Assembly: GCF_964204645.1 (NCBI RefSeq)
Contig: NC_134025.1
Location: forward strand, 13,461,001 to 13,525,000
Length of the DNA stretch: 64,000 nt
Direction: 5' to 3'
From: Tubulanus polymorphus
Taxonomy: Eukaryota; Nemertea; Palaeonemertea; Tubulaniformes; Tubulanidae
Shown here: positions 1 to 64,000 of the stretch, piece after piece
How the letters are laid out: every line of letters starts with the position of its first letter
How positions within the stretch are numbered: position 1 is the stretch's first letter
Position numbers and translations under genes: made by a program
The notes under the pieces: model-generated
Told to the model about the DNA's origin: nothing
The model's database searches: none
Seen by the model: the letters and a program-made list of their open reading frames with translations, nothing else

Positions 1-900
1 ATGAATGATCTTCAAGCTATTTAAGTTGCACTAAAATCACACAAGAAATCGCCCATCTGCACCAGGCTGTAAGCCCAATGCACTTGTTTTCTTTTATCAA
101 ACCGGGGTAGAAGTTTTTCAGAAAACGTTTGTGGATGTCATGTGATGCAGTTATGCTCACTGATTGGATATTCAAACATGAATGTTCTGCTAACATAAAG
201 CAATCAAAGCACACAGAAAAGACGGTTCCAACAACACAAAATGCCTAGAAAATGTCGGTCAAATCAAGCAGTGATTGTTTCGCAAAAAAAAACATTTTTC
301 TGTGTCGGCTTTCTGTTTTGATTTCCAAGCACACAGCAAAACAAAACAAGTTGAAAACATTTTTTCACAAGAAGAAAATGTCTTTTCCTTTCCATGTGCA
401 TTGGGGTTAAGGTATGGAAGTTCACATACAACCCAGAAAATTGAATTTGAAAAGAAAAAATACTTGGATTCAGACGCAATTCAATTCTATTTTCCCATAC
501 TGCATTCACATATTGCTACGCATGCTATTCTGGCTGCATTAGTGATCAGCCCCTGTTCCCTGAGAACTATTGACATCTTTAACGTGTTTCTTTATGACAC
601 ACATATTTGCTTTGCATGTATCAATTATTCATATGTTCAGCAGGTGTGTGATTGAAGTAAGGGGAAATTGATGACAATTCAATAACCAGAATCATATTAA
701 CTGGGTTTACCAACAATTCATAATATTTTGGGACTGTTCGGAAAATCGAGATTCCGAAGTATATTTTGGATAGACACCAATTTGTAGGATCATCAATACT
801 AGTCTGTCCATATGGTATCCTGTTTACTTCAGAGCTGAACTTATCACAAGGTTAACAAATCTTTCATAGATATAACATGTAGTTTTGTAACACATATAGG
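1..900. other. AT-rich stretch without a recognised gene
   Basis: No motif, repeat copy or recognisable protein is seen. An open frame of 126 codons lies at 275-655 (+), but its product is low in complexity (K/F/H-rich), resembles no family I know and is overlapped by an open frame on the other strand. I treat it as chance. Confidence 0.5.
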
Positions 901-990
901 ACAAGCTGTATAACCACTGGCCAAGTGGACTAGTTCTATTCGTCTACTGGTCAGCATGCTTACTTTCTACGTACGAGACCCAGTGAGTAT
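901..990 (+). mobile_element. tRNA-derived SINE head, B box deleted (family K)
   Basis: The stretch matches 52645-52752 read on the minus strand over about 90 bases, including the shared lead CCACTGGCCAAG and the tRNA-like A-box region CTACTGGTCAGCATGCTTAC. In a tRNA this is the D-arm start of a Gly/Glu/Val-type molecule. The other copy has a T-arm (GGTTTGATCCCCGG) after GAGACC; here about 15 bases covering that B box are missing. Because the B box is needed for RNA polymerase III transcription, this copy is presumably dead. A hAT-like element begins a few bases downstream. Confidence 0.7.
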
Positions 991-998
991 ACATTATT

Positions 999-1405
999 CA
1001 GTGTTGCCAGCACCTAGTTATAATATTTCCGGAAATCAAATGAAAAACGGCTTTCGCGGCCCGTAACGTGGCGCTACCTACATTGTTTTGTTCATCCTCC
1101 CCCGGCAGGGATTTGAACCTGATGTCATTATCAGCCAATCAGATATCCGTTTTCAGATATCCCAGGCCATCAGGTTTGAATCCCTTTTGGGGAAGATATG
1201 TTTTGTCATGCTAATGAACAGGTGATGACGTCATAGCAACATCTCTGAGTGTAGCGGAGAGCATTACGGGAGCTGTATGCTGACAAAACTAAAAAAAACT
1301 TTAGTAAAAATAGATTTTTAGACGAAGTAGAATGGCAGAATAATTCCGGGAATTTTTTGTTGAAGGTTTCGATTTCTGGAAATTTTCAGAAGTCTTGCAA
1401 CACTG
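999..1405. mobile_element. hAT-like MITE, 407 bp, 6-bp target duplication
   Basis: The ends are inverted: the left end starts CAGTGTTGCCAG, and the right end read in reverse starts CAGTGTTGCAAG. Similarity continues for about 45 bases, with TTTCC(G/A)GAAATC in both arms. The flanks 993-998 and 1406-1411 are both ATTATT, a 6-bp duplication. CAGTG ends are typical of hAT transposons, and 5- and 6-bp-duplicating hAT groups are known beside the usual 8 bp. No open frame inside could be a transposase, so it is non-autonomous. It carries a CRE-like TGACGTCA at about 1226 and an inverted pair of SINE-like T-arms. Confidence 0.65.
1108..1184. repeat. Inverted pair of tRNA T-arm-like sequences
   Basis: GGGATTTGAACCTGATG at 1108-1124 faces its inverse at 1168-1184 (15 of 17 bases pair). 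Weaker pairing continues outward to about 1081 and 1210. Each arm contains a B-box-like core (GGTTTGAATCCC or its inverse). Between them CAGATATCC occurs twice. This could be two SINE fragments joined head to head, or the core of the surrounding MITE that resembles a T-arm by chance. Confidence 0.55.
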
Positions 1406-1642
1406 ATTATTTCACTGTCACTTTCTTAATCGTTATAGTTTGATGACCTTTTAAACTCTTTTAACTTTACTGTGCTTAGTTTGATCTGTATTGTCTTTCT
1501 ATGAAATGTAAAAACCTGATAATGTATATCAAAAAAGAACACTATGAAGTAGGAAGGGCAAATTTCATGAATCTCCCTTAATAATGATAAAGCTGAGCCT
1601 AGTTCTGCAATAAAATCAGACAGTTATAAATATTAACTAGGG

Positions 1643-3123
1643 GCCCAGGAACACCATGCCCACTTGGGGAAATGTTGGATAATCTCACAATTTCAATATT
1701 CAACCACATCCCTTGGTGAATAAATCCAGTCATCAACTAGAATGTGGCTACACCATGTCTCCCCGGGTCAAGCAAACAGAAAAGGGGCAAGAAATTTAAG
1801 ACAGGTACCAAACATATTGCATAAACAGCAAAATTTACTTAATTGTTCATTGAGTTTGTAAGAATTATTGGTTAAAGTCGAACACAGATAAACCTGTCTG
1901 TACTTTTACATCAAGATGGTGGCCACATTAGATTGCCCATAGCCTCCATTTTCTATAGTGGGAAATCTCACCAGCCCCAATCCTCACTTCAAGTTTCATG
2001 TAAATTGTTCAAAAATCATAGGCGATATTGCTCTAACAAGAAATCCTCACTTCAAGTTTCATGTAAATCGATCAAAAATTATAGGCGGTATTGCTCTAAC
2101 AAGAAAGTCAAGATGGCTGCCCTGGTGCCACTATTTGATGGCCGATGACCTCTATTTTGAATGACAGTGGAAATCTCACCTGTCCTAATCTTCACACTGA
2201 GTTTCAAAGATGTCCATAGAGAATTTTAGGCTGTATATTGCTAACAAAAAATTAATGATGGTCAATATGGCGCTGGTGGCCAGATTTGATGGCAGATGAT
2301 TGTGGTTACAATATATGCATAGGTACCCATATGATATGGGAATACAAAGTTATTCTACTATTCAACGCCCCCTGATGGTGACCATATAAAAAATCCCAAT
2401 GACCTTGAAACTCACCGGAATGATAGAAGTTCTCACAAACTACAATTTTGCAATTGAATAACAAAATATATAATATGCAAATACTAAGTTATTGTACTAT
2501 TTAACGCCCCCTGGTGACCATATACAAAAACCAATGTCCTTGAAACTATACACAATCATGTCATGAGCTACAACTTTGCAATTGATTATGGTTACAAAAT
2601 ATGCAAAGGTACCAAAAGAAGTAGACAAATTAAATATTATAGAATATCTAACTCCCCCTGGTGGCAACAGAGAATTGGGTTATCTCAATTCTGTGTGAGG
2701 AGATGTATCCTATGACATTGCTCATCCATAATGAAATATCAAGACTATACGTTGAAAACCTGTTGCTATTCTCCTTGAAAGACTTTTTCCACCTACGAAT
2801 GAGTACTGATGAAACTAAGATGGCTGGCAATTACGATCGAAAATTCCTGTCTGATATAACAATGATTTCTTTCCATAGAATACCAATCACAAATTTCAAT
2901 GAAAAAATGAGTTCAGTTGGCCATCTTGATTCTGACCAGGCCAGTTTTTGGGCTGAAGATATATTTAGGGTAGATACACGCATAAACCTAATATCAAGAC
3001 AATCCATTGAAGCATCCTCAAAACTTCCCAAAATAACTGGATTCCATCTACGGACGGACGGATGGACTATGGATGAAAAGTGAACGCCAGAGCCTGCTGG
3101 GATCAATGTCCCAAGTGGGATAA
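1643..3123. mobile_element. Family B compound repeat, copy 1
   Basis: This long repeat recurs at 60570-61665 and in fragments elsewhere. It opens with a block containing ACACCATGCCCACTTG and closes with TCCCAAGTGGGATAA, so short inverted motifs (CCCACTTG/CAAGTGGG) sit at both ends. The middle (about 2290-2640) holds tandem units of about 150 bases built around CAACGCCCCCTGGTGACCAT, CCTTGAAACTCAC and GCAATTGAT. Near the right end lie a GGCCATCTTGATTCTGACC stretch and a GGACGGACGGATGG purine run, followed by an imperfect hairpin (GGGATCAATGTCCC). A 140-codon open frame at 2661-3083 lies wholly inside the repeat and is not believed. Similar pieces in many marine invertebrate genomes make a non-autonomous mobile element likely; the class is unknown. 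Confidence 0.7.
1980..2105. repeat. 63-bp direct tandem duplication
   Basis: Two adjacent 63-bp units (1980-2042 and 2043-2105) both begin ATCCTCACTTCAAG and end CTCTAACAAGAA. They differ at a handful of positions. A more diverged third unit may follow at about 2190-2250. It lies inside family B copy 1. Confidence 0.9.
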
Positions 3124-3239
3124 CAAACCAACATTTTTAATGAAATTAAAAAGCATAAAAGCCAATATGATTGCATTTAAATTTCACCACGTTTGGTGAA
3201 ATACGTATTGAATTTCAAAACTTATTTTGCATCAGCAAA

Positions 3240-3480
3240 AGTCCATAAAAACTTTACTTAATTCAATATTTGACTCCCCCTGTTGAGAACAAAAAACTGG
3301 GTAACCCCAATTTATATAAGGAGATATATCCTATGACAATGCTAAAACAATTATCAAATATCAAGACTATCAGTTAAAAACCTGTTGATTTTTTCTTCAT
3401 CTTTCTGTTAAGATCCCTTCCTAAAGTGTACAATTGATGCAAGCGTCTTAAAAATTTCCCTTGACAACTTCAACAAGAAA
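3240..3480. repeat. Family B fragment (internal part)
   Basis: GACTCCCCCTG, GGAGATATATCCTATGACA and CAAGACTATCAGTTAAAAACC match the stretch at 2651-2770 in copy 1, in the same orientation. Both ends of the full repeat are missing. It may be an extra unit of the neighbouring copy or a separate truncated insertion. Confidence 0.6.
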
Positions 3481-4215
3481 CCCATGGGCCTTGACACTGT
3501 GCTGCACTATGAATATAATTATTGCAGGGGCACCTGACACCGTTTTAGTTACCCTCAGCTTTTTAAGTACATATAAACGAATGTCAGGCACAAGTTTTGA
3601 CCAATGTTGCCTTGTTGTTCAGTGATCACTGACTAGACTGTTTTTTGAATAGCCTAGAAATGACTAAGGGTCAGCAATTTAAATCATATGACTCTGCTGT
3701 TAAGTTGCAGAATTTCATTCATTAATATGAGACAACTACTACTTCATAGGTTAACTAGTTTATTTGAGGCACGTGTGTACGCTACTAATAGCTTCATCGG
3801 GTGAATTTTCATATGATTTCTTTGCAATATTTGTTTCTGAAATATCCAAAAATTTGAAAAGAATTGTCAAAATCATCGGCAAACATTGCTGCCATATAGG
3901 TAATGATACTTTTAACGCAATTATTTATTTTGATGAAACACTTCCCTATTAGGCACACCATTTAGTCAAATAACAACTGCTTATATGCAAAGAATTGTTA
4001 TAATGAACCGAAACTGGCAACAGTAATGACGTTCTGTGCACGTGCAGTTATTTAGGACTAGTAATAAAGACTGCACCTTACAGGCTGAAGAAAAGACGTT
4101 TGTAATGTTTGAGAATTTGCGATTTTTGCGAGTGATAAATCTTGATTACTAAGTGGAACCATAATGATTTCTTTTTCCTATGAGCAATTGAACATCTGTG
4201 ATTTATGCATGTACT
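3481..4215. other. No feature recognised
   Basis: Unremarkable AT-rich sequence. A 62-codon open frame at 3764-3952 shows no family resemblance. Confidence 0.4.
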
Positions 4216-4218
4216 TAA

Positions 4219-5289
4219 TGCAGCTATCAATGTGAACCCTGACCCCCCCTAGTTCAGACATTCGACTCCAATTCGACACATACCATAAATCTTTCCGCTC
4301 AGGTTTCGACAGATTATCACTATTACCATAGATGACATAAGTCAGGTTTTCGTCACTTTTATAGAATAACCTCGTCAGGGCTTCGACAGCTTTCCACTAG
4401 ACAGATTTCCTTAAGAAATACAATACGCCAGGTATTCGACACAATGTAGCATGTTTATTAATTTCATTTCTTTTATTAAAACTATAAAATCTTAACAAAA
4501 CTTAACTCATTTTATAAGAGGAAAGAGCGCGAATATAGGCTTGAATTGAATTGCATTTATAATCTCCACGTACCGGACCTGATGGCTGGTGGCTGGAACC
4601 GGACCGTTTTGCGGCCCGCGAAGATCTCACCGTTGTTCCGATATTAAAAAATCAACAATGCACCTTTAAAAACAATAATAATTAGACTTTATTAAGAATA
4701 TTTTCTCGTTTCCATTGGGACGAAAACCTTCCTGAATCATGGAAAATAGTTGCCGACGGTGAGACCACCATGAACATGGCCGATTCTTCAATCGGGGATT
4801 TTCACATTCGTTTAAATTTTATCGTAATAACAAGCTCCAAAGAGTTGAAATAGAACTTATGCTGTTTATTTTAATGAAGATTGAAGTGATAAATAATGCT
4901 AAGCTAACAATTAAATGTGACAACTTCTGTGAGAATTTCCCACGATATAGAGGCTCTGGCGACCTGACGTTTTAGTGAAGCGACATATCCGATCGGGAGC
5001 GTAACAACGGAAGGTAAACTGACTATATGTCCCGTATGTTCAAACCGCATATCAAACCGCTTTTCGTCAGACTTTCGAAGTAGGTTTAGATTGGAATCCG
5101 CCAGACATTCGATGCTCAATGAATACATAATCGTCACGCATTCGATAGAGATACGACACCCATTTCTTTTGGGTTCGCCAGAGATTCGTTAATTACTAAA
5201 AAAGTCTTCGTTCAGGATCCACCAATTTTCACGTCGAAATCCTGGCGATGGATGAACTAGGGGGGTCAGGGTTCACATTGATAGCTGCA
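4219..5289. mobile_element. 1071-bp TIR transposon, non-autonomous, TAA target duplication
   Basis: The left end (TGCAGCTATCAATGTGAACC...) is the reverse complement of the right end over about 37 bases. The only difference is one base in a C-run (seven C at 4243-4249, six G on the right). TAA flanks it at 4216-4218 and 5290-5292, a 3-bp duplication of the TWA kind seen with PIF/Harbinger elements. Inside both ends lie scattered short motifs around ATTCGAC/TTCGACA, such as CAGACATTCGA. The centre (4570-4640) is GC-rich. The longest inner frame (77 codons, minus, 4904-5137) resembles no transposase. The near-perfect TIRs suggest a fairly young insertion. Confidence 0.8.
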
Positions 5290-5589
5290 TAATGACTAAA
5301 AACTGGTTTATTAGATTGAAATGTCAGTCAAATGATTTGCACATTTTCCAATGTAGTATAGTAATAGCTGCTGCTACAAAGCAGCAGCTCTCCAACTGAG
5401 AAAGTTTCACACAGATAATGGCCTTAAGAAAATTTGGGCTCGACTTCAAAGCAATCCATTCAATGGTGACACTTTTTTGTTCAAAATATGCACATGCTTT
5501 GAAAATATGCATATGCAAAATTAGTTGATTTGTATACAAATTGTACAAAAAAGAAGCAAGGACCTGACATTTGCATTTTACAAAAATTT

Positions 5590-5822
5590 CCACTTTCATG
5601 AAAATCGAACCTCCCCCAAAGACATGGCTGGCAACAGGCCTGCCACCAGTCAGCCATCTGGAATATGATTTGGCCAGTTTTTACAAAAACGTATGTCTAG
5701 GGTAGATACATGTTAAACTAAAGACGATTCCCTGAATTGTCTTCCAAAATAACTGCAATCCGTCAGTGGACAGACAAACAAATGGATGGATAAAAGTGAA
5801 TAGTGCCAAGTGGGCTAAAATT
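5590..5822. repeat. Family B fragment (right end)
   Basis: It matches the right third of the family: GCCATCT, GGCCAGTTTTT, GTCTAGGGTAGATACATG, AAAATAACTG and a terminal CCAAGTGGGCTAAAA. The left part of the family is absent, so it is truncated. Confidence 0.65.
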
Positions 5823-6189
5823 ATCTAATTAATAGAAGTAGGACCGGAATACTTACTTCATAAGCTGAATTTCAATTACTTCATTATAATAAATGGAGCA
5901 TGAGACTATATCATAAATTTAAACAGATAATAATGGATGTGATAAAATCTGTGGCGATTGTTTCTGATATCTAAAACATCTGTGGCACACAGACAAAGTG
6001 GCATAGAAAATAAAATGGATTTTCTTCGGAGGTTTGAATTGTACTGTATTTCATTGTTTCATACACCAATTATTATATATGAAAAACCCATCTGTTGTGA
6101 CCAGTCACTAACTAGTGAGCCGAGGCTAATGTACTCAGCCATTCACAAATTACAGTCAATCCGCTTTCATATGGAATTTATCAATAGCC
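5823..6189. other. No feature recognised
   Basis: AT-rich sequence up to the target duplication of the next element. An open frame of 104 codons (5958-6272) runs into that element's left end and is therefore unlikely to be real. Confidence 0.4.
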
Positions 6190-6198
6190 GTAAATGTA

Positions 6199-6771
6199 GT
6201 AAACGTACAAAAATGGCCAGGAAAATATGGCCAAGGAAAAAAAGGCCAGGGAAAATTTATCAAAATTATTAACTACCATTCCATATGCTATATGCAAACT
6301 ACAAAATCAAATGCATTAAACTCTTGACATGTCACTTTTTTGGATTATTAAATGAATTCCTGAATTAGTATACCCTTAGTTTACTGAATTAGGTTTACAA
6401 GCAAATTGATCTGCTATATAAATTATCACACAATCTAAATACATTAATTGTATTATCCTTTGGTGATATAAGACAATAGTTTATATCCTAATTGCTTACT
6501 TTGATGTTGCTTACTTTGATATCAGTATATGTATTTTAATTGTTTAAACTAGACAACATGCCTCGTGAAAAACAAGTCATGCCATTATATGTATTTCAAC
6601 TGTTTAAACTATATACTATGCAAAATGCCTCATGAAAAATAATGTCATGGAATTGAAAGCTAAATGTTGTTATTAACATCGCCAGAAGTTAAGTTTAATC
6701 TCAAATTCTATCAAATTTTCCCCGGCCTTTTTCTTACTTGGCCATATTCCTTGGCCATTTTCCTACAATCC
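6199..6771. mobile_element. Iteron-TIR transposon, family F (GGCC core), 573 bp
   Basis: The left end is an array of 15-bp units: GTACAAAAATGGCCA, GGAAAATATGGCCAA, GGAAAAAAAGGCCAG, GGAAAATTT. The right end read in reverse gives the same order: GTAGGAAAATGGCCA, AGGAATATGGCCAA, GTAAGAAAAAGGCCG, GGGAAAATTT. The flanks (G/A)TAAATGTA at 6190-6198 and 6772-6780 look like a 9-bp target duplication with one mismatch. The exact terminus is uncertain by 1-2 bases. The interior is AT-rich and has a diverged direct duplication of about 65 bp (6525-6650, TTTAAACTA...ATGCCTC(G/A)TGAAAAA). No coding capacity is seen. Confidence 0.75.
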
Positions 6772-6784
6772 ATAAATGTATAAA

Positions 6785-9078
6785 GAATATGATTTCTCAT
6801 AAAACAGATTGATCTCATTCATTCCGAATGATCTGAATTGAGCGGGTTCAACCTATCATATCAAAGATCTAGAAGGGGTGGTTACTCCTATGAAATTTCA
6901 TAAGTGCGCTTTTTGAGCAACAGTAATCACACACTTAAGTCACTGAAATTGTTTCCATTCTATGATAGTTTATGCTGATCAAGTTATTCTTTCAATACGT
7001 GCATTCCTCATATTTCAGTATTGAATTAAACAGTGTTACTGGATCTCAGAATCACTCTACAATTCAAAATTACATTTATCTGTGTGTGTTTTACTGAGTC
7101 AAAGTACTCGCTGTCCAAGGGAGATCAGCGAGCAGTTGCCTTATTGCGTAATTCAATACCATTTCCATAAAACATGAAGGCTTCATCCTTTCGTCATGCA
7201 AAGAACAGACTACCGACAACCACAGATTGTTTTTGTGAATCATACGTGTATCATATATCTGGTAAAAAGATGAATCGTGAATCATGATAACATCCTTGTC
7301 AAATCAAATATTTAAACATATACACTTTACTGAACACGAAACTAAAACTTGCCACCCCCATGAATATCTTAAGATTTGAATCGTTTTTACAAAATTATCA
7401 TACCTGAAATACAGTGTGTTGCTCTGTTCAGCAAATCTATGTCAATAGTAAGCGATTCTTTCAAAATCAACATCAACAACTACGGATATTAGACTTCATA
7501 GAGTACACATAGCAAACTCAGTAGCCAGATGTTCTGACCATGGTACTAAACAATAGAAATATCATAACAATTGATTTCTTTATTAAGTTACGCAGTTGAC
7601 GTGCCATCACATATGGATTCTAGTACTAGTTTTAAGCTGATGTCCATGCGTTGCAGCAAGGATGAATCGAATATAGTGACGTCCTTGCCACAACAGTAAG
7701 ACTTGTATCCTATCGAGCTACCAATAACCTTGAAGTAATTATCTTGTCAAGATGATAACTCCAAGCAATAACCATCAATATCGATAAGTGATAAAAGGTC
7801 AGCAGTTTATAGCTACATATTGTATGTGTAAGTGTATATATTGTAATTCGATAACCAGAAGCCGTCCAACTTTTTAATTGTCAAACACGCCATGCAGCTT
7901 ATCATCAGTTCATAAAAGCGGCGTTCACACAAGATTCTTGGAAGAATGCCGTGCTGACAGAGAAATTTGCATTCACAAGTGATTCAGCGGTTAGTAATGC
8001 TAAGCTTTAGTTATGCCGATTCGGGGGTATTTTCAAGATGGCATTTTCTTGCTATCTCTATTTCCTGTACTTTCAATCCATTCTTAATCTTGTATTTTCA
8101 ATCTATTCTTAATCTGCTCTACTGCCAATGCTCTACTTATGAATGGTAATTAAATTGTCAATTTGGCACACAACTACAATTAAGTTCCTTGCTTAAAGCA
8201 AGCAAAATACTTTTTTCACCATATAGCCTATTGTAAAAAGTGAGTTTACACATTGCCTATATATATATTTCTTCTTGTTAGTGGCTTCTCGTGTTAAAAA
8301 TGGGAATAAAAACGATTAAAAACTTTGATGTGCATGAGTGAAAGGCAATCATCCCCCTTGTTGAGTTGAGTGTACTACAATACATGGCTTTCTAAGAGCC
8401 TAATCTGCATTTACACTACAAAGAATGGCAAACTCAGCACTGTATCGAGATTCTCGAATTTTGAATCATTTTCTGCGCTTACTAAACCCATGTGCCTATT
8501 TCATTACAGCTTATTCTTACTTTCTTCTTACCCCCGCCAAATTTGACCTCCACTTCACTATTTTGGCAAATTCGCCAAAATGGAATTCCTTGTCTTAGCA
8601 TACCAATTTGGATTTTCAATGTTTTTCTATTTTTTCATTTCATGAGTTTACGTTATGGCCTGAATCAGCCAAAATACATCTAACATTCTTATATGAAATA
8701 TAAATGCTCGACTTAAAATACATTCACAGTTATAGGCCAATTTACATTTTTGAATCGCCACCAGTCAGCCATCTTGAATGCAATTACTCTAAAATCAAAA
8801 AATCTTCATGCCAGCAGGCCTATACATCTAACCCATTATTTCGTTCCTGGCAGGGGTGGTGGGTGTGTAAATCAAACAAAATCTACTAACAAAATAACAG
8901 GGTCAATCCCTATGGTGGCTCATTCATTTTTTTTCTAGTTTTGTCATAATTTCGCCCTCATTTGCACCCTCATGTATTCACGCATGTCCCTTAACAGCCA
9001 CCATACTATTTTAAGATTTAAAAAAAAGTGAATATTTTAGGATTTCATCACAATTGCTTTCTGAGTTGTCAATGTAAG
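6785..9078. other. No gene or element recognised
   Basis: Mostly AT-rich unique sequence. GCGGCGTTCACACAAG at about 7918-7933 resembles one end of the AGCNGCRTTCAC elements found elsewhere, but no partner end was found. A CAGTCAGCCATCTTGAATG motif near 8762 recalls the inner part of family B. Open frames of about 60 codons here have no recognisable features. Confidence 0.4.
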
Positions 9079-9079
9079 A

Positions 9080-9150
9080 GTCAAAACCATACAGTCATTA
9101 CACTGTACAGTCAAATCCATATAGTCATTATACTGTACAGTCAAATCCAT
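9080..9150. repeat. 30-bp tandem duplication
   Basis: Two 30-bp units at 9091-9120 and 9121-9150 differ at two bases (core AGTCATTA(C/T)ACTGTACAGTC). A partial unit precedes them. Confidence 0.9.
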
Positions 9151-9154
9151 AATA

Positions 9155-11045
9155 CTGGAATCCCACCCCTGATTTCATCCAGGGATATGATTAGCATATA
9201 CCAAACGGGTGTCTATTTTGCTCAAACAAGTAGCTGCAAAATACCCTTTCAGAATATTCTCAAACTACTCAGTATCCAAGATTTAACCAACCAATCTGGA
9301 TACAAAACCCAAGCAATTCATGTTAGCTGTTGTGTGATCAGAAAAATCGCTTGTTTGTGTATGCACCGGGTAAAAGTCATCGCTACTTGTCTGGAGCTCA
9401 GAGTCAATAGGTGTTTTTTGCATGATCGACAGTGAAATTGCAGTGACTCTTTGCTTGTCTGCCATTTAATCCAAATACGACTGATTTAACAATTAGTCAC
9501 AAGTGACTTAAAATCCCATGTCGCAGCAAAACTATTATCATCAAAATTGTTAGCTCCCAATGTCAATGGAGGAAATCTTCTTTTCTGAAGACATATAAAC
9601 TTCAATGATTTGAAAAAAAAACGTGAGCTTTTTAATGTATTTTCGGATCATACTACGTAATCCAATATTAAGTAAAGGCCTATGCTTCCACATTTGAACT
9701 TATTCAAGACAAATATCTGCAGTTGATAATAAGATAGATAAATTCTGGGTTTGAATTTAGTTTCAGAGATTTGGCAAATTTCATCCTTTCCAAACAGATC
9801 ATGAAAGCTACTCTTGACTCCCCGGCAGTTTGGTTAAGTATGGGAGATTAGGGGAGATTGGGATCTCTTAGTAAAGTCACAACTAGTGTATTGCTGTCAA
9901 AAAACACTCAAGATACCCTGGCCATAGCAATCATTCCTGGGAAAATCTGTACTTGTGCTTGTTTTCAATCACTTCATAAGTTGAAATGGTGAACTTGTTA
10001 TTTCATACTCGAGGGGAATGTCTACATTTGAAATTATCTGAATAAGTCTGCTTTTACTTACTTTTTTGACTTTCACATAGATGACTTCTTATATAGCAGT
10101 CTTGATTTGATTTTACAGCAACGTCTTTTAACCTGAAAGTAAAAATACATGAAATACATGTAATTAGGAATTCATTGATTGATTGCAAAACACCAATGCA
10201 AGTGAATGCAATTACTTGCTCAACAGTCCGATCAACAAATGTTACTAACATTGTTGTTCTACATGATGAAAGAACATTTAGGAACAAAGGTTTTGTAATG
10301 AGTGAAAAACAAATATATAGATTCAACAATTTTTCAGGTATTGATCAACTGATGACCTGAAAGCTACAATCAGTTCTGCCTCGGCTAATACCAGTGGTTT
10401 CAACAGGTCATTTAACTCTACCCTAAAATATGTCATTTGCCATACGTTTTTAGAGTATAGAAGAAACAATGCCTTACTCAGTAGCATTGAGACCATAACA
10501 AGAGGCCAAATAATTTACCAAAAACATTTTAGTAAATTTCGGTGATTTGAAGGGTTAACTGAGGTGAATGATACCGAGTAAGGTAGATTCTACAGTTTTC
10601 AGTTATTATGCTTCTGAATTCCAAGAAAATCCAAGGCGAAATTAATTCTAGGCTTAACTCTAGAACTGTCTGTGGTATTGATATTTTGACATTATCTAAT
10701 GTGGTAGCCTCAAGTCAGTCATATCTCAAAAGGATTCACATATTATAAGTTTTCAACACAACATAACTTTTTCATCAACTATAAATCCTAATAAATTGCC
10801 CACAGGCAAAGTTACTTTGAAAACTGGAGCTTGTTTGGCCAGTGCCTATGAAAAATCCTTTTAATTCAAAGTTCTATTTTATATTGTATTTCATCTTTCA
10901 TATTTTGTAGTCAGATAAGGCCAAAAATATACATTTGTTTATAGTCCATGTCCAAAATTTGGTAGGGTACAGGAAGGTAGGGGAATTTTTTATATTTTGA
11001 AAGAATATTTTTCACATTATGAACAATATTTAGATAAAATTGATT
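9155..11045. other. No gene or element recognised
   Basis: AT-rich unique sequence. Open frames of 60-90 codons overlap each other on opposite strands at 10054-10360 and show no motifs. Confidence 0.4.
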
Positions 11046-11052
11046 TGATATG

Positions 11053-11068
11053 ACCAATCAAAGGGCGG
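11053..11068 (+). promoter_or_regulatory. CCAAT box next to a GC box (possible core promoter)
   Basis: ACCAATCAAAGGGCGG places a CCAAT motif 5 bases before a GGGCGG motif in otherwise AT-rich DNA. It lies about 50 bases before a possible first coding exon. The combination is typical of animal promoters without a TATA box, but it could be chance. Confidence 0.2.
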
Positions 11069-11120
11069 CTGAATATTGAATGCCTTGGCAACCTCTTCCA
11101 ATGTAGCTGATGAAGCTAAC

Positions 11121-11148
11121 ATGCCGGCACCGCAAAAAATTGGCGTAT
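11121..11148 (+). CDS. Possible first coding exon (MPAPQKIGV...)
   Basis: An ATG at 11121 opens nine codons reading MPAPQKIGV and runs into a consensus 5' splice site, GTAAGT, at 11149-11154. An alternative donor, GTATGT, lies at 11145. A CCAAT/GC-box pair sits about 50 bases upstream. The same frame is open back to 11073, so an internal exon is also conceivable. No downstream partner exon could be recognised and the product is unknown. With only 28 bases this is a weak call made from context. Confidence 0.18.
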
Positions 11149-11460
11149 GTAAGTGGATCGTTGTAAACCCCGGATTTTACGACTAAAATATTGACCTCGA
11201 CTTATACACTGAGCGAAATGATAGTTTGCTGCTTAGTATTTTCAGGTCACAAGAAATTCTACCAAACAGAAAACGCAGTTCTCATCTTCCGCTATAATAG
11301 TTTAAATGATTATTCATGATAAATTATAATTACTTTATCAAAAAAAAAAAAAAACTTTTATTTGAACGCCACTTGAAACATTGCATTCATACACGCATTA
11401 GCAATGTAGGCCAATACAATACTGTGCGAGCGTGTGAGCGTGTGTGCGCACGCATGTGCG

Positions 11461-11555
11461 GCTTTCCCAGAATTTCGTCAGTTGCACCAGAATTCTCAGA
11501 ATTTCCTGTATATCCCAAAAACAGCCAATCACATTTGCTTGTAGAGATCATGGTG
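11461..11555. repeat. Dispersed repeat T, copy 1
   Basis: GAATTTCCTGTATATCCCA followed by AACAGCCAATCACATT recurs at 35661-35765 with few differences. The wider stretch also shares GCTTTCCC and GAATTTC motifs. It is a fragment of an unidentified interspersed repeat. Confidence 0.6.
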
Positions 11556-11559
11556 CGCT

Positions 11560-13655
11560 GTGTAGTAAGCATGTTTCAGGGGCGTTGGAGGCAATTTTGA
11601 ATGCTGCGGTCAATTGCTGATTTTTGACTGGTACTCAGATGTTGCGGTGAATTTACTTCAATTTCATAAAAAATATGGTATTCAAAGAAAGAGACGTCAT
11701 TCAGTAAATTATTGCCGCCGCTGCAGTCCTTGCACTTCCTACGTCAATGTGTTCAACGCAATAATGGGTTTTCACTATGACTCACTAGCAGATGACAGAA
11801 CAATCGATGTTCTTGTTAAGGATGTCACTGGGAAAGCCCTGTGATGTCATCATCAAGTAACAAGGTCCAGCAACGATCAGTTGAATGGGAAATAATTCAT
11901 TGAAGTTTTGCTCATTTTCTCCCAATGCTTCCAAACGGCTGAGCTTATGGACAAAACTTGCCATATCAATTCCAACACCTATTTCCCTCCTCATGATAAA
12001 ATATCAGCTGTTTATATACAGTGGTTACAATTTGAGCCACCAAGAGCTAACAGAAAGTTACTCTCAGGACCATTTTTGTAAGAATCAACACAGTTGATCC
12101 TAAAGAAACTGATGCGCGGAATATTGCTAAAAGCAGCCTCATAAATACAACAATATGGGGGGTCACAGCTGGTTTCATACCATGCAGTCAATCGAAATGA
12201 CAGACTTAGTGAATAAAAGGTTTTTGCAAATTGCAACTACTTATGAAGTATCGGATAAATAGTATTGGAGTGTACAAAAAGATATTGTCACTTATGAACA
12301 TTAGCTTAAGTGCTCAGGTGGATCTAATCGTTATGGTGGCTGATTCAGGCCATACTAAAAAATTTTTCTGTAGAACTAAAGCAACGATAAAAAAGTTTTC
12401 ACATTGGCCCGTTTTTTGGTTTTCTCGTGCGAGAATTCAAAACCATATACATTATCAATGATGAAGTTTTTGAACTATAAAAAACAAAAAATATGTGTTA
12501 AAAATTTCATAAAATAAAGATAACCAATATAACCAAGTTAACTGTCTCCTGAGATTGAGATAATAATAACCAATATAGGTAACCAAGTTTGCTGGCTCCT
12601 GTGATTATTCATTTCTTATATGCAAGACCAATCAGATTCCACCTATCAATTTTTATCTATTGCTGGATGCTACGGTTACTGAGCCACCATCTTGAATCCT
12701 TGCTTGCCAAATTAACTAAACAAAAATAGTGTTGTATTCAAAATATTGTATTAGCCTATGATGTACATCAACATTGTTATCAGTGTCTAGAGCGACAAAA
12801 TATTTTACCTATAGATTTATCTCTAAAATCAAATAAATAATTGAATGGTTAATCATTTACTTCGTATTACTTTATACATACCAGTTATATGCCACTCAGT
12901 ACTAATGCAGGGTTATTTCCACATTTAATGCAGGGTTATTGCCATATATTCTTGGTCAAGCGATGTAAAATGAGTGAACTGAGTGATGGAACCCATCGGT
13001 CAACACAAGGTTGATACTTTGTGCTGAAGCTGGCAAGTGAGGCGGTTGAAGTGACAGTAACATGCATTAGTGTGTAATGCATAATGAGGTGAAATCCATA
13101 ACCTCATTCTATATCAGCATGTAGCTGATCCCAAGCATTAAAAGTTCACCAAATCATCAGGTAGAGGATAATCTCAGTCATTTTAATTGAAGCGCAGTTT
13201 ACTAGGGGGTTTGTGGGTATCACAGCAACATATAGTGATTACATATGCATAATTAATGGCTGCTGATATGTCTCTGATGTAACATGACCTCCCTGATCTT
13301 CTCTGTCTACCGATGATTCCCAGTGCATAAATGACCTTCATTAATGGCACCTGTACCGAGATCAACTGACTGTTGTTATTACTAGTGAAAATATGGATTA
13401 CCCATGCTGATTGATTATCCTCACAGAGATGTGGCTCTCGTTAATTGACTGGACTGGCAAACGCCTGAGGATGAATGGATGAACTGCAGATATCAAAAGT
13501 GCATTAAAGAACCCGACAATATCTCACCGGGAATTATCTAACAACCACAGTTGATGCTTCTCATCTCGTCATCGATACCTTTATGTAGGGAGGTGGATGC
13601 ACTTGGTTTATGACCACTGCTTACTTGAAGAAGGTTCATGATTTAAGTTCATGTG
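11560..13655. other. No gene recognised; small tandem duplications
   Basis: Two diverged units of about 52 bp lie at 12517-12610 (ATAACCAATATA...ACCAAGTT...CTCCTG(A/T)GATT). A 23-bp direct duplication (AATGCAGGGTTATT) lies at 12903-12945. A short stem AATGAGGT/ACCTCATT lies at 13083-13107. Nothing else stands out. Confidence 0.5.
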
Positions 13656-13668
13656 TTGAAAATACTGT

Positions 13669-14077
13669 GATGAATTTAGGTAAAAATTCCCTCAAATTGA
13701 ATTTCATGACAAAATTTATCAATACTCTCACGTTGATTAAGAAAAATTAAGATGGGTTTTTGCAATTTTAATCTTACTACTGAATTAACTCAAGATGTTA
13801 GTTATCCCCTCAATTACATGTATACCAAAATACTGTAGTGAAAATTATTGGCGAGGGCTTTCTCCAAAAATATATGGCTATGAGGAATATGAATACCTTA
13901 TACCACGATGAGAAGTTGAGGAATGAGCTGAATTCAGTTCTGTATATACTTAATAATAAAAATCGAGAAATTAAAGGTCAAACTTTGAAAAAATTTCTTA
14001 ATTGTAAATTGCAGAGAGCAAAAATGGAATTAGGGGGCATATTTACAAAAACTGAATTAGGGGGAATTTAAACAAAT
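13669..14077. mobile_element. Possible iteron-type TIR element, family G (weak)
   Basis: The left side reads GAATTTAGGTAAAAATTCCC, which fits the 7-base plus GGTAAAAAT terminus of families A, C and E. The right side read in reverse shows GTTTAAATTCCCCCTAATTC and a second unit with ATGCCCCCTAATTCC. The flanks show no convincing 9-bp duplication. It could be a decayed relative or a single end with chance partners. Confidence 0.3.
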
Positions 14078-14079
14078 GA

Positions 14080-15580
14080 GAAAACAGCAAATAAGAAAGG
14101 AACATTTTTTAAATACAAAAACAATCGCATCTGCTTACATTCCCATGATTGTGATGAAATGTTCATCCACAAATCATCATAAAATCAATCAAGCAGAAAG
14201 AAGAGCCTTTAATGATGTGAACACCTCAGATCAACACAAGTTTTTCAGTGCTTCAAAAAGTGTGAAACATAAACAAAAAACTTCAGTCAACATCCAAGCA
14301 TGTGTCAGCACACTGTAGAATAATAAGACTGTCAAACGCCCAAGACAAAGCAGTTTCTAATGAGGCATAATAGACATAACTGTAATCACGGCATCAGCTT
14401 GGAATAATCAAAGTAACATTTTTCAGCAGCATTACCCATATTCATCGAGGTCTCAATTAAGAATCAAGATTATTTCATGTACAGGCGTTGTTATTGCAAC
14501 ATAATTATTAGCATTTTCATTATAATGCAATTTTAGATAAAATGAAAGTATTTCATGAGATTCCACGCAACTGAACAATCAATCATTTTAGGTGAAAATA
14601 TGCGCGCACACTAACTGTCTATAAACGATATGCATGATAAACTGAGATTCTATTGTTTTATAGCTAAGTTGGCACCGAGAATTATCATTTCGCAAAAGAT
14701 TTCTGCACGAACTAGAGACTCCATGCTCTCTCCATTGTCAGTCTAGCATATAATTGCAGGTGCAGGTTGAAAAATTGCAGCTGCCATTTAAAAACGGTAA
14801 ATAAAACAAAATAACCAATAAACAAATCGAGAAAAACCAAGCAATCTAGGAAGTTCGGTAGAGACTTCTAAAATTCCATGGTCTTTGAACAAATCTTAAT
14901 TACATCAAAAAGCGTCACATGGCAGCTAACCCTGATTTATTGCCCAAACAAGAAAGCTGTTGAAAATGATAATCATTCATCATTTTCAGAGAAACCTAAG
15001 AAAATGACATAAGTAATTTCTTATGTACTGTAGACGGCACATCCATATTGATTGAAAACTTTGAATATTCAAAATTTTCAATTCACCACAATTGGAAAAT
15101 CATAGATCAATAAATGTGATTGAATTGATTTACAAGTGATGATTATTCGACTATCAATAATCAACTATTTTCGACACCGCAACATCACAAGGCTCCTCAA
15201 AAACATTGGAAAAGATGAATAAAGATGCACCAAAAACATCTGTCAACCAAATCATCACCCGTCAAATCAACCACATACGGACGTTCGTCTAACAAACATC
15301 AAAACAAAGGTACATTTTTTATATGACCATGCCACTTGACACTGGAGAAACTGCCTGAACTGGTTTTCATCCCTTCTATGTTTCTCAATTCGAAATCAAT
15401 TTACCAGCATCCTACTTTTATGTAAATATGTGTGGCAAGGCAGGGTAAATAAGATGCATGTTTGATGCAAACAATCCCCACCATCAACTAGAATGTCGCT
15501 GAAGACGACTGATGCCCAGACATCAGGTGAAACGCGAGTGTAAAATACACTGCAAGCGTATGTCGACCTATTTATGAAGG
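14080..15580. other. No gene or element recognised
   Basis: AT-rich unique sequence. An 80-codon frame (14076-14318, +) lies here without recognisable features. Confidence 0.4.
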
Positions 15581-15582
15581 GA

Positions 15583-16260
15583 GGAAATGAAAAATTCAAA
15601 ACGGCATCTGGTGACCTTGACCTTTGACCTACAGGACTCAAAATCTGATCAATCACTCACGGTCTCTAGGGTAGCCCATCCATAAAGTTTCACAAAGTTA
15701 TCTTATACCGTTTATGAATTAAGAGCCCAAAAATGAAAAATATAAAACAGCTCCTGGTGACCTTGACCTTTGACCAACAGGACCCGAAATCTAATCAGTT
15801 ACCACGGTTCCTAGGATAACCCATCAATAGAATTTCAATAAGTTATCTTAAACTGTTTATGAGTTAGAGCCCGGAAATGAAATTCACAAAACGGCACCCG
15901 GTGACCTTGACATTGGACCTACAGGACCCGAAATCGAATCAGTTACCCACGGTCTCTAGGACCCATCCATAGAATTTCAGTAATTTATCTCAAACCGTTT
16001 ATGAGTTAGAGCCCGGAAATGAAATTTACAAAATGGCTTCCTGCGACCTTGACCTTGGACCTACAGGACCCAAAATCTAATCACTTACTAACCTCATATA
16101 GTACAACACAACTGTTGAATTTGAAAAAAAATCTGTCAAAGGGTTTAGGTGCAAGGGCACGGAAGGAAACCACTGCAGACAGACGCACGGAAAGATGGAC
16201 GGACGATGAAGTGAATACAGTATACCCCCACGTATTATGGGGGCATAATAAAAAACCATG
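15583..16260. repeat. 144-bp tandem repeat with hairpin tail
   Basis: Four units start at about 15583, 15729, 15873 and 16015 (periods 146, 144, 142; the last is partial). Each holds GGTGACCTTGACCTTTGACC or a variant, ACAGGACCCGAAATC, GGTCTCTAGG and CCGTTTATGAGTTAGAGCCC. The array leads into a purine-rich GGACGGACGATGAAGTGAATAC tail and ends in a hairpin of CCCCC (16225-16229) facing GGGGG across CACGTATTAT. Repeats with this tail are familiar from several marine invertebrate genomes. The fixed 3' tail suggests a mobile unit with an internal satellite rather than a pure satellite. Confidence 0.85.
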
Positions 16261-17185
16261 TCAAATAAATAAGAGTTCTGCAGAAACCACAATTTAGGAT
16301 CCTAGAAGTTGTAGCACCCAGTTGTTATATATCCATGAAAATGTGTATAATGTGTAATGCTATTTGGAGTCAATTTGATTGATTCTTGAACACTAACTAG
16401 GACTTTCAAATTAATGATAAATTATTTCCCAGGATTTCTATTTGTAAAATAATCATTCTATCCTTGTATAGAAATTTAGATAACTACGCATGATCTTTTA
16501 CTACTTACATGCGGGCCAAAATGCAAAAACGCTGCTAATTTGCCACATTTAACCAGCTTGCTGTATACTACTGTGGACATATAAACTACTAAGTGCACAG
16601 ACCCTAACCTCATTGCCGATGTGATGACCCTTTCTTGGAGCCATCAAGAATTAATATTTATGTATCACTCATCAAGTCAGAGACAGATATGCAACTGAAC
16701 AAAATATATTCGTATCCTGATTTGACTAAGCTATATCAATGCTATCAAACAAACACAACATCATCATTTAACCTCTGTCAGAGTACCCGGGCATTTCACT
16801 GTAGCCAATCCTGTGATTCCAGGTTTTACTAACACCCGAATGTACACACTGAGTACTAGTATTTGGCTGAAGAGATTATATGATCAATATATTGCACAGA
16901 CACAGTCCTAGTACTTCAGGAGATGAACTAATGAGATCAATGCTTTACATGAAGTTCACCATCTGGAGCAGATCAAGAATCACCATGGATCCATAAAGAC
17001 TGCAAAACATCCCCAACCACATGTCAGGCACCACAGGTACATGGTTCAGACAAGGTGGTTCAGACAGCCCCTCAGGGAGATAAAGAGATTAGCATTGTAT
17101 AAGTCTGGATTTGATACTTCACTTCATACAGACATTTGGAAGTCTTCAACTCTTCCCTGTCAAAAGTTTTACTCTGGGTTACCCT
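16261..17185. other. No gene or element recognised
   Basis: Unique AT-rich sequence; a 65-codon frame at 16635-16832 has no recognisable features. Confidence 0.4.
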
Positions 17186-17187
17186 TA

Positions 17188-17937
17188 AGGAACAGACACA
17201 CAAGGTGATTAATGATTAATCGCTGCCAACCAAACTCAGCCGGCAATTTTCTATGTGATTGCTAGACGAAGCAATCGGGCAACTGCTTGCACTGCTGTCG
17301 CGAAATAGCCAGACGCTAGCTTCCCTTTAAAAAATCTAGTTGCGATTTTGCTATCATGTGGATCATTGGGGAACCGTCAATGGCCAGTTATTGCTCTTAA
17401 GGTGAATGATCGCCGTAGCACCTACGACTAAATCGATGATCATGTTAGATATAGGTGATTCACACAGCCAACTCAATCGGCAATGGAATTCTTCTAAGTG
17501 CCAACCCATCTTCACCCGTCAAGGGATTCGAACCCACTACGAGTCGTTGGAGTCATTACTAGCCAACCAGAATCCAGTCGTACCAATCACAGCGCTTGTA
17601 ACAAACGACATTGGGCTTCTGTTGGTTTTCCCGTTCAATGGACCAATCTGCGAGCGTTTTACCGAACAAGGAAGTATTTTGCAAATCGATGTATGACGTC
17701 ATGCGCAACAGCGCCAGTAATGAAATCACGCTTCGTGAGGCCAGGGGGCTGGTGGAAGCGAGTTCGAGAGTGATACCGGACCCCTGGCAAGCGAGGATGG
17801 TGCCAACCCTGACACACTAGGCGATTTTACATATCATTATTTACAATCAAGGAAGGCCTTCAAGGCCTATATACAGCCTTTTAGTGACGATTCAATGGTG
17901 CAACTAAATCGCCTGGAAAAATTGCCTAGTGTGTCCT
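17188..17937. mobile_element. Family R TIR element with SINE insert, copy 1
   Basis: The left end reads AGGAACAGACACACAAGG; the right end in reverse reads AGGACACACTAGGCAATTTT. A second inverted pair lies near the right end (17811-17827 against 17918-17936, GACACACTAGGCGATTT). No clear target duplication is seen. The block 17498-17790 recurs at 48960-49310 in the same orientation with about 80 percent similarity by eye, including AATCGATGTATGACGTCATG and GTGAGGCCAGGGGGC. Overlapping open frames of 70-96 codons (17406-17820) are not supported by the second copy and are not believed. Confidence 0.55.
17523..17570 (-). mobile_element. tRNA-like SINE promoter, shortened
   Basis: On the minus strand GTGGGTTCGAATCCC is a good tRNA T-arm/B box, and GGTTGGCTAGTAATGACTCC upstream resembles an A box. 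In copy 2 (49001-49079) the same two motifs are about 60 bases apart, near tRNA spacing. Here about 30 bases between them are missing. Confidence 0.5.
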
Positions 17938-18040
17938 ACAGTTAAGATTCATTAGTGACAATGCTGATCTGATTGTAGTTGACCTCTTGCAGAGAATTAT
18001 ACATGCTCTGGTGTCACTTGTAAAGAGTCTATTATGGATG

Positions 18041-18094
18041 CATGTGTATAGTCACTGATCATACGAACATGTGTGTAGTCACTGATCATATGAA
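18041..18094. repeat. 27-bp tandem duplication
   Basis: CATGTGTATAGTCACTGATC plus ATACGAA is followed directly by a second unit differing at two bases. Confidence 0.9.
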
Positions 18095-18207
18095 CGAATT
18101 AATAACTAACTTTAGCAAAGCATTAGATCAAAATTTATGACAGAAATACTGAGACGAATGATATTAAAGATTGTATTGGTATCAATTTACCCTGGAGTTC
18201 CAACCAT

Positions 18208-19106
18208 GGTTAGCGGTAAAAATCCCCAATTCTTCAAAGGAGGTAAAATTCCCCTCCTTCTGAATGTAGTGTAAGTAGATACAATCTTAAGGTCAATTAA
18301 TTCATAATATTGATACATATATCCAATTTATTATTGTGGAACGTCATAAGGATATCATGAGTATACAAACTTTAGTATATACTATTTGAAATAAAACATA
18401 CTACAGACCAATACAAAACTACAGACCAATTGTCCTTGATTCTAGCGAATGATCACATTATTAATCACGTCTGTAAGTTTGTAAATGAGGCGTCCATTCT
18501 GCGTAATGCACCGCCATAATGCATTTAACCAACAGAACTTTTTGTCTTGTAATCCTATATAGGCTGGCTTTTATTTATGTATAAAAGATGACAATAAACT
18601 AATTATATATATACTACAAATTAACAGTTCATTAATACTAAATTAGTACTTAAAGTTATCAAAAAGCTTAATGAAAAGGTTCATCGCACATTTCAAATAC
18701 ATTAAAATATCTAGAATTAAAAGTTCATTATCGCTTATAACTCATGGTATTTCAGTGCCCAAATATACCACGAGTCAACAAGAGACTGTTCAAAAATATT
18801 CCAGTTCGAATTTTAAGATATTATAAATAAAAAGTTCATTATTCTTATTAGTTCTAACAATCTTTTTATTCTAAAAGTTTACGCAGAGATTGCTTTTTAA
18901 TTGTTCTAACAATTTACTTTATTCTAAAAGAATTTATCCCAACAAAAGATTCCATTGCGCAGTGCAAACACATTTCAGTCTCATCGCAAATGAACAAAAT
19001 TTGAGAAACATTTTGCTTTGAAATGTTCTTGAAAATCACTGAGTGGGGATTTTTACCTACTTTGAATAATTGGGGATTCTTACCTAGGGGATTTTTACCT
19101 ACAACC
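18208..19106. mobile_element. Iteron-TIR transposon, family C (CCCC core), copy 1, 899 bp
   Basis: The left end is GGTTAGC + GGTAAAAATCCCC, with a second iteron GGTAAAATTCCCC. The right end in reverse is GGTTGTA + GGTAAAAATCCCCTA, GGTAAGAATCCCC..., GGTAAAAATCCCC. The possible 9-bp target repeat (TCCAACCAT left, TCGAACATG right) is imperfect. Copy 2 at 36430-37096 shares the ends and much of the interior, for example TGAATGTAGTGTAAGTAG, AGAATTTATCCCAA and CATTTTGCTTTGAAATG. The interior is AT-rich with no coding capacity. Copy 1 is longer, mainly by extra AT-rich sequence. Confidence 0.8.
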
Positions 19107-19150
19107 TCGAACATGTAACGGTCACATTGAAAATCTCCATCTAGCTTTAA

Positions 19151-19706
19151 CACGTTCGCTGCCACCTAGCGGTTTAACGTCCGGTCGCCATTGCCAACGC
19201 TAATTTTTGACATTATACAATTTAAATGCTCCCAGCACTATTTGTACATTCATAAATAAATACACTGATCTATTTTAGTATAAAAAACCAATGACGAGAT
19301 AACTCGTCACTGGCACTGGTGAAGAGATTCTCAATTTTTTCTTGTCCCCATTGCCAGTGAAAAATCAAATAAAAATCCAAAAGAATAAAAGTTTTATTGT
19401 AAAAATGATATAGAATGATTTTAGTCGTTATATTCTCTCTAAATATTGGCCGGAAAAGAAGCTAAAATTCATTGCTATCTGAAGATTTTTTTGAAAAAAT
19501 TTCAAGTGTGCACCCGACTTGAGTTACCCCCATAAATAATATCTTAGTCTCTCCATACTGCCAGACAATTGTTAGCTGGTTTCTCGTCTCTGCCAGGTCG
19601 TTCATAACGCTATAAAATGACATTGAATCGATGACGATATAACTCGTCATGGCAAACTGCGGTGCACCCACCATGACGATTTATCTCGTCAGCGGCAGCA
19701 AACGTG
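19151..19706. mobile_element. piggyBac-like MITE in TTAA sites, 556 bp
   Basis: TTAA flanks both sides (19147-19150 and 19707-19710). The left end reads CACGTTCGCTGCCACC; the right end in reverse reads CACGTTTGCTGCCGC. TTAA duplication and a GC-rich terminus of this kind are hallmarks of piggyBac elements. Three palindromes of the type TGACGA...TCGTCA lie inside: 19292-19309, 19631-19650 and 19674-19691. The 70-codon minus-strand frame at 19462-19674 resembles no transposase. The element begins 41 bases after the end of family C copy 1. Confidence 0.75.
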
Positions 19707-19773
19707 TTAAATAAAAATGAAGCATCACTGAAAGTTTTCCTGAATACAACATAACTATGTACATTTATATTTA

Positions 19774-20363
19774 GGCCTTTTCTTTTAAATTAGTTGGAGC
19801 AGGGATTTCTTAAGGAAAATTTTGGAAGGGTGAAGAAAAAAAAATGAAAATAAAAAAAAATCTTTTGGTATTTCATATAACATGGAAGGGTGAATGGGAA
19901 AAAAATAAAATCAAAAAATCATTTTTATTGCTATATTATATACTAATATGGAAGGGTGAAGGAGAAACAATAAAATTAAAAAAAATTATTAGCGGCGAGG
20001 TTGTAAACAGAGAGGTGTCCCGCCAATCTCACTACTTGTCGATTTCGCAATGCAACTTTCTCACGATTACTTGGAAACAGAAAGTTTCCTCGACGCCGGC
20101 GGCGTCGGCGCTACCGACCATTTTGTTGCGATACTAACAGCAGAACGAAACCGTCAAATTATTCAATTCAAATTCAAATCAAGTTTATTTTCAAGAATTT
20201 GATGTCCGATGAGAGACAGAACAAAATTTTAATTTTAATTTTAATTTTAGGATGGAAGGCGTCAAATATAAAAAATTAATTTCTTTACAACATGTGAGAA
20301 TTTATGTGGAAGGGCGACGGATATAAAAATGGATCCGAGCTCCAACTAATTTAAAAAAAGGCC
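19774..20363. mobile_element. Harbinger-like MITE (family H), 590 bp, TTA target duplication
   Basis: The ends GGCCTTTTCTTTTAAATTAG and, in reverse on the right, GGCCTTTTTTTAAATTAG continue into TTGGAGC on both sides. TTA flanks both ends (19771-19773, 20364-20366), as expected for PIF/Harbinger. Inside are three diverged tandem units of about 65 bp, each starting GGAAGGGTGAA (19822-19990), a GC-rich patch near 20092-20115, and at 20160-20250 an ATTCAA/TTTTAA-rich stretch resembling a LINE 3' tail on the minus strand. No transposase is visible. Confidence 0.65.
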
Positions 20364-20559
20364 TTAGCATTATTAAAAGTTGATGTATATATCCACATAC
20401 TTTTTTTATAAGGAAATTATTTCTCAGTTTCAGTTTTTATAAGTAGCTATTGGCATCAAACACATTAACATGAGGATTCCAGTATTCCTGCAAGTTATTG
20501 TTTAAGTCAGCTGGACGTATAGGCCACACTCTGCGCTGTTGTGCCACAGCACAGGACTT

Positions 20560-20765
20560 ATGTGAAGCAGCCGAATGCAAACATGGCCACCCTTTGTATA
20601 TTCGCAATATAAAGGATATAGTATGAATTTCAGTCATTTCAGCTGTTAGGGTTTCAAGGCACAATATAACTATTTGATGTGATATGTCAGGAACTGTCCC
20701 GATTGAATGCACAACAGTCAAAAACATATGAATTTGCGTAGTTACATAATTATTTGCAGTGAATT
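20560..20765. repeat. Dispersed repeat I, copy 1
   Basis: It matches 48615-48830 in order and orientation: AATGGCCAC-like start, CAAGGCACAATATAACTATTT, GGAACTGTC(C/G)CGATTGA, ACAGTCAAAA and TAGTTACATAATTA. Copy 2 has about 30 extra bases in the middle. The class is unknown. Confidence 0.7.
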
Positions 20766-20913
20766 GCAGACGATACATGAAGTCTTAATGGCCATTTACA
20801 AAAAGATTACAGCTATCACAATAGTCAGAAAAAAATTAGATAGGACCTAAGTTAACATTTCTAAATTACTTAAGACTATTTTACTAATTTGTAGTCAGTG
20901 TGGAACATTTGGT

Positions 20914-21129
20914 AAAAAATTAATTTCTTTACAACATGTGAGAATTTATGTGGAAGGGCGACGGAAATAAAAATGAAGAAAAAAAAAATTTCCTAATTAC
21001 CAAAATGACCCAAATAACGGAGGCGGATCCGTGCTCCAACTAATTTAAAAAAGGCCATAGCATTATTAAAAGTTGATGTATATATCCACATACTTTTTTT
21101 ATAAGGAAATTATTTCTCAGTTTCAGTGG
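20914..21129. repeat. Segmental duplication of the family H right end plus flank
   Basis: Bases 20270-20429, covering the right end of family H and about 65 bases of its flank (up to TTCTCAGTTTCAG), reappear here 644 bases further on. The copied flank shows this is a duplication of the locus after insertion, not a second transposition. This copy keeps about 50 bases (around GAGGCGGATCCG) that the first has lost. Confidence 0.85.
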
Positions 21130-21284
21130 TTTTTATTCCTTAGATTGAACCCTATACTGACTTAGAGATTTGGGAATTTTAGGATTTTTGCATTAGGGAT
21201 CACAAAATTTGTAATTTTCACAGTGGAATTTGCAGCCGCTTTACGAAGTCAACTGGTACCATGTAGGGCGGAGTCTATTGTACA

Positions 21285-21375
21285 TTTGTTGCTATGGTGG
21301 GTCGCCTTCGTTTGTTCATAATTCCATTCCTGAATTTCTCACGTTACCTCTCTCTTAATATATACTTGACAATGA
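21285..21375. repeat. Dispersed repeat BB, copy 1
   Basis: GTTGCTATGGTGGGT...CATTTGTTCATA...CATTCC(T/C)...AATTTCTCA recurs at 51615-51710 in the same orientation. The open frame of 85 codons at 21294-21551 begins inside it and has no recognisable features. Confidence 0.6.
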
Positions 21376-21379
21376 TCGT

Positions 21380-22140
21380 TGTAATCTGTGTGCCGGCCAA
21401 AAAGCACACAGATCACACTACTACCAATCTGACCCCTAGCTACCAACTGCTTCATTACAACCTTCCAATTATCCAGTGTTTCTTGCTGGATATGAAGGTT
21501 ACTGGCAATGTAGTTCTCACCAGTTGGCCGTTGCGCATTCAAATGGCTTAACGATTTTCACCTTTTTTGTGTAATAATCTGACAAAGCAGATTAATAAAT
21601 ACGGGGTGTTTTGATTTATAATATAGGGGAGAAAATTTGTCCTATCTTTTTCTTAATTTTCCCAATTTGTGTGATCGTTTATCATCGAATGTTTATGCCC
21701 ACATAATGACAGCTTATTTGCTAATATTAATCATAATTTATATCACCTTTTAATCGGTGTAGGCGGTAGTTTGTTCTTCGATGGATTGTTTGATGTCTGC
21801 AGTTCATGTTGTTTATGGAAGAAAACTGCCACAGTGGATGTTTCCACAATTCAACCATAAACAGTTCAATAGTTTCACAGTACATTATGTGAAAGCTGGT
21901 TTAGAAACATGTATCTATTAATGTGTATTCAGTGTCAAAATATATCATTTACAGACAGATGAACAAAGTTGACTTTATATCTTCATTTTCAGCTTAGTTA
22001 GTGATCAATACAGACAATTGGAAATGCAGATTTCTGAAAAATACATAGATCCAGTATGAAAATAAAAACCTCACCAGCTTTGATTTGATTAAGGACCATA
22101 AAATGTTAGAAAAATATATTGTCACAATAACAATATATAA
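21380..22140. other. No feature recognised
   Basis: AT-rich unique sequence between a dispersed repeat and a CpG-rich block. Confidence 0.4.
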
Positions 22141-22144
22141 AGTC

Positions 22145-22875
22145 AACTGTCGGCGACTATCGTACATTGCACTCAGATTGAAATTCAGCAATAATCGACG
22201 ACAAGTTGCTATCGGTCGTAACGACTGGACATGAGCGCACTCATATCGACACAGATACACAGAGTCGTGGGCCTACGTGTAGATCATTCATCATAGATCA
22301 TTCAAGGCTACATACACAAATTTCCCTAAAAGAAAATAACAATATAATGCCAATTTATTCCATAAACTCTCCATCTATTTAGCGGCATTATTGTGAGAAA
22401 AATTAAAATTCTTAGAGTGATTCAAATGATATTCATGATTTTAGGTTATTCATCAAAGGTTTTATATCATCAACATGCAAAAATGATGTGGAAAGGCAGC
22501 AGCAGCAGCAGCCTCGTTGTATATGGAGGCTGTGTTTCTCTTCCCACAATAACAATGAGCTTTCCTTCATATTAGGCGGTCCATGAGGTCGCCATGTTGA
22601 TTATTGATCCGCCATGCTGATTGGCTGAAATTAGTTGTGGAGTTGGCAACTCATCGCAGAAACACGCACATCGACGACGACTAGTCGGCGACTAGTTCCG
22701 TCGCGTCGTTACATGTTCAACTCCTGTGATCGTGACCAGATCGTGAAAAACTGTCACACAACGGTCGTAGCTAGACTCAGATCGACTAGAATCGGCAACG
22801 CAAAATCGTGCGACGATTGGCGGTGGTCGCCGGAAAACCAGTTGGTGACCAGTTGAGTTGCGTCGTAAGGTTGAT
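22145..22875. mobile_element. CpG-rich TIR-like block (family P, ends uncertain)
   Basis: Two CpG-rich flanks (22145-22265 and 22640-22875) face each other around an AT-rich centre. Both carry many variants of CGACTAG, GTCGGCGACTA and CGACTGG; the right one ends AACCAGTTGGTGACCAGTTG. AAGTCAACTG on the left faces AACTCAACTG read in reverse on the right. The same GACTGGTGACC-type motifs recur at 29957-30150. A (CAG)n run of six units lies near 22496-22514. Confidence 0.4.
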
Positions 22876-23409
22876 CTGAGGCCCCTTTAACCACTGTTAT
22901 CATTATGTGATGCCACTAGTTATGTGCTACTACGTAGGACTAAGTTTATAGGCCACTAAGCCCAAGCAAATAAATTCTCATTAAGGACTTTTTATAGCCA
23001 CAATCCACAAAAGTAAAGAAATTTAGTTCTCAAGGCAGCAAACTTCATTCGTTAGGGGTCATCACTATAAATCGTCTGTACAATTTTGCCCATTTAGAAT
23101 CCCCAAATGTATTTTCTGATGACACTTTTTGGGAAAAACTAATCCAATTAGAAAAGATTCATATTCAACGAACCACCTCATTGTTAGGAGCAACACAGTG
23201 AACTTAACAATAAATATTGTATCATAGCTTAGCTTATCCAGTTATGCATGTATATACCCTAAGTGATCGATGCTTTTTAGATGCCAAAATATAATGTCAG
23301 TTCCTGAATGGTAGAAAAATTGAATTCCTGATGAATATGAGACAAATTGGCTGCATCCGAAAAACACTCTCCACATCGGCATTAAGGAAAGACAAACCAT
23401 GGACTAACT

Positions 23410-23590
23410 AAAGGTCGCATTAGGGGCACACGAGCGTATTTTTTCACAAGATCGCGGCGAATTTATAAATCCCCGAAAAAATTGCTTGTGTGACCACTCA
23501 CGGTGATGACTATTTCGTCGGCTGACTCGATCGCCCGGTGAATCGCCCGTCTCAAACATGATATTTTCGTGCGATTATTTACACCAGCGA
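23410..23590. other. CpG-rich fragment, possible transposon end
   Basis: GTCGCATTAGGGGCACACGAGCG and CGATCGCCCGGTGAATCGCCC differ sharply in composition from the surroundings and resemble the CpG-rich TIR elements. The (TA)n tract starts directly after, so a partner end may have been lost. Confidence 0.3.
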
Positions 23591-23597
23591 TCAGATC

Positions 23598-23772
<175 letters not shown>

Positions 23773-23779
23773 ACATCAC

Positions 23780-24530
23780 AGAAACGCAAGTAAGTCAACA
23801 GATTCATATCGATTTTTCAGAGGAAGCTACACATTCAGGAATTCATTTTGAAAATCAGAAATGACCTGGCTCTGCCTGATGGACTGAAGAAATATTACTA
23901 GAAACATATACATTCTATGGTATTAGCAAACTTCTAGAACATGAAGAATCTTATCAAGCACAGCTTTTTTGGAAATTTTATGTATTAACATCACCAACGG
24001 AGCATGATTTCATCACCTGACAAATTGATATAAAAGCCATTGGATACTTTTTATCTATTGCTGACAATGAATAGGGTAAAAAAATACATGTTGGAGAATT
24101 GCCAATATAAGCAAATCAAGAATTTGAAATTGCCCGAATCAAGAAGACTTGCTAATCCCAGTGTACCAGGACCCATTTCCACACTTGTCAGTTTGAATCT
24201 AGAGTTAAAATTAGTTCATTTTCAATGGGTCGAACTTTAACTGACAACTTCCCATGATACCCAGTCTGGATTTTCAACTGGAAACTTGCTGATTCCAGTA
24301 CACCAGAGTTTCGTATAAATCGAGGGACTAGGTAATAGTTTCAATTAACTCAGAGACTGGTAATCTTGGTTAACTAGAGTTTCAAATAACTCAATGAGTT
24401 GGTGCAGTTGACTCTGCTTACATCAGAGCAGAGCATTTCTTCAGATTATCGATAAATCTATCCTATGCTCAGAGTTGCTATCATTTACCTCGTTGCCATA
24501 TTTCACAAACACAGTTGGCCTTTCCTTCAC
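23780..24530. other. No feature recognised
   Basis: Unique sequence; CAGTGTACCAGGACCCATTTCC-like and TTCCAGTACACCAGAG motifs recur about 130 bases apart (24158 and 24294), suggesting an old small duplication. Confidence 0.35.
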
Positions 24531-24538
24531 TTGACATG

Positions 24539-24988
24539 AGCCACGTTCACTTACGAAGTACCGGTACCATACTTCACTGGTGCCGAATTCACCGAAATAC
24601 GGCGCTTATACAGCCATTTACGTTCACACTACGAGTCGCGATTCGGCACTTAGTAAGTCCAGTATAGTAGTCACCCAGTGTGCCAATAGAGGGAGTATAA
24701 TTAGTGCTAGGCCTAATTGTTTTGTGCTACGACGATGTGAATACGCGGCTAGCTAAGCGCCGAATCTACGTTCACACCACAGAAAATATGCGGCCAGCTC
24801 AGTGCCATACTGAGATCGGGTTTTTGGTGCGGTATCGCATTCTGCGCTTAATAAGCCGCGTATTTCAGTATGGAACTGAATAAGCCACGAATAGGCCTCG
24901 AATAATTTCGTTGTGTGAACATAGGCCTCGAATAATTTTGTAGTGTGAACGCTTAGTACCATACTGAAATCCTAGTGTGAACGCAGCT
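24539..24988. mobile_element. CpG-rich TIR element N, 450 bp, ATG target duplication
   Basis: The left end AGCCACGTTCACTTACG faces AGCTGCGTTCACACTAGG read in reverse at the right. ATG flanks both sides (24536-24538, 24989-24991). GTACCATACT and AGTATGGTAC motifs repeat in both halves, and (A/G)TGTGAAC(G) occurs at least four times. A 30-bp unit starting ATAGGCCTCGAATAATTT is duplicated in tandem (24891-24920, 24921-24950; two differences). No coding capacity is seen. Confidence 0.65.
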
Positions 24989-25169
24989 ATGGAGATTGCT
25001 ATTAGGTCACTACTGCTTATTTTAGGTCACTACTCTGACTCAACAAGAAGCAACTGGATTTGAGTGACTTGTAGCATTGGTTGCATCATATAATTAGCTA
25101 GCTGCTGCAACCTGAGCTCATTACTGACTGCACACGTTCTACTCCTTGTGACTTGTCAGTATTAGCACT

Positions 25170-25395
25170 TAGGCAATTGATCGCAGCCAAATCATTGCTG
25201 TACTTGCAACCACGAGATTGGACGAAAAAATTTTCTGTGCAGTTTTCATTTTACAATATAGAGTTTAATAAGTTTTATTGTTAATAATAGCATGAAGCCA
25301 AATTAAAAGTTAGATCAGTTCTGCACAAGAAAATTTCTGGGTAGGTCATTGAACATTGTAGATTGTGGTGCTGATGGGTTTTTATTCATTATTTC
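25170..25395 (+). mobile_element. SINE-like repeat U, copy 1 (tRNA part decayed)
   Basis: The body matches 30185-30395: TTTTCTGTGCAGTTTTC, then GAGTTTAATAAGTTTTATTG and TTTCTGGGTAGGTCATTGAAC. The upstream CAACCACGAGATTGG is at best a degraded B box. Confidence 0.4.
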
Positions 25396-25399
25396 ATAT

Positions 25400-27740
25400 T
25401 TCTATTTAAGCAGTTATAGCAGCGATGTGAGCGGGCTGTGCGATAAGTCACGTCGTACGTCACCCTGAGCCCAGTTTAAAGCCCATCAGTACATGGTGAA
25501 AACGGAGCAAAAACATAAGATGATGATAACAGAATTCCCTCACCTATATAGTAGAGAATATTCTTTACTGGCATGAACAGCAACCAACAGATAATTAATC
25601 TCTATTTAATCTTATAGAAGGGAGAGGTGGAGGAAAAGGGGAAGAGAGAGAGAGATAGAGATGGGATAGAGAAAAACTAGAACAATTCAGAATGGACCAG
25701 ATAGATCAATGCTGGGTGATCACACGTTTTTTTGAATCGGCTGTCATCACTAGTAAACCAGAGTTTGAAATGATTCAGAGACTTGTCAGTGTATATGTAA
25801 ACTAACTGCTAATTATTCTCAAGAATACGAGTGTACCCAGTCTATCTTATCTCCCAAGTCATATGAAAAGTGACTTATAACTGAAAACAGAATAATCAAA
25901 TCAGGGTAATCATGTCATGGCATTTCAGAGGTTTCAGATCAGTTAGGATAACAACCCTAACCCTAGTTCATTGAATATGCTTCTCACAGCTTACGAGTGA
26001 CTGATCAAGAACGCTCTCAGGCCATACTGGTCAATACCATGAAAACTCAGAAATTCACACAAACGTGACAACATGATCGTTTCTAGCTATAGAGGATTTA
26101 TTCCAAGTAACTTAAAATGGACCTTTTTACATAATTCATCCAAACTCAAACTATAGATATAGATTTCCATAGACTTAACATCATAGATGTGTATAAATTT
26201 CAGTAATGTTCAGGTCTAATATGGGCATCACCAGGGGCAGTCAGGGGTAGCAAATGACCCCCTTTTTGAAATTCAAAATGCACTTATTTCATTCATGAGG
26301 CCACAACCAAAATCCAAAAATTATAGACTGCAGGGTGCGAACAGTGTGATAAAATTGTTGATTTCGTAGTATGTTAGTGTGTGAGATCCAAAAATAAACA
26401 TACCCATGATCCAATGCCCATGTCTATAGAAAATGACATATGTCCTATTTTCATTTTGATATGGATTTAGGACCAATTTTTGTAATTTTCTTCAAAATTA
26501 GTATTATCAATATATGAAATTCACACCTTGCAGCTGTATTTGGACTTTATTAAACTTTAAACAGTATTTGTGAAATTTATTATCAGAGTAGTAATATATA
26601 TTTCTGACACTTCTATCATAAGGCTAACAATACAGCTAACAAGGTTTCATTTTGTGCCATCAAAGTTTACCCTTTTTCCGCCAAACATGATTCTATTAGG
26701 ACAATGAAAAATAATATAATCATGCTTATCCATCATTTGGATTCTTATTCGGTGTGAGTTTTAGTTATAGATACCTATGGCTTTTCACCTTTGAAAAGCC
26801 ATAGGTTGAATTATAGAACCAGAACCACGTTCATAGTAATACTCAAAATTCAGCCAAAAAAGTATAGATTTTATTTTTTCATGCAGCAATGAAAGCAATG
26901 AAGAATCAATATGAAATAAGCTGGTGTTAAAAGGGACTTATTCAAAAAAGCTGTCAACGGATGATTGATATGTATTGTAAATAGCCAATGACTTTTGACA
27001 TCAAGTAAAAGTGTCATCAATTCAGAGTTTCATGCGTTTTTAGAAGAACTGTTAGGAAGATTTTCTATGAAGCAGTGATCAGCATAATTGCAGTTTTCCC
27101 TACAATAAAACCGAGACCATTTCAATTAATAACATAGCCTTTAAGAGCAATTTACTAAAAATTTCAGCTGGAAGAGCAGGTGCACTGGGGCTTAATCTTT
27201 ATGTAAATTACACAATTGACATTTAATTACCCAGACAATCTTTAGGTTTGAAGATGAAAGATAGGAAAGATTTTAATGACATCTTACCAGCTACCCTGCA
27301 TTATATTATGAACTTGCAGACACAAGCAAAGATTACTTTCCAGAAGTGATTTCATTATTTGAACTGTCTGGTTAACCTTAAAATGCTATAATATAATATA
27401 CAAATTGCCAAAAATCATCTGTAACTTAACCCATCAGGAATTTCACTATGCAGTGTCAATTACTCCTCAGTAAATTCAAGGTAAAATCCAAGTTGATAAA
27501 GATACCGAATAGCTCATTTACTGTTTATTTCCATGCAATACAAGTTTGCGTTATTTTGCAGTAAATAGTAAAGGCTTCCATATGATGTAAGATTTGATGA
27601 GGTGGACCACCAAAATCATGTCCTTCTGGCCCCCGAAATTCATCCAAAGTTACTTGGATTTGAAGTGAGCGTTCAGATGTGTCATGTTCATACTCGAAAT
27701 ACTCGAGAAATTGAAATAGGAGGATTTTGATTTCTTTTCG
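25400..27740. other. No gene recognised; purine tract
   Basis: A purine-rich run of GGAGAGG, GGGGAAGAGAGAGAG and GGGATAGAGAA lies at 25617-25675. A GGCATCACCAG...CAGGGGT motif at 26223-26250 recurs loosely at 46468-46493. Otherwise AT-rich unique sequence. Confidence 0.4.
26773..26806. repeat. Perfect 15-bp stem with 4-base loop
   Basis: ACCTATGGCTTTTCA (26773-26787) is followed by CCTT and by its exact reverse complement (26792-26806). It could be a small transposon core or a cruciform-forming site. The stem is too short for an ordinary animal microRNA precursor. Confidence 0.9.
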
Positions 27741-27754
27741 GTTTTTCAAGGACT

Positions 27755-27793
27755 TGGGTGTCTAGTTTATCATAAGCTATTGGGTTTGAATCC
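27755..27793 (+). mobile_element. tRNA-like SINE remnant
   Basis: TGGGTTTGAATCCCAC is a good T-arm/B box. A-box-like TGGGTGTCTAGTTTATCA lies about 25 bases upstream, closer than in a tRNA, so the anticodon region appears deleted. Confidence 0.35.
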
Positions 27794-27799
27794 CACTAT

Positions 27800-28400
27800 A
27801 ACCGTTTTCGTGCAGCATACGAAACTAGAGGCCCTAAGGCCTTGTGAAGTCTAGGTGTCAGGTAAAGTACTTTGCATAGCCAAGACATTTTAAAATGACT
27901 TTGAGCATGGATTCTCCCCCCCCCATTTTGCAAAATTCATTGAATTAAAAAAAAATCTTTTAGTCCTTCATGTTTCATCAGAAAAACATTTTGTACCCAG
28001 CTTGACTTACAATCGGGTAACTGTTAGTTCTTCAATTTTGGGATTTACCAAATGCAAACGGTTTTTCATTTCTCGGACCTAATTAGTCATAATATCCACC
28101 CCATTATTGCATTCTTGGTGCACTACTCGCTAAAAGTTTTAGTTTTTTCAGTTTTAGACATCTCCGATAGTACACTAAACACGGCGCCACTAGTGCTAGT
28201 GATTCATTAAATGATCCGAGCAATACAAAATTTCCCACGCCCCAGCCCACGAAAATGAGGGCATTAATCAAAAATCCGCCATGATAGCTATTTGCTGGCC
28301 AACCCACTGGTTATTCTTGAGAAATTTCAGGGTTCAATTTAAGCTACGTTTAGAAGTGCTGGGGCTGGTTCGGGTGGCTTAAGGAATAATAGGAAGGGTG
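27800..28400. other. No feature recognised
   Basis: AT-rich unique sequence with a run of nine C at about 27917. A 67-codon minus frame at 28104-28307 has no family resemblance. Confidence 0.35.
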
Positions 28401-28404
28401 GATA

Positions 28405-28485
28405 CGGGCGGCTTGAGTGCTATAATGGGTTAACAGCTTGCTGCCGGATTGTTTGATAATAGTAAAGTTTGATTCTCGGTACTCG
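28405..28485 (+). mobile_element. tRNA-like SINE head
   Basis: TATAATGGGTTAACAGCTTG resembles a tRNA A box and D arm. AGTTTGATTCTCGG about 45 bases on resembles a B box, so the spacing is tRNA-like. A GG(T/A)(T/A)CGGG(T/C)GGCTT(A/G)AG motif is duplicated just upstream (28367 and 28401). Confidence 0.5.
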
Positions 28486-28489
28486 TCAA

Positions 28490-29670
28490 AATATTTTGCT
28501 GGATATTGGAAAACCAAACCAAGAGCTAAGTCACTAACATGCCACTAAAAAGACTGATTCTAACACTTAAAGTGACAGCGATCCGTCTATAGTATATAAA
28601 GCATTACAGTTCAGGAACTACTGAATGTAACTGCAAGAAATCTACACATTTTTGTGAATGCTATTGATACATTGACACTGACAAGTCTAGCGATTTAGCA
28701 TTGCGTTTGTTTCGATCAAATGAAATAATGGCATGATAAACCTGTGTAGAGGTGAGGCAAATCGATGAGTGGTTGTTTTAGAAACCGATCAGTAATTACC
28801 CGCAGCAAATCAAACATGTTGAGTTTGCAGCAAGTACCACATAACAAGCCGATATTAAATTGTAGCTCCCTCTGCTCTATTGACACACGAACATGGCTAT
28901 TTTTGATTCATGCTCATAGATGTGCTCATTGATAAACTCTTGTCGGACAGTGTTCATAAAAACTGCCCATTCCGACAATATCAACGCAAATTGCACATAT
29001 GCTATCAGTACAATACGCCTTCCTACTATCAGTACCTGAGTAAGTGGCAAATTACCATATAAACGAAGAAAAAACAAACGAATGAAACTATCCTAAGAGA
29101 GTCAATAGCATGATTTCCCAAAATTAGGCAACTATCGGAAACACACTACACTTACGAGCCGTTTGGGTACAATGCAGTGAATTGAGACAGGGACAGTTAA
29201 GCCAAAAACGTAATAGCTGAATTGGGAAATATACCAATTTCCATAGAAGTAACTGCTTGTAATTCAGACACATTTCGGCAATCTTACACTACTGTGATGA
29301 ATAGATGGACACCATTTCAGCATCCACTAAGGCACAATTCATCACGGGGCACTAACCATTCAAACCATATTCTAAACACTTGGAAAAAATTCAAAGGATT
29401 AAAGACAAGTAGTGATCGAAATCATCATAGTGATCGACAAGTAGTGATCGAATTTTACTGTCATCATAATTGTGCCAGCCTCTCTGAGGGTAGGCATGTT
29501 CTTCTCTCACCAAGAATTTGTTACTTAATGTGCAATTAGAAATGTTACATGAAAGTGTTTGAAGGCAGCTTTTCATTGGCCTTGGAACAAATAATTCAAA
29601 TCATTCTCCGTCTTCACCCCAAATACCAGGGAACTAGAGGCCTGATATGGTACCATTCTGAAGGGCCAAA
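28490..29670. other. No gene recognised
   Basis: AGTAGTGATCGAA recurs after about 33 bases at 29408-29452, with a third partial AGTGATCG between. An open frame of 105 codons (29222-29539) spans this and has no recognisable features. Confidence 0.4.
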
Positions 29671-29678
29671 GTAAAACT

Positions 29679-29795
29679 TCACTACTTTTTTCCAGCGCTG
29701 TAAGACTTTGAAATAGACTGCCCTGCACATTGTCAATAGCAAAGCAATTGATATTTTCAAATCTTTGATTAAAAATTGGCCTTTTAATTTATAGT
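29679..29795 (+). pseudogene. Relic C-terminal tail of a LINE reverse-transcriptase ORF
   Basis: The frame reads SLLFSSAVRL, stop, NRLPCTLSIAKQLIFSNL, stop, LKNWPF and then a final stop. It matches the common end of non-LTR retrotransposon ORF2 proteins (aromatic-S-x-R-x-W-N-x-LP...SxxxFKxxL). TGA sits exactly where the conserved Trp is expected (VRLWNRLP). It is a short, long-dead, 5'-truncated piece. Confidence 0.45.
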
Positions 29796-29956
29796 CCGTA
29801 CCTACTTTTCATTGTAAATACAATCTCTTCTCAGTTTCTTTTTTACTTTTCAAAAATCTAAATATCAGGATTTCTTTCCATCAACCGTATGTGGGTATTT
29901 TGCAGAATCTAAAGTATTTTTTTGTGTACGTTAAGAAGCTCTTTAATGTACATTAA

Positions 29957-30150
29957 AGCCACTCTGGTCACTCTCACAATGCGACAGCACCAGAAAGAAC
30001 TGGGATTTCGAGCGACTGGCGGTGATCACCAACAACCGATTAGTCACCAGTAGCGGTGACCTGAGCAAAACTACCGAATGCTGGCAACCAAAAAATGGTG
30101 ACCTACAACTGGTTGCATGGAGTCATAGTCAACTTGAACACTTCAGTGGC
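29957..30150. mobile_element. CpG-rich small TIR element Q
   Basis: AGCCACTCTGGTCACTC at the left faces AGCCACTGAAGTGTTC in reverse at the right. Between lie many GGTGACC/GGTCACC and CGACTGGC motifs. No clear target duplication. The ends resemble elements M and N. Confidence 0.35.
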
Positions 30151-30400
30151 TGATCGTAGCTTTACTGCAATCATGTTAGTGTTCAAAATAGCAATACAGG
30201 TTCAAATCCCGAGTGCCCTTGTTTTGAATACAGATTTTCTATGCAGTTTTCCTTTTAATGCGTTCTAATGGGTTTTATTGCGATATGTTCTAACAAGAAG
30301 GTAACTTAAAAAATACATTGGGAGACGAAACTTCTTTTTGGGTAGAATACTGAACTTGATGATTAGAAGGAGCCGCAGGGTGTTGAACAATTTTTTGAAT
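30139..30400 (+). mobile_element. tRNA-derived SINE, family U copy 2
   Basis: CTTCAGTGGCTGATCG resembles an A box and AGGTTCAAATCCCGAG is a clear B box about 55 bases downstream. The following body (TTTTCTATGCAGTTTTCC, TAATGGGTTTTATTG, TTTTTGGGTAGAATACTGAAC) matches 25240-25395. The A-box motif overlaps the right end of element Q, so one of the two assignments may be a coincidence. Confidence 0.5.
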
Positions 30401-31205
30401 TCATTGAGATTTTTGGATTTAATAGGGCCTATAGCCGTATAATGGTTCAAATGATCAATGACTACAGTTAGCGATAATTGCGGCAACCTGAGTGCAGCAT
30501 TGCAAACTAGTGACTGATGACATATGATTCTGCGACTGGTCACTCCTGATTCCGTGGTGTCATAGGAAAAACCTAAGCCTGGCTTCAGAATCAATTCAGA
30601 TCGTTGTTGCAAGGAGCAAAATAATTAGATTTACAAAATATACATTAAGATAAGATATATAATAAAAGAATACAGAATATAACATTTCACTTTGTTTGTG
30701 GATATAAGTACTTTTAGGAAGATCAGATAGAGCTCATAAAGTTTTCCATCACATGGTGGAATACACCTTTTACTTTGTTATATTGTCCAGTCTTTGATCT
30801 TGAGGCGTGTTGGTGCATGACATGATCACAGGAATCTCGACCTTTAGACTCATCAACATAACCAGTCTTATGACTACCAATGACACATTGTACAGTTGCA
30901 GCCAGTAAATCGCATGTGCTTATTTTCTGCCATGCCACATGATTGTCTATCCCACTCCTTGCGACTGCCACTGACAAAATTGTGGTGCCCTGGATAAAAC
31001 CCCATTTTTCATGTCAGCATTATGTATCTACTTATTTCGTATGTGCAGCGAGATTGAATTCGAAATTACAAATTCTAGCTTGGTTGTATATTTTCTTGTA
31101 TTGATTTCAATAATTGAGAGAAACTAGTTGCGCACCTTCTTTGATGACATAGGCACCCGTCTGCGTTGCAAGCAGTTGCATGTTGACCTAACCGCTCTTT
31201 ATCTT
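30401..31205. other. No feature recognised
   Basis: Contains GACTGGTCACTCC at about 30535, similar to the motifs of elements P and Q; otherwise unremarkable. Confidence 0.35.
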
Positions 31206-31207
31206 AA

Positions 31208-31954
31208 AGGCTGGCTTAAATCGATGAGCAGCACAATGCCTACTGACTCCTACCGACGCAACCGCGATCACAGCCCAGCTTATGTCGACTTCACTCCGAT
31301 TCCCAGCAACTGAAGCCGACTAGCAAGAAACGAGATCTGCCAAGTTGCTTCCCTGCTTATGTCGGTTACGATTACTGGCAACTGCAAGGGCTCAGATGGT
31401 GACGTAATAAGCATTTTGAGAATAAATTTAAATAAATTTAAATTATTTTGAATTATTGGGAAATATGTTTCTAGTTGAAAAGATATTTCTTTAAGATCTT
31501 TATCTTTCTGATTCCGTTTTGAATACAATGTGCTAGCGACATCATATAGAGAGGTCCGCTCAAACCGTAACTCTACCGATTTCGTTTCTAGATATTCGGT
31601 CAAGTCACATGCTGTGCTGAAGGCATGAATTTGAAAGTTTGTGACAAGATACTGATAACGCAAACTATCGGTCAAAATTTGTGATGTAGATTCGGTCTCC
31701 GATTGGCTGGAATTCCTGCGCTCAGATCCACCGTGTCACAATTGAGCTTATGTCGGTTGCGATCGAAAGCAACTGTCCACCTAACGTAGGCCAGAGTAGA
31801 ACATGGGCAACTAGCTGGATATGGCTTGCGATGAATCGGTAGGCGTCGATAGAGCAGCAACGGGCGCCTCTCGTAGGCTGCTAGTTGCCACTAATCGGCG
31901 ATAAACCCAGTTGCGTCGGTAGGCGTCGAGTCGCTTATCGACATAAGCCAGCCT
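31208..31954. mobile_element. CpG-rich TIR element O, 747 bp, TAA target duplication
   Basis: AGGCTGGCTTAAATCGATGA at the left matches AGGCTGGCTTATGTCGATAA in reverse at the right. Similarity continues through CCTACCGACGCAAC in both arms for at least 70 bases. TAA flanks both sides (31205-31207, 31955-31957). Both arms hold repeated TTATGTCGGTTRCGAT and GCAACT motifs; the centre is AT-rich. The 131-codon minus frame at 31280-31675 lies across an arm and the centre and resembles no transposase. Confidence 0.75.
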
Positions 31955-31959
31955 TAATA

Positions 31960-32440
31960 ATGGTTAAAATTGCAATGTTTCTAATGAAAAAAAATAAATT
32001 TAGCTTAACTTTGACAATGTCTTTGAACAGATTTCATGGACCCTTCAATGTTTACACATATCTTATGCAGTCATCACAACAGGCCCTGGATTATATACAC
32101 CTCACATTGCTTTGTGGGAACAAGCATAATGAGGACTGCAAGTTTTAAGCAAAGGAGAAAGAAAACAAATTTCTCTAAGGCATTTGTCTTGATGACCTCT
32201 CTGGATTTAGAAGTGCAATGTCATTAGTTGATTCCCACACCAGCGTCGCATCACGTAAAGTTTGATGAAGATAATCTAATTATATACTGTTAATGGTTAA
32301 TGGACTGAAGCCTATGGGAGCAGTCAAGGGAATTCATGGTTTACTTGAGAGGAATAACTGAAGTAGATATAATTAATGCTGTTCTATATGCAGTGATATT
32401 CCTATATCAACCATTTCATACAGCCTAATCCGACAACAGG
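31960..32440. other. No feature recognised
   Basis: Unique sequence; an 87-codon frame at 31885-32148 begins inside element O and is not believed. Confidence 0.35.
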
Positions 32441-32449
32441 CCTGTATCC

Positions 32450-33015
32450 TGTGGGGTTAGAAAACCCCCTTGCTCTTGGGGTCCAGGGAAGATAATTGAT
32501 AATCTCAGCCAATTTACAATGCCCATACGGTAATCAATAAGCTTGAAATTCACCACAATCACAGAACTATGTCATGCGCAAAATATTTTCAATTGATTGT
32601 GGTTACAAAATATATCTTTTCACACATGAGGACTGATGAGACTAAGATAACTTGGTTTGTGTGAAAAAAGAATGATTACTTGTGATACTTTCTAAAGTAT
32701 ACGTGTCACAAATTTAAATGAAAAATACCCATTTGTAAACTAGGGTACTCAGAAATCAGGCAAAATGACCTTGTTGGCATAAAAAAGTCACAAAGTGCCT
32801 AGGGGGGGATGAAAAGCTGCTTCAAAATTTCCCTTGAAAAGTTCAAAAAGGACTGAAAAGTGCTGATTGTGGTGAACAAGAATGACCACTAGTTAGCCAT
32901 CTCTAATTTGATCAGGCCAGTTTTTGAGCCGCAGATATGTCTAGGGTAGATACTTGTATAAACCTAATATATAGACAATTGATTAGAATCCATCTTCAAA
33001 ATTTTGCAAAATAAC
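32450..33015. repeat. Family B partial copy
   Basis: GGGTCCAGGGA, TTGAAATTCACCACAATCA, CAATTGATTGTGGTTACAAA, then GGCCAGTTTTTGAGC, ATGTCTAGGGTAGATAC and AAAATAACTGTATC follow the order of the full copies, with internal deletions. The terminal hairpin and CCCAAGTGGG end are missing. Confidence 0.6.
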
Positions 33016-33019
33016 TGTA

Positions 33020-34430
33020 TCAACACATCTGTCTTTCGTGGCTTTGATAGTTCACCAAACTATGTACTACCAACTGATTCGAATCTATTGCATATATACC
33101 ATTATACACGTAGTTTGAAAATAAAAACTACGGTTAAATTCTTTGAATGCAGCCAGGTGAGTGATTTTTATTTTCTAATGAAATACAATATTAACATTTG
33201 TCAGGTTTTACTTTCTTGCTTCATAGTGTATTGTATTGAACTTTTAACACAGGACTTCCAAGGATGAGAAACAAGGTTTCTTCTTATCGTTACATATGGG
33301 TGAAGGTGCCATCAACGACGGGCAAGTAATGTTGAATAACTTCAATCATAGTAGTCATCAGTGGCTATAAGTGGTGATAGTATTGCCATTAAAATGGCAA
33401 AATAGATCTTAAATTACCACAAAATAAATCCATATGAAGCATCAAATTGGATGAATCTTGAGGCATAATCATCATAGATAGCATTCTGTCAGATTTATCA
33501 TTTCATAAATATTGGAAGGTAAACCTCATCTAAAAGCAATCATGATTTTAACTGGCCTCAAATCCGAGCATTCAAAATACCACTAACTCAAATCACTACT
33601 CAAATCGGAAAAGGCAAATCTCAATTTCATTGGACATGCGGAAAAAATATTTTGAAATGATATAAGACTTAAGACTAATATAAGACTTAAAAAGAATTTT
33701 TGAGTATTCAAAAGAATAAAGACATTAGACTACAATTACCGTAAACCTGTATATCAAATTACGGTAGAGCTTAGAATTAACTTTGCGCAACGTTTGCGTG
33801 TTGAAAGCGCCGCGTTCTCGTTAATGGTTTCAATTGAAACGCGTTGTACATGCGATTTGAACACGTTTTAAAGCCGATACAACGATGTACGGTACACATT
33901 CAATTTATTTCCAAAACGCCTATCATTTACCATTTTAAACATAAACGAAACGGCAAATAAACGTTAACGATGTTGATTTAATTGTAAGCTGTACGGTACA
34001 AGAGATGTACAATTTTTTCATTTTCTCAAATATTTGCGTACAGAGACACTTGCAATACCATTCATTTACTAAGTGTCGTGGACGATGATCACAAAAACGA
34101 TGAGGTGGAGGCATGAGAAACTACACTGGGAACCTATTACTATGCGAGATTAGTTTCTTGATTTTTTCATCTGATGATCTATTCAAACGTTACAAGAATT
34201 TGGTAACAGCAGTTTGGGAATAGCAGCAAGTCTTGGCAAACAAACTTTACAACGGTATTTACAATGAGACTTGAATTTTTATCCAACAACTCCTCAGTGA
34301 CAGGGGATTGGAATTGCTAGTTCTCTCACAGGGAATTGATTCAGTTTTCAATTCCAATATCATAGAATTTGTATTTCGTGTTCACAATAAGTTATTTCAA
34401 ACGGTTGAAATTAAGTCCATTCCAATTTAG
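33020..34430. other. No gene or element recognised
   Basis: AATTACCGTAA at 33736-33746 faces TTACGGTA at 33759-33766, and CpG-containing ACG/CGTT words are frequent from 33780 to 34010, unlike the flanks. No ends could be defined. Confidence 0.35.
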
Positions 34431-34442
34431 AATGGATTAAGC

Positions 34443-35050
34443 GAATCTAGGTAAAAATTTCCCGGGAAATAATGTCCCCGGAAAATGTGTCCCCGTAAAG
34501 AATGTCCCAGGGAAATATGTCCTACAAGGTAGAAAAAAATTGTCTCAGTCTATCATTACTAATTTAGTAAATTTCACATCAAAATAACACCAGAGAACAA
34601 ACTTGGTAATTGTGTTGAGAATTATAGACCTATTATATAAAAATTTTGGCATTAATTAATTTTGCCCATGAGAACATGTGAACTCATTACATGATATCAA
34701 AAATACATGTATTTTTGATGATATGTCAAATTTAAGAAGATTTTACTATTGAATTGAATGCGCAGTTGCTAAATTACACATCATTAATGGAGAAAATTAT
34801 GAAAAGTTAATGCACAGTTACTTCGATGAAGACGTCAAATTTAAGAAGATTTCAAATCTATAATACAAATAATTATATCAAAATAGAGCCATTATTTGTT
34901 ATGAAATTTTAAAATTGTAATGATAATGTATTACCAAATTTGGTCTCTGGTGTTATGATGATGTGAAATAAACTACATTACCAAGTTAGTAACGAAAGAC
35001 TGGGACATTTTTTCCGGGACATTTATTCGGGGACATTTTTACCGTATACG
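34443..35050. mobile_element. Foldback-like iteron transposon, family E (TCCC core), 608 bp
   Basis: GGATTAAGC at 34434-34442 and 35051-35059 is a perfect 9-bp target duplication. The left end is GAATCTA + five 15-bp units (GGTAAAAATTTCCCG, GGAAATAATGTCCCC, GGAAAATGTGTCCCC, GTAAAGAATGTCCCA, GGGAAATATGTCCTA). The right end in reverse is CGTATAC + GGTAAAAATGTCCCC and further TGTCCC units. Inverted similarity continues inward for about 150 bases on each side (CAGTCT, CACATCA, AACACCAGAGA, TTGGTAAT in both arms), giving a foldback structure. No coding capacity. Confidence 0.88.
34696..34719. repeat. Perfect 24-bp palindrome inside family E
   Basis: The sequence from ATCAAAAATACA to its mirror TGTATTTTTGAT is fully self-complementary without a loop. 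It lies in the left half of the element, outside the iteron arrays. Confidence 0.9.
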
Positions 35051-35059
35051 GGATTAAGC

Positions 35060-35655
35060 ACGGGCACTGATTAAACTCGCGTTAAACTGGTCAATTCCTA
35101 TGACAAAATAAAGGTCCAAGTGCCCTGTGGGTCACCATTAAATCATTGAGTGCATATATTGCCAAAATATTATACTAAATATGAATTAATTTGGATTAGA
35201 GATGTATGAGGCTGACAATATATGCTCCTGCGGATGTGTGAGAGTGCTGTGTATACTATAATTGCCTATATATAGACTCGCTCAGGTGATTACTAACACA
35301 CATACTGTAACCTATATTTGCACACACGCAGCTGACTGCTGACGCGCGTATATACAAATGTACTAGCAACGCATTACTAGAAGAATCCATCCATCGACAA
35401 AATGTCAAAAAATACAAACATATACACATACAGACTTTTTTTTCTAGAAATCAAAACAAATATCGGCTATGATTTTTTTCTTAAATATACAAATAAATAC
35501 CGACTTGGAAGACCCCTGCTATTGGTATCTTCGTACTTGCTAGTTCAGATACTGAATTAAACGGCCTACTCGCTTATATTCGTGACAACGAACAAATTAT
35601 AAGCAAACGTACGATACCTAGTCGAATAAAATACTCGCCATTTTGTTTTGGGTTT
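35060..35655. other. No feature recognised
   Basis: AT-rich unique sequence. Confidence 0.35.
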
Positions 35656-35660
35656 CACAT

Positions 35661-35765
35661 TAGGCTTTCCCAATGGGCTTTCCCGATGACATCGGAAACG
35701 CGAAATTCCCGGAATTTCCCGTATATCCCACAAACAGCCAATCACATTCATTGTAGCTCAGGTTA
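35661..35765. repeat. Dispersed repeat T, copy 2
   Basis: GAATTTCCCGTATATCCCA with AACAGCCAATCACATT matches 11490-11550. GGCTTTCCC occurs twice upstream. Confidence 0.6.
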
Positions 35766-35769
35766 CAAG

Positions 35770-36418
35770 GTCAACTCAAATAAATAGAAGCGAGGAAATT
35801 TAGGGGGTTTATAAAGTGAGGGGCTGTAGGTCGAAAAGTACATTGAGATCAGTCGAATTAAAAACCGCGACACTTCCAGGAAGGATTGAACTTTAATATA
35901 TTTCAATTCCAAGCATGCAAATTGTCATATGTAAAAACGTGCCATTACTTAGTGCTAAAAAGCGGGGTTTTTGCGTGTTTTTCAAGAATAAGTCCCCTAA
36001 AAATAACTCGATCACTATGAAATTTTTGTGGGCTCGAGAACTCACTAAGCCAAACCATGACACCAAAAATCAACACTATTGGTTCAACAGCCAATGTTAG
36101 AGCCTTGTTGACACACTGGTACTCTATTCATTTTCAATGAAAACTGCTTCATCAGACCGTTTGCATAGGCAAACCTACGGTTCGCCAAAAACCCATCCAG
36201 GTAAATTCTAAATCTTTCACTCAGTGTGAGTAAAAACTTTGCTTTGCATGTCATTCATTCACTTGTGTTTAGCCGATCCAGTGATAAAAATTTAGAGTAT
36301 ATTATTAAGTTAATATATAGTTATGATACTTGAATCTAGAAGATTTATTGCATTATTAGGCTGGCTGATTTGGTCACAAACAAAAGAAGCTTTTAGCAAA
36401 GCTGTAAATATTTGTATA
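35770..36418. other. No feature recognised
   Basis: Unique sequence leading to the target duplication of family C copy 2. Confidence 0.35.
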
Positions 36419-36429
36419 GCATGAATCAT

Positions 36430-37096
36430 GGTTAGCGGTAAAAATCCCCAATTCTTCAACATAGGTAAAAATCCCCCTCCTGAATGTAGTGTAAGTAGAT
36501 ACAATCTTAAGGTCAATTAATTCATATTATTGATAATTCATATTATTGTGGAACATACAAACCATAGTATATACTATTTGAATTAAAACATACTACAAAT
36601 TAGCAGTTCATTAATACTAGATTAGTACTTAAATTTATCACACAGCTTAATGAAAGGGTTCATCGCACTTATCAAATATATTACTCTAGCTTGAATCTAA
36701 AATATTTAGAATTAAAAGTTCATTATTGCTTATAATTCACGACATTGCACTGCTCAAATATACCACAAGTCAACAAGAGTTCACAGTTCAAAAATATTCC
36801 AGTTCGAATTTTAAGATATTACAAATAAAAAGTTCATTATTCGTGTTAATTCTAACAATTCAGTCTATTCTACTAAGAGTTTACTTAAAGAATTTATCCC
36901 AAAGAAAGATTCCATTGGGCAGTTCAAACACATTTCAGTCTCATTGCAAATGCACAAAATTGGAGAAACATTTTGCTTTGAAATGTTCTTGAAAATCACG
37001 GAGTGGGGATTTTTACCTACTTTGAATATTTGGGGATCTATACCTAGGGGGTTTTTACCCAGGGGATATTTACCTAGGCGATTTTTACCTGCAACC
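36430..37096. mobile_element. Iteron-TIR transposon, family C, copy 2, 667 bp
   Basis: The flanks ATGAATCAT (36421-36429) and ATGAATTAT (37097-37105) are a 9-bp target duplication with one change. The left end is GGTTAGC + GGTAAAAATCCCC. The right end in reverse is GGTTGCA + GGTAAAAATCGCCTA, GGTAAATATCCCCTG, GGTAAAAACCCCCTA, GGTATAGATCCCC..., GGTAAAAATCCCC, so it has more 15-bp iterons than copy 1. The interior matches copy 1 at 18208-19106. The 77-codon minus frame across the right array (36865-37098) is a by-product of the iterons. Confidence 0.9.
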
Positions 37097-37389
37097 ATGA
37101 ATTATTGCTCCTATTAAAATGCCGACTTCCACATGGCTAGAACTTACCAGGGTATTCCACTGAAGATTTTGTTATTAGCCCACTGTATCTAACACTGATA
37201 TAATAAGTCAGTGTTTTTGTTGATCTTGGCATGTCTACACGAAAACTTTGTATCCCAACCCTAAGGAAGATGACCAGATGGAAATAAATGAAACTTTTGT
37301 GACTGGAGATTCATTCTATTAGAAATATAGAAAATAGACTTTTATAGCTTCCTTGTTTTTGGCCAGATTTTCTTTAAATTTAGAGGGTC

Positions 37390-37568
37390 AGTTCAATCAT
37401 ATTTCCTTTGTAACAAAAAGTAGGTCCAATTATAAATGGAAATACTATGTTATTTCACCATTCAATACTGCCTGGTGAATGCATGCAGAAACAAATTGCC
37501 TTGAAAATCATTTCAATCATAGAACATCATGATCTTAAACTTTGCTTTTGATTGTGATTACAAAATAT
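37390..37568. repeat. Family B fragment serving as transposon landing site
   Basis: ACTATGTTATTTCACCATTC, GCCTGGTGA, CAATCATAGAAC and TTGATTGTGATTACAAAATAT follow one 150-bp internal unit of family B. The unit is cut by element A1 at 37569 and resumes after it (ACAAAATATATGCATGG). Confidence 0.65.
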
Positions 37569-38316
37569 GAATCCAGGTAATAATGTTAGAGGTAAAAATG
37601 CCATAGGAAAAATCAAACCATAGGTAAAATGCCAGAGGTAAAAATGCCAGAAGGAAATATGAGGAAAAATTAAGCGAAGAATTTATCAACAATGGACCTG
37701 ATATTCTTATTTACACTAGATTTTATGTAATGAATGCACAGTTTAGATATACTGTGCATAACATATTCCTATGATAATAAAAATTAAAAAAATTAATGAC
37801 AAATTTATCAAATAAAGAGAATCAAAAATTCATAGAATTAAGTCTGACATAAGCAAGAAATTCATTGAAATTATTGATATTCTTATTCGCACAAGATGAT
37901 ATTGAGATACAACATATTCTTAGATCATTGGAAATTAAAAAAAAATGCACATATTCTTATATAATTGAAATAAAAAAGCGAGCATAGTCATGATATATAA
38001 CACATTTCTAAATTAATGAATATTAACAAATGAATGTACTGAGTTTACATATTGAATGCACAGTTCAGATAAAGCATATTTCTAGGTATAATTATAGGTA
38101 TGATAATTAAAATCAAAAAGTTTTTGACAAGCTAGTTTGCTATAATTCATTACATCAAAGCAACAATTCGATGAAAAGTTTATAAGTTTTGATACACTTG
38201 TTGTTTATAATCATTGAATCAATTTACCCTTCCGGCACTTTTACTTCTGGCATTTTTATACCCCTGGCATTTTTACTTCTGGCATTATTACCTATATGGC
38301 ATTATTACCGTGTACC
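37569..38316. mobile_element. Iteron-TIR transposon, family A (GCC core), copy 1, 748 bp
   Basis: ACAAAATAT flanks both sides (37560-37568, 38317-38325), a perfect 9-bp target duplication. The left end is GAATCCA + units such as GGTAAAAATGCCATA and GGTAAAAATGCCAGA. The right end in reverse is GGTACAC + GGTAATAATGCCATA, GGTAATAATGCCAGA, AGTAAAAATGCCAGG and further units. Periods are 14-17, mostly 15. The interior closely matches copy 2. No open frame of note; it is non-autonomous. Confidence 0.92.
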
Positions 38317-38331
38317 ACAAAATATATGCAT

Positions 38332-38580
38332 GGATGTAGGTAAAAATTCCAACTTTTTCAAGAACATTTCAAAGCAAGATATTTCTCCAATATTCATTTG
38401 CGATAAAACTGCAATATATTTGGACTGTGCAATGAAGCTTTTAGTATTAATGAACTTTTTGTTCCTAATATTTCTAAATTCAAACTCTTCAAAAACAAAT
38501 TCAATGAACTTTTAATTTGAAATAAAAATTCAAACTGCATTTCATTTACTGTGTTATTAATTACTTAACTTTTTATAGAT
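38332..38580. mobile_element. Truncated family C copy (one end only)
   Basis: GGATGTA + GGTAAAAATTCC opens a stretch that matches the right half of family C read in reverse: TTCAAGAACATTTCAAAGCA, TTCATTTGCGAT, AATGAACTTTTTGTTCC. It begins 15 bases after element A1 ends. The opposite end was not found, so it is truncated or strongly decayed. A 108-codon open frame (38189-38515) runs across both elements and is spurious. Confidence 0.65.
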
Positions 38581-38589
38581 TTGAACCGC

Positions 38590-39325
38590 GCGATAAGTTA
38601 GAGCATTAGCAAACATATAATTTGAAATATAGTATTAACCACTGAAGAGTGTATGGAGCGGCGCCCTGAAGTAGGCCTATATAACATAACAATAAAACTA
38701 AGTTTGTTTGGTGATACTTGCCAATAATGAATAAAACGCTGCTTGCACACAAGTTCGTTATGATGTCCCTAAGATAATCATTAATATCCAATCACAAATA
38801 ACAAAATCATCAAGATTCAATGGAAAATCCATTGGTGTATATAGGCGAATCAATTCTCTCGTTAGACCTGCTCATCGATAGCTTATTATTCATCTGTGTA
38901 GAGGCAAACATTGACCTATGAATTATATCTTACGAAGCTAAGCAAGGATAGTCCATGTGTACTTGTGTGATGTTTCCTTTCAACATAATGCAGGCAAATG
39001 ACTTGTCTAAATAGATTTTAATCACTGGGATCGATAAAGTTCGGATCCTACCATTCAATATTGCTGGAAGCCATTACATGAGAAAGCTTAACTGAAAGGA
39101 TTGATTGTGATTGCCATGTACAATCCAAATCTCATATGCTTGTTTGAACAGGTATCTAATCAATATATTGAGAAACAATGAAATCAAACTAGGATACTGT
39201 TGATACTGAATTGTTAGGTGACTACAGGGCAGGAAACAGGTGTAGTCAAATATCATGGACACAAAAGAGTTTTTACAAGCATTCAATTTTTGCGATCGCT
39301 ATTGCCATTTGCACCAATAATGTAA
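38590..39325. other. No feature recognised
   Basis: AT-rich unique sequence. Confidence 0.35.
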
Positions 39326-39333
39326 ATGAAATC

Positions 39334-39530
39334 GAATGTTGGTAAAAATCCTGTCCCCCGCCCCCGGTAAGAATCCCACAGTTTTGAATATAGTTTTAAA
39401 ACTTATGATATGATATGATTTATTTTCAAGTAAGATTTTACAAAATTAATGAGTAAAGAAATACATTAAAGATGTAATGAAGTATTATCTGTTTTCATTT
39501 AGGTTTTATACTAAGTTTTTACCTACATTC
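39334..39530. mobile_element. Short iteron-type element D, 197 bp
   Basis: GAATGTT + GGTAAAAATCC at the left faces GAATGTA + GGTAAAAAC in reverse at the right. A second unit GGTAAGAATCCC lies at 39367. Pairing extends outward into AAATC/GATTT, so no 9-bp target duplication remains visible. It lies 21 bases before element A2. Confidence 0.6.
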
Positions 39531-39950
39531 GATTTATCAACTACCAGGCACGATTCCAGGTAATGATGCCAGAGGTAAAAATGCCATAGGTAATGATGCC
39601 AGAAGTTAAAGTGCCAGAGGGAAAAATGCCAGAAGGAAATATGAGGAAAATTAAGTGAAGAATTTTTTAACATCGGACCTGATATTCTTATTTACACTAG
39701 ATTTTACGTAATGAATGCACAGTTTAGATTTACATAACATATTCCTATGATAATAAAAATAAAAAAAGGAATGACAAACTTATGAAATAAAGAGATTCAC
39801 AAATTTATGAAATAAAGACTGGCACAAGCAAGAAATTCATTAAGACTATTGATATTCTTATTTGCATTAGATAATATTGAGATAAAACATATTTTTACAT
39901 CATTGGAAATTAAAAAATTAATGCACATATTCTTATATGATTGAAACAAA

Positions 39951-41171
39951 GAGCCCCAAGGGGCACTATGGCCAGCCTGTCAGCTTTTCATAAAATGGCA
40001 AATGATGCATTCTGTGGGTTTAATTTGTCCAAATACACTCCCAGCTCATAGACTAGTCAATCCCAGGCTAATAATTTACACAATTTAATCGTGTTTTCAT
40101 AAGTAGCACAGATAGCGACTGGAGCTGGCAGGAACAAATACCTCAGATAAATCTTTTCCCTTGGTCTTATTGATTTGAATGCGGAATAGAATTGAATTTT
40201 CTAAAATTTGCTCAATAAAATAAAATTGAATTGGATTTGCTGTTTCACCATGTTCAATACAGTAAAAATTGAATTGGATTTGATATAGTTTTTGCAGAAT
40301 AAAATTTGATTGCATTTGCAGAAAGAGCACATGGCTAATTAGCATTTCAAGGTCTTCCATCCGATTCGAGAAAAAGCTATTTTTCCCGGACATTGCACAA
40401 TTGTCAATTATATTTCTGTAGTGCAAATAAAAATATTCCTCCTAAAAACCAAATCAACTAAAGATTTCACAGAAATCGATATTGAAATACAATTTACGAC
40501 TTAAAATAAAACCCAGAAGTAAAACGGTAGACGATACCGCGGGTTCACATGAACACCTGCTGATCTCTGCGGTTAAGCCCAGAGATGAGAACGTCAACCT
40601 ATAAAATCTGCAGTTTTTTTCTTGAGTTACACACACAAACCAGCTGATGGCGTAGCCGCCAGCACTCGCGAGCGCCGAAGGCGCGAAGCCATTTAGGGGG
40701 GTTTCTCCCCCAAGAAAATTTTAGATATTAATAGATAATAGATAATTTAGATAATAATTTCTGAGCACTTAAGGCAATCTTGAACCCATGAACAACTATT
40801 ATATTTTGGAAGGTAATGGCTATTTCCAATATAGCACATCCTCATTCGATGACATTCAAAATTTTTCAATACCGAAATCCGCGGGAAATTCTCATCTCTG
40901 TAAGCCAATCATAGAGGAGTCTTTGCTTTCTGATTGGCTTTTTAAAACAGATATTTTTGCGATCAGATTTTCGCGAAAAAGCTCATATAAATTCTAACGA
41001 GGCCCTCTTTCAAAATTCAGCTTCATGGGGGTTGGATAATGGATAATGCTCTAATGAATGATTTGTATGAATATATGCTCAATTGCACAGTCAAAGAGCC
41101 TTTACTCTGGAAACTATGTCATTTAAATTCGCTCCATTTGTATAGTAATAGGCTCAGCCTATGGCTGGCCT
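39951..41171. mobile_element. Dispersed repeat Z, copy 1, inserted in A2
   Basis: Copy 1 of family A reads straight through the site (TTGAAATAAAAAAGCGAGC), while A2 is interrupted here. The insert starts AGCCCCAAGGGGCACTATGG and ends CTATGGCTGGCCT; GGCCAGCC occurs inverted near both ends. Its body matches 49985-50552 (GACTGGAGCTGGCAG, TACCTCAGATAAATC, ACGATACCGCGGGTTCAC, ACACCTGCTGAT, GATTTTCGCGAAAAAGCTC). It carries a private tandem AAAATTGAATTGGATTTG pair near 40207-40285 and a nested hAT-like element. Confidence 0.8.
40580..40900. mobile_element. hAT-like MITE, 321 bp, proven by empty site
   Basis: CAGAGATGAGAA at the left end and its exact inverse TTCTCATCTCTG at the right form a 12-bp TIR. 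TAAGCC flanks both sides (40574-40579, 40901-40906). The other copy of repeat Z has the uninterrupted site GGTTAAGCCAATCATAGAGG at about 50311-50330, so insertion with a 6-bp duplication is shown directly. Inside lies a GC-rich part with GCCGCCAGC, CGCCGAAGGCGCGAAGCC and a GGGGGG/CCCCC hairpin (40695-40711). CAG...CTG ends and a 6-bp duplication fit a hAT subgroup. Confidence 0.85.
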
Positions 41172-41275
41172 AATAAAAAAGCGAACATAGTTAGGATTTA
41201 GAATATATAATGTCATGAAGGTAAAAATGGCTTAAAGGTATTTGGAAGCAGTTTTAATAAATCTGGAGAGTTGTT

Positions 41276-42120
41276 TCAGTTGTTTCCCTTTATTTTCATC
41301 AGTTGGGTAAATTTGTGCACACTTGCCCTAGTTCTGAAAAATGGTTTTAAGAATTTAGTGTGGATGTTTCGGAAATAAGGGCATCTAATGACATGGTGGA
41401 ATTCTTCCCCGACATCTTCAGTGTCGCAGAGACTACAAATTCTTTCCTCCCTGGGGATTCGATTGTATCTTCGAGTTTCTAATGGTAGTTTATGATTTGA
41501 GCACCAAAAATGGCAAAAAATGATTCTTAAATCCAATGGCAGTGTGGTGAGACAATCTTCAAAGCCCCATTCACTTTTGAAATGTCTATGGTATAAAGCT
41601 GTGTTAGAGTTGTTTAGGGAGTCGTGCCAAAGTTGTATATACTGATCTGTTAAAATATTTGGGTCAGGGGTATTCTGTTTATACCATATTTCACCCATTC
41701 CGTTGGTTTCTAGCACATTTCTTATGAAATCAAGCCATTTACTAGTGTTTCTATCAATTAAACGACGGAGTAGAGTATTATAAATATACAATGATAATTT
41801 GTTAACAGGTTTCTCCAAAAATTTAGCATTCTACTTTTAATAGTAATGGAAAGAGGGAACCGTCCTATTTCACCATAAACAAAAAAGCTTGGTAAGCTTG
41901 GTGTTGACCTTTTTAATTTGAGTAGGTACTTGAAAAAAGTTAATTCTACTCTCTCTAGTCGGTTCTGATTTAGAAATCCCCAAATTTCAAAGCCAAAAGT
42001 TAAAACGGGAACCACCATGCTCTCAAAGAGTTGGAGTGCTAGGTCTATTCCTAGTGAATATTCCTGAACCTTTTTCAATACGAAAAACATGGCTTTTTTG
42101 CATGAGTTTCTAGTGAATCA
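41276..42120 (-). pseudogene. 5'-truncated LINE ORF2 tail (reverse transcriptase C-terminal part)
   Basis: Read from 42120 downward, RNSCKKAMFFVLKKVQEYSL, then SMVVPVLTFGFEIWG and YGEIGRFPLSITIKSRMLNFW are classic sequence from just after the RT domain of non-LTR retrotransposons. At about 41820 the frame shifts. The second frame (41276-41818, 180 residues) continues with the C-terminal region, including IWYKQNTPDPNIL and a zinc-knuckle-like CSLC...HHVIRC (C128, C131, H141, C146 of that frame), and ends in a normal stop. The RT catalytic part, endonuclease and ORF1 are absent. With 5' truncation and a frameshift it is inactive. It is inserted in element A2; the 3' flank runs to about 41215 without a clear poly(A). 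Confidence 0.85.
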
Positions 42121-42451
42121 ATACATAGGGATAAACTACCATTATAACGGAGAAAGATGAATGCACAGACTTTACATATTGAATGCACAGTTCAGATAAA
42201 GCATATTTCTAGGTATAATGATAGGTATGATAATAAAATCCAAAAGTTTTTGACAAGTTAGTTTGCTGTAATTCATAACATCAAAGCAACAATTCGATGA
42301 ATAGTTTTTAGCTTTTGATATGCTTGTTTCTTATAATCATTGAATCAATTTACCCTTCTCACATAATTTCCTCTGGCATTTTTACCTCTGGCATTTTTAC
42401 ACCCCTGGCATTTTTACTTCTGGCATCATTACCGCGTGCCACCAGGCACTG

Positions 42452-43222
42452 CCATCTTGGTAATCAAATCATCAAATCGCTCCGCGTGCAAGTTGGTAAA
42501 TCGCAAAAATTTTAAAATGTGAAAAATCAGTGCTTGTAAATGTGTTCCTCCAATCAATCACAAATATTGGTAGTGGGAAAATTTCCTATTTTTTCACATA
42601 CAGGTGCCATTACTACTTTCCTTCCTAAAAAGTCATCATGACTCCCAAAGTAAGGACTGGTAAAATCTAAAATTTCCTGATATATAGCTTTGAACATGAG
42701 ACTTGAGAAAACGCAGATTTTTAGTTTGGGATGAAAATTTTGGCCATCTGTTCCAACAATCGATTCAGCAGTTTCATAACTCATACAAGAGGCAACTGAG
42801 CCTTGATTTCGAGGATGTAGAAGGCATTAGGTACAAAACCCTGAATTATCTGGACAAAGACAGTGTCAAGTTACATTAGTAACATACTTGAAAGGCTCAA
42901 TATTCAAAAGTAGTTCCACTTCATTAATATCCACTCCCCCACTATGAAACATCAGTTATTAAGAATGACAGGATCAATTGTCTCTACACTTGCGTCTACA
43001 TTGGAGATATATTGATTGTGACATTTTCTAACAGAAATACTGGTGTATTCATTGATATTTTCAATCAATTTGTAGCGAATTAAATAGAACATGTATCATA
43101 TTTTATTGATTTTGATAAAGCTGAAACTACTATTCACACATGGGCGCCTTCCTGAAGCCACATACACCATCCATACACAAACAACCTGTTACTGATACCA
43201 TATTTCAGCTTCCTCTAATCGG
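42452..43222. other. No feature recognised
   Basis: Unique sequence before a candidate exon; if that exon is real this is its preceding intron. A 76-codon minus frame at 42554-42784 has no recognisable features. Confidence 0.35.
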
Positions 43223-43225
43223 AAG

Positions 43226-43503
43226 TTGAACCCAATACATCGCCGCCACCACCGCCGAATGATAATACGAATCCAAACCAATCCACGTACGACAAAGCAA
43301 TCAATTATTCATATGGCCGCCAGGTTTACCGACGAATCATTCATTTTCCATGGTGGCAATCATTTGTACAAACGCGACTAACCCATTTCCGAAATCGTCA
43401 ACATCATTACGCCGACCCAGCAACGATAACTCAAGCGGAAAACCATTATGCAAGCGATCGTTTTCCCGAACGAATGTTCAAACTGTTCAAGCGCGACGAG
43501 TGA
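43226..43503 (+). CDS. Candidate terminal coding exon, unknown protein
   Basis: A frame of 91 codons from 43228 to a TGA at 43501-43503 lies in a CpG-richer island within AT-rich DNA. It has no internal ATG until codon 83, so it would be missed by start-based searches. It is preceded by a pyrimidine-rich stretch ending AATCGGAAG, a possible splice acceptor (AG at 43224-43225); an in-frame stop lies 9 bases before that, so the frame needs splicing there. The product begins with a proline run (TSPPPPPND), then YDKAINYSYGRQVYRRIIHF, PWWQSFVQTRL, THFRNRQHHYADP and a basic end FKLFKRDE. Composition is varied and protein-like, but I recognise no family. Chance cannot be excluded. Confidence 0.35.
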
Positions 43504-45045
43504 TTAGCAGGAAACAATACTAATTTGCAGTGAATGTACCTGTAACTGGACATTATTTGTGCTATCATGAGCATAGCCATTTCCGCTCGACTTCATCCAT
43601 TCGTATGCTCAAATGGAGCAGTACATATATTTGCATTGACTAGATTAGTACCTTTATGTATTGACTGGATGCGCACAAAGTATCGTATCAAAGATCAAAT
43701 TATACAGAACCAAATGGATTTTAACATGGTCTCAAACTGATGGCAACGATTTTACGAAAGCTTACCGTTATACAGGAGTCTGCATGATGCAGGAAGGTGG
43801 CATCACCCATCCTGGCAGTAGTAATTTGTTTCTAGATTAAGATTAACTGATTGATGTGTCTTTCTGGTCACTAGCCAGAAGCTGCTTGCGGTGTATTGCT
43901 CATTTTGCCACAGAATTAAATCTATTGGGCACGTTGTTTTCATCCCTTTTGGCAATGGACTAAGTGATAATGATGATGATTTAATGCATTTGGAGCTATC
44001 AGTCAATTAATTCTGCCTAAGTAACATTTAATCAATTCCATGTTTTTAGAGCCATTCAATTCTGATTGAGTAACTTCTAATTAAACCATTTAAGAAATTC
44101 TAGTTCATGTTTTTAGAGCTGTCGGCAATTGGATTTCAACTTTTTTATTTTCTATCATTAAGTAATTCAGAATCGCGTCGATCACATGAGCATTTCAGGC
44201 CTGGACCATACTACATGACAAAAATACAAAACATGTTAGACATCGGCATCATAGCCGCAAGTGACAAATAAGCCTGAAAATCTCACCCGGCTTGTGTTAT
44301 AATCGTGAATCCCTACCATATGGATTCAATTGAAATAAAATAGTCGCCAAATCGTGATTGAGCTGATTAATACAGTTTTGAAATTCAATATCCTTTTATA
44401 TTGCCTAAATTTAATACAAAACAATTATTATGCATCTTAAAATCTGTCCCTTTTGCATATCCCTTTTGGTAATACCCAGTAAATCCGATTTATGGTTTGG
44501 AAAATGTCCTAGAATTTACAATAGATTGCTGTATCCAGATACATCGATACTGAGGAAAGAATTGATTAATTAACTATTCCATTATTATCATCTTATTTCA
44601 TGTCTTATGTCATACTAAAACGTAAAATCGATATTGTATTTATCCTCTCCCTCTCAGTCTCCCTACTCCCGAAAAAATTTCCAAACTCAAGCTCTACCAC
44701 TGAGGGCATGTAAATTGACTACAGCCCTAATCAGAGTGAGATATGACTCCTCAACCATCTGGTTCATTGACCAAGATTTAGTCACTAATTCAGTTGAATG
44801 GTAGACTGCATGACTGACTCTGGTTTTGATAGTTTTATGATGGTGGTCAACTACGTCTTGACTTGACAAATCAAAATTTTCACCACGCACATTCACCCCT
44901 TGGCAGTAGAGCCAATAAACCACTACCAGTTGATGTGTCTCAGCAATAAACACGAGGCTAAATAACAGGGTCAATCCCTATCTTAAGATAGAAAATAAAT
45001 AAATAAGAAATTGATTTAATATCAACTTTATTACAACTTAACAAT
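43504..45045. other. No feature recognised
   Basis: Would be 3' untranslated or intergenic sequence after the candidate exon. Paired TTTTTAGAGC(C/T)(A/G) motifs with AGTAACTTCTAATT-like sequence at about 44020-44120 suggest a small old duplication. Confidence 0.35.
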
Positions 45046-45050
45046 TTTCA

Positions 45051-45215
45051 ATGCAGTTGAATAGAATACAACAGAGAAGCAGTGGCGCTGGGTATTATGG
45101 TGGCTTTTCGCTCAAACAATCGAAACAAGCTGCGCAAACCATGATGTGTGAGATTTCAGCTGAGTTACCAGCCGCCGAATTTCACCTAGGTGGCTTCTGC
45201 TCTCATCTCCCCTGA
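45051..45215 (+). CDS. Short open frame of 54 codons, doubtful
   Basis: ATG at 45051 to TGA at 45213 reads MQLNRIQQRSSGAGYYGGFS and ends EFHLGGFCSHLP. The stretch is more GC-rich than its surroundings, and CAGTGGCGCTGGG at 45081 could equally be the start of a hAT-like element. No homology is recognised. Confidence 0.12.
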   Translation: MQLNRIQQRSSGAGYYGGFSLKQSKQAAQTMMCEISAELPAAEFHLGGFCSHLP

Positions 45216-45602
45216 TTGTCTGTTGTTTCTCCTCCAAGTAGACTTTCCATTTACTAGAAAACTGCATGCATTTTTACCACTTTAATTCACCCAGTCCTTG
45301 TATGTGGCTGGTTTGTGGCGCTCCCCATCCGAGGAACATCTAACGATATCAACCACCCGCTGTCACAGGTTTCAATGGAATATTCATCGAATTTTCAAAA
45401 GTTGCTTTGCATCCGTCATTGGAAATCAGTTGTTGATGACAATATAGACTTCACTAATGTGGAAGTCCACAGTTTCTTATATAACCTATCCTATTTAATC
45501 CTTCTGCCAAAATGCGGATGTACCACTACATGCTTGCTTAACCTCCTCTCATAAAAATTTGAGAAAAATATCTCTTCGAAATATCTCAACGTTGGAGCGT
45601 TG

Positions 45603-45903
45603 GAGCTACTTTTTCAGCTAAACCTTTCGATCAATTTTACGAGCATTGGTATGACATCATAGATATCAACCAATTAAAATCTAATTTCAAAACACACTGT
45701 AAACCATTATTTTTTCTCATCTTAACATCAACCTAATTTTTATCATTTATATAATAACCAATGATCTAAATCAATCGATAATTTCTTGCATCTTTTATAT
45801 TGTTTTGTTTTCAAATCCTTTTCATTGAAACGCATAATGTGCTTATCACATTTCTAAAACCTTATATAATGCTTTCTTATGAAATAAATTGAATTGAATT
45901 AAA
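45603..45903 (+). pseudogene. LINE 3' end with TTGAA-type tail
   Basis: The frame through 45603-45735 reads ATFSAKPFDQFYEHWYDIID, then INQLKSNFKTHCKPLFFL and a stop. This follows the W-x-x-LP..I..I...FK..LK..LF pattern at the end of many LINE ORF2 proteins, in decayed form. About 150 bases on, the sequence ends AATAAATTGAATTGAATT, a short tandem tail typical of CR1/L2/Jockey-like elements. Everything upstream is missing or unrecognisable. Confidence 0.45.
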
Positions 45904-45914
45904 CCACCATTGTG

Positions 45915-45985
45915 TGACCACAGGTTTTCGAACCTGTTGTAATAGCTAGACTGAACTACAACACGAAACCCCTGCCACACTAGAC
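45915..45985 (-). mobile_element. tRNA-like SINE remnant
   Basis: On the minus strand ACAGGTTCGAAAACCTGT is a strong T-arm/B box, and GTAGTTCAGTCTAGC about 25 bases upstream resembles an A box. The spacing is too short for an intact tRNA. Confidence 0.35.
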
Positions 45986-45989
45986 CGGG

Positions 45990-48610
45990 TACACAGGTTT
46001 GCCGCAATAAAACTTGCAGCACCGATCAGATTGAAACCAGGGTAAACTGCATATGAGAGGGAATAAAGAAATATAACCCCTTTAGGCCACACTTGATTAG
46101 GTTAATTCACATTCATCCTTTATAATGATAATGAACACCAGTCTTCGACCGGAGAAAGATTTGAGTAAAAGATCACTAATCATTTTCTCCAGGAAAAATA
46201 GGCTTAAGAAAACTTTGAAAAAATGTCTTTCTGTTCTAAGGGAAAAAATTGATTTTCCTGAAGATGAAAGTCATCAATTTCCCAGATGAAAGTCATCAAA
46301 AATTCCCTGTGAATATTTCTTTTTTTAAAAGTAAGATTTCTTTTGCCGCTGATATTTTTCCTACTAACAAATGGCCAAAAATTTGATCAAGTACATTTTA
46401 TACTGTACATCACTCAGAATATGCAGTGCACATACATGGCTATCAGTGCTGACTTCCTTATTAATGTGCATCACCAGAGGGAGTGTTCAGGGGTGCAGAC
46501 ATGCTTTTTAAATCCAAGATCTGCATTTATAAGATCCAAAGTTTTTAAAACTTTCTTGCGATTTCATGTTTTGCCTCAAATGCGCAGAAATGCGCCTTTT
46601 TCAAGCTTCGAATTTCAAAAATTATTTGAGAACATATACATAGAACATTCAAATAATTCCAAGGACTCAGAAATGCTCATTTGCTTAAGCGCTCGCCAGA
46701 TATGGTGCAAAATATGTCATATTACATCTGATCCCCTTTTAAAAACCTAGTGTCACCCCTGTTATTTGGTGCTGACTGTGATGTTATGCCGTGCTCCTTG
46801 CATGAGGTGCGGGTCTGCACTGCCACAAGTTTTTCAGGCAAATTCAAAGAGATTATCGACTCTCAACACAGTTTAAATGGTGGAAAGAAATACAATTTTA
46901 TAAACGTTTCTGTGCTGCAGTACGGATTTGAGCTTTGCACATGCATAATTTTTCCAGGATTTGAACCTGCACGATGCTGTACCGGCGTTTTTGTTATTTC
47001 ATATCATTGGTGAAGGAATCTCTGCTAATTCAAGTAGTTTTGTCAAAGCTGTCCCATCTAAAACTATTTGACAAATTAATCTTTAACTGTGAAAACTATC
47101 TAATTGAAAAATTCTAAACTTCTAATGAGTATTGGTTAAATTTGTTTAGAGTTTCAAGGCTGCCAGATTTTAGTGTGACATAACCACCACTGATTTCCCT
47201 TAGAACTGAAAACTGGATGTCAAGGGTTGAATTTTTTCAACTATGTCAGCTTACAGAAATTAAGTCAAGACACTCTTCAATATCCACATATCCATACTTA
47301 TTAAAGGGGACGTCCGCCATCTAAAATCTGTTGGTGAGTGTCTTACTTTTTAAAAGTGTTGATTATTTTTCTCTAAAGCTGTGTTTATGTGCGCAGATGA
47401 CTGGCGCAGCGCATCTCCGTTACCGGAGACAAGCTACTTTGCGCAAAGCCATTAAACCAGGAAACCTGAATTAACTTCAGATAATTTGTAGCTTTCAACA
47501 ACTCGTGTAAATGCTTCCGAAACTAAAAGATATGGGGATCCCAGATCTTTTTGGTATTCTCACTCAATCAAAATTAATCCAATCGCGAAGCTCAAGGAGT
47601 AGCAGTTCTACTAGATCCACTGGGTACGTTATTGACTCTCAAAGGAGAAAAACAGGCTACGGAAATGCTCTAAGACTATCCCAAACCTAAACCTGTTCGT
47701 GAGATACATTTATTTGGGCGTCTTAAGCAACTCCTAAGGCCAACAGACACTGGCAAAAGTTGCTTATAGATTGGCTGCTGAAATTATGTACTGAATACTG
47801 AAAAAGATATAAAACTAAAGATCATCATTAAAGATATAAACATATCTTTAATGTTAAGCCTGCTTGTCTTTAAATGCCAACATTGGCATAAACACTTTCA
47901 GTATTTTCAGTTGAAATTGTTTTCAGTATTCAGCACATTCTGTGGAGTCGCAGCTGATCAAAATCGTGCTTAGATCAATAGTGACATAACTAGTGATGGT
48001 GTGCTACTAGTCTGTGTCAGATCCTGATATTCATGTCATGTAATCATTGGGAATGGTTCTGAGTACTAATTAAATGTAGGGAGAATGACACGTTTCTTAA
48101 AACATTTCAGATATTTTGAAAATTATTTGCTGGCAAAATGGAGGAGACTTCCTTGGGAAGTAGAGATTACAGATACATCTTTTCTAGCAATAATACAAAA
48201 CTTCAGCAAATTCCCATAACAATTCAGACTCATATGACTAAAATTGCCCCATGATTGTCTAAAAATTTCATTATCCATCATAGTTAGATAATGACACTAG
48301 ACTATATAAAATATTGGTCGCCTTCGCCAATCCAGATTCTACTAATAATTGCAGCCATTCATTTGCATCGACAAAACTGCAGTAATAATTCAGCGACGTC
48401 TGAAGTCTCTAGTATATCTATTATATTGAGCCAAATATCAACTGATTTAGATGGGAACCACCAACAGGGTGAAAAAATGATTTGATACTACCCAGTTAAA
48501 TCATAGCCTCTATAAGAAGTTTAAAAGTCCATGGTTTACTGTATCAAATATGATACTATTAAAAAACTTGACGTATCGGCCAAAATCTGGTCGCGCAACG
48601 GCACGGGACA
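45990..48610. other. No gene or element recognised
   Basis: The longest frame (135 codons, 46343-46750, +) has no recognisable motif and includes a GTGCATCACCAG...GGGGTGCAG stretch shared loosely with 26223-26250. GAAAGTCATCAA with TTTCCC is duplicated at 46266-46300. TGGCGCAGCGCATC with CCGTTACCGGAGAC near 47402-47430 is a short GC-rich island with a CGGTAACGG-type palindrome. Confidence 0.4.
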
Positions 48611-48614
48611 TATA

Positions 48615-48830
48615 CAAAGCAAAAATGGCCACACTTCGTATTTTCACAATGTAGAGTATTTGAAATGAATTTCAATTATTTCAGGTGGTTTCCAGGCACA
48701 ATGTAACTATTTGGTGTGAAATGGCGAAGTTAATAAATGATATTGCCGCAGTGTTGCTAGTGAGGAACTGTCGCGATTGAGCATACAGCAGTCAAAACAT
48801 ATAAATTTGCATAGTTACATAATTACTACA
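48615..48830. repeat. Dispersed repeat I, copy 2
   Basis: It matches 20560-20765 over most of its length, with about 30 extra bases (TTAATAAATGATATTGCCGC). It runs to the block that carries the second family R sequence. Confidence 0.7.
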
Positions 48831-48879
48831 TAGCGATGCTGAGATTTTTCAAACATGAGAAATCAGGGATAGCGGGTAT

Positions 48880-49405
48880 AACGCATAGCAGGGATAACGG
48901 GTTTCTACCTAACTGGTTCATATGTCGCACTGGCCAGCGTACTAAGATTTCATCGAAATCATTTGTTAAGAATGGGTTGTTAAGCATTTTCACCCATCCA
49001 GGGATTCGAACTCACTACACTAAAGCCGTTACCCGAACCCCTTGACCTCAAGAGTCATTGGAGTCATTACTAGCCGACCAGAATCAGGTTGTACAAATCA
49101 CAGCGCTTGTAACAAACAACATTAGGCTTCTGTTGGAATTCCCATTAAATGGACTTATCAGCGAACGTTTTACCGAACAAGTTAGTATTTCGCAAATCGA
49201 TGTATGACGTCATGTGCATAAGTGCCAGTAATGAAATCATGCGTTGTGAGGCCAGGGGGCAGGTGGAAGCGAGATCGGGGAGCGATACCGGGTCCCTGGC
49301 AATCAAGTATGGGGGTTGGATGAATAGAATGTTGTGACGATATCTACCATGTCGAGAATTACCCACTTACAATAGATCACCTGGCTGTAAGAAAATCCCT
49401 AGTAA
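48880..49405. mobile_element. Family R sequence with SINE promoter, copy 2
   Basis: Bases 48960-49310 match 17498-17790. The minus strand holds GAGTTCGAATCCC (49001-49013) as B box and TGGTCGGCTAGTAATGAC (about 49064-49081) as A box at near tRNA spacing, with GGGGTTCGGGTAACGGC between them. The outer ends of copy 1 are not clearly present. CAGGGATA(G/A)CGGGT(A/T)T is duplicated at 48867-48905. Open frames of 60-73 codons on both strands here are by-products. Confidence 0.55.
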
Positions 49406-49750
49406 GTGTGATCGTACGACCAACGCTATTGAAAACTATAAATAAAATCTCTATTAAGCCGATCAAACAGGAATACATACCGGTAAGAAAAAAGTATGCT
49501 TCGGTTTCAATCCATGCACATACTGTACGCCAGACCAGCGCATTACCCGCTGTCCTATCGGGTCTATTTGAACGGGTTTATTTAATTTCTATATGTACTT
49601 TTATCAATGGATGGCGATTCTTTGCAACATTCATGCCGCTGTTTAGACCCGGTAATTATGCGGGATTAATTCATAATAAATTACTATACACAAATTCGAA
49701 ACGGTCAGATGCTTAGTTATATATTTCTGTCAGAATTGAAAATCGTCAAA
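49406..49750. other. Unassigned stretch with a 102-codon frame
   Basis: An open frame at 49408-49716 (+) reads through GLFERVYLISICTFINGWRF and ends NSKRSDA. It resembles no family I know and has no start or splice context that favours it. Confidence 0.25.
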
Positions 49751-49755
49751 TATCA

Positions 49756-49815
49756 GTCACGTGATAGTTTGGGCTACTTAAAACTTCCCCGAGGACGCCC
49801 AAACTATCACGTGAC
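49756..49815. repeat. Perfect 19-bp inverted repeat with 22-base loop
   Basis: GTCACGTGATAGTTTGGGC (49756-49774) and its exact reverse complement (49797-49815) flank a loop TACTTAAAACTTCCCCGAGGAC. Each arm contains CACGTG, an E-box. It could be a very small, recent MITE, a paired E-box regulatory site, or a transcribed hairpin. Confidence 0.95.
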
Positions 49816-49984
49816 GGATAAATCGAACTCATTCGGGTGATCCCTGGGTATACCCCAGGCTTACTAGGAGAAGATAATCGAACGCCCTATGTGTCTGATG
49901 TACTGGGTACACTAGAATCGTAGAGCAACGTAGATCACTGTGGAGACGGCCACACTGCCAGGACTGGGTGAAAAATAGCGCAGA

Positions 49985-50552
49985 GAGAGACTGGAGCTGG
50001 CAGAAACAAATACCTCAGATAAATCTTTTCCCTTGGTCTTATTGATTTGAATGTGGAATAGAATTTGCAGTTTGAGCACTAGCTAATTAGCATATCAAGG
50101 TCATGCATCCGATTTGAGAAAAAGTTATTTTCACCGGACTTTGCATAATTGTCATTGATATTTTCTGAAGTGCAAATCAAAATATTCCTCCCAAAAACCA
50201 AATCAACTAAAGAATCGATCTTGTTATACAATTTTAAATCTTAAGATAAAACCCAGAAGGAAAAACAGTAGACGATACCGCGGGTTCACGTGAACACCTG
50301 CTGATTTAGGCGGTTAAGCCAATCATAGAGGTCTTTTTGTGTTCAGATTTTCGCGAAAAAGCTCATATAAATTTTAACAGGACCTTTTTTTCAAAATTCA
50401 GCTTCGTAGGATTTGGAGATCGGATAATGCTTTAATGAATGATTTGTATGAATATATGATCAGTTGCACAGTCCAAAGGGCCTTAGCTCTGGAAACAATG
50501 TCATTCAAATTCACTCAATTTGTATAGTAATAGGCTTAGCCTACAGCTGGCC
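49985..50552. mobile_element. Dispersed repeat Z, copy 2
   Basis: Collinear with 40108-41171 but lacking the nested hAT-like element and the AAAATTGAATTGGATTTG pair. It ends CCTACAGCTGGCCT. It provides the empty site that dates the hAT-like insertion in copy 1. GTTCACGTGAAC at 50284-50295 is a perfect palindrome. Confidence 0.8.
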
Positions 50553-50616
50553 TAAAAATGAGATAGAACCCTAGTTAAAATTCTGGCCACTTCTAAATCC
50601 TAAAGGCGCCCCATGT

Positions 50617-50650
50617 AACTAATTTGTAGTCAGTGTGGAAAGTTTGGTTT
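50617..50650. repeat. Fragment shared with 20884-20915
   Basis: ACTAATTTGTAGTCAGTGTG plus GAAAGTTTGGT is nearly identical to the sequence in front of the duplicated family H end. It probably belongs to the repeat I neighbourhood. Confidence 0.6.
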
Positions 50651-50820
50651 TGTACGAATAATGAGGAGTGGTAGGTTGTCATGATTTAAATGATATTCAA
50701 ACATTTTTGTTTAGCCTGATATTAAAGCAATGTTTACTTGGGGATCATTACTACTGATCTGTAGAACGTTATAAACATATGAATTTTGATATTACACAGT
50801 TTAATTTCGCGTATAAATAA

Positions 50821-51245
50821 GGGAGCATCTCAAAATTTTGATAGTTAGTAGACTTAGAATAACACGCGGAAGGGGGTGGGGTTAAGGCCTCCTGCGGATT
50901 CATCATGACTGCCGAAGTATCGATTTATTGTGGTGCAAGATAACATTGAATTGAATTACAGTTTCGAATATATTATACGCGGTTGATTTAACCGTCTCTC
51001 TTTTAGATGCTGTTGGTATTTTAGATATATTTGACTTTGTTTATAAAGTCTATTAGAGTTTAATAGGTTTTCCACCTGTAATTTTGCTATTTAATTTTTC
51101 AATTAAAAGTTGTGATCGAAATACACTCGTGAGATGTCTTATCTTCATCTGTGGTCTCTCATTAGAAAATCAATAGTGACAACTGTTAAAACCAAGTAGA
51201 CAGTTATTCTAATTGACGGAACTATGGAAATTTTGAGATGCTCCC
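50821..51245. mobile_element. TIR element X, 425 bp
   Basis: GGGAGCATCTCAAAATTT at the left equals the right end in reverse; after two differing bases both continue ATAGTT. The flanks (TAA left, AAA right) do not give a clear duplication. The interior is AT-rich with no coding capacity. Superfamily unknown. Confidence 0.7.
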
Positions 51246-51614
51246 AAAGAACCCAGTGTATCTCTAAACCTGCAGTTTAAGTTGGATGATTAAGGTCATC
51301 ACACTACGGGAACTGCAAGAACAGGGGAATAGCACGTATCAGAGGTTCACTACACTAAGGTTCAAACGAACTCCCATGATAATTCCTGGAAACCCTACAC
51401 CTGAGCCACCAGATCAACAGCAAATAACAGCCAGGGTATCCTCAGTAACTACTGGTGAACGTCCTTAACAAAATCTTAAAGGCTAATTTTCTCATCCAAG
51501 CAATTATACATGAAACACCTTGCTTATGACGCCAACAGTCATTAATTTGAACCAAATCAGTAATTGTGATAATCCATCATCGATGGCGGATGCTCGTTAT
51601 TTTCAAACTACATT

Positions 51615-51710
51615 CGTTGCTATGGTGGGTTGTCTTCATTTGTTCATATTTCCATTCCCTAATTTCTCATGTTATATTACCTCTCCCCCAATATCTAGTG
51701 TTCCTTAAAT
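51615..51710. repeat. Dispersed repeat BB, copy 2
   Basis: GTTGCTATGGTGGGT...CATTTGTTCATA...CCATTCC...AATTTCTCATG matches 21285-21360. Confidence 0.6.
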
Positions 51711-51719
51711 AATTGACGA

Positions 51720-52640
51720 TTTCAAACTTGGTTGAATCATATATTCAAAAATCCACAATATTAGAATCTATTTCACTGTTTAATGAGATAAGATGAACTG
51801 GGACTGGCCTAATTGAATTTTCGTTGGATCATTTAAGTGAACATGAATCTTCAGCATCAGGACTCTGGACATACCAACCAAACTTAGCACCAATTGTGTT
51901 CGGTGGATGATTCCACTATTGCACACGGGGTTTAGTCAAAACTTTTTTTTTCAAAAATCTTCAAATTCAATTATGAAAAGCATATTGTTTCTGAGCAAAG
52001 TTTCGAATCTTTGCCAATCAAAGTTAAAAGTTCTAACAGTTGAAGTTGGTTGTGTATCGGTGTTGATGCCTGACTGAATTAAAAGCGTAACTACACCCGT
52101 CGTCATCGCTATCGCTATTTACTTAGAATGAGGCAAATTATCAGACAGCAAAGTCCATTATGAATTCTGTTTGTACAAGAGGTTTGTTTTCTACGCTATT
52201 TACCCGGAGCCTGCTAAGGAATTGATGATATCCAAAAAATCTGTTTGTAGTTGTTCCTTCCTGATTGCCAACAGCACAAGTTTTTGATTAGGTAATATTT
52301 CCCCTTGTCATCTATTAAGTGACATTGTTCTTCGAAAACTGTTGCATTCAAATTTGATATTGAAAAATTTGATTTCTAATATTCAAAACCCTGTTTGCTT
52401 TTGATAGTTTCTGTAAACAATACTTCAACATTCGCGCATTGTGTTAGGTTAATGGTCAATACCCAAAAGAATTCCATGTTGACCAAAATACAAATGAAAT
52501 AGGAATGACCTGTTAGGAGATGAAATGAAAGCAACTCCTCAAACACTGGGAAAACGTTAATAACATGAGTATATATCTTTTTTCTCTAATACCACAAAGT
52601 GAATATGAAATATTTATGTAACAATAAGAAATGACGGTGA
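51720..52640. other. No feature recognised
   Basis: AT-rich unique sequence. Confidence 0.35.
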
Positions 52641-52644
52641 AATT

Positions 52645-52752
52645 ACATGGACTCACCGGGGATCAAACCTTGGTCTCATACATAGAAAGTAAGCATGCTA
52701 ACCAATAGACCAAAAGAACTAGTCAACTTGGCCAGTGGTTCGGCAGCTTGTA
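52645..52752 (-). mobile_element. tRNA-derived SINE head with both Pol III boxes (family K)
   Basis: On the minus strand TGGTCTATTGGTTAGCATGC is an A box with D arm, and AAGGTTTGATCCCCGG is a B box about 35 bases later. The whole closely resembles a Gly/Glu/Val-type tRNA. The acceptor arm is not paired and the lead CCACTGGCCAAG is shared with 912-923, so this is a SINE rather than a tRNA gene. No clear A-rich tail was found. Confidence 0.7.
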
Positions 52753-52814
52753 ATATATGGTAACAACTAATAGAATTACACATAAAAAATGAGTCATTAT
52801 TGATACAAAAATAT

Positions 52815-53075
52815 CTTGGCATTCAAAACAAAGAATTTTCCGTTTAAGCGCCCCGCAAATATGGAATTCCGTTTTGGCGACCCAGCAAAACAACAAAATA
52901 TGTCTAATTTCCGCCAAGACAAAGAATTGTCCATTTTGGCACCCCACCAGAATGCACCAAAACTGAATAGAAAACTATTTCGGCGTGCCAAACGGGATTT
53001 TTTGCCCTTTAAGCTTGGTTATTTCCCAACGGGATAAACAGAAAATTCTTCATTTTGGTGCGCGAAAAGGGAGAT
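52815..53075. repeat. Degenerate 40-50-bp repeat block, partly palindromic
   Basis: AAAGAATTTTCCGTTTAAGCG, GGAATTCCGTTTTGGCGACCC, AAAGAATTGTCCATTTTGGC and ATTCTTCATTTTGGTGCG are diverged forms of one unit. The last, read in reverse (AAGAATTTTCTGTTTA with CCC), also pairs with the first, so the block is partly inverted. It creates open frames of 64-74 codons on both strands, none believed. Confidence 0.5.
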
Positions 53076-53079
53076 CATT

Positions 53080-53185
53080 CCCACATTGATGATGTGATAT
53101 GGACAAGAAGAAATGAACAAATTATGAGAATAGTTCATTGAGCCAGAGGTAAATAATTTTAAGTTGAGGGGCATGGAAGTGAACA
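53080..53185. other. No feature recognised
   Basis: Short unique stretch. Confidence 0.3.
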
Positions 53186-53188
53186 TAA

Positions 53189-53292
53189 GGACCCAGTCCC
53201 ACAGTTGTGAGTTAGGATTTGACTGGAGAGTTAACTCATTGAAAATATGCTAATTTTAACTCTAACACTCTCACAACTGTGGAACTGGATCA
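53189..53292. mobile_element. Tiny TIR element, about 104 bp
   Basis: GGACCCAGTCCCACAGTTGTG at the left pairs with the right end (reverse GATCCAGTTCCACAGTTGTG). GAG follows in both arms, and TTAG and GAGTTAA motifs lie further in. No definite target duplication is seen. Probably a MITE core. Confidence 0.6.
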
Positions 53293-53299
53293 AGATCAA

Positions 53300-53825
53300 G
53301 GAGTTCAATGACTTAATTTTTGACTATTTCTGCATTACAAATGTATATCATTGGCATTATAAGCTTCTGGTCATATTTGCTTTGACTATCAGTATTATCA
53401 ATTTTTCCTTTCTTCCACACCCACTTACGTATATGAAACGTTGAAATTATCAGAGATTAATTCTTCATCGTCATTTCGTCAATATACTATCTTGTATGCT
53501 ACACAAACGTTGCAGATCAATACGATTAAATGACAAAGACGTATTAGAAAATCTGACAATAATTTATTTTTACGCATTTATTCCTAAGTGAAACATTAAA
53601 CATATGGTGTTTTGATAAATCAATACCATTATCTTTGAAATAAATCCATACCGAATGAGTAGTGCCAGTAAACTACTAGTACTTTCTCCTGGTAGGTCAA
53701 CGTCCGAAAAATAATAATATGATTATTTCAACGTCTCAAAGTGATAGTAAGCATACAGCAAAATGTTGATGGAACAATTGGTTTTACAATAAATGTTAGC
53801 CCATTAATAGCAGAATTTGTATATC
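53300..53825. other. No feature recognised
   Basis: AT-rich unique sequence. Confidence 0.35.
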
Positions 53826-53831
53826 AAAATT

Positions 53832-53930
53832 AATGCCCACTTGGGAAATGGTCTGAAATGCTTGATATTATAACAATTGATATTACAACAATTTCAATAT
53901 TTGATAATTTTACAAAAGTTTTTCTCATTT
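53832..53930. repeat. Family B fragment (left end)
   Basis: ATGCCCACTTGGGAAATGGT and CAACAATTTCAATATT match the left end of family B copy 1 at 1655-1705. The rest of the family is missing. Confidence 0.55.
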
Positions 53931-53999
53931 CACACCTTGTATACTGAATGTTGTTATTGTGGTCGTTAGTTATCATTGAAGACTACAACTTTCGCTAAG

Positions 54000-54620
54000 G
54001 ACAACTTTCCGGTCTAAATTTGGTCCAAGCATTCACACCGGCAAAATATTGTTCCAAATTAGACCGGTCGAGTTTAGACCGGTCTAATTTGACACGATCT
54101 AAAAGCGCGAACCAGGTCCAGTCCAAATTTTGGACCGGTCTAAATGTATGTGTGTGGACAGAAACTGGTACCAGGTCCGGTCTAAATTGTAATTCTGAAT
54201 CTCTGCGGAAGATGTCACGACCTCTGCCGTAGAAGTGTGAGTCCCGTTTATTAAGTTTTAAATGCTTTTATTATCTTTTATGTAATTAATTAATTTTAAG
54301 TACTGTATGTTCCTCCTATACCACGGAAATGTATGGAGTAGTTTTAGCGTGATAGAATTGTCAAAAATATCAAAACCCGACAGAGGATCGAATTGGTCAA
54401 ATGAAGAATGTCTTGCTCTACTTGGAATCTGGAAGTAAGACTTCATCCAGGCCTAGTTAATCATCTAGCAGATGGCGACATGGTGACAAGCAATTTTATC
54501 AGCGCGTGTCAAAACGCCATGTGAACGCTCAATAAAATCTGGTCCGGTCTAAATTGGGACCGGACCAGGTACGGACCCATTTAGACCGGTCTAACTAGTT
54601 GTCGTGTAAATGCGGCTTAA
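54000..54620. mobile_element. CCGGTCTAAA-rich TIR element L, copy 1
   Basis: Both arms are packed with GACCGGTCTAAATT variants in both directions: 54009-54190 on the left, 54538-54598 on the right. The right terminus in reverse is AGCCGCATTTACACG, and the left carries AGCATTCACACCGG at 54028. The left end is not exact. The centre is AT-rich without coding capacity. The terminal words link it to elements M and N. Confidence 0.6.
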
Positions 54621-54624
54621 GACA

Positions 54625-56275
54625 TGAATGATGTAGTGACAGTGCAAGAGAATCTTAACCAATCGTTGCTATAAAATAGATGTCCATAGTTAAACATCAC
54701 AAAATAATTTCTTATGAATCACAAAACTGACATGACTGACACGACTGACATTTCTTTGTTTGATGCCATTCCGGGGAATCCACCGCTAGTTTCATGACGC
54801 TGTTGATAGATGATAGCACTTGATTTATATTGACAAATCTATTCAATAGGATTTATTGCTTCCATATAACAGATAGAAAAATCTACGCTGCGTTAAGGTG
54901 TATTCGAAGTTCTCCTTGAATTAAAACAATTTGAACTTTTAAAATCCATAGCTATAATCTCACTGTCGTTAGTATTTGGCGGTGTTGACATTAGTCTGCC
55001 ACTGCATGAATCAGCGACTGTGAATGAAAAGATGGCAGTACTGATTCTACAACAAAAGGATGGGGTTAAGGTCTATGATAAGGACAGCAGATTTTTGCTC
55101 CCAAGTAGCCGAATCATCAATGCACAAAACCCGTTGAGCAGCTATATTTGAATTTACTTTTCATTTCAATTGGGACTGATTTGTTGCTCCCAACTGTCAT
55201 ATGATAATTGTTTATAACACTTGTCATTGGCATTTAGTAAAACCTGTTGCCTGGTACCAGTCTCTTGGCCCATTATAGGTATTCTCGATCTATTAGTAGC
55301 TAAAAGATATTCATAGAAAGTGTTAAATGGCAAGTCGTTATTTGTTACTATACACATACTGATGATGTTTTACCACCACTTCTTCCAGTAGTGAAATAGG
55401 AAGTAGGAAAATATCAACTGATGAAGAATTCATTTGAAAACATTTTTGAGGAATGACTACGAACAAGAGGTGGGCACATTCATATAACAGTACGAAATGT
55501 TACAAGCTATTTTGCACTAAAGTATGTTACATATTGATTAATAGTTACTAAACCTTGATAGAGGTTTATTATGTAGTGATCAAATCTAAATTAAATTGGA
55601 AAGAGAAACTATTGGGGCTGATTCCACTGCTATATATATGATATGGAGTTACACTCCTGGAAGGAAAAGGAAGTCATCAGGCTTTGATGTTGTGGCTTAA
55701 AATACCATCACCACATGGGCCTGTGCCCTCAGTAAACTAGGTTACATTTAAATGAAAAGCTATAGAAAACTGTTTTTAATGAATGTAATGTTTGTAATGA
55801 AATGAAAATCCAAGAATAAGGAGGTTCGGCCCATGCACACTTGTTTCTGACCAAATAGGGTCAGTGATAGAGTTATGTCATCGTGGCAAAGAAGATATAT
55901 GTAAATTTTGGATATTTGCTATTTTCGCCATAAAAAGAGATTTCTTAGTGACACTGGAATTATTTTTCTTCCAATGAGCAATTGAGTAGCTGCGATGCTT
56001 ATATTTCATGGTCCAAACCAGTCAATATGTTTATTAGATTTTCAGATGTCGGTCAAACATTTCGCAGGTTTTTCCAATAAAGTATAGGAAAAGCTGCACA
56101 AATTTTCGAGAATTTTCTAAATCAAATCTGTGACCATTACTTCCCAAACCATTGAGTGACCACAATATCATGCAAACATGTATAGTCATTCCTTGAAAAT
56201 AGTCTATATCAAGCCAACTATAGGTCGACTGGTACACTACTACAGTCAACTTGATAAAAAGCTATTAAAGCCATC
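54625..56275. other. No gene or element recognised
   Basis: AT-rich unique sequence. GACTGACA(C/T) is repeated at 54730-54752. Frames of 60-71 codons have no recognisable features. Confidence 0.4.
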
Positions 56276-56280
56276 TTTGC

Positions 56281-56435
56281 ACACCTTTTTCAAAGGTGCA
56301 AATAAACAGTTCTCCCAGAAACCAAATCAATTCAGTAAATGCTATTTCTACTTGGAAAAGAAGTAAAAGTACAGAGACTGCAGATTGACATGAACACCTG
56401 CTGATATCTGCTGCTAAATCAATGGTGTTTGAACA
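56281..56435. repeat. Dispersed repeat Z fragment
   Basis: GCAAATAAACAGTTCTCCCA, AACCAAATCAA, then ACATGAACACCTGCTGAT and ATCTGCTGCTAAATC follow the order of Z copies 1 and 2 with considerable decay. Confidence 0.55.
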
Positions 56436-56607
56436 TCAACAAAATTGACAAAGCTGTATTGAATTCAATTCAATGAAGAATTTACTGTATTGATCATTGA
56501 CCAAGTAATGATTGAGAATTATAGAATGTAGGTTAATATAACATTTATATTTGGATTGTAACACTTACTTTCTCGTAGTGAAGAAATGTGTTTAAATAGG
56601 CCTACTG

Positions 56608-57185
56608 TTGAAAAGTCATCTTTATAATCACAACTTTCAAAATATTATTTCACCAAATTGTAACTACTGTAACATTAGATTAAATACCCTACAATTCCTG
56701 TTAAGATGCAGGCACCCAGTCCTTCATCAAAATATCATTGATCTCACTACCAACCTAGATAATATTCAGAATGGATTATTAATTACTTTCCAAAGACTAA
56801 ATTCATTAGAAAAGTGCAAATTTTTACTTTTTGGAAGTACTCACTTAACTTGCAATACAAATATTCGAATAAAATACAACACTTCAAAATTCATAGCAAA
56901 AAATCTAATATCCATTCATCCTTAGTTTAGTCGCTTTGTTATCTTTTTTTCCAATACTTATTTCCTTATTATCTATAATTCATTATTAACGCAAATTTTC
57001 ATAGTTTATTGTTATATTCAACTTTGTAGTATTCCTTCATTTACATTTTGTAAATTACGTTTTGGTAGCAAATTAACTGTTTATCTACTGTATTGCTAAT
57101 AATATCTTTTCAAAAGACTTAAGCATAATTTTATACTGTGAAATTGTTCTTTCATTAATAGAGCTACTTATAACAAAAAAAAACA
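56608..57185 (+). pseudogene. 5'-truncated LINE ORF2 C-terminus and 3' UTR
   Basis: The frame 56608-56925 (105 residues, not a true start) reads KSHLYNHNF, then PNCNYCNIRLNTLQFLLRC, a zinc-knuckle of non-LTR ORF2 proteins in which the usual His is Gln29 (C18, C21, Q29, C34). It then has LLFGSTHL...NI...FI, a common LINE C-terminal signature, and a normal stop. About 250 AT-rich bases follow to a run of nine A at 57174-57182, which may be the tail. Everything before the knuckle is missing, so it is dead. Confidence 0.65.
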
Positions 57186-57189
57186 CTCA

Positions 57190-57470
57190 ATTGCCGGATT
57201 GCTCTTCATTGATCTGAAGCCCCCCTTCCCAGCAATGACACCAGTCTGTTTGTATCAAATATTTTTTATCCAAAACAAGTGGGAGAAGTAAAAGAAATCT
57301 TGTTTAAAGACCCTTTTAAGATCTCATATCCCTGACTATTCGATAGGTCTAGAATTTTTAAACACAGCTTATAACAAACATTGCACTACCATCCAAGTAA
57401 TACCAGTGCCTATCGAATGTTCTCTCGGTGATCTTTTGGGGTTCTGGTAGATGCTCCAACTGTATAGATA
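57190..57470. other. No feature recognised
   Basis: Short unique stretch. Confidence 0.3.
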
Positions 57471-57472
57471 TA

Positions 57473-58090
57473 CGCTGCATTCACATTACCACAAGTTTGA
57501 CCAGTCTAAACTGGTCCATACCTGGAACTGGCCATAGTACGCATTCACACACATATTGTTGAATTCCCTACAGATTGTTAGCCCATATCCCGCACTTATG
57601 TTGCATTGAGTATTTCATCCATAAATTCATATTTAGATGATAGATTTAAGGGTCCCTGGCTGTAATTTTTTGAGAAAATTTCTGATAGCTGTGGTTTATC
57701 ATATATCTGGACATAAGCAATCCATAGTTAATTCTAGTAGATTTTAACAATTAGAACAGATACGCCGGGACCAGCACATGCAAGAGACACATTTTAAGAC
57801 AAATGATAATCCTTATGCATTAACTTGAGCCGATATAAAAATGATATTAAATTTGAAAACGATATTAATCAGCTTGTTGATGATTCAGTTTATTTCAATT
57901 GACTTCATACCACATAGATTCATAAATACGATCTAATTTGTAGAACCCACCAGTTTCTGTCGATACACGCAGAATTGGTTTGTTTCAAAACTTAGAATGG
58001 ACCTGGATCAGTCTTTTAGGTTGGTCAAAATTGGTCTGGTCTAAAATAGAATGGGCCAATTTCGAATGGACCTTTGCTGGTGTGAACGGT
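57473..58090. mobile_element. TIR element L-like, copy 2 (decayed)
   Basis: CGCTGCATTCACATTACC with GACCAGTCTAAACTGGTCC on the left faces ATTGGTCTGGTCTAAA, AATGGACC and CTGGTGTGAACGGTT on the right. GGTCTAAA-type motifs are inverted between the arms as in element L1. The ends are approximate. Confidence 0.45.
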
Positions 58091-58245
58091 TGGTCCTTAC
58101 GAATAATGTGGTAGAAACATATGCAATAGACTCAGCCTTATGGCCAGTCTAGAGAGGAGTATTGTTTGTTAATGAGTTATCCACTCAATAACAAATGTTA
58201 TTGCTTCCATAACTATAGAAATAGATAGAGTTCACCATAAAAAAC

Positions 58246-58505
58246 ATGACCTAGTCGTGTCATGTGATACGTCATCAGTAGTATCCCAGTTGACATATGA
58301 AATATGATAGCTCTATCTGGAAAAATTTTTGAGTTGATGACCAAAATGAATAATTTCAATATGCAAGATGGCTGCCACATGGCCATCGGATGTCAGCACG
58401 ACCTAGTTTGGTCATGTGACCATTTCACATTCTCATTTGAAAAATGAAAGCTCTAGATGGAATATCATATCAGTTGATAACCAAGGCAGCCATCTAAGAT
58501 CCAAT
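58246..58505. repeat. Two tandem units of about 135 bp
   Basis: GACCTAGT(C/T)...GTCATGTGA, then ATGAAAGCTCTA or ATGATAGCTCTA, TGGAA and AGTTGAT(G/A)ACCAA occur in both units (58249-58353 and 58398-58484). Between them lies CAAGATGGCTGCCACATGGCC, the kind of sequence also seen in family B. Confidence 0.6.
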
Positions 58506-58509
58506 TACT

Positions 58510-59350
58510 ATAGAAATTGAACTCCTACAAGATCTTATGGTCATACACAATATATCCGAACTTTAAGATGATCAGGCAACAATTGTGGTCTGTAAAGTGT
58601 TCACAAGAACGGATACCCGCCAAACCACCCCTACGACCCAGGGGTACAGTATAGGCCCAAATGGCCTTCGGTCAAGCAGACTAAAATAAACTTATGTTCA
58701 ACCTTGACACTTGGTAAAGGTTAAGTCAAATGCCATATAAATGTAGCTCTCTAATCAGTGTCTGAAGAGTAATTTAACAATGAGTTTCGACTGTTCTGGC
58801 TGCTACATGAAATATTGCTTAACTCAACAACAATGATGATAACAGGTCCCTCATGAAAAGTGAAACAGACGTTTCAATAGATCAGTGCAGAAAGTGCCTC
58901 GATAGCCATTTAGGATGCATTCATCGCGATGAAAAACCAGCTGATTAGCGATGCATCAATTATTAAGACGAAATGAAGCTGAGAGATTAACTGACTGAAG
59001 GACGTTAAATCTAATAGATGCTCACACTTTGTGCTTTTATACAAGAAAAGTAGCTCATCGGGGTAAGTGTTTTCTGTCAACTGGAGAAACATTTTAATCC
59101 ATCACAAGAAGAACACACTGGTTCATCAGCGTTCATCTGATTTCACATTTTCAGGTGAGGTCACTAATGAGGAATCAAGAGCATTTTGCCGGGTAATTTG
59201 TTATTTCAATGGGCAGTGGGATGTTTATGCATGTATGTTCAGCAATTGTCAACAGCTCAGACAAACTCCCAGACTAATATGTCATCAGAACTTTGAACTA
59301 ATGAATAGGTTCGGTCTTGGAGTAATCATTTGACAAAGATTCAAAGATCA
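58510..59350. other. No gene or element recognised
   Basis: Contains CCAAACCACCCCTACGACCC with GGGGTACAG near 58622; otherwise AT-rich unique sequence. An 88-codon frame (59067-59333) has no recognisable features. Confidence 0.35.
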
Positions 59351-59356
59351 GATTAT

Positions 59357-59589
59357 AGCTGCGATCACATGGAGATGATTAAGCCCAGGCCAAATTTGGC
59401 CCATGCCTAATTATTAAGCGCATTCCCAGACTAAACCACCCCTTGATACTAATCAGTACCATGACAAAGCTTAGTGAGTCACTTCTGGAACCAGTTGGAA
59501 TTCACACAATAATTTGGCCAGTGCTAAAATTTGGCTCAAACCTGGTCTGACATTTTTGGTTGGGCCAAAAATGCTGTGTGATCCCGGCT
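59357..59589. mobile_element. Small TIR element M, 233 bp, TAT target duplication
   Basis: AGCTGCGATCACATGG at the left faces AGCCGGGATCACACAGC in reverse at the right. TAT flanks both sides (59354-59356, 59590-59592). GGCCAAATTTGGCCC, AATTTGGCCAGTGC, ATTTGGCTC and TTGGGCCAAAAATG are variants of one subterminal word in both directions. Confidence 0.65.
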
Positions 59590-59594
59590 TATGA

Positions 59595-60560
59595 TAGATG
59601 AGAATGATAAGATGTGCTATCAAGATGATAAAAAGTCCTACTTACAGTTTGAGTTCCAGAAGATGATATTAACAGGTTGCCGTTTTCACCAGTTGCATCA
59701 TCACTTTTCACCCAGCGAAATCTACAATAACGAAAAAAGACTGTTCCTTATACCAATAAGTTACCACGATCTAGAATACCAAGCCTTTAAATCTGAATTC
59801 ATTGGTATGCTGGTAAATTGCCTGTGAGCCAACTAACAAATTGTCATCAGAGTTGGAACACCTCTCCCCTTCAGAGAAGTTCGTTGACTATAACATGAAT
59901 AATCATAGCTGAACAGTGAAAAGGTATATACTGGGTAGATGGTATCATAAAAATTAACACAACATACTTTGAAACAACCTTATGAAAACTTGATCGATTG
60001 ATTAACTAGCAATCCTCATTGTTGAATACTGACATACTTATAATACATATATTGCTAAAGCTACTGACACACTAAGCAAATTTGCACACAAATTGGTTTT
60101 CAGTCGGGAAGCGATTTTTCATGTCAGTACCCCTTGGTCACCTGAATTCAATTGCAGGCAAATTATTAAATGAATGAAATTGCTGATGAAATGTGCCTAG
60201 TTTGTCAAGAGCTTAAATACAAAGTACAAAAGTTACGTTATATTCAGAACAGGGGCATAGCTGGATACAATTCTGATGCAACCCAAATAATCATAAGAAC
60301 CAGAAAGAAAATCATCAATGACAAAATCAATAATCAAAATTTGCTTTACTTCACAACTCTTTTTGTCGAAAAATAGAAGAAGTACTTTCAGCCTGCTTTG
60401 AATGTGCAACCCCTTGTTCTTGTTTTGGACACTTTTGGTCAGAATGTAAATTTAGGCCTATTACGCATTTACACCATGAAAAATATGGGTTTTAATGCAT
60501 AGTGAAACAAAAAACATAGATTAACAAACCTAAAGTCCCACATTGTAATCAAATTACACT
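59595..60560. other. No gene or element recognised
   Basis: Frames of 78 codons (59591-59827) and 68 codons (60170-60376), both +, have no known motif. Confidence 0.35.
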
Positions 60561-60569
60561 GTACGTTAA

Positions 60570-61665
60570 ACGAGGGTCCAGGGACACCATGCCCACTTGT
60601 AAAGTGGTTCCAATGCACAACAATCTAACAATTTCAATATTCAAGGCCCCATGGTGACCATATACAAAAACCAGTGACCTTGAAACTCACTACAATCATA
60701 GAACATGTCAGCAGCTACGATCTTGTAATTGATTGTGATAACAAATCATGCCTCGTTACCAATTTGATATTGAAATACTAAGTAATTCTACTATTCAATG
60801 CCCCTGGTGACCATATGCAAAACCCAATGACCTTGAAACTCACCACAATAATAGAACATGTCATAAACTACAACTTTGCAATTGATCATGGTAACAAAAT
60901 ATGCCTAGGTACCAATCTAATAAGGAAATACTAAGTTATTCTACCATTCAACGCCCCCTGGTGACCATATAGAATAACAAATGTCCTTAAAACTCACCAC
61001 AATCATAGACAATGTCATGAGCTACAACTTTGTAATTGATTGTGGTAACAAAATATGCTTATGTATCAATATAATGTGGAAAAACCTTTTTCCCACCTAT
61101 GAATGAATACTGATGATACCAAGATGGCCGCCAATTGCGTCATAATTGGCCGATCAAAAATACCTGGCTCAGGTATAAAACATCCCTTTCCAAAAAATAC
61201 CCTTAACAAATTGCAATGAGAAATGGCAAACCAGTAGGAAGCTACAGGACTCAGAATTTGGGCCAAAATTGACATTTTTGGGCACTAAAAAGGTCATAGG
61301 ACGGCCATCTTGAGTCCGATCGACCCAAGTTTTCTTATGGTGATGGGCCCTTGGGGGATTCAAATATATATGAAAGATCAAGGTAATTGACTCAAGCATC
61401 TTCAAAATTTCCCTCAAAAAGTTCAAAAAGTGTAAAAAGTTATGATTTTGACGAACAACAATGGCTGCCAGTCGGCCATCTTGATTCTGACAGGGCCAGT
61501 TTTTGGGCTGAAGATGTGTCTAGGGTAGATACATGTATAAACCAATCAAGACATTACCTTGGAGCGTCTTCAAAACTTCTCAAAATAACTGGATTCCATC
61601 TACGGACTGGATTCCATCTACGGAACGCAATAGCTCGCTGGGACTAAAGTCCCAAGTGGGCTAAA
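60570..61665. mobile_element. Family B compound repeat, copy 2
   Basis: Opens GGGTCCAGGGACACCATGCC, then at least three tandem units of about 150 bp (starts near 60640, 60780 and 60945: ATTCAA(C/T)GCCCCTGGTGACC, CTTGAAACTCACCACAAT, TACAA(C/T)TTTG(C/T)AATTGAT). The right part has CAAGATGGCCGCCA, TTGATTCTGACAGGGCCAG, GTGTCTAGGGTAGATACATG and a doubled GGATTCCATCTACGGA. It ends with the hairpin GGGACTAAAGTCCC and AAGTGGGCTAAAA. More compact than copy 1, which has an extra block at 1800-2290. Confidence 0.75.
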
Positions 61666-61821
61666 AACGGCAGTGATTTGATCAGTCATGATGTAATCCA
61701 CTCAATGTCACTGATTGGTTATTGTGCATCAGTGGTTCTTGTTTAGAAACCGAGAGCTCAATTCTTCTCGCTGATGAATTTGACGTTCAATAATCAAGAG
61801 GGCAAAGATAATCACCCCAGT

Positions 61822-61940
61822 AAGGATAAGAACATTGTTGAGGTACGGTGAAGATTCTTAGGGATAAGGACTTTGTAGTAGCACGATGAAAAGTGATAAG
61901 GATAAGAACATTGTAGAAGCGCAATGAAAATAGCTAAGGA
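61822..61940. repeat. 38-bp minisatellite, three units
   Basis: Units start at about 61822, 61860 and 61899 with AAGGATAAGAACATTGT, then a (G/C)(A/G)CG/CA(A/G)TGAA(G/A)A motif. A partial fourth (AAGGATTGTAACGC) follows. Confidence 0.85.
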
Positions 61941-61944
61941 TTGT

Positions 61945-64000
61945 AACGCATTAGAAATCTCCCCCTCTTTCACAGCTGTGACAGGGACGTCTGTTGAGAC
62001 AACTGCCAGAGAGATACAGAAGTATATGACATGTTAGAGACAAAGGGAATACTGTGCCTGCCGTATCCTGACATGATGATCGCAAACAATTGTCAGACTA
62101 TATGAATCAATATCAATATATTAGCAGCTGGACTGGTGCTTGGAAGTACTGAAACACTGAAACGAATGGTGACAAATCTGGCTAAAAACCCGAGATATTT
62201 GAGATGTGGAATTTTAATCTGCAACTTATATTCATGTTGGGAAAGTGTTTAGGGTTATTCATTATATGACATCATAACAAGAATTTTACAATATCATAAT
62301 AAGGATTTGACAACATATGTACATAAACAAACAGAGGCACATGAATAAATGTATAAGGGAGGAAGGTGCTACATACGCGTTGCTATTGTATTTGCTGTCA
62401 CCAAATATAGGCCTAACCGATATTAACTGGACACTGAGAGGCGAATATATTTTGTCATTTCATTTGCACAGAATTGATTAAAATAATTCATTTCCATAGT
62501 TGAATTAATTCAGTGCAACTATTTCTTCATCTCAATTATCAGAGAGAAACCGAAACACAAGATAAAAGAAGAATCGTCATCCAGTAGATTTTCTGTTGTT
62601 GTTCAAAGTCAGTGTACTGAACAATGGAATAGAAATTTAATTATGAGGGTCATGGTTTGAAAAATCTAATAAAAAGAGAAATTTGCAGTCTACGTGATCA
62701 GGACAACTGTCCGCAAGAAGTGCTCCAAAGTCACAAAATAATATTGCTATTTGGCGAACGTGTCCCTGGCCTGCAATAGCGATACGTGTAATATGAAATT
62801 GAAATAAAAGCATATGTGAAAGGATATGGCAATCAGTCATGTTACTGAATGCCACTGTATGAAATAGAAAGTCATTGGTCTTCAACTACTTTAAACATAG
62901 CAATATTCACTTATGGCTTATAGCTGAAAGCTTATAACTTCGATGGCTATATGTCAACATGCTCAACTCCCAATTAATTGTTAATATCTATCTACCTATA
63001 ACCAAGAGGATGAAAAAGTTCCTGATTACAAAATCATTAGGCAAAACTTTCAAAAGGTTACAATGCTGCAAGGCTGATTTGGTAAACCAAAAAAATGGCT
63101 ACACTACAACATTCTGTCAGTGACTACTCTTGACTGAGATCTGAGGAAATGATCAATCTTGCTTCATTCTGTAAAATTCTACCTCCTCGAGATCATCCCC
63201 GGAGCCAGCGATGCTCTACTTGAACGTCTCGATCCATGATTCCAGTAGCTCAACAGAATATCTGACAGCTGGTTGACACTATTTTACGGAATACACGTGC
63301 ATCTGTTTGGCGGTGTGACACCGCACCACTGCCGCTGCTGTTATGATGGTAATTGAGTCAACTTAGATAGAAATCATGCACCCACGGGATGAACGTAACT
63401 GATGAGATTTACAGATTGCTTATTATGACATGGTGGCGAGTGGTCAGTGCACACAATGCTATGTCGTGCCATACTGAATTTATCACATTTATTGTTTTTT
63501 CATCTAGAAATGATGTCTATTGACAAACAGCACCAAGCAGTCACATGGTTTCCATGCTAACTCACTTGCGACTCCTTTCGATAATTTTTCTGATGACATG
63601 CTATGTTGTAATTATCCTTATAGCCTTTGGATTACTTTGAGGTTGGTGGCATTTGTCATTTGGCTTCCGCAGATATTAACCATCAAAAGATAAGCAAGCA
63701 CAAAATAGACTTTTTCTGAGAATCTTGATTAAAAAATCAAGTCATCACTGCTAATCAACATGTTACAACTACATCAAAGGATGCATGTTTCTTTTTCCAT
63801 AAACAGGCACAGACCTGCCAATTCTAGAATCGAGGATGATTAGCTTCCCTTTTTGGTACACAAAAAGGTAATAGATGAGATATTTTCATCGTGAACAAGA
63901 AAAAATAGGCCAGGTTCATATCAGTGCATTATGAGGAGCCTTACTGCTATATCTGCTATAATCTAAGCATTTTTAAAAAAAAGCAACATGAATGAATTTA
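61945..64000. other. No gene or element recognised
   Basis: AT-rich unique sequence. ATCATAA(C/T)AAG(A/G)ATTT is duplicated at 62270-62302. A slightly GC-richer patch at 63180-63350 (GGTGTGACACCGCACC palindrome near 63312) has no clear open frame. Confidence 0.35.

What the first reader, a model, noticed from the sequence alone, without database searches (positions are those of the whole stretch)
6199..42440. A transposon group defined by 15-bp terminal iterons and 9-bp target duplications
Families A, C, E and F differ in sequence but share one design. Each end has about 7 variable bases, then an array of 15-bp units usually opening GGTAAAAAT, in the same register. The unit core changes between families: TGCCA (A), TCCCC (C), TGTCCC (E), TGGCC (F). 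Target duplications are 9 bp: perfect for A1 (ACAAAATAT), A2 (ACCAGGCAC) and E (GGATTAAGC), 8 of 9 for C2 (ATGAATCAT/ATGAATTAT), about 9 for F. No fixed terminal bases typical of hAT, Harbinger, Tc1 or piggyBac are present. 9-bp duplication is typical of Mutator-like elements, and arrayed TIRs recall foldback elements. The pattern suggests transposases that read a 15-bp-spaced array whose word evolves while spacing is kept. I do not recognise it as a named group.
Basis: partly seen in the sequence, partly recalled or inferred. Interest (0 to 1): 0.82.

Follow-up and report, generated by a model that had tools for sequence, protein, structure and literature searches.

The report
Mutator transposons with 15-bp arrayed ends
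In a ribbon-worm genome, several families of jumping genes have ends built from a 15-base word repeated at fixed spacing and duplicate 9 bases of target DNA; they prove to be relatives of a known animal branch of the Mutator transposons, so the design is not new, although it shows well how the word changes while the spacing is kept.

Summary
The window's six elements (A1, A2, C1, C2, E, F) have inverted ends made of units spaced about 15 bp. Their 9-bp target duplications (TSDs) are perfect for A1, A2 and E, 8 of 9 for C2 and F, and decayed for C1. In the host genome (Tubulanus polymorphus, Nemertea) 22 of 50 end pairs, chosen without looking at the flanks, have a 9-bp TSD with at most one mismatch (18 of 46 outside the window). 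The "7 variable bases" are in fact family-specific and asymmetric: one end GAATGTA- or GGTTGTA-like, the other GGTNNRC-like. One kind of transposase (FLYWCH zinc finger plus MULE DDE domain) was found inside or beside the ends of families A, C, D, E, F and G, mostly as decayed remnants, and in two further 15-bp families, H and J. These are Mutator elements of Phantom/Muta type with foldback-like ends. The same design is published: Tm1 of root-knot nematodes and Muta1/Muta5 of Aedes. They are new families of a known kind. The point worth keeping is a pitch near 15 bp held under changing words, across two transposase lineages here and, from the literature, in three phyla.

The parts
6198..6770 (.). 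Element F, non-autonomous; ends AGTAAAC / GATTGTA followed by arrays of GGAAAAAATGGCCAA-like units
   Evidence: 20 relatives fetched
6189..6197 (+). TSD of F, left (CGTAAATGT)
6771..6779 (+). TSD of F, right (CATAAATGT; 8 of 9)
18208..19106 (.). Element C1; ends GGTTAGC / GGTTGTA, units GGTAAAAATCCCCTA; TSD decayed
34434..34442 (+). TSD of E, left (GGATTAAGC)
34443..35050 (.). Element E, non-autonomous; ends GAATCTA / CGTATAC, units of the GGAAAAAATGTCCCC type
   Evidence: relatives
35051..35059 (+). TSD of E, right (GGATTAAGC)
36421..36429 (+). TSD of C2, left (ATGAATCAT)
36430..37096 (.). Element C2; ends GGTTAGC / GGTTGCA, units GGTAAAAATCCCCTA
37097..37105 (+). TSD of C2, right (ATGAATTAT; 8 of 9)
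37560..37568 (+). TSD of A1, left (ACAAAATAT)
37569..38316 (.). Element A1, non-autonomous; ends GAATCCA / GGTACAC, units GGTAAAAATGCCAGA
   Evidence: relatives
38317..38325 (+). TSD of A1, right (ACAAAATAT)
39543..39551 (+). TSD of A2, left (ACCAGGCAC)
39552..42440 (.). Element A2 (2889 bp), an A copy lengthened by inserted DNA in its middle; ends GATTCCA / GGCACGC
42441..42449 (+). TSD of A2, right (ACCAGGCAC)

Best explanation
The elements are short non-autonomous members of several related families of Mutator-superfamily (MULE) DNA transposons of the Phantom/Muta type. Shown: 9-bp duplications, paired asymmetric 7-bp tips, arrays with a pitch of about 15 bp, and a FLYWCH-MULE transposase within or beside the ends of the families. 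Inferred: the FLYWCH finger of each family's transposase binds its own 15-bp word many times along both arrays; multimers pair the two ends; the DDE domain cuts at the 7-bp tips and inserts with a 9-bp stagger, which host repair turns into the duplication. The short copies in the window would be moved in trans by transposase made by longer copies.
For: TSD: 101 loci scanned (30 MULE flank loci and 4 overlapping duplicates left out), 50 gave a testable end pair; with one pair per locus chosen by end match alone, a 9-bp TSD with at most 1 mismatch in 22 of 50 (11 exact), against 0.0004 when flanks are mispaired; outside the window 18 of 46; by left-end family A 7 of 17, C 5 of 12, D 3 of 5, E 3 of 7, F 3 of 7, G 1 of 2. 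Tips: 48 of 50 pairs join one end of each type. Transposase: FLYWCH 36-46 bits (cut-off 23.6) in the G, H and E reading frames; MULE 39.8 (H), 33.4 (J), 38.2 (K) bits, cut-off 27.6. Position: family G, three copies 98.7-99.7% alike, L043 with perfect TSD ATAGCGCCA and the gene inside; D, L007 with perfect TSD CCAGAAGAA and L131 with 8 of 9, both with remnants inside; A, remnant inside both ends of L058; C and E, remnants beside one end; F, FLYWCH remnant inside F sequence in L107. Catalysis: D189, D256, C278xxH281, W378, E396 invariant in the 4 proteins aligned, at spacings close to those of the active Muta1 (D214, D283, H307, W401, E419; PMC5225508 passages). Pitch: 15 bp is the commonest spacing in 8 of 8 families.
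Against: 28 of 50 blind pairs show no 9-bp TSD with at most 1 mismatch. Most fetched copies hold no transposase trace at E 1e-4 or better: 1 of 20 A loci (L044-L063), 0 of 20 E loci (L064-L083), 1 of 20 F loci (L091-L110), 0 of 20 C loci (L111-L130), and the window itself none. For C, E and F only one end was found beside the remnant; L058 (A) has no TSD; H and J have no detectable TSD. In the N-terminal tree F's remnant falls near insect proteins with weak support (81/51), not with C, D, E. The MULE part of family G alone scores 26.1 bits, below the 27.6 cut-off, because an intron-like break splits it. Binding of the units by FLYWCH is untested.
Confidence: 0.92

Rival explanations
1. Foldback elements of the P-element superfamily (Galileo-like, THAP finger) with arrayed ends.
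For: Galileo has long, internally repetitive ends, and its THAP domain binds several sites in them (abstract of PMC3688188).
Against: The genes found inside these ends are FLYWCH plus MULE. TSDs are 9 bp; 7-bp duplications with at most 1 mismatch occur in 0 of 50 pairs. No search for P-element transposases was made.
Confidence: 0.02
2. The arrays arose independently in unrelated transposons and look alike only because short tandem arrays grow easily at transposon ends.
For: Two transposase lineages here, G-H-J and A-C-D(-E), are separated in the trees by proteins of other animals. Tm1's authors argue that foldback-like ends evolved repeatedly (PMC3169594 passages).
Against: Same 9-bp TSD and pitch in both lineages, the same two kinds of 7-bp tip (GAAT..., GGT...) in A, D, E, F and G, and homologous transposases. 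Independent growth within this one superfamily stays possible.
Confidence: 0.25
3. The transposase remnants are unrelated insertions that happened to land in or beside these elements.
For: Only 1 of 20 A loci and 1 of 20 F loci hold a remnant, and for C, E and F just one end was seen beside it.
Against: Remnants from A, C and D form one clade with 100/99 support and C, D, E group at 93/83, which chance insertion would not give; G and D copies have the gene inside ends with perfect TSDs.
Confidence: 0.05

Closest known systems
Tm1 (Meloidogyne; Phantom subclass of Mutator; PMC3169594, passages seen)
   Same: 9-bp TSD; asymmetric 7-bp tips outside the inverted repeat, one kind at each end; variable number of 13-15 bp (mostly 14) tandem units; FLYWCH plus MULE transposase; many short non-autonomous copies.
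   Different: Pitch mostly 14 rather than 15 bp, other word and tip sequences, an extra purine-rich inner motif; no direct sequence comparison could be made here.
Muta1 and Muta5 (Aedes aegypti; PMC5225508, passages seen)
   Same: 8-9 bp TSD; Muta1 has a 10-bp tip plus nine 12-bp units with 3-4 bp spacers (15-16 bp pitch); Muta5 an 8-bp tip plus nine 15-bp units; FLYWCH in 13 of 14 families; DDE, CxxH and W at like spacings; many families in one genome, 10 of 12 long-ended ones with 9-15 bp tandem repeats.
   Different: Other words; Muta1 moves in yeast, whereas nothing is known of activity here.
Phantom family of MULEs (group 20 of PMC6446971, passages seen; founding paper Marquez and Pritham 2010 not held)
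   Same: Animal hosts, TSD 8-10 bp, FLYWCH in some members, ends 18-613 bp; that paper places the Muta elements in this family.
Sea-urchin TU and Drosophila FB foldback elements (recalled; library searches found no paper on TU)
   Same: Inverted ends with short tandem units; I recall a 15-bp unit for TU.
   Different: From memory only; not tested.

Membership tests
Mutator superfamily (MULE) | Transposase with a MULE DDE domain (PF10551) | tested here: met
   56 PF10551 matches in the genome; domain in the H, J and K frames over the cut-off, in G just below it because the frame is split; remnants inside or beside ends of A, C, D, E, F, G
Mutator superfamily (MULE) | TSD of 8-11 bp | tested here: met
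   9 bp with at most 1 mismatch in 22 of 50 blind pairs; 8 bp in 2 and 10 bp in 2 of 50
Phantom/Muta-type MULE | N-terminal FLYWCH zinc finger together with the MULE domain | tested here: met
   L085 (H) carries both in one frame; FLYWCH in the G and E frames and, by similarity, in the D (L131) and F (L107) remnants. For A and C only the C-terminal part was seen
Phantom/Muta-type MULE | Catalytic D, D, E with CxxH and W at Muta1-like spacing | tested here: met
   D189, D256, C278, H281, W378, E396 invariant in the 4 proteins; also readable in the G frames; compared with Muta1 positions
Phantom/Muta-type MULE | Transposase falls in the Phantom clade with Muta, Tm1 and insect Phantom sequences | not tested
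   Muta1, Tm1 and reference Phantom sequences were not identified in the two capped protein lists; aphid proteins with FLYWCH and MULE are relatives
Tm1/Muta-type foldback ends | Short tip followed by tandem units of about 12-15 bp in both inverted ends | tested here: met
   7-bp tips and 15-bp modal pitch in 8 of 8 families
P-element superfamily (Galileo) | 7-bp TSD and THAP-finger transposase | tested here: not met
   7-bp TSD in 0 of 50 pairs; gene found is FLYWCH-MULE
hAT | 8-bp TSD | tested here: not met
   8-bp TSD in 2 of 50 pairs against 22 of 50 for 9 bp

The most novel reading that the evidence does not exclude
The pitch of about 15 bp is a structural ruler of the FLYWCH-MULE transposase multimer, kept across phyla and across transposase lineages, while the 15-bp word and the finger that reads it change together; the asymmetric 7-bp tips tell the left end from the right. 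If so, the word-finger pairs of families A to J are a natural code table for FLYWCH fingers.
Probability: 0.25. Interest if true: 0.55.

Novelty: new member of a known kind. Interest (0 to 1): 0.34.

Why it matters
It extends the Tm1/Muta type of end to Nemertea and shows, within one genome, eight families with the same pitch but different words. Families with known transposase and known word would allow a direct test of how FLYWCH fingers read DNA and whether a multimer sets the spacing. For annotators it gives fixed tip motifs and a TSD length by which these elements can be found.

Tried and rejected
A scan of viral contigs for relatives of the transposase matched 112 stretches but confirmed none. 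No tRNA genes were found in the window. L018 and L030 were first taken as transposase genes inside C-type ends (noted); on reading, L018 has a C-type element merely next to a RING-finger MULE, and in L030/L087 the C-type array lies outside the H element. In L039 the transposase was first assigned to the surrounding C ends; comparison of three copies showed it belongs to a separate family, G, with its own ends. In the kept list, the L039 pair 446-4419 joins ends of two different families and is a chance pairing. An attempt to find ends and TSDs for families K (L088, L132) and N (L134) found none, and for J found arrays but no TSD. A genome-wide count of all spacings between exact words was asked for five times and never answered. 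Structure prediction was not used. The two trees used 29 and 21 reference proteins picked by me from the 186 returned; the group II transposase (L017) and the RING type (L018) were left out of both.
Full report
What was checked. The window is C1:13461001-13525000 of a 267.8-Mb eukaryotic assembly. Two NCBI proteins of Tubulanus polymorphus, which match a transposase found here, lie on contigs of 23,044,209 and 32,063,560 bases, the lengths of C6 and C1, so the host is this palaeonemertean (lineage).

Window anatomy. Six elements with inverted arrays lie at 6198-6770 (F), 18208-19106 (C1), 34443-35050 (E), 36430-37096 (C2), 37569-38316 (A1) and 39552-42440 (A2). TSDs are perfect for A1, A2 and E, 8 of 9 for C2 and F, and decayed for C1. 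Two exact-spaced words with up to 3 mismatches occur 16 times in the window, 0.26 expected. A period scan from 11 to 20 finds only period-15 arrays, four of them, apart from one low-complexity tract. No transposase similarity was found in the window at E 1e-4.

Genome-wide test of TSD length. A, E and F copies were taken by DNA similarity and C/D copies by the word pattern, without regard to the flanks. Of 101 loci scanned, 50 gave a testable pair of ends. Taking one pair per locus by end match alone, exact or one-mismatch duplications were seen at 9 bp in 22 of 50 (11 exact), at 8 bp in 2, at 10 bp in 2, at 5 bp in 3, at 4 bp in 1, and at 6, 7, 11, 12 and 13 bp in 0; mispaired flanks gave 0.0004 at 9 bp. 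Outside the window it is 18 of 46, 8 exact. The end models were built from the same families, so the count of tips is not independent of them, but the flanks played no part.

The tips. In 48 of the 50 pairs one end is of the GAATNNA/GGTTGTA kind and the other of the GGTNNRC kind; the exceptions are L096 and L120. Family tips are A GAATCCA/GGTACGC, C GGTTGTA/GGTTAGC, D GAATGTA/GGTAACA, E GAATGTA/GGTATAC, F GAATGTA/GGTGAAC, G GAATCCC/GGTGTAC. The first kind with its word has 190 exact matches in the genome, 1 for the reversed control.

The words and the pitch. Units line up as A GGTAAAAATGCCAGA, C GGTAAAAATCCCCTA, D GGTAAAAATCCCCCC, E GGAAAAAATGTCCCC, F GGAAAAAATGGCCAA, G GTCAAAATCCCATAG, H GACATTTAGTCTTCT, J GGACAAAACTTCTCC. 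Fifteen is the commonest spacing in 8 of 8 families: A 115 of 141, C 47 of 54, D 14 of 31, E 34 of 66, F 71 of 96, G 19 of 32, H 13 of 19, J 3 of 4 of the spacings between 10 and 20 bp, in the loci given to (22, 15, 5, 22, 21, 3, 3 and 1). The search used a core word with up to 2 mismatches. A genome-wide count of spacings did not complete.

The transposase. PF10551 (MULE) gave 56 matches in the genome. Family G exists in three copies 98.7-99.7% alike over 3.4 kb; the copy in L043 has a perfect 9-bp TSD and carries a FLYWCH domain (39.7 bits) and a MULE domain split by an intron-like gap. Family H (L085) carries both domains in one frame. Similarity searches with these and related proteins found remnants inside both ends of D (L007, perfect TSD; L131, 8 of 9) and A (L058, no TSD), beside one end of C (L001 and L041, which are duplicates of each other) and E (L034), and within F sequence (L107). 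By contrast 19 of 20 A, 20 of 20 E, 19 of 20 F and 20 of 20 C loci fetched as copies hold none: they are non-autonomous. The catalytic residues D, D, E with CxxH and W are invariant in the four proteins aligned and sit at nearly the same distances as in Muta1, where their mutation stops transposition (PMC5225508 passages).

Relationships. With 29 reference proteins, A, C and D form a clade (100/99) and G, H, J with three further Tubulanus transposases another (100/97), the two being separated by proteins of aphids, fireflies, crustaceans, molluscs and a sea urchin. With N-terminal parts and 21 references, C, D and E group (93/83; D-E 99/92), G-H-J-K-M-N again (99/98), and F is not placed (81/51 near insects). 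So the design is shared by two lineages that split before these animals' proteins did, or arose twice within the family. Relatives with FLYWCH and MULE occur in many animals (276 and 236 proteins passing, 120 listed each).

Comparison with print. Tm1 has 9-bp TSDs, asymmetric 7-bp tips, and 13-15 bp units, mostly 14 (PMC3169594 passages). Muta1 has a 10-bp tip and nine 12-bp units with 3-4 bp spacers, Muta5 an 8-bp tip and nine 15-bp units; 10 of 12 long-ended Aedes families have 9-15 bp tandem repeats and 13 of 14 have FLYWCH (PMC5225508 passages). A survey puts Muta within Phantom (PMC6446971 passages). A 2026 survey of arthropod MULEs suggests that long ends give several cooperative transposase sites (PMC13359780 passages), and Galileo, of another superfamily, has several footprinted or inferred sites in its arrays (PMC3688188 abstract). 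A search for nemertean Mutator papers returned 2 papers on other topics. I conclude: new families of a known kind.

Mechanism. Shown: TSD length, tips, arrays, gene inside. Inferred: FLYWCH reads the unit, many copies bind per end, ends pair, cleavage at the tips, 9-bp staggered insertion, mobilisation of short copies in trans. Why the pitch stays near 15 bp while the word changes is open; a spacing set by neighbouring transposase molecules is the reading I would test first.

Noticed in passing
window 41276-42117 (- strand): Inside A2 lie two overlapping stop-free frames (184 and 119 aa) that read like the C-terminal part of a LINE reverse transcriptase (RIPREERICSLCDTEDVGEEFHH..., recognised from memory, no search made).
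   Followed up: partly
window 39951-41171: A second stretch of A2, without counterpart in A1, is another insertion of unknown kind.
   Followed up: no
window 39334-39530: Two inverted ends of the same tip kind (GAATGTT/GAATGTA + GGTAAAAA) 197 bp apart, an exception to the rule of one tip of each kind; no matching TSD seen.
   Followed up: no
window 13672-13691 and 38332-38351: Solo ends GAATTTAGGTAAAAATTCCC and GGATGTAGGTAAAAATTCCA without an obvious partner; the second starts 16 bases after A1 ends.
   Followed up: no
L039, L042, L043: Three family G copies are 98.7-99.7% identical, which suggests recent movement.
   Followed up: partly
L009, L010, L011: Three near-identical MULE genes of another type (471-aa frames, no FLYWCH-type similarity to the group seen) on C5 and C12: another recently active MULE lineage.
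   Followed up: no
L018 1093-2595: A MULE frame followed by a RING-finger-like stretch (CVICLTEPRERVALVPCGHMLFC, recognised by eye), recalling the RING domain reported for Ghost MULEs of aphids (PMC6446971 passage).
   Followed up: no
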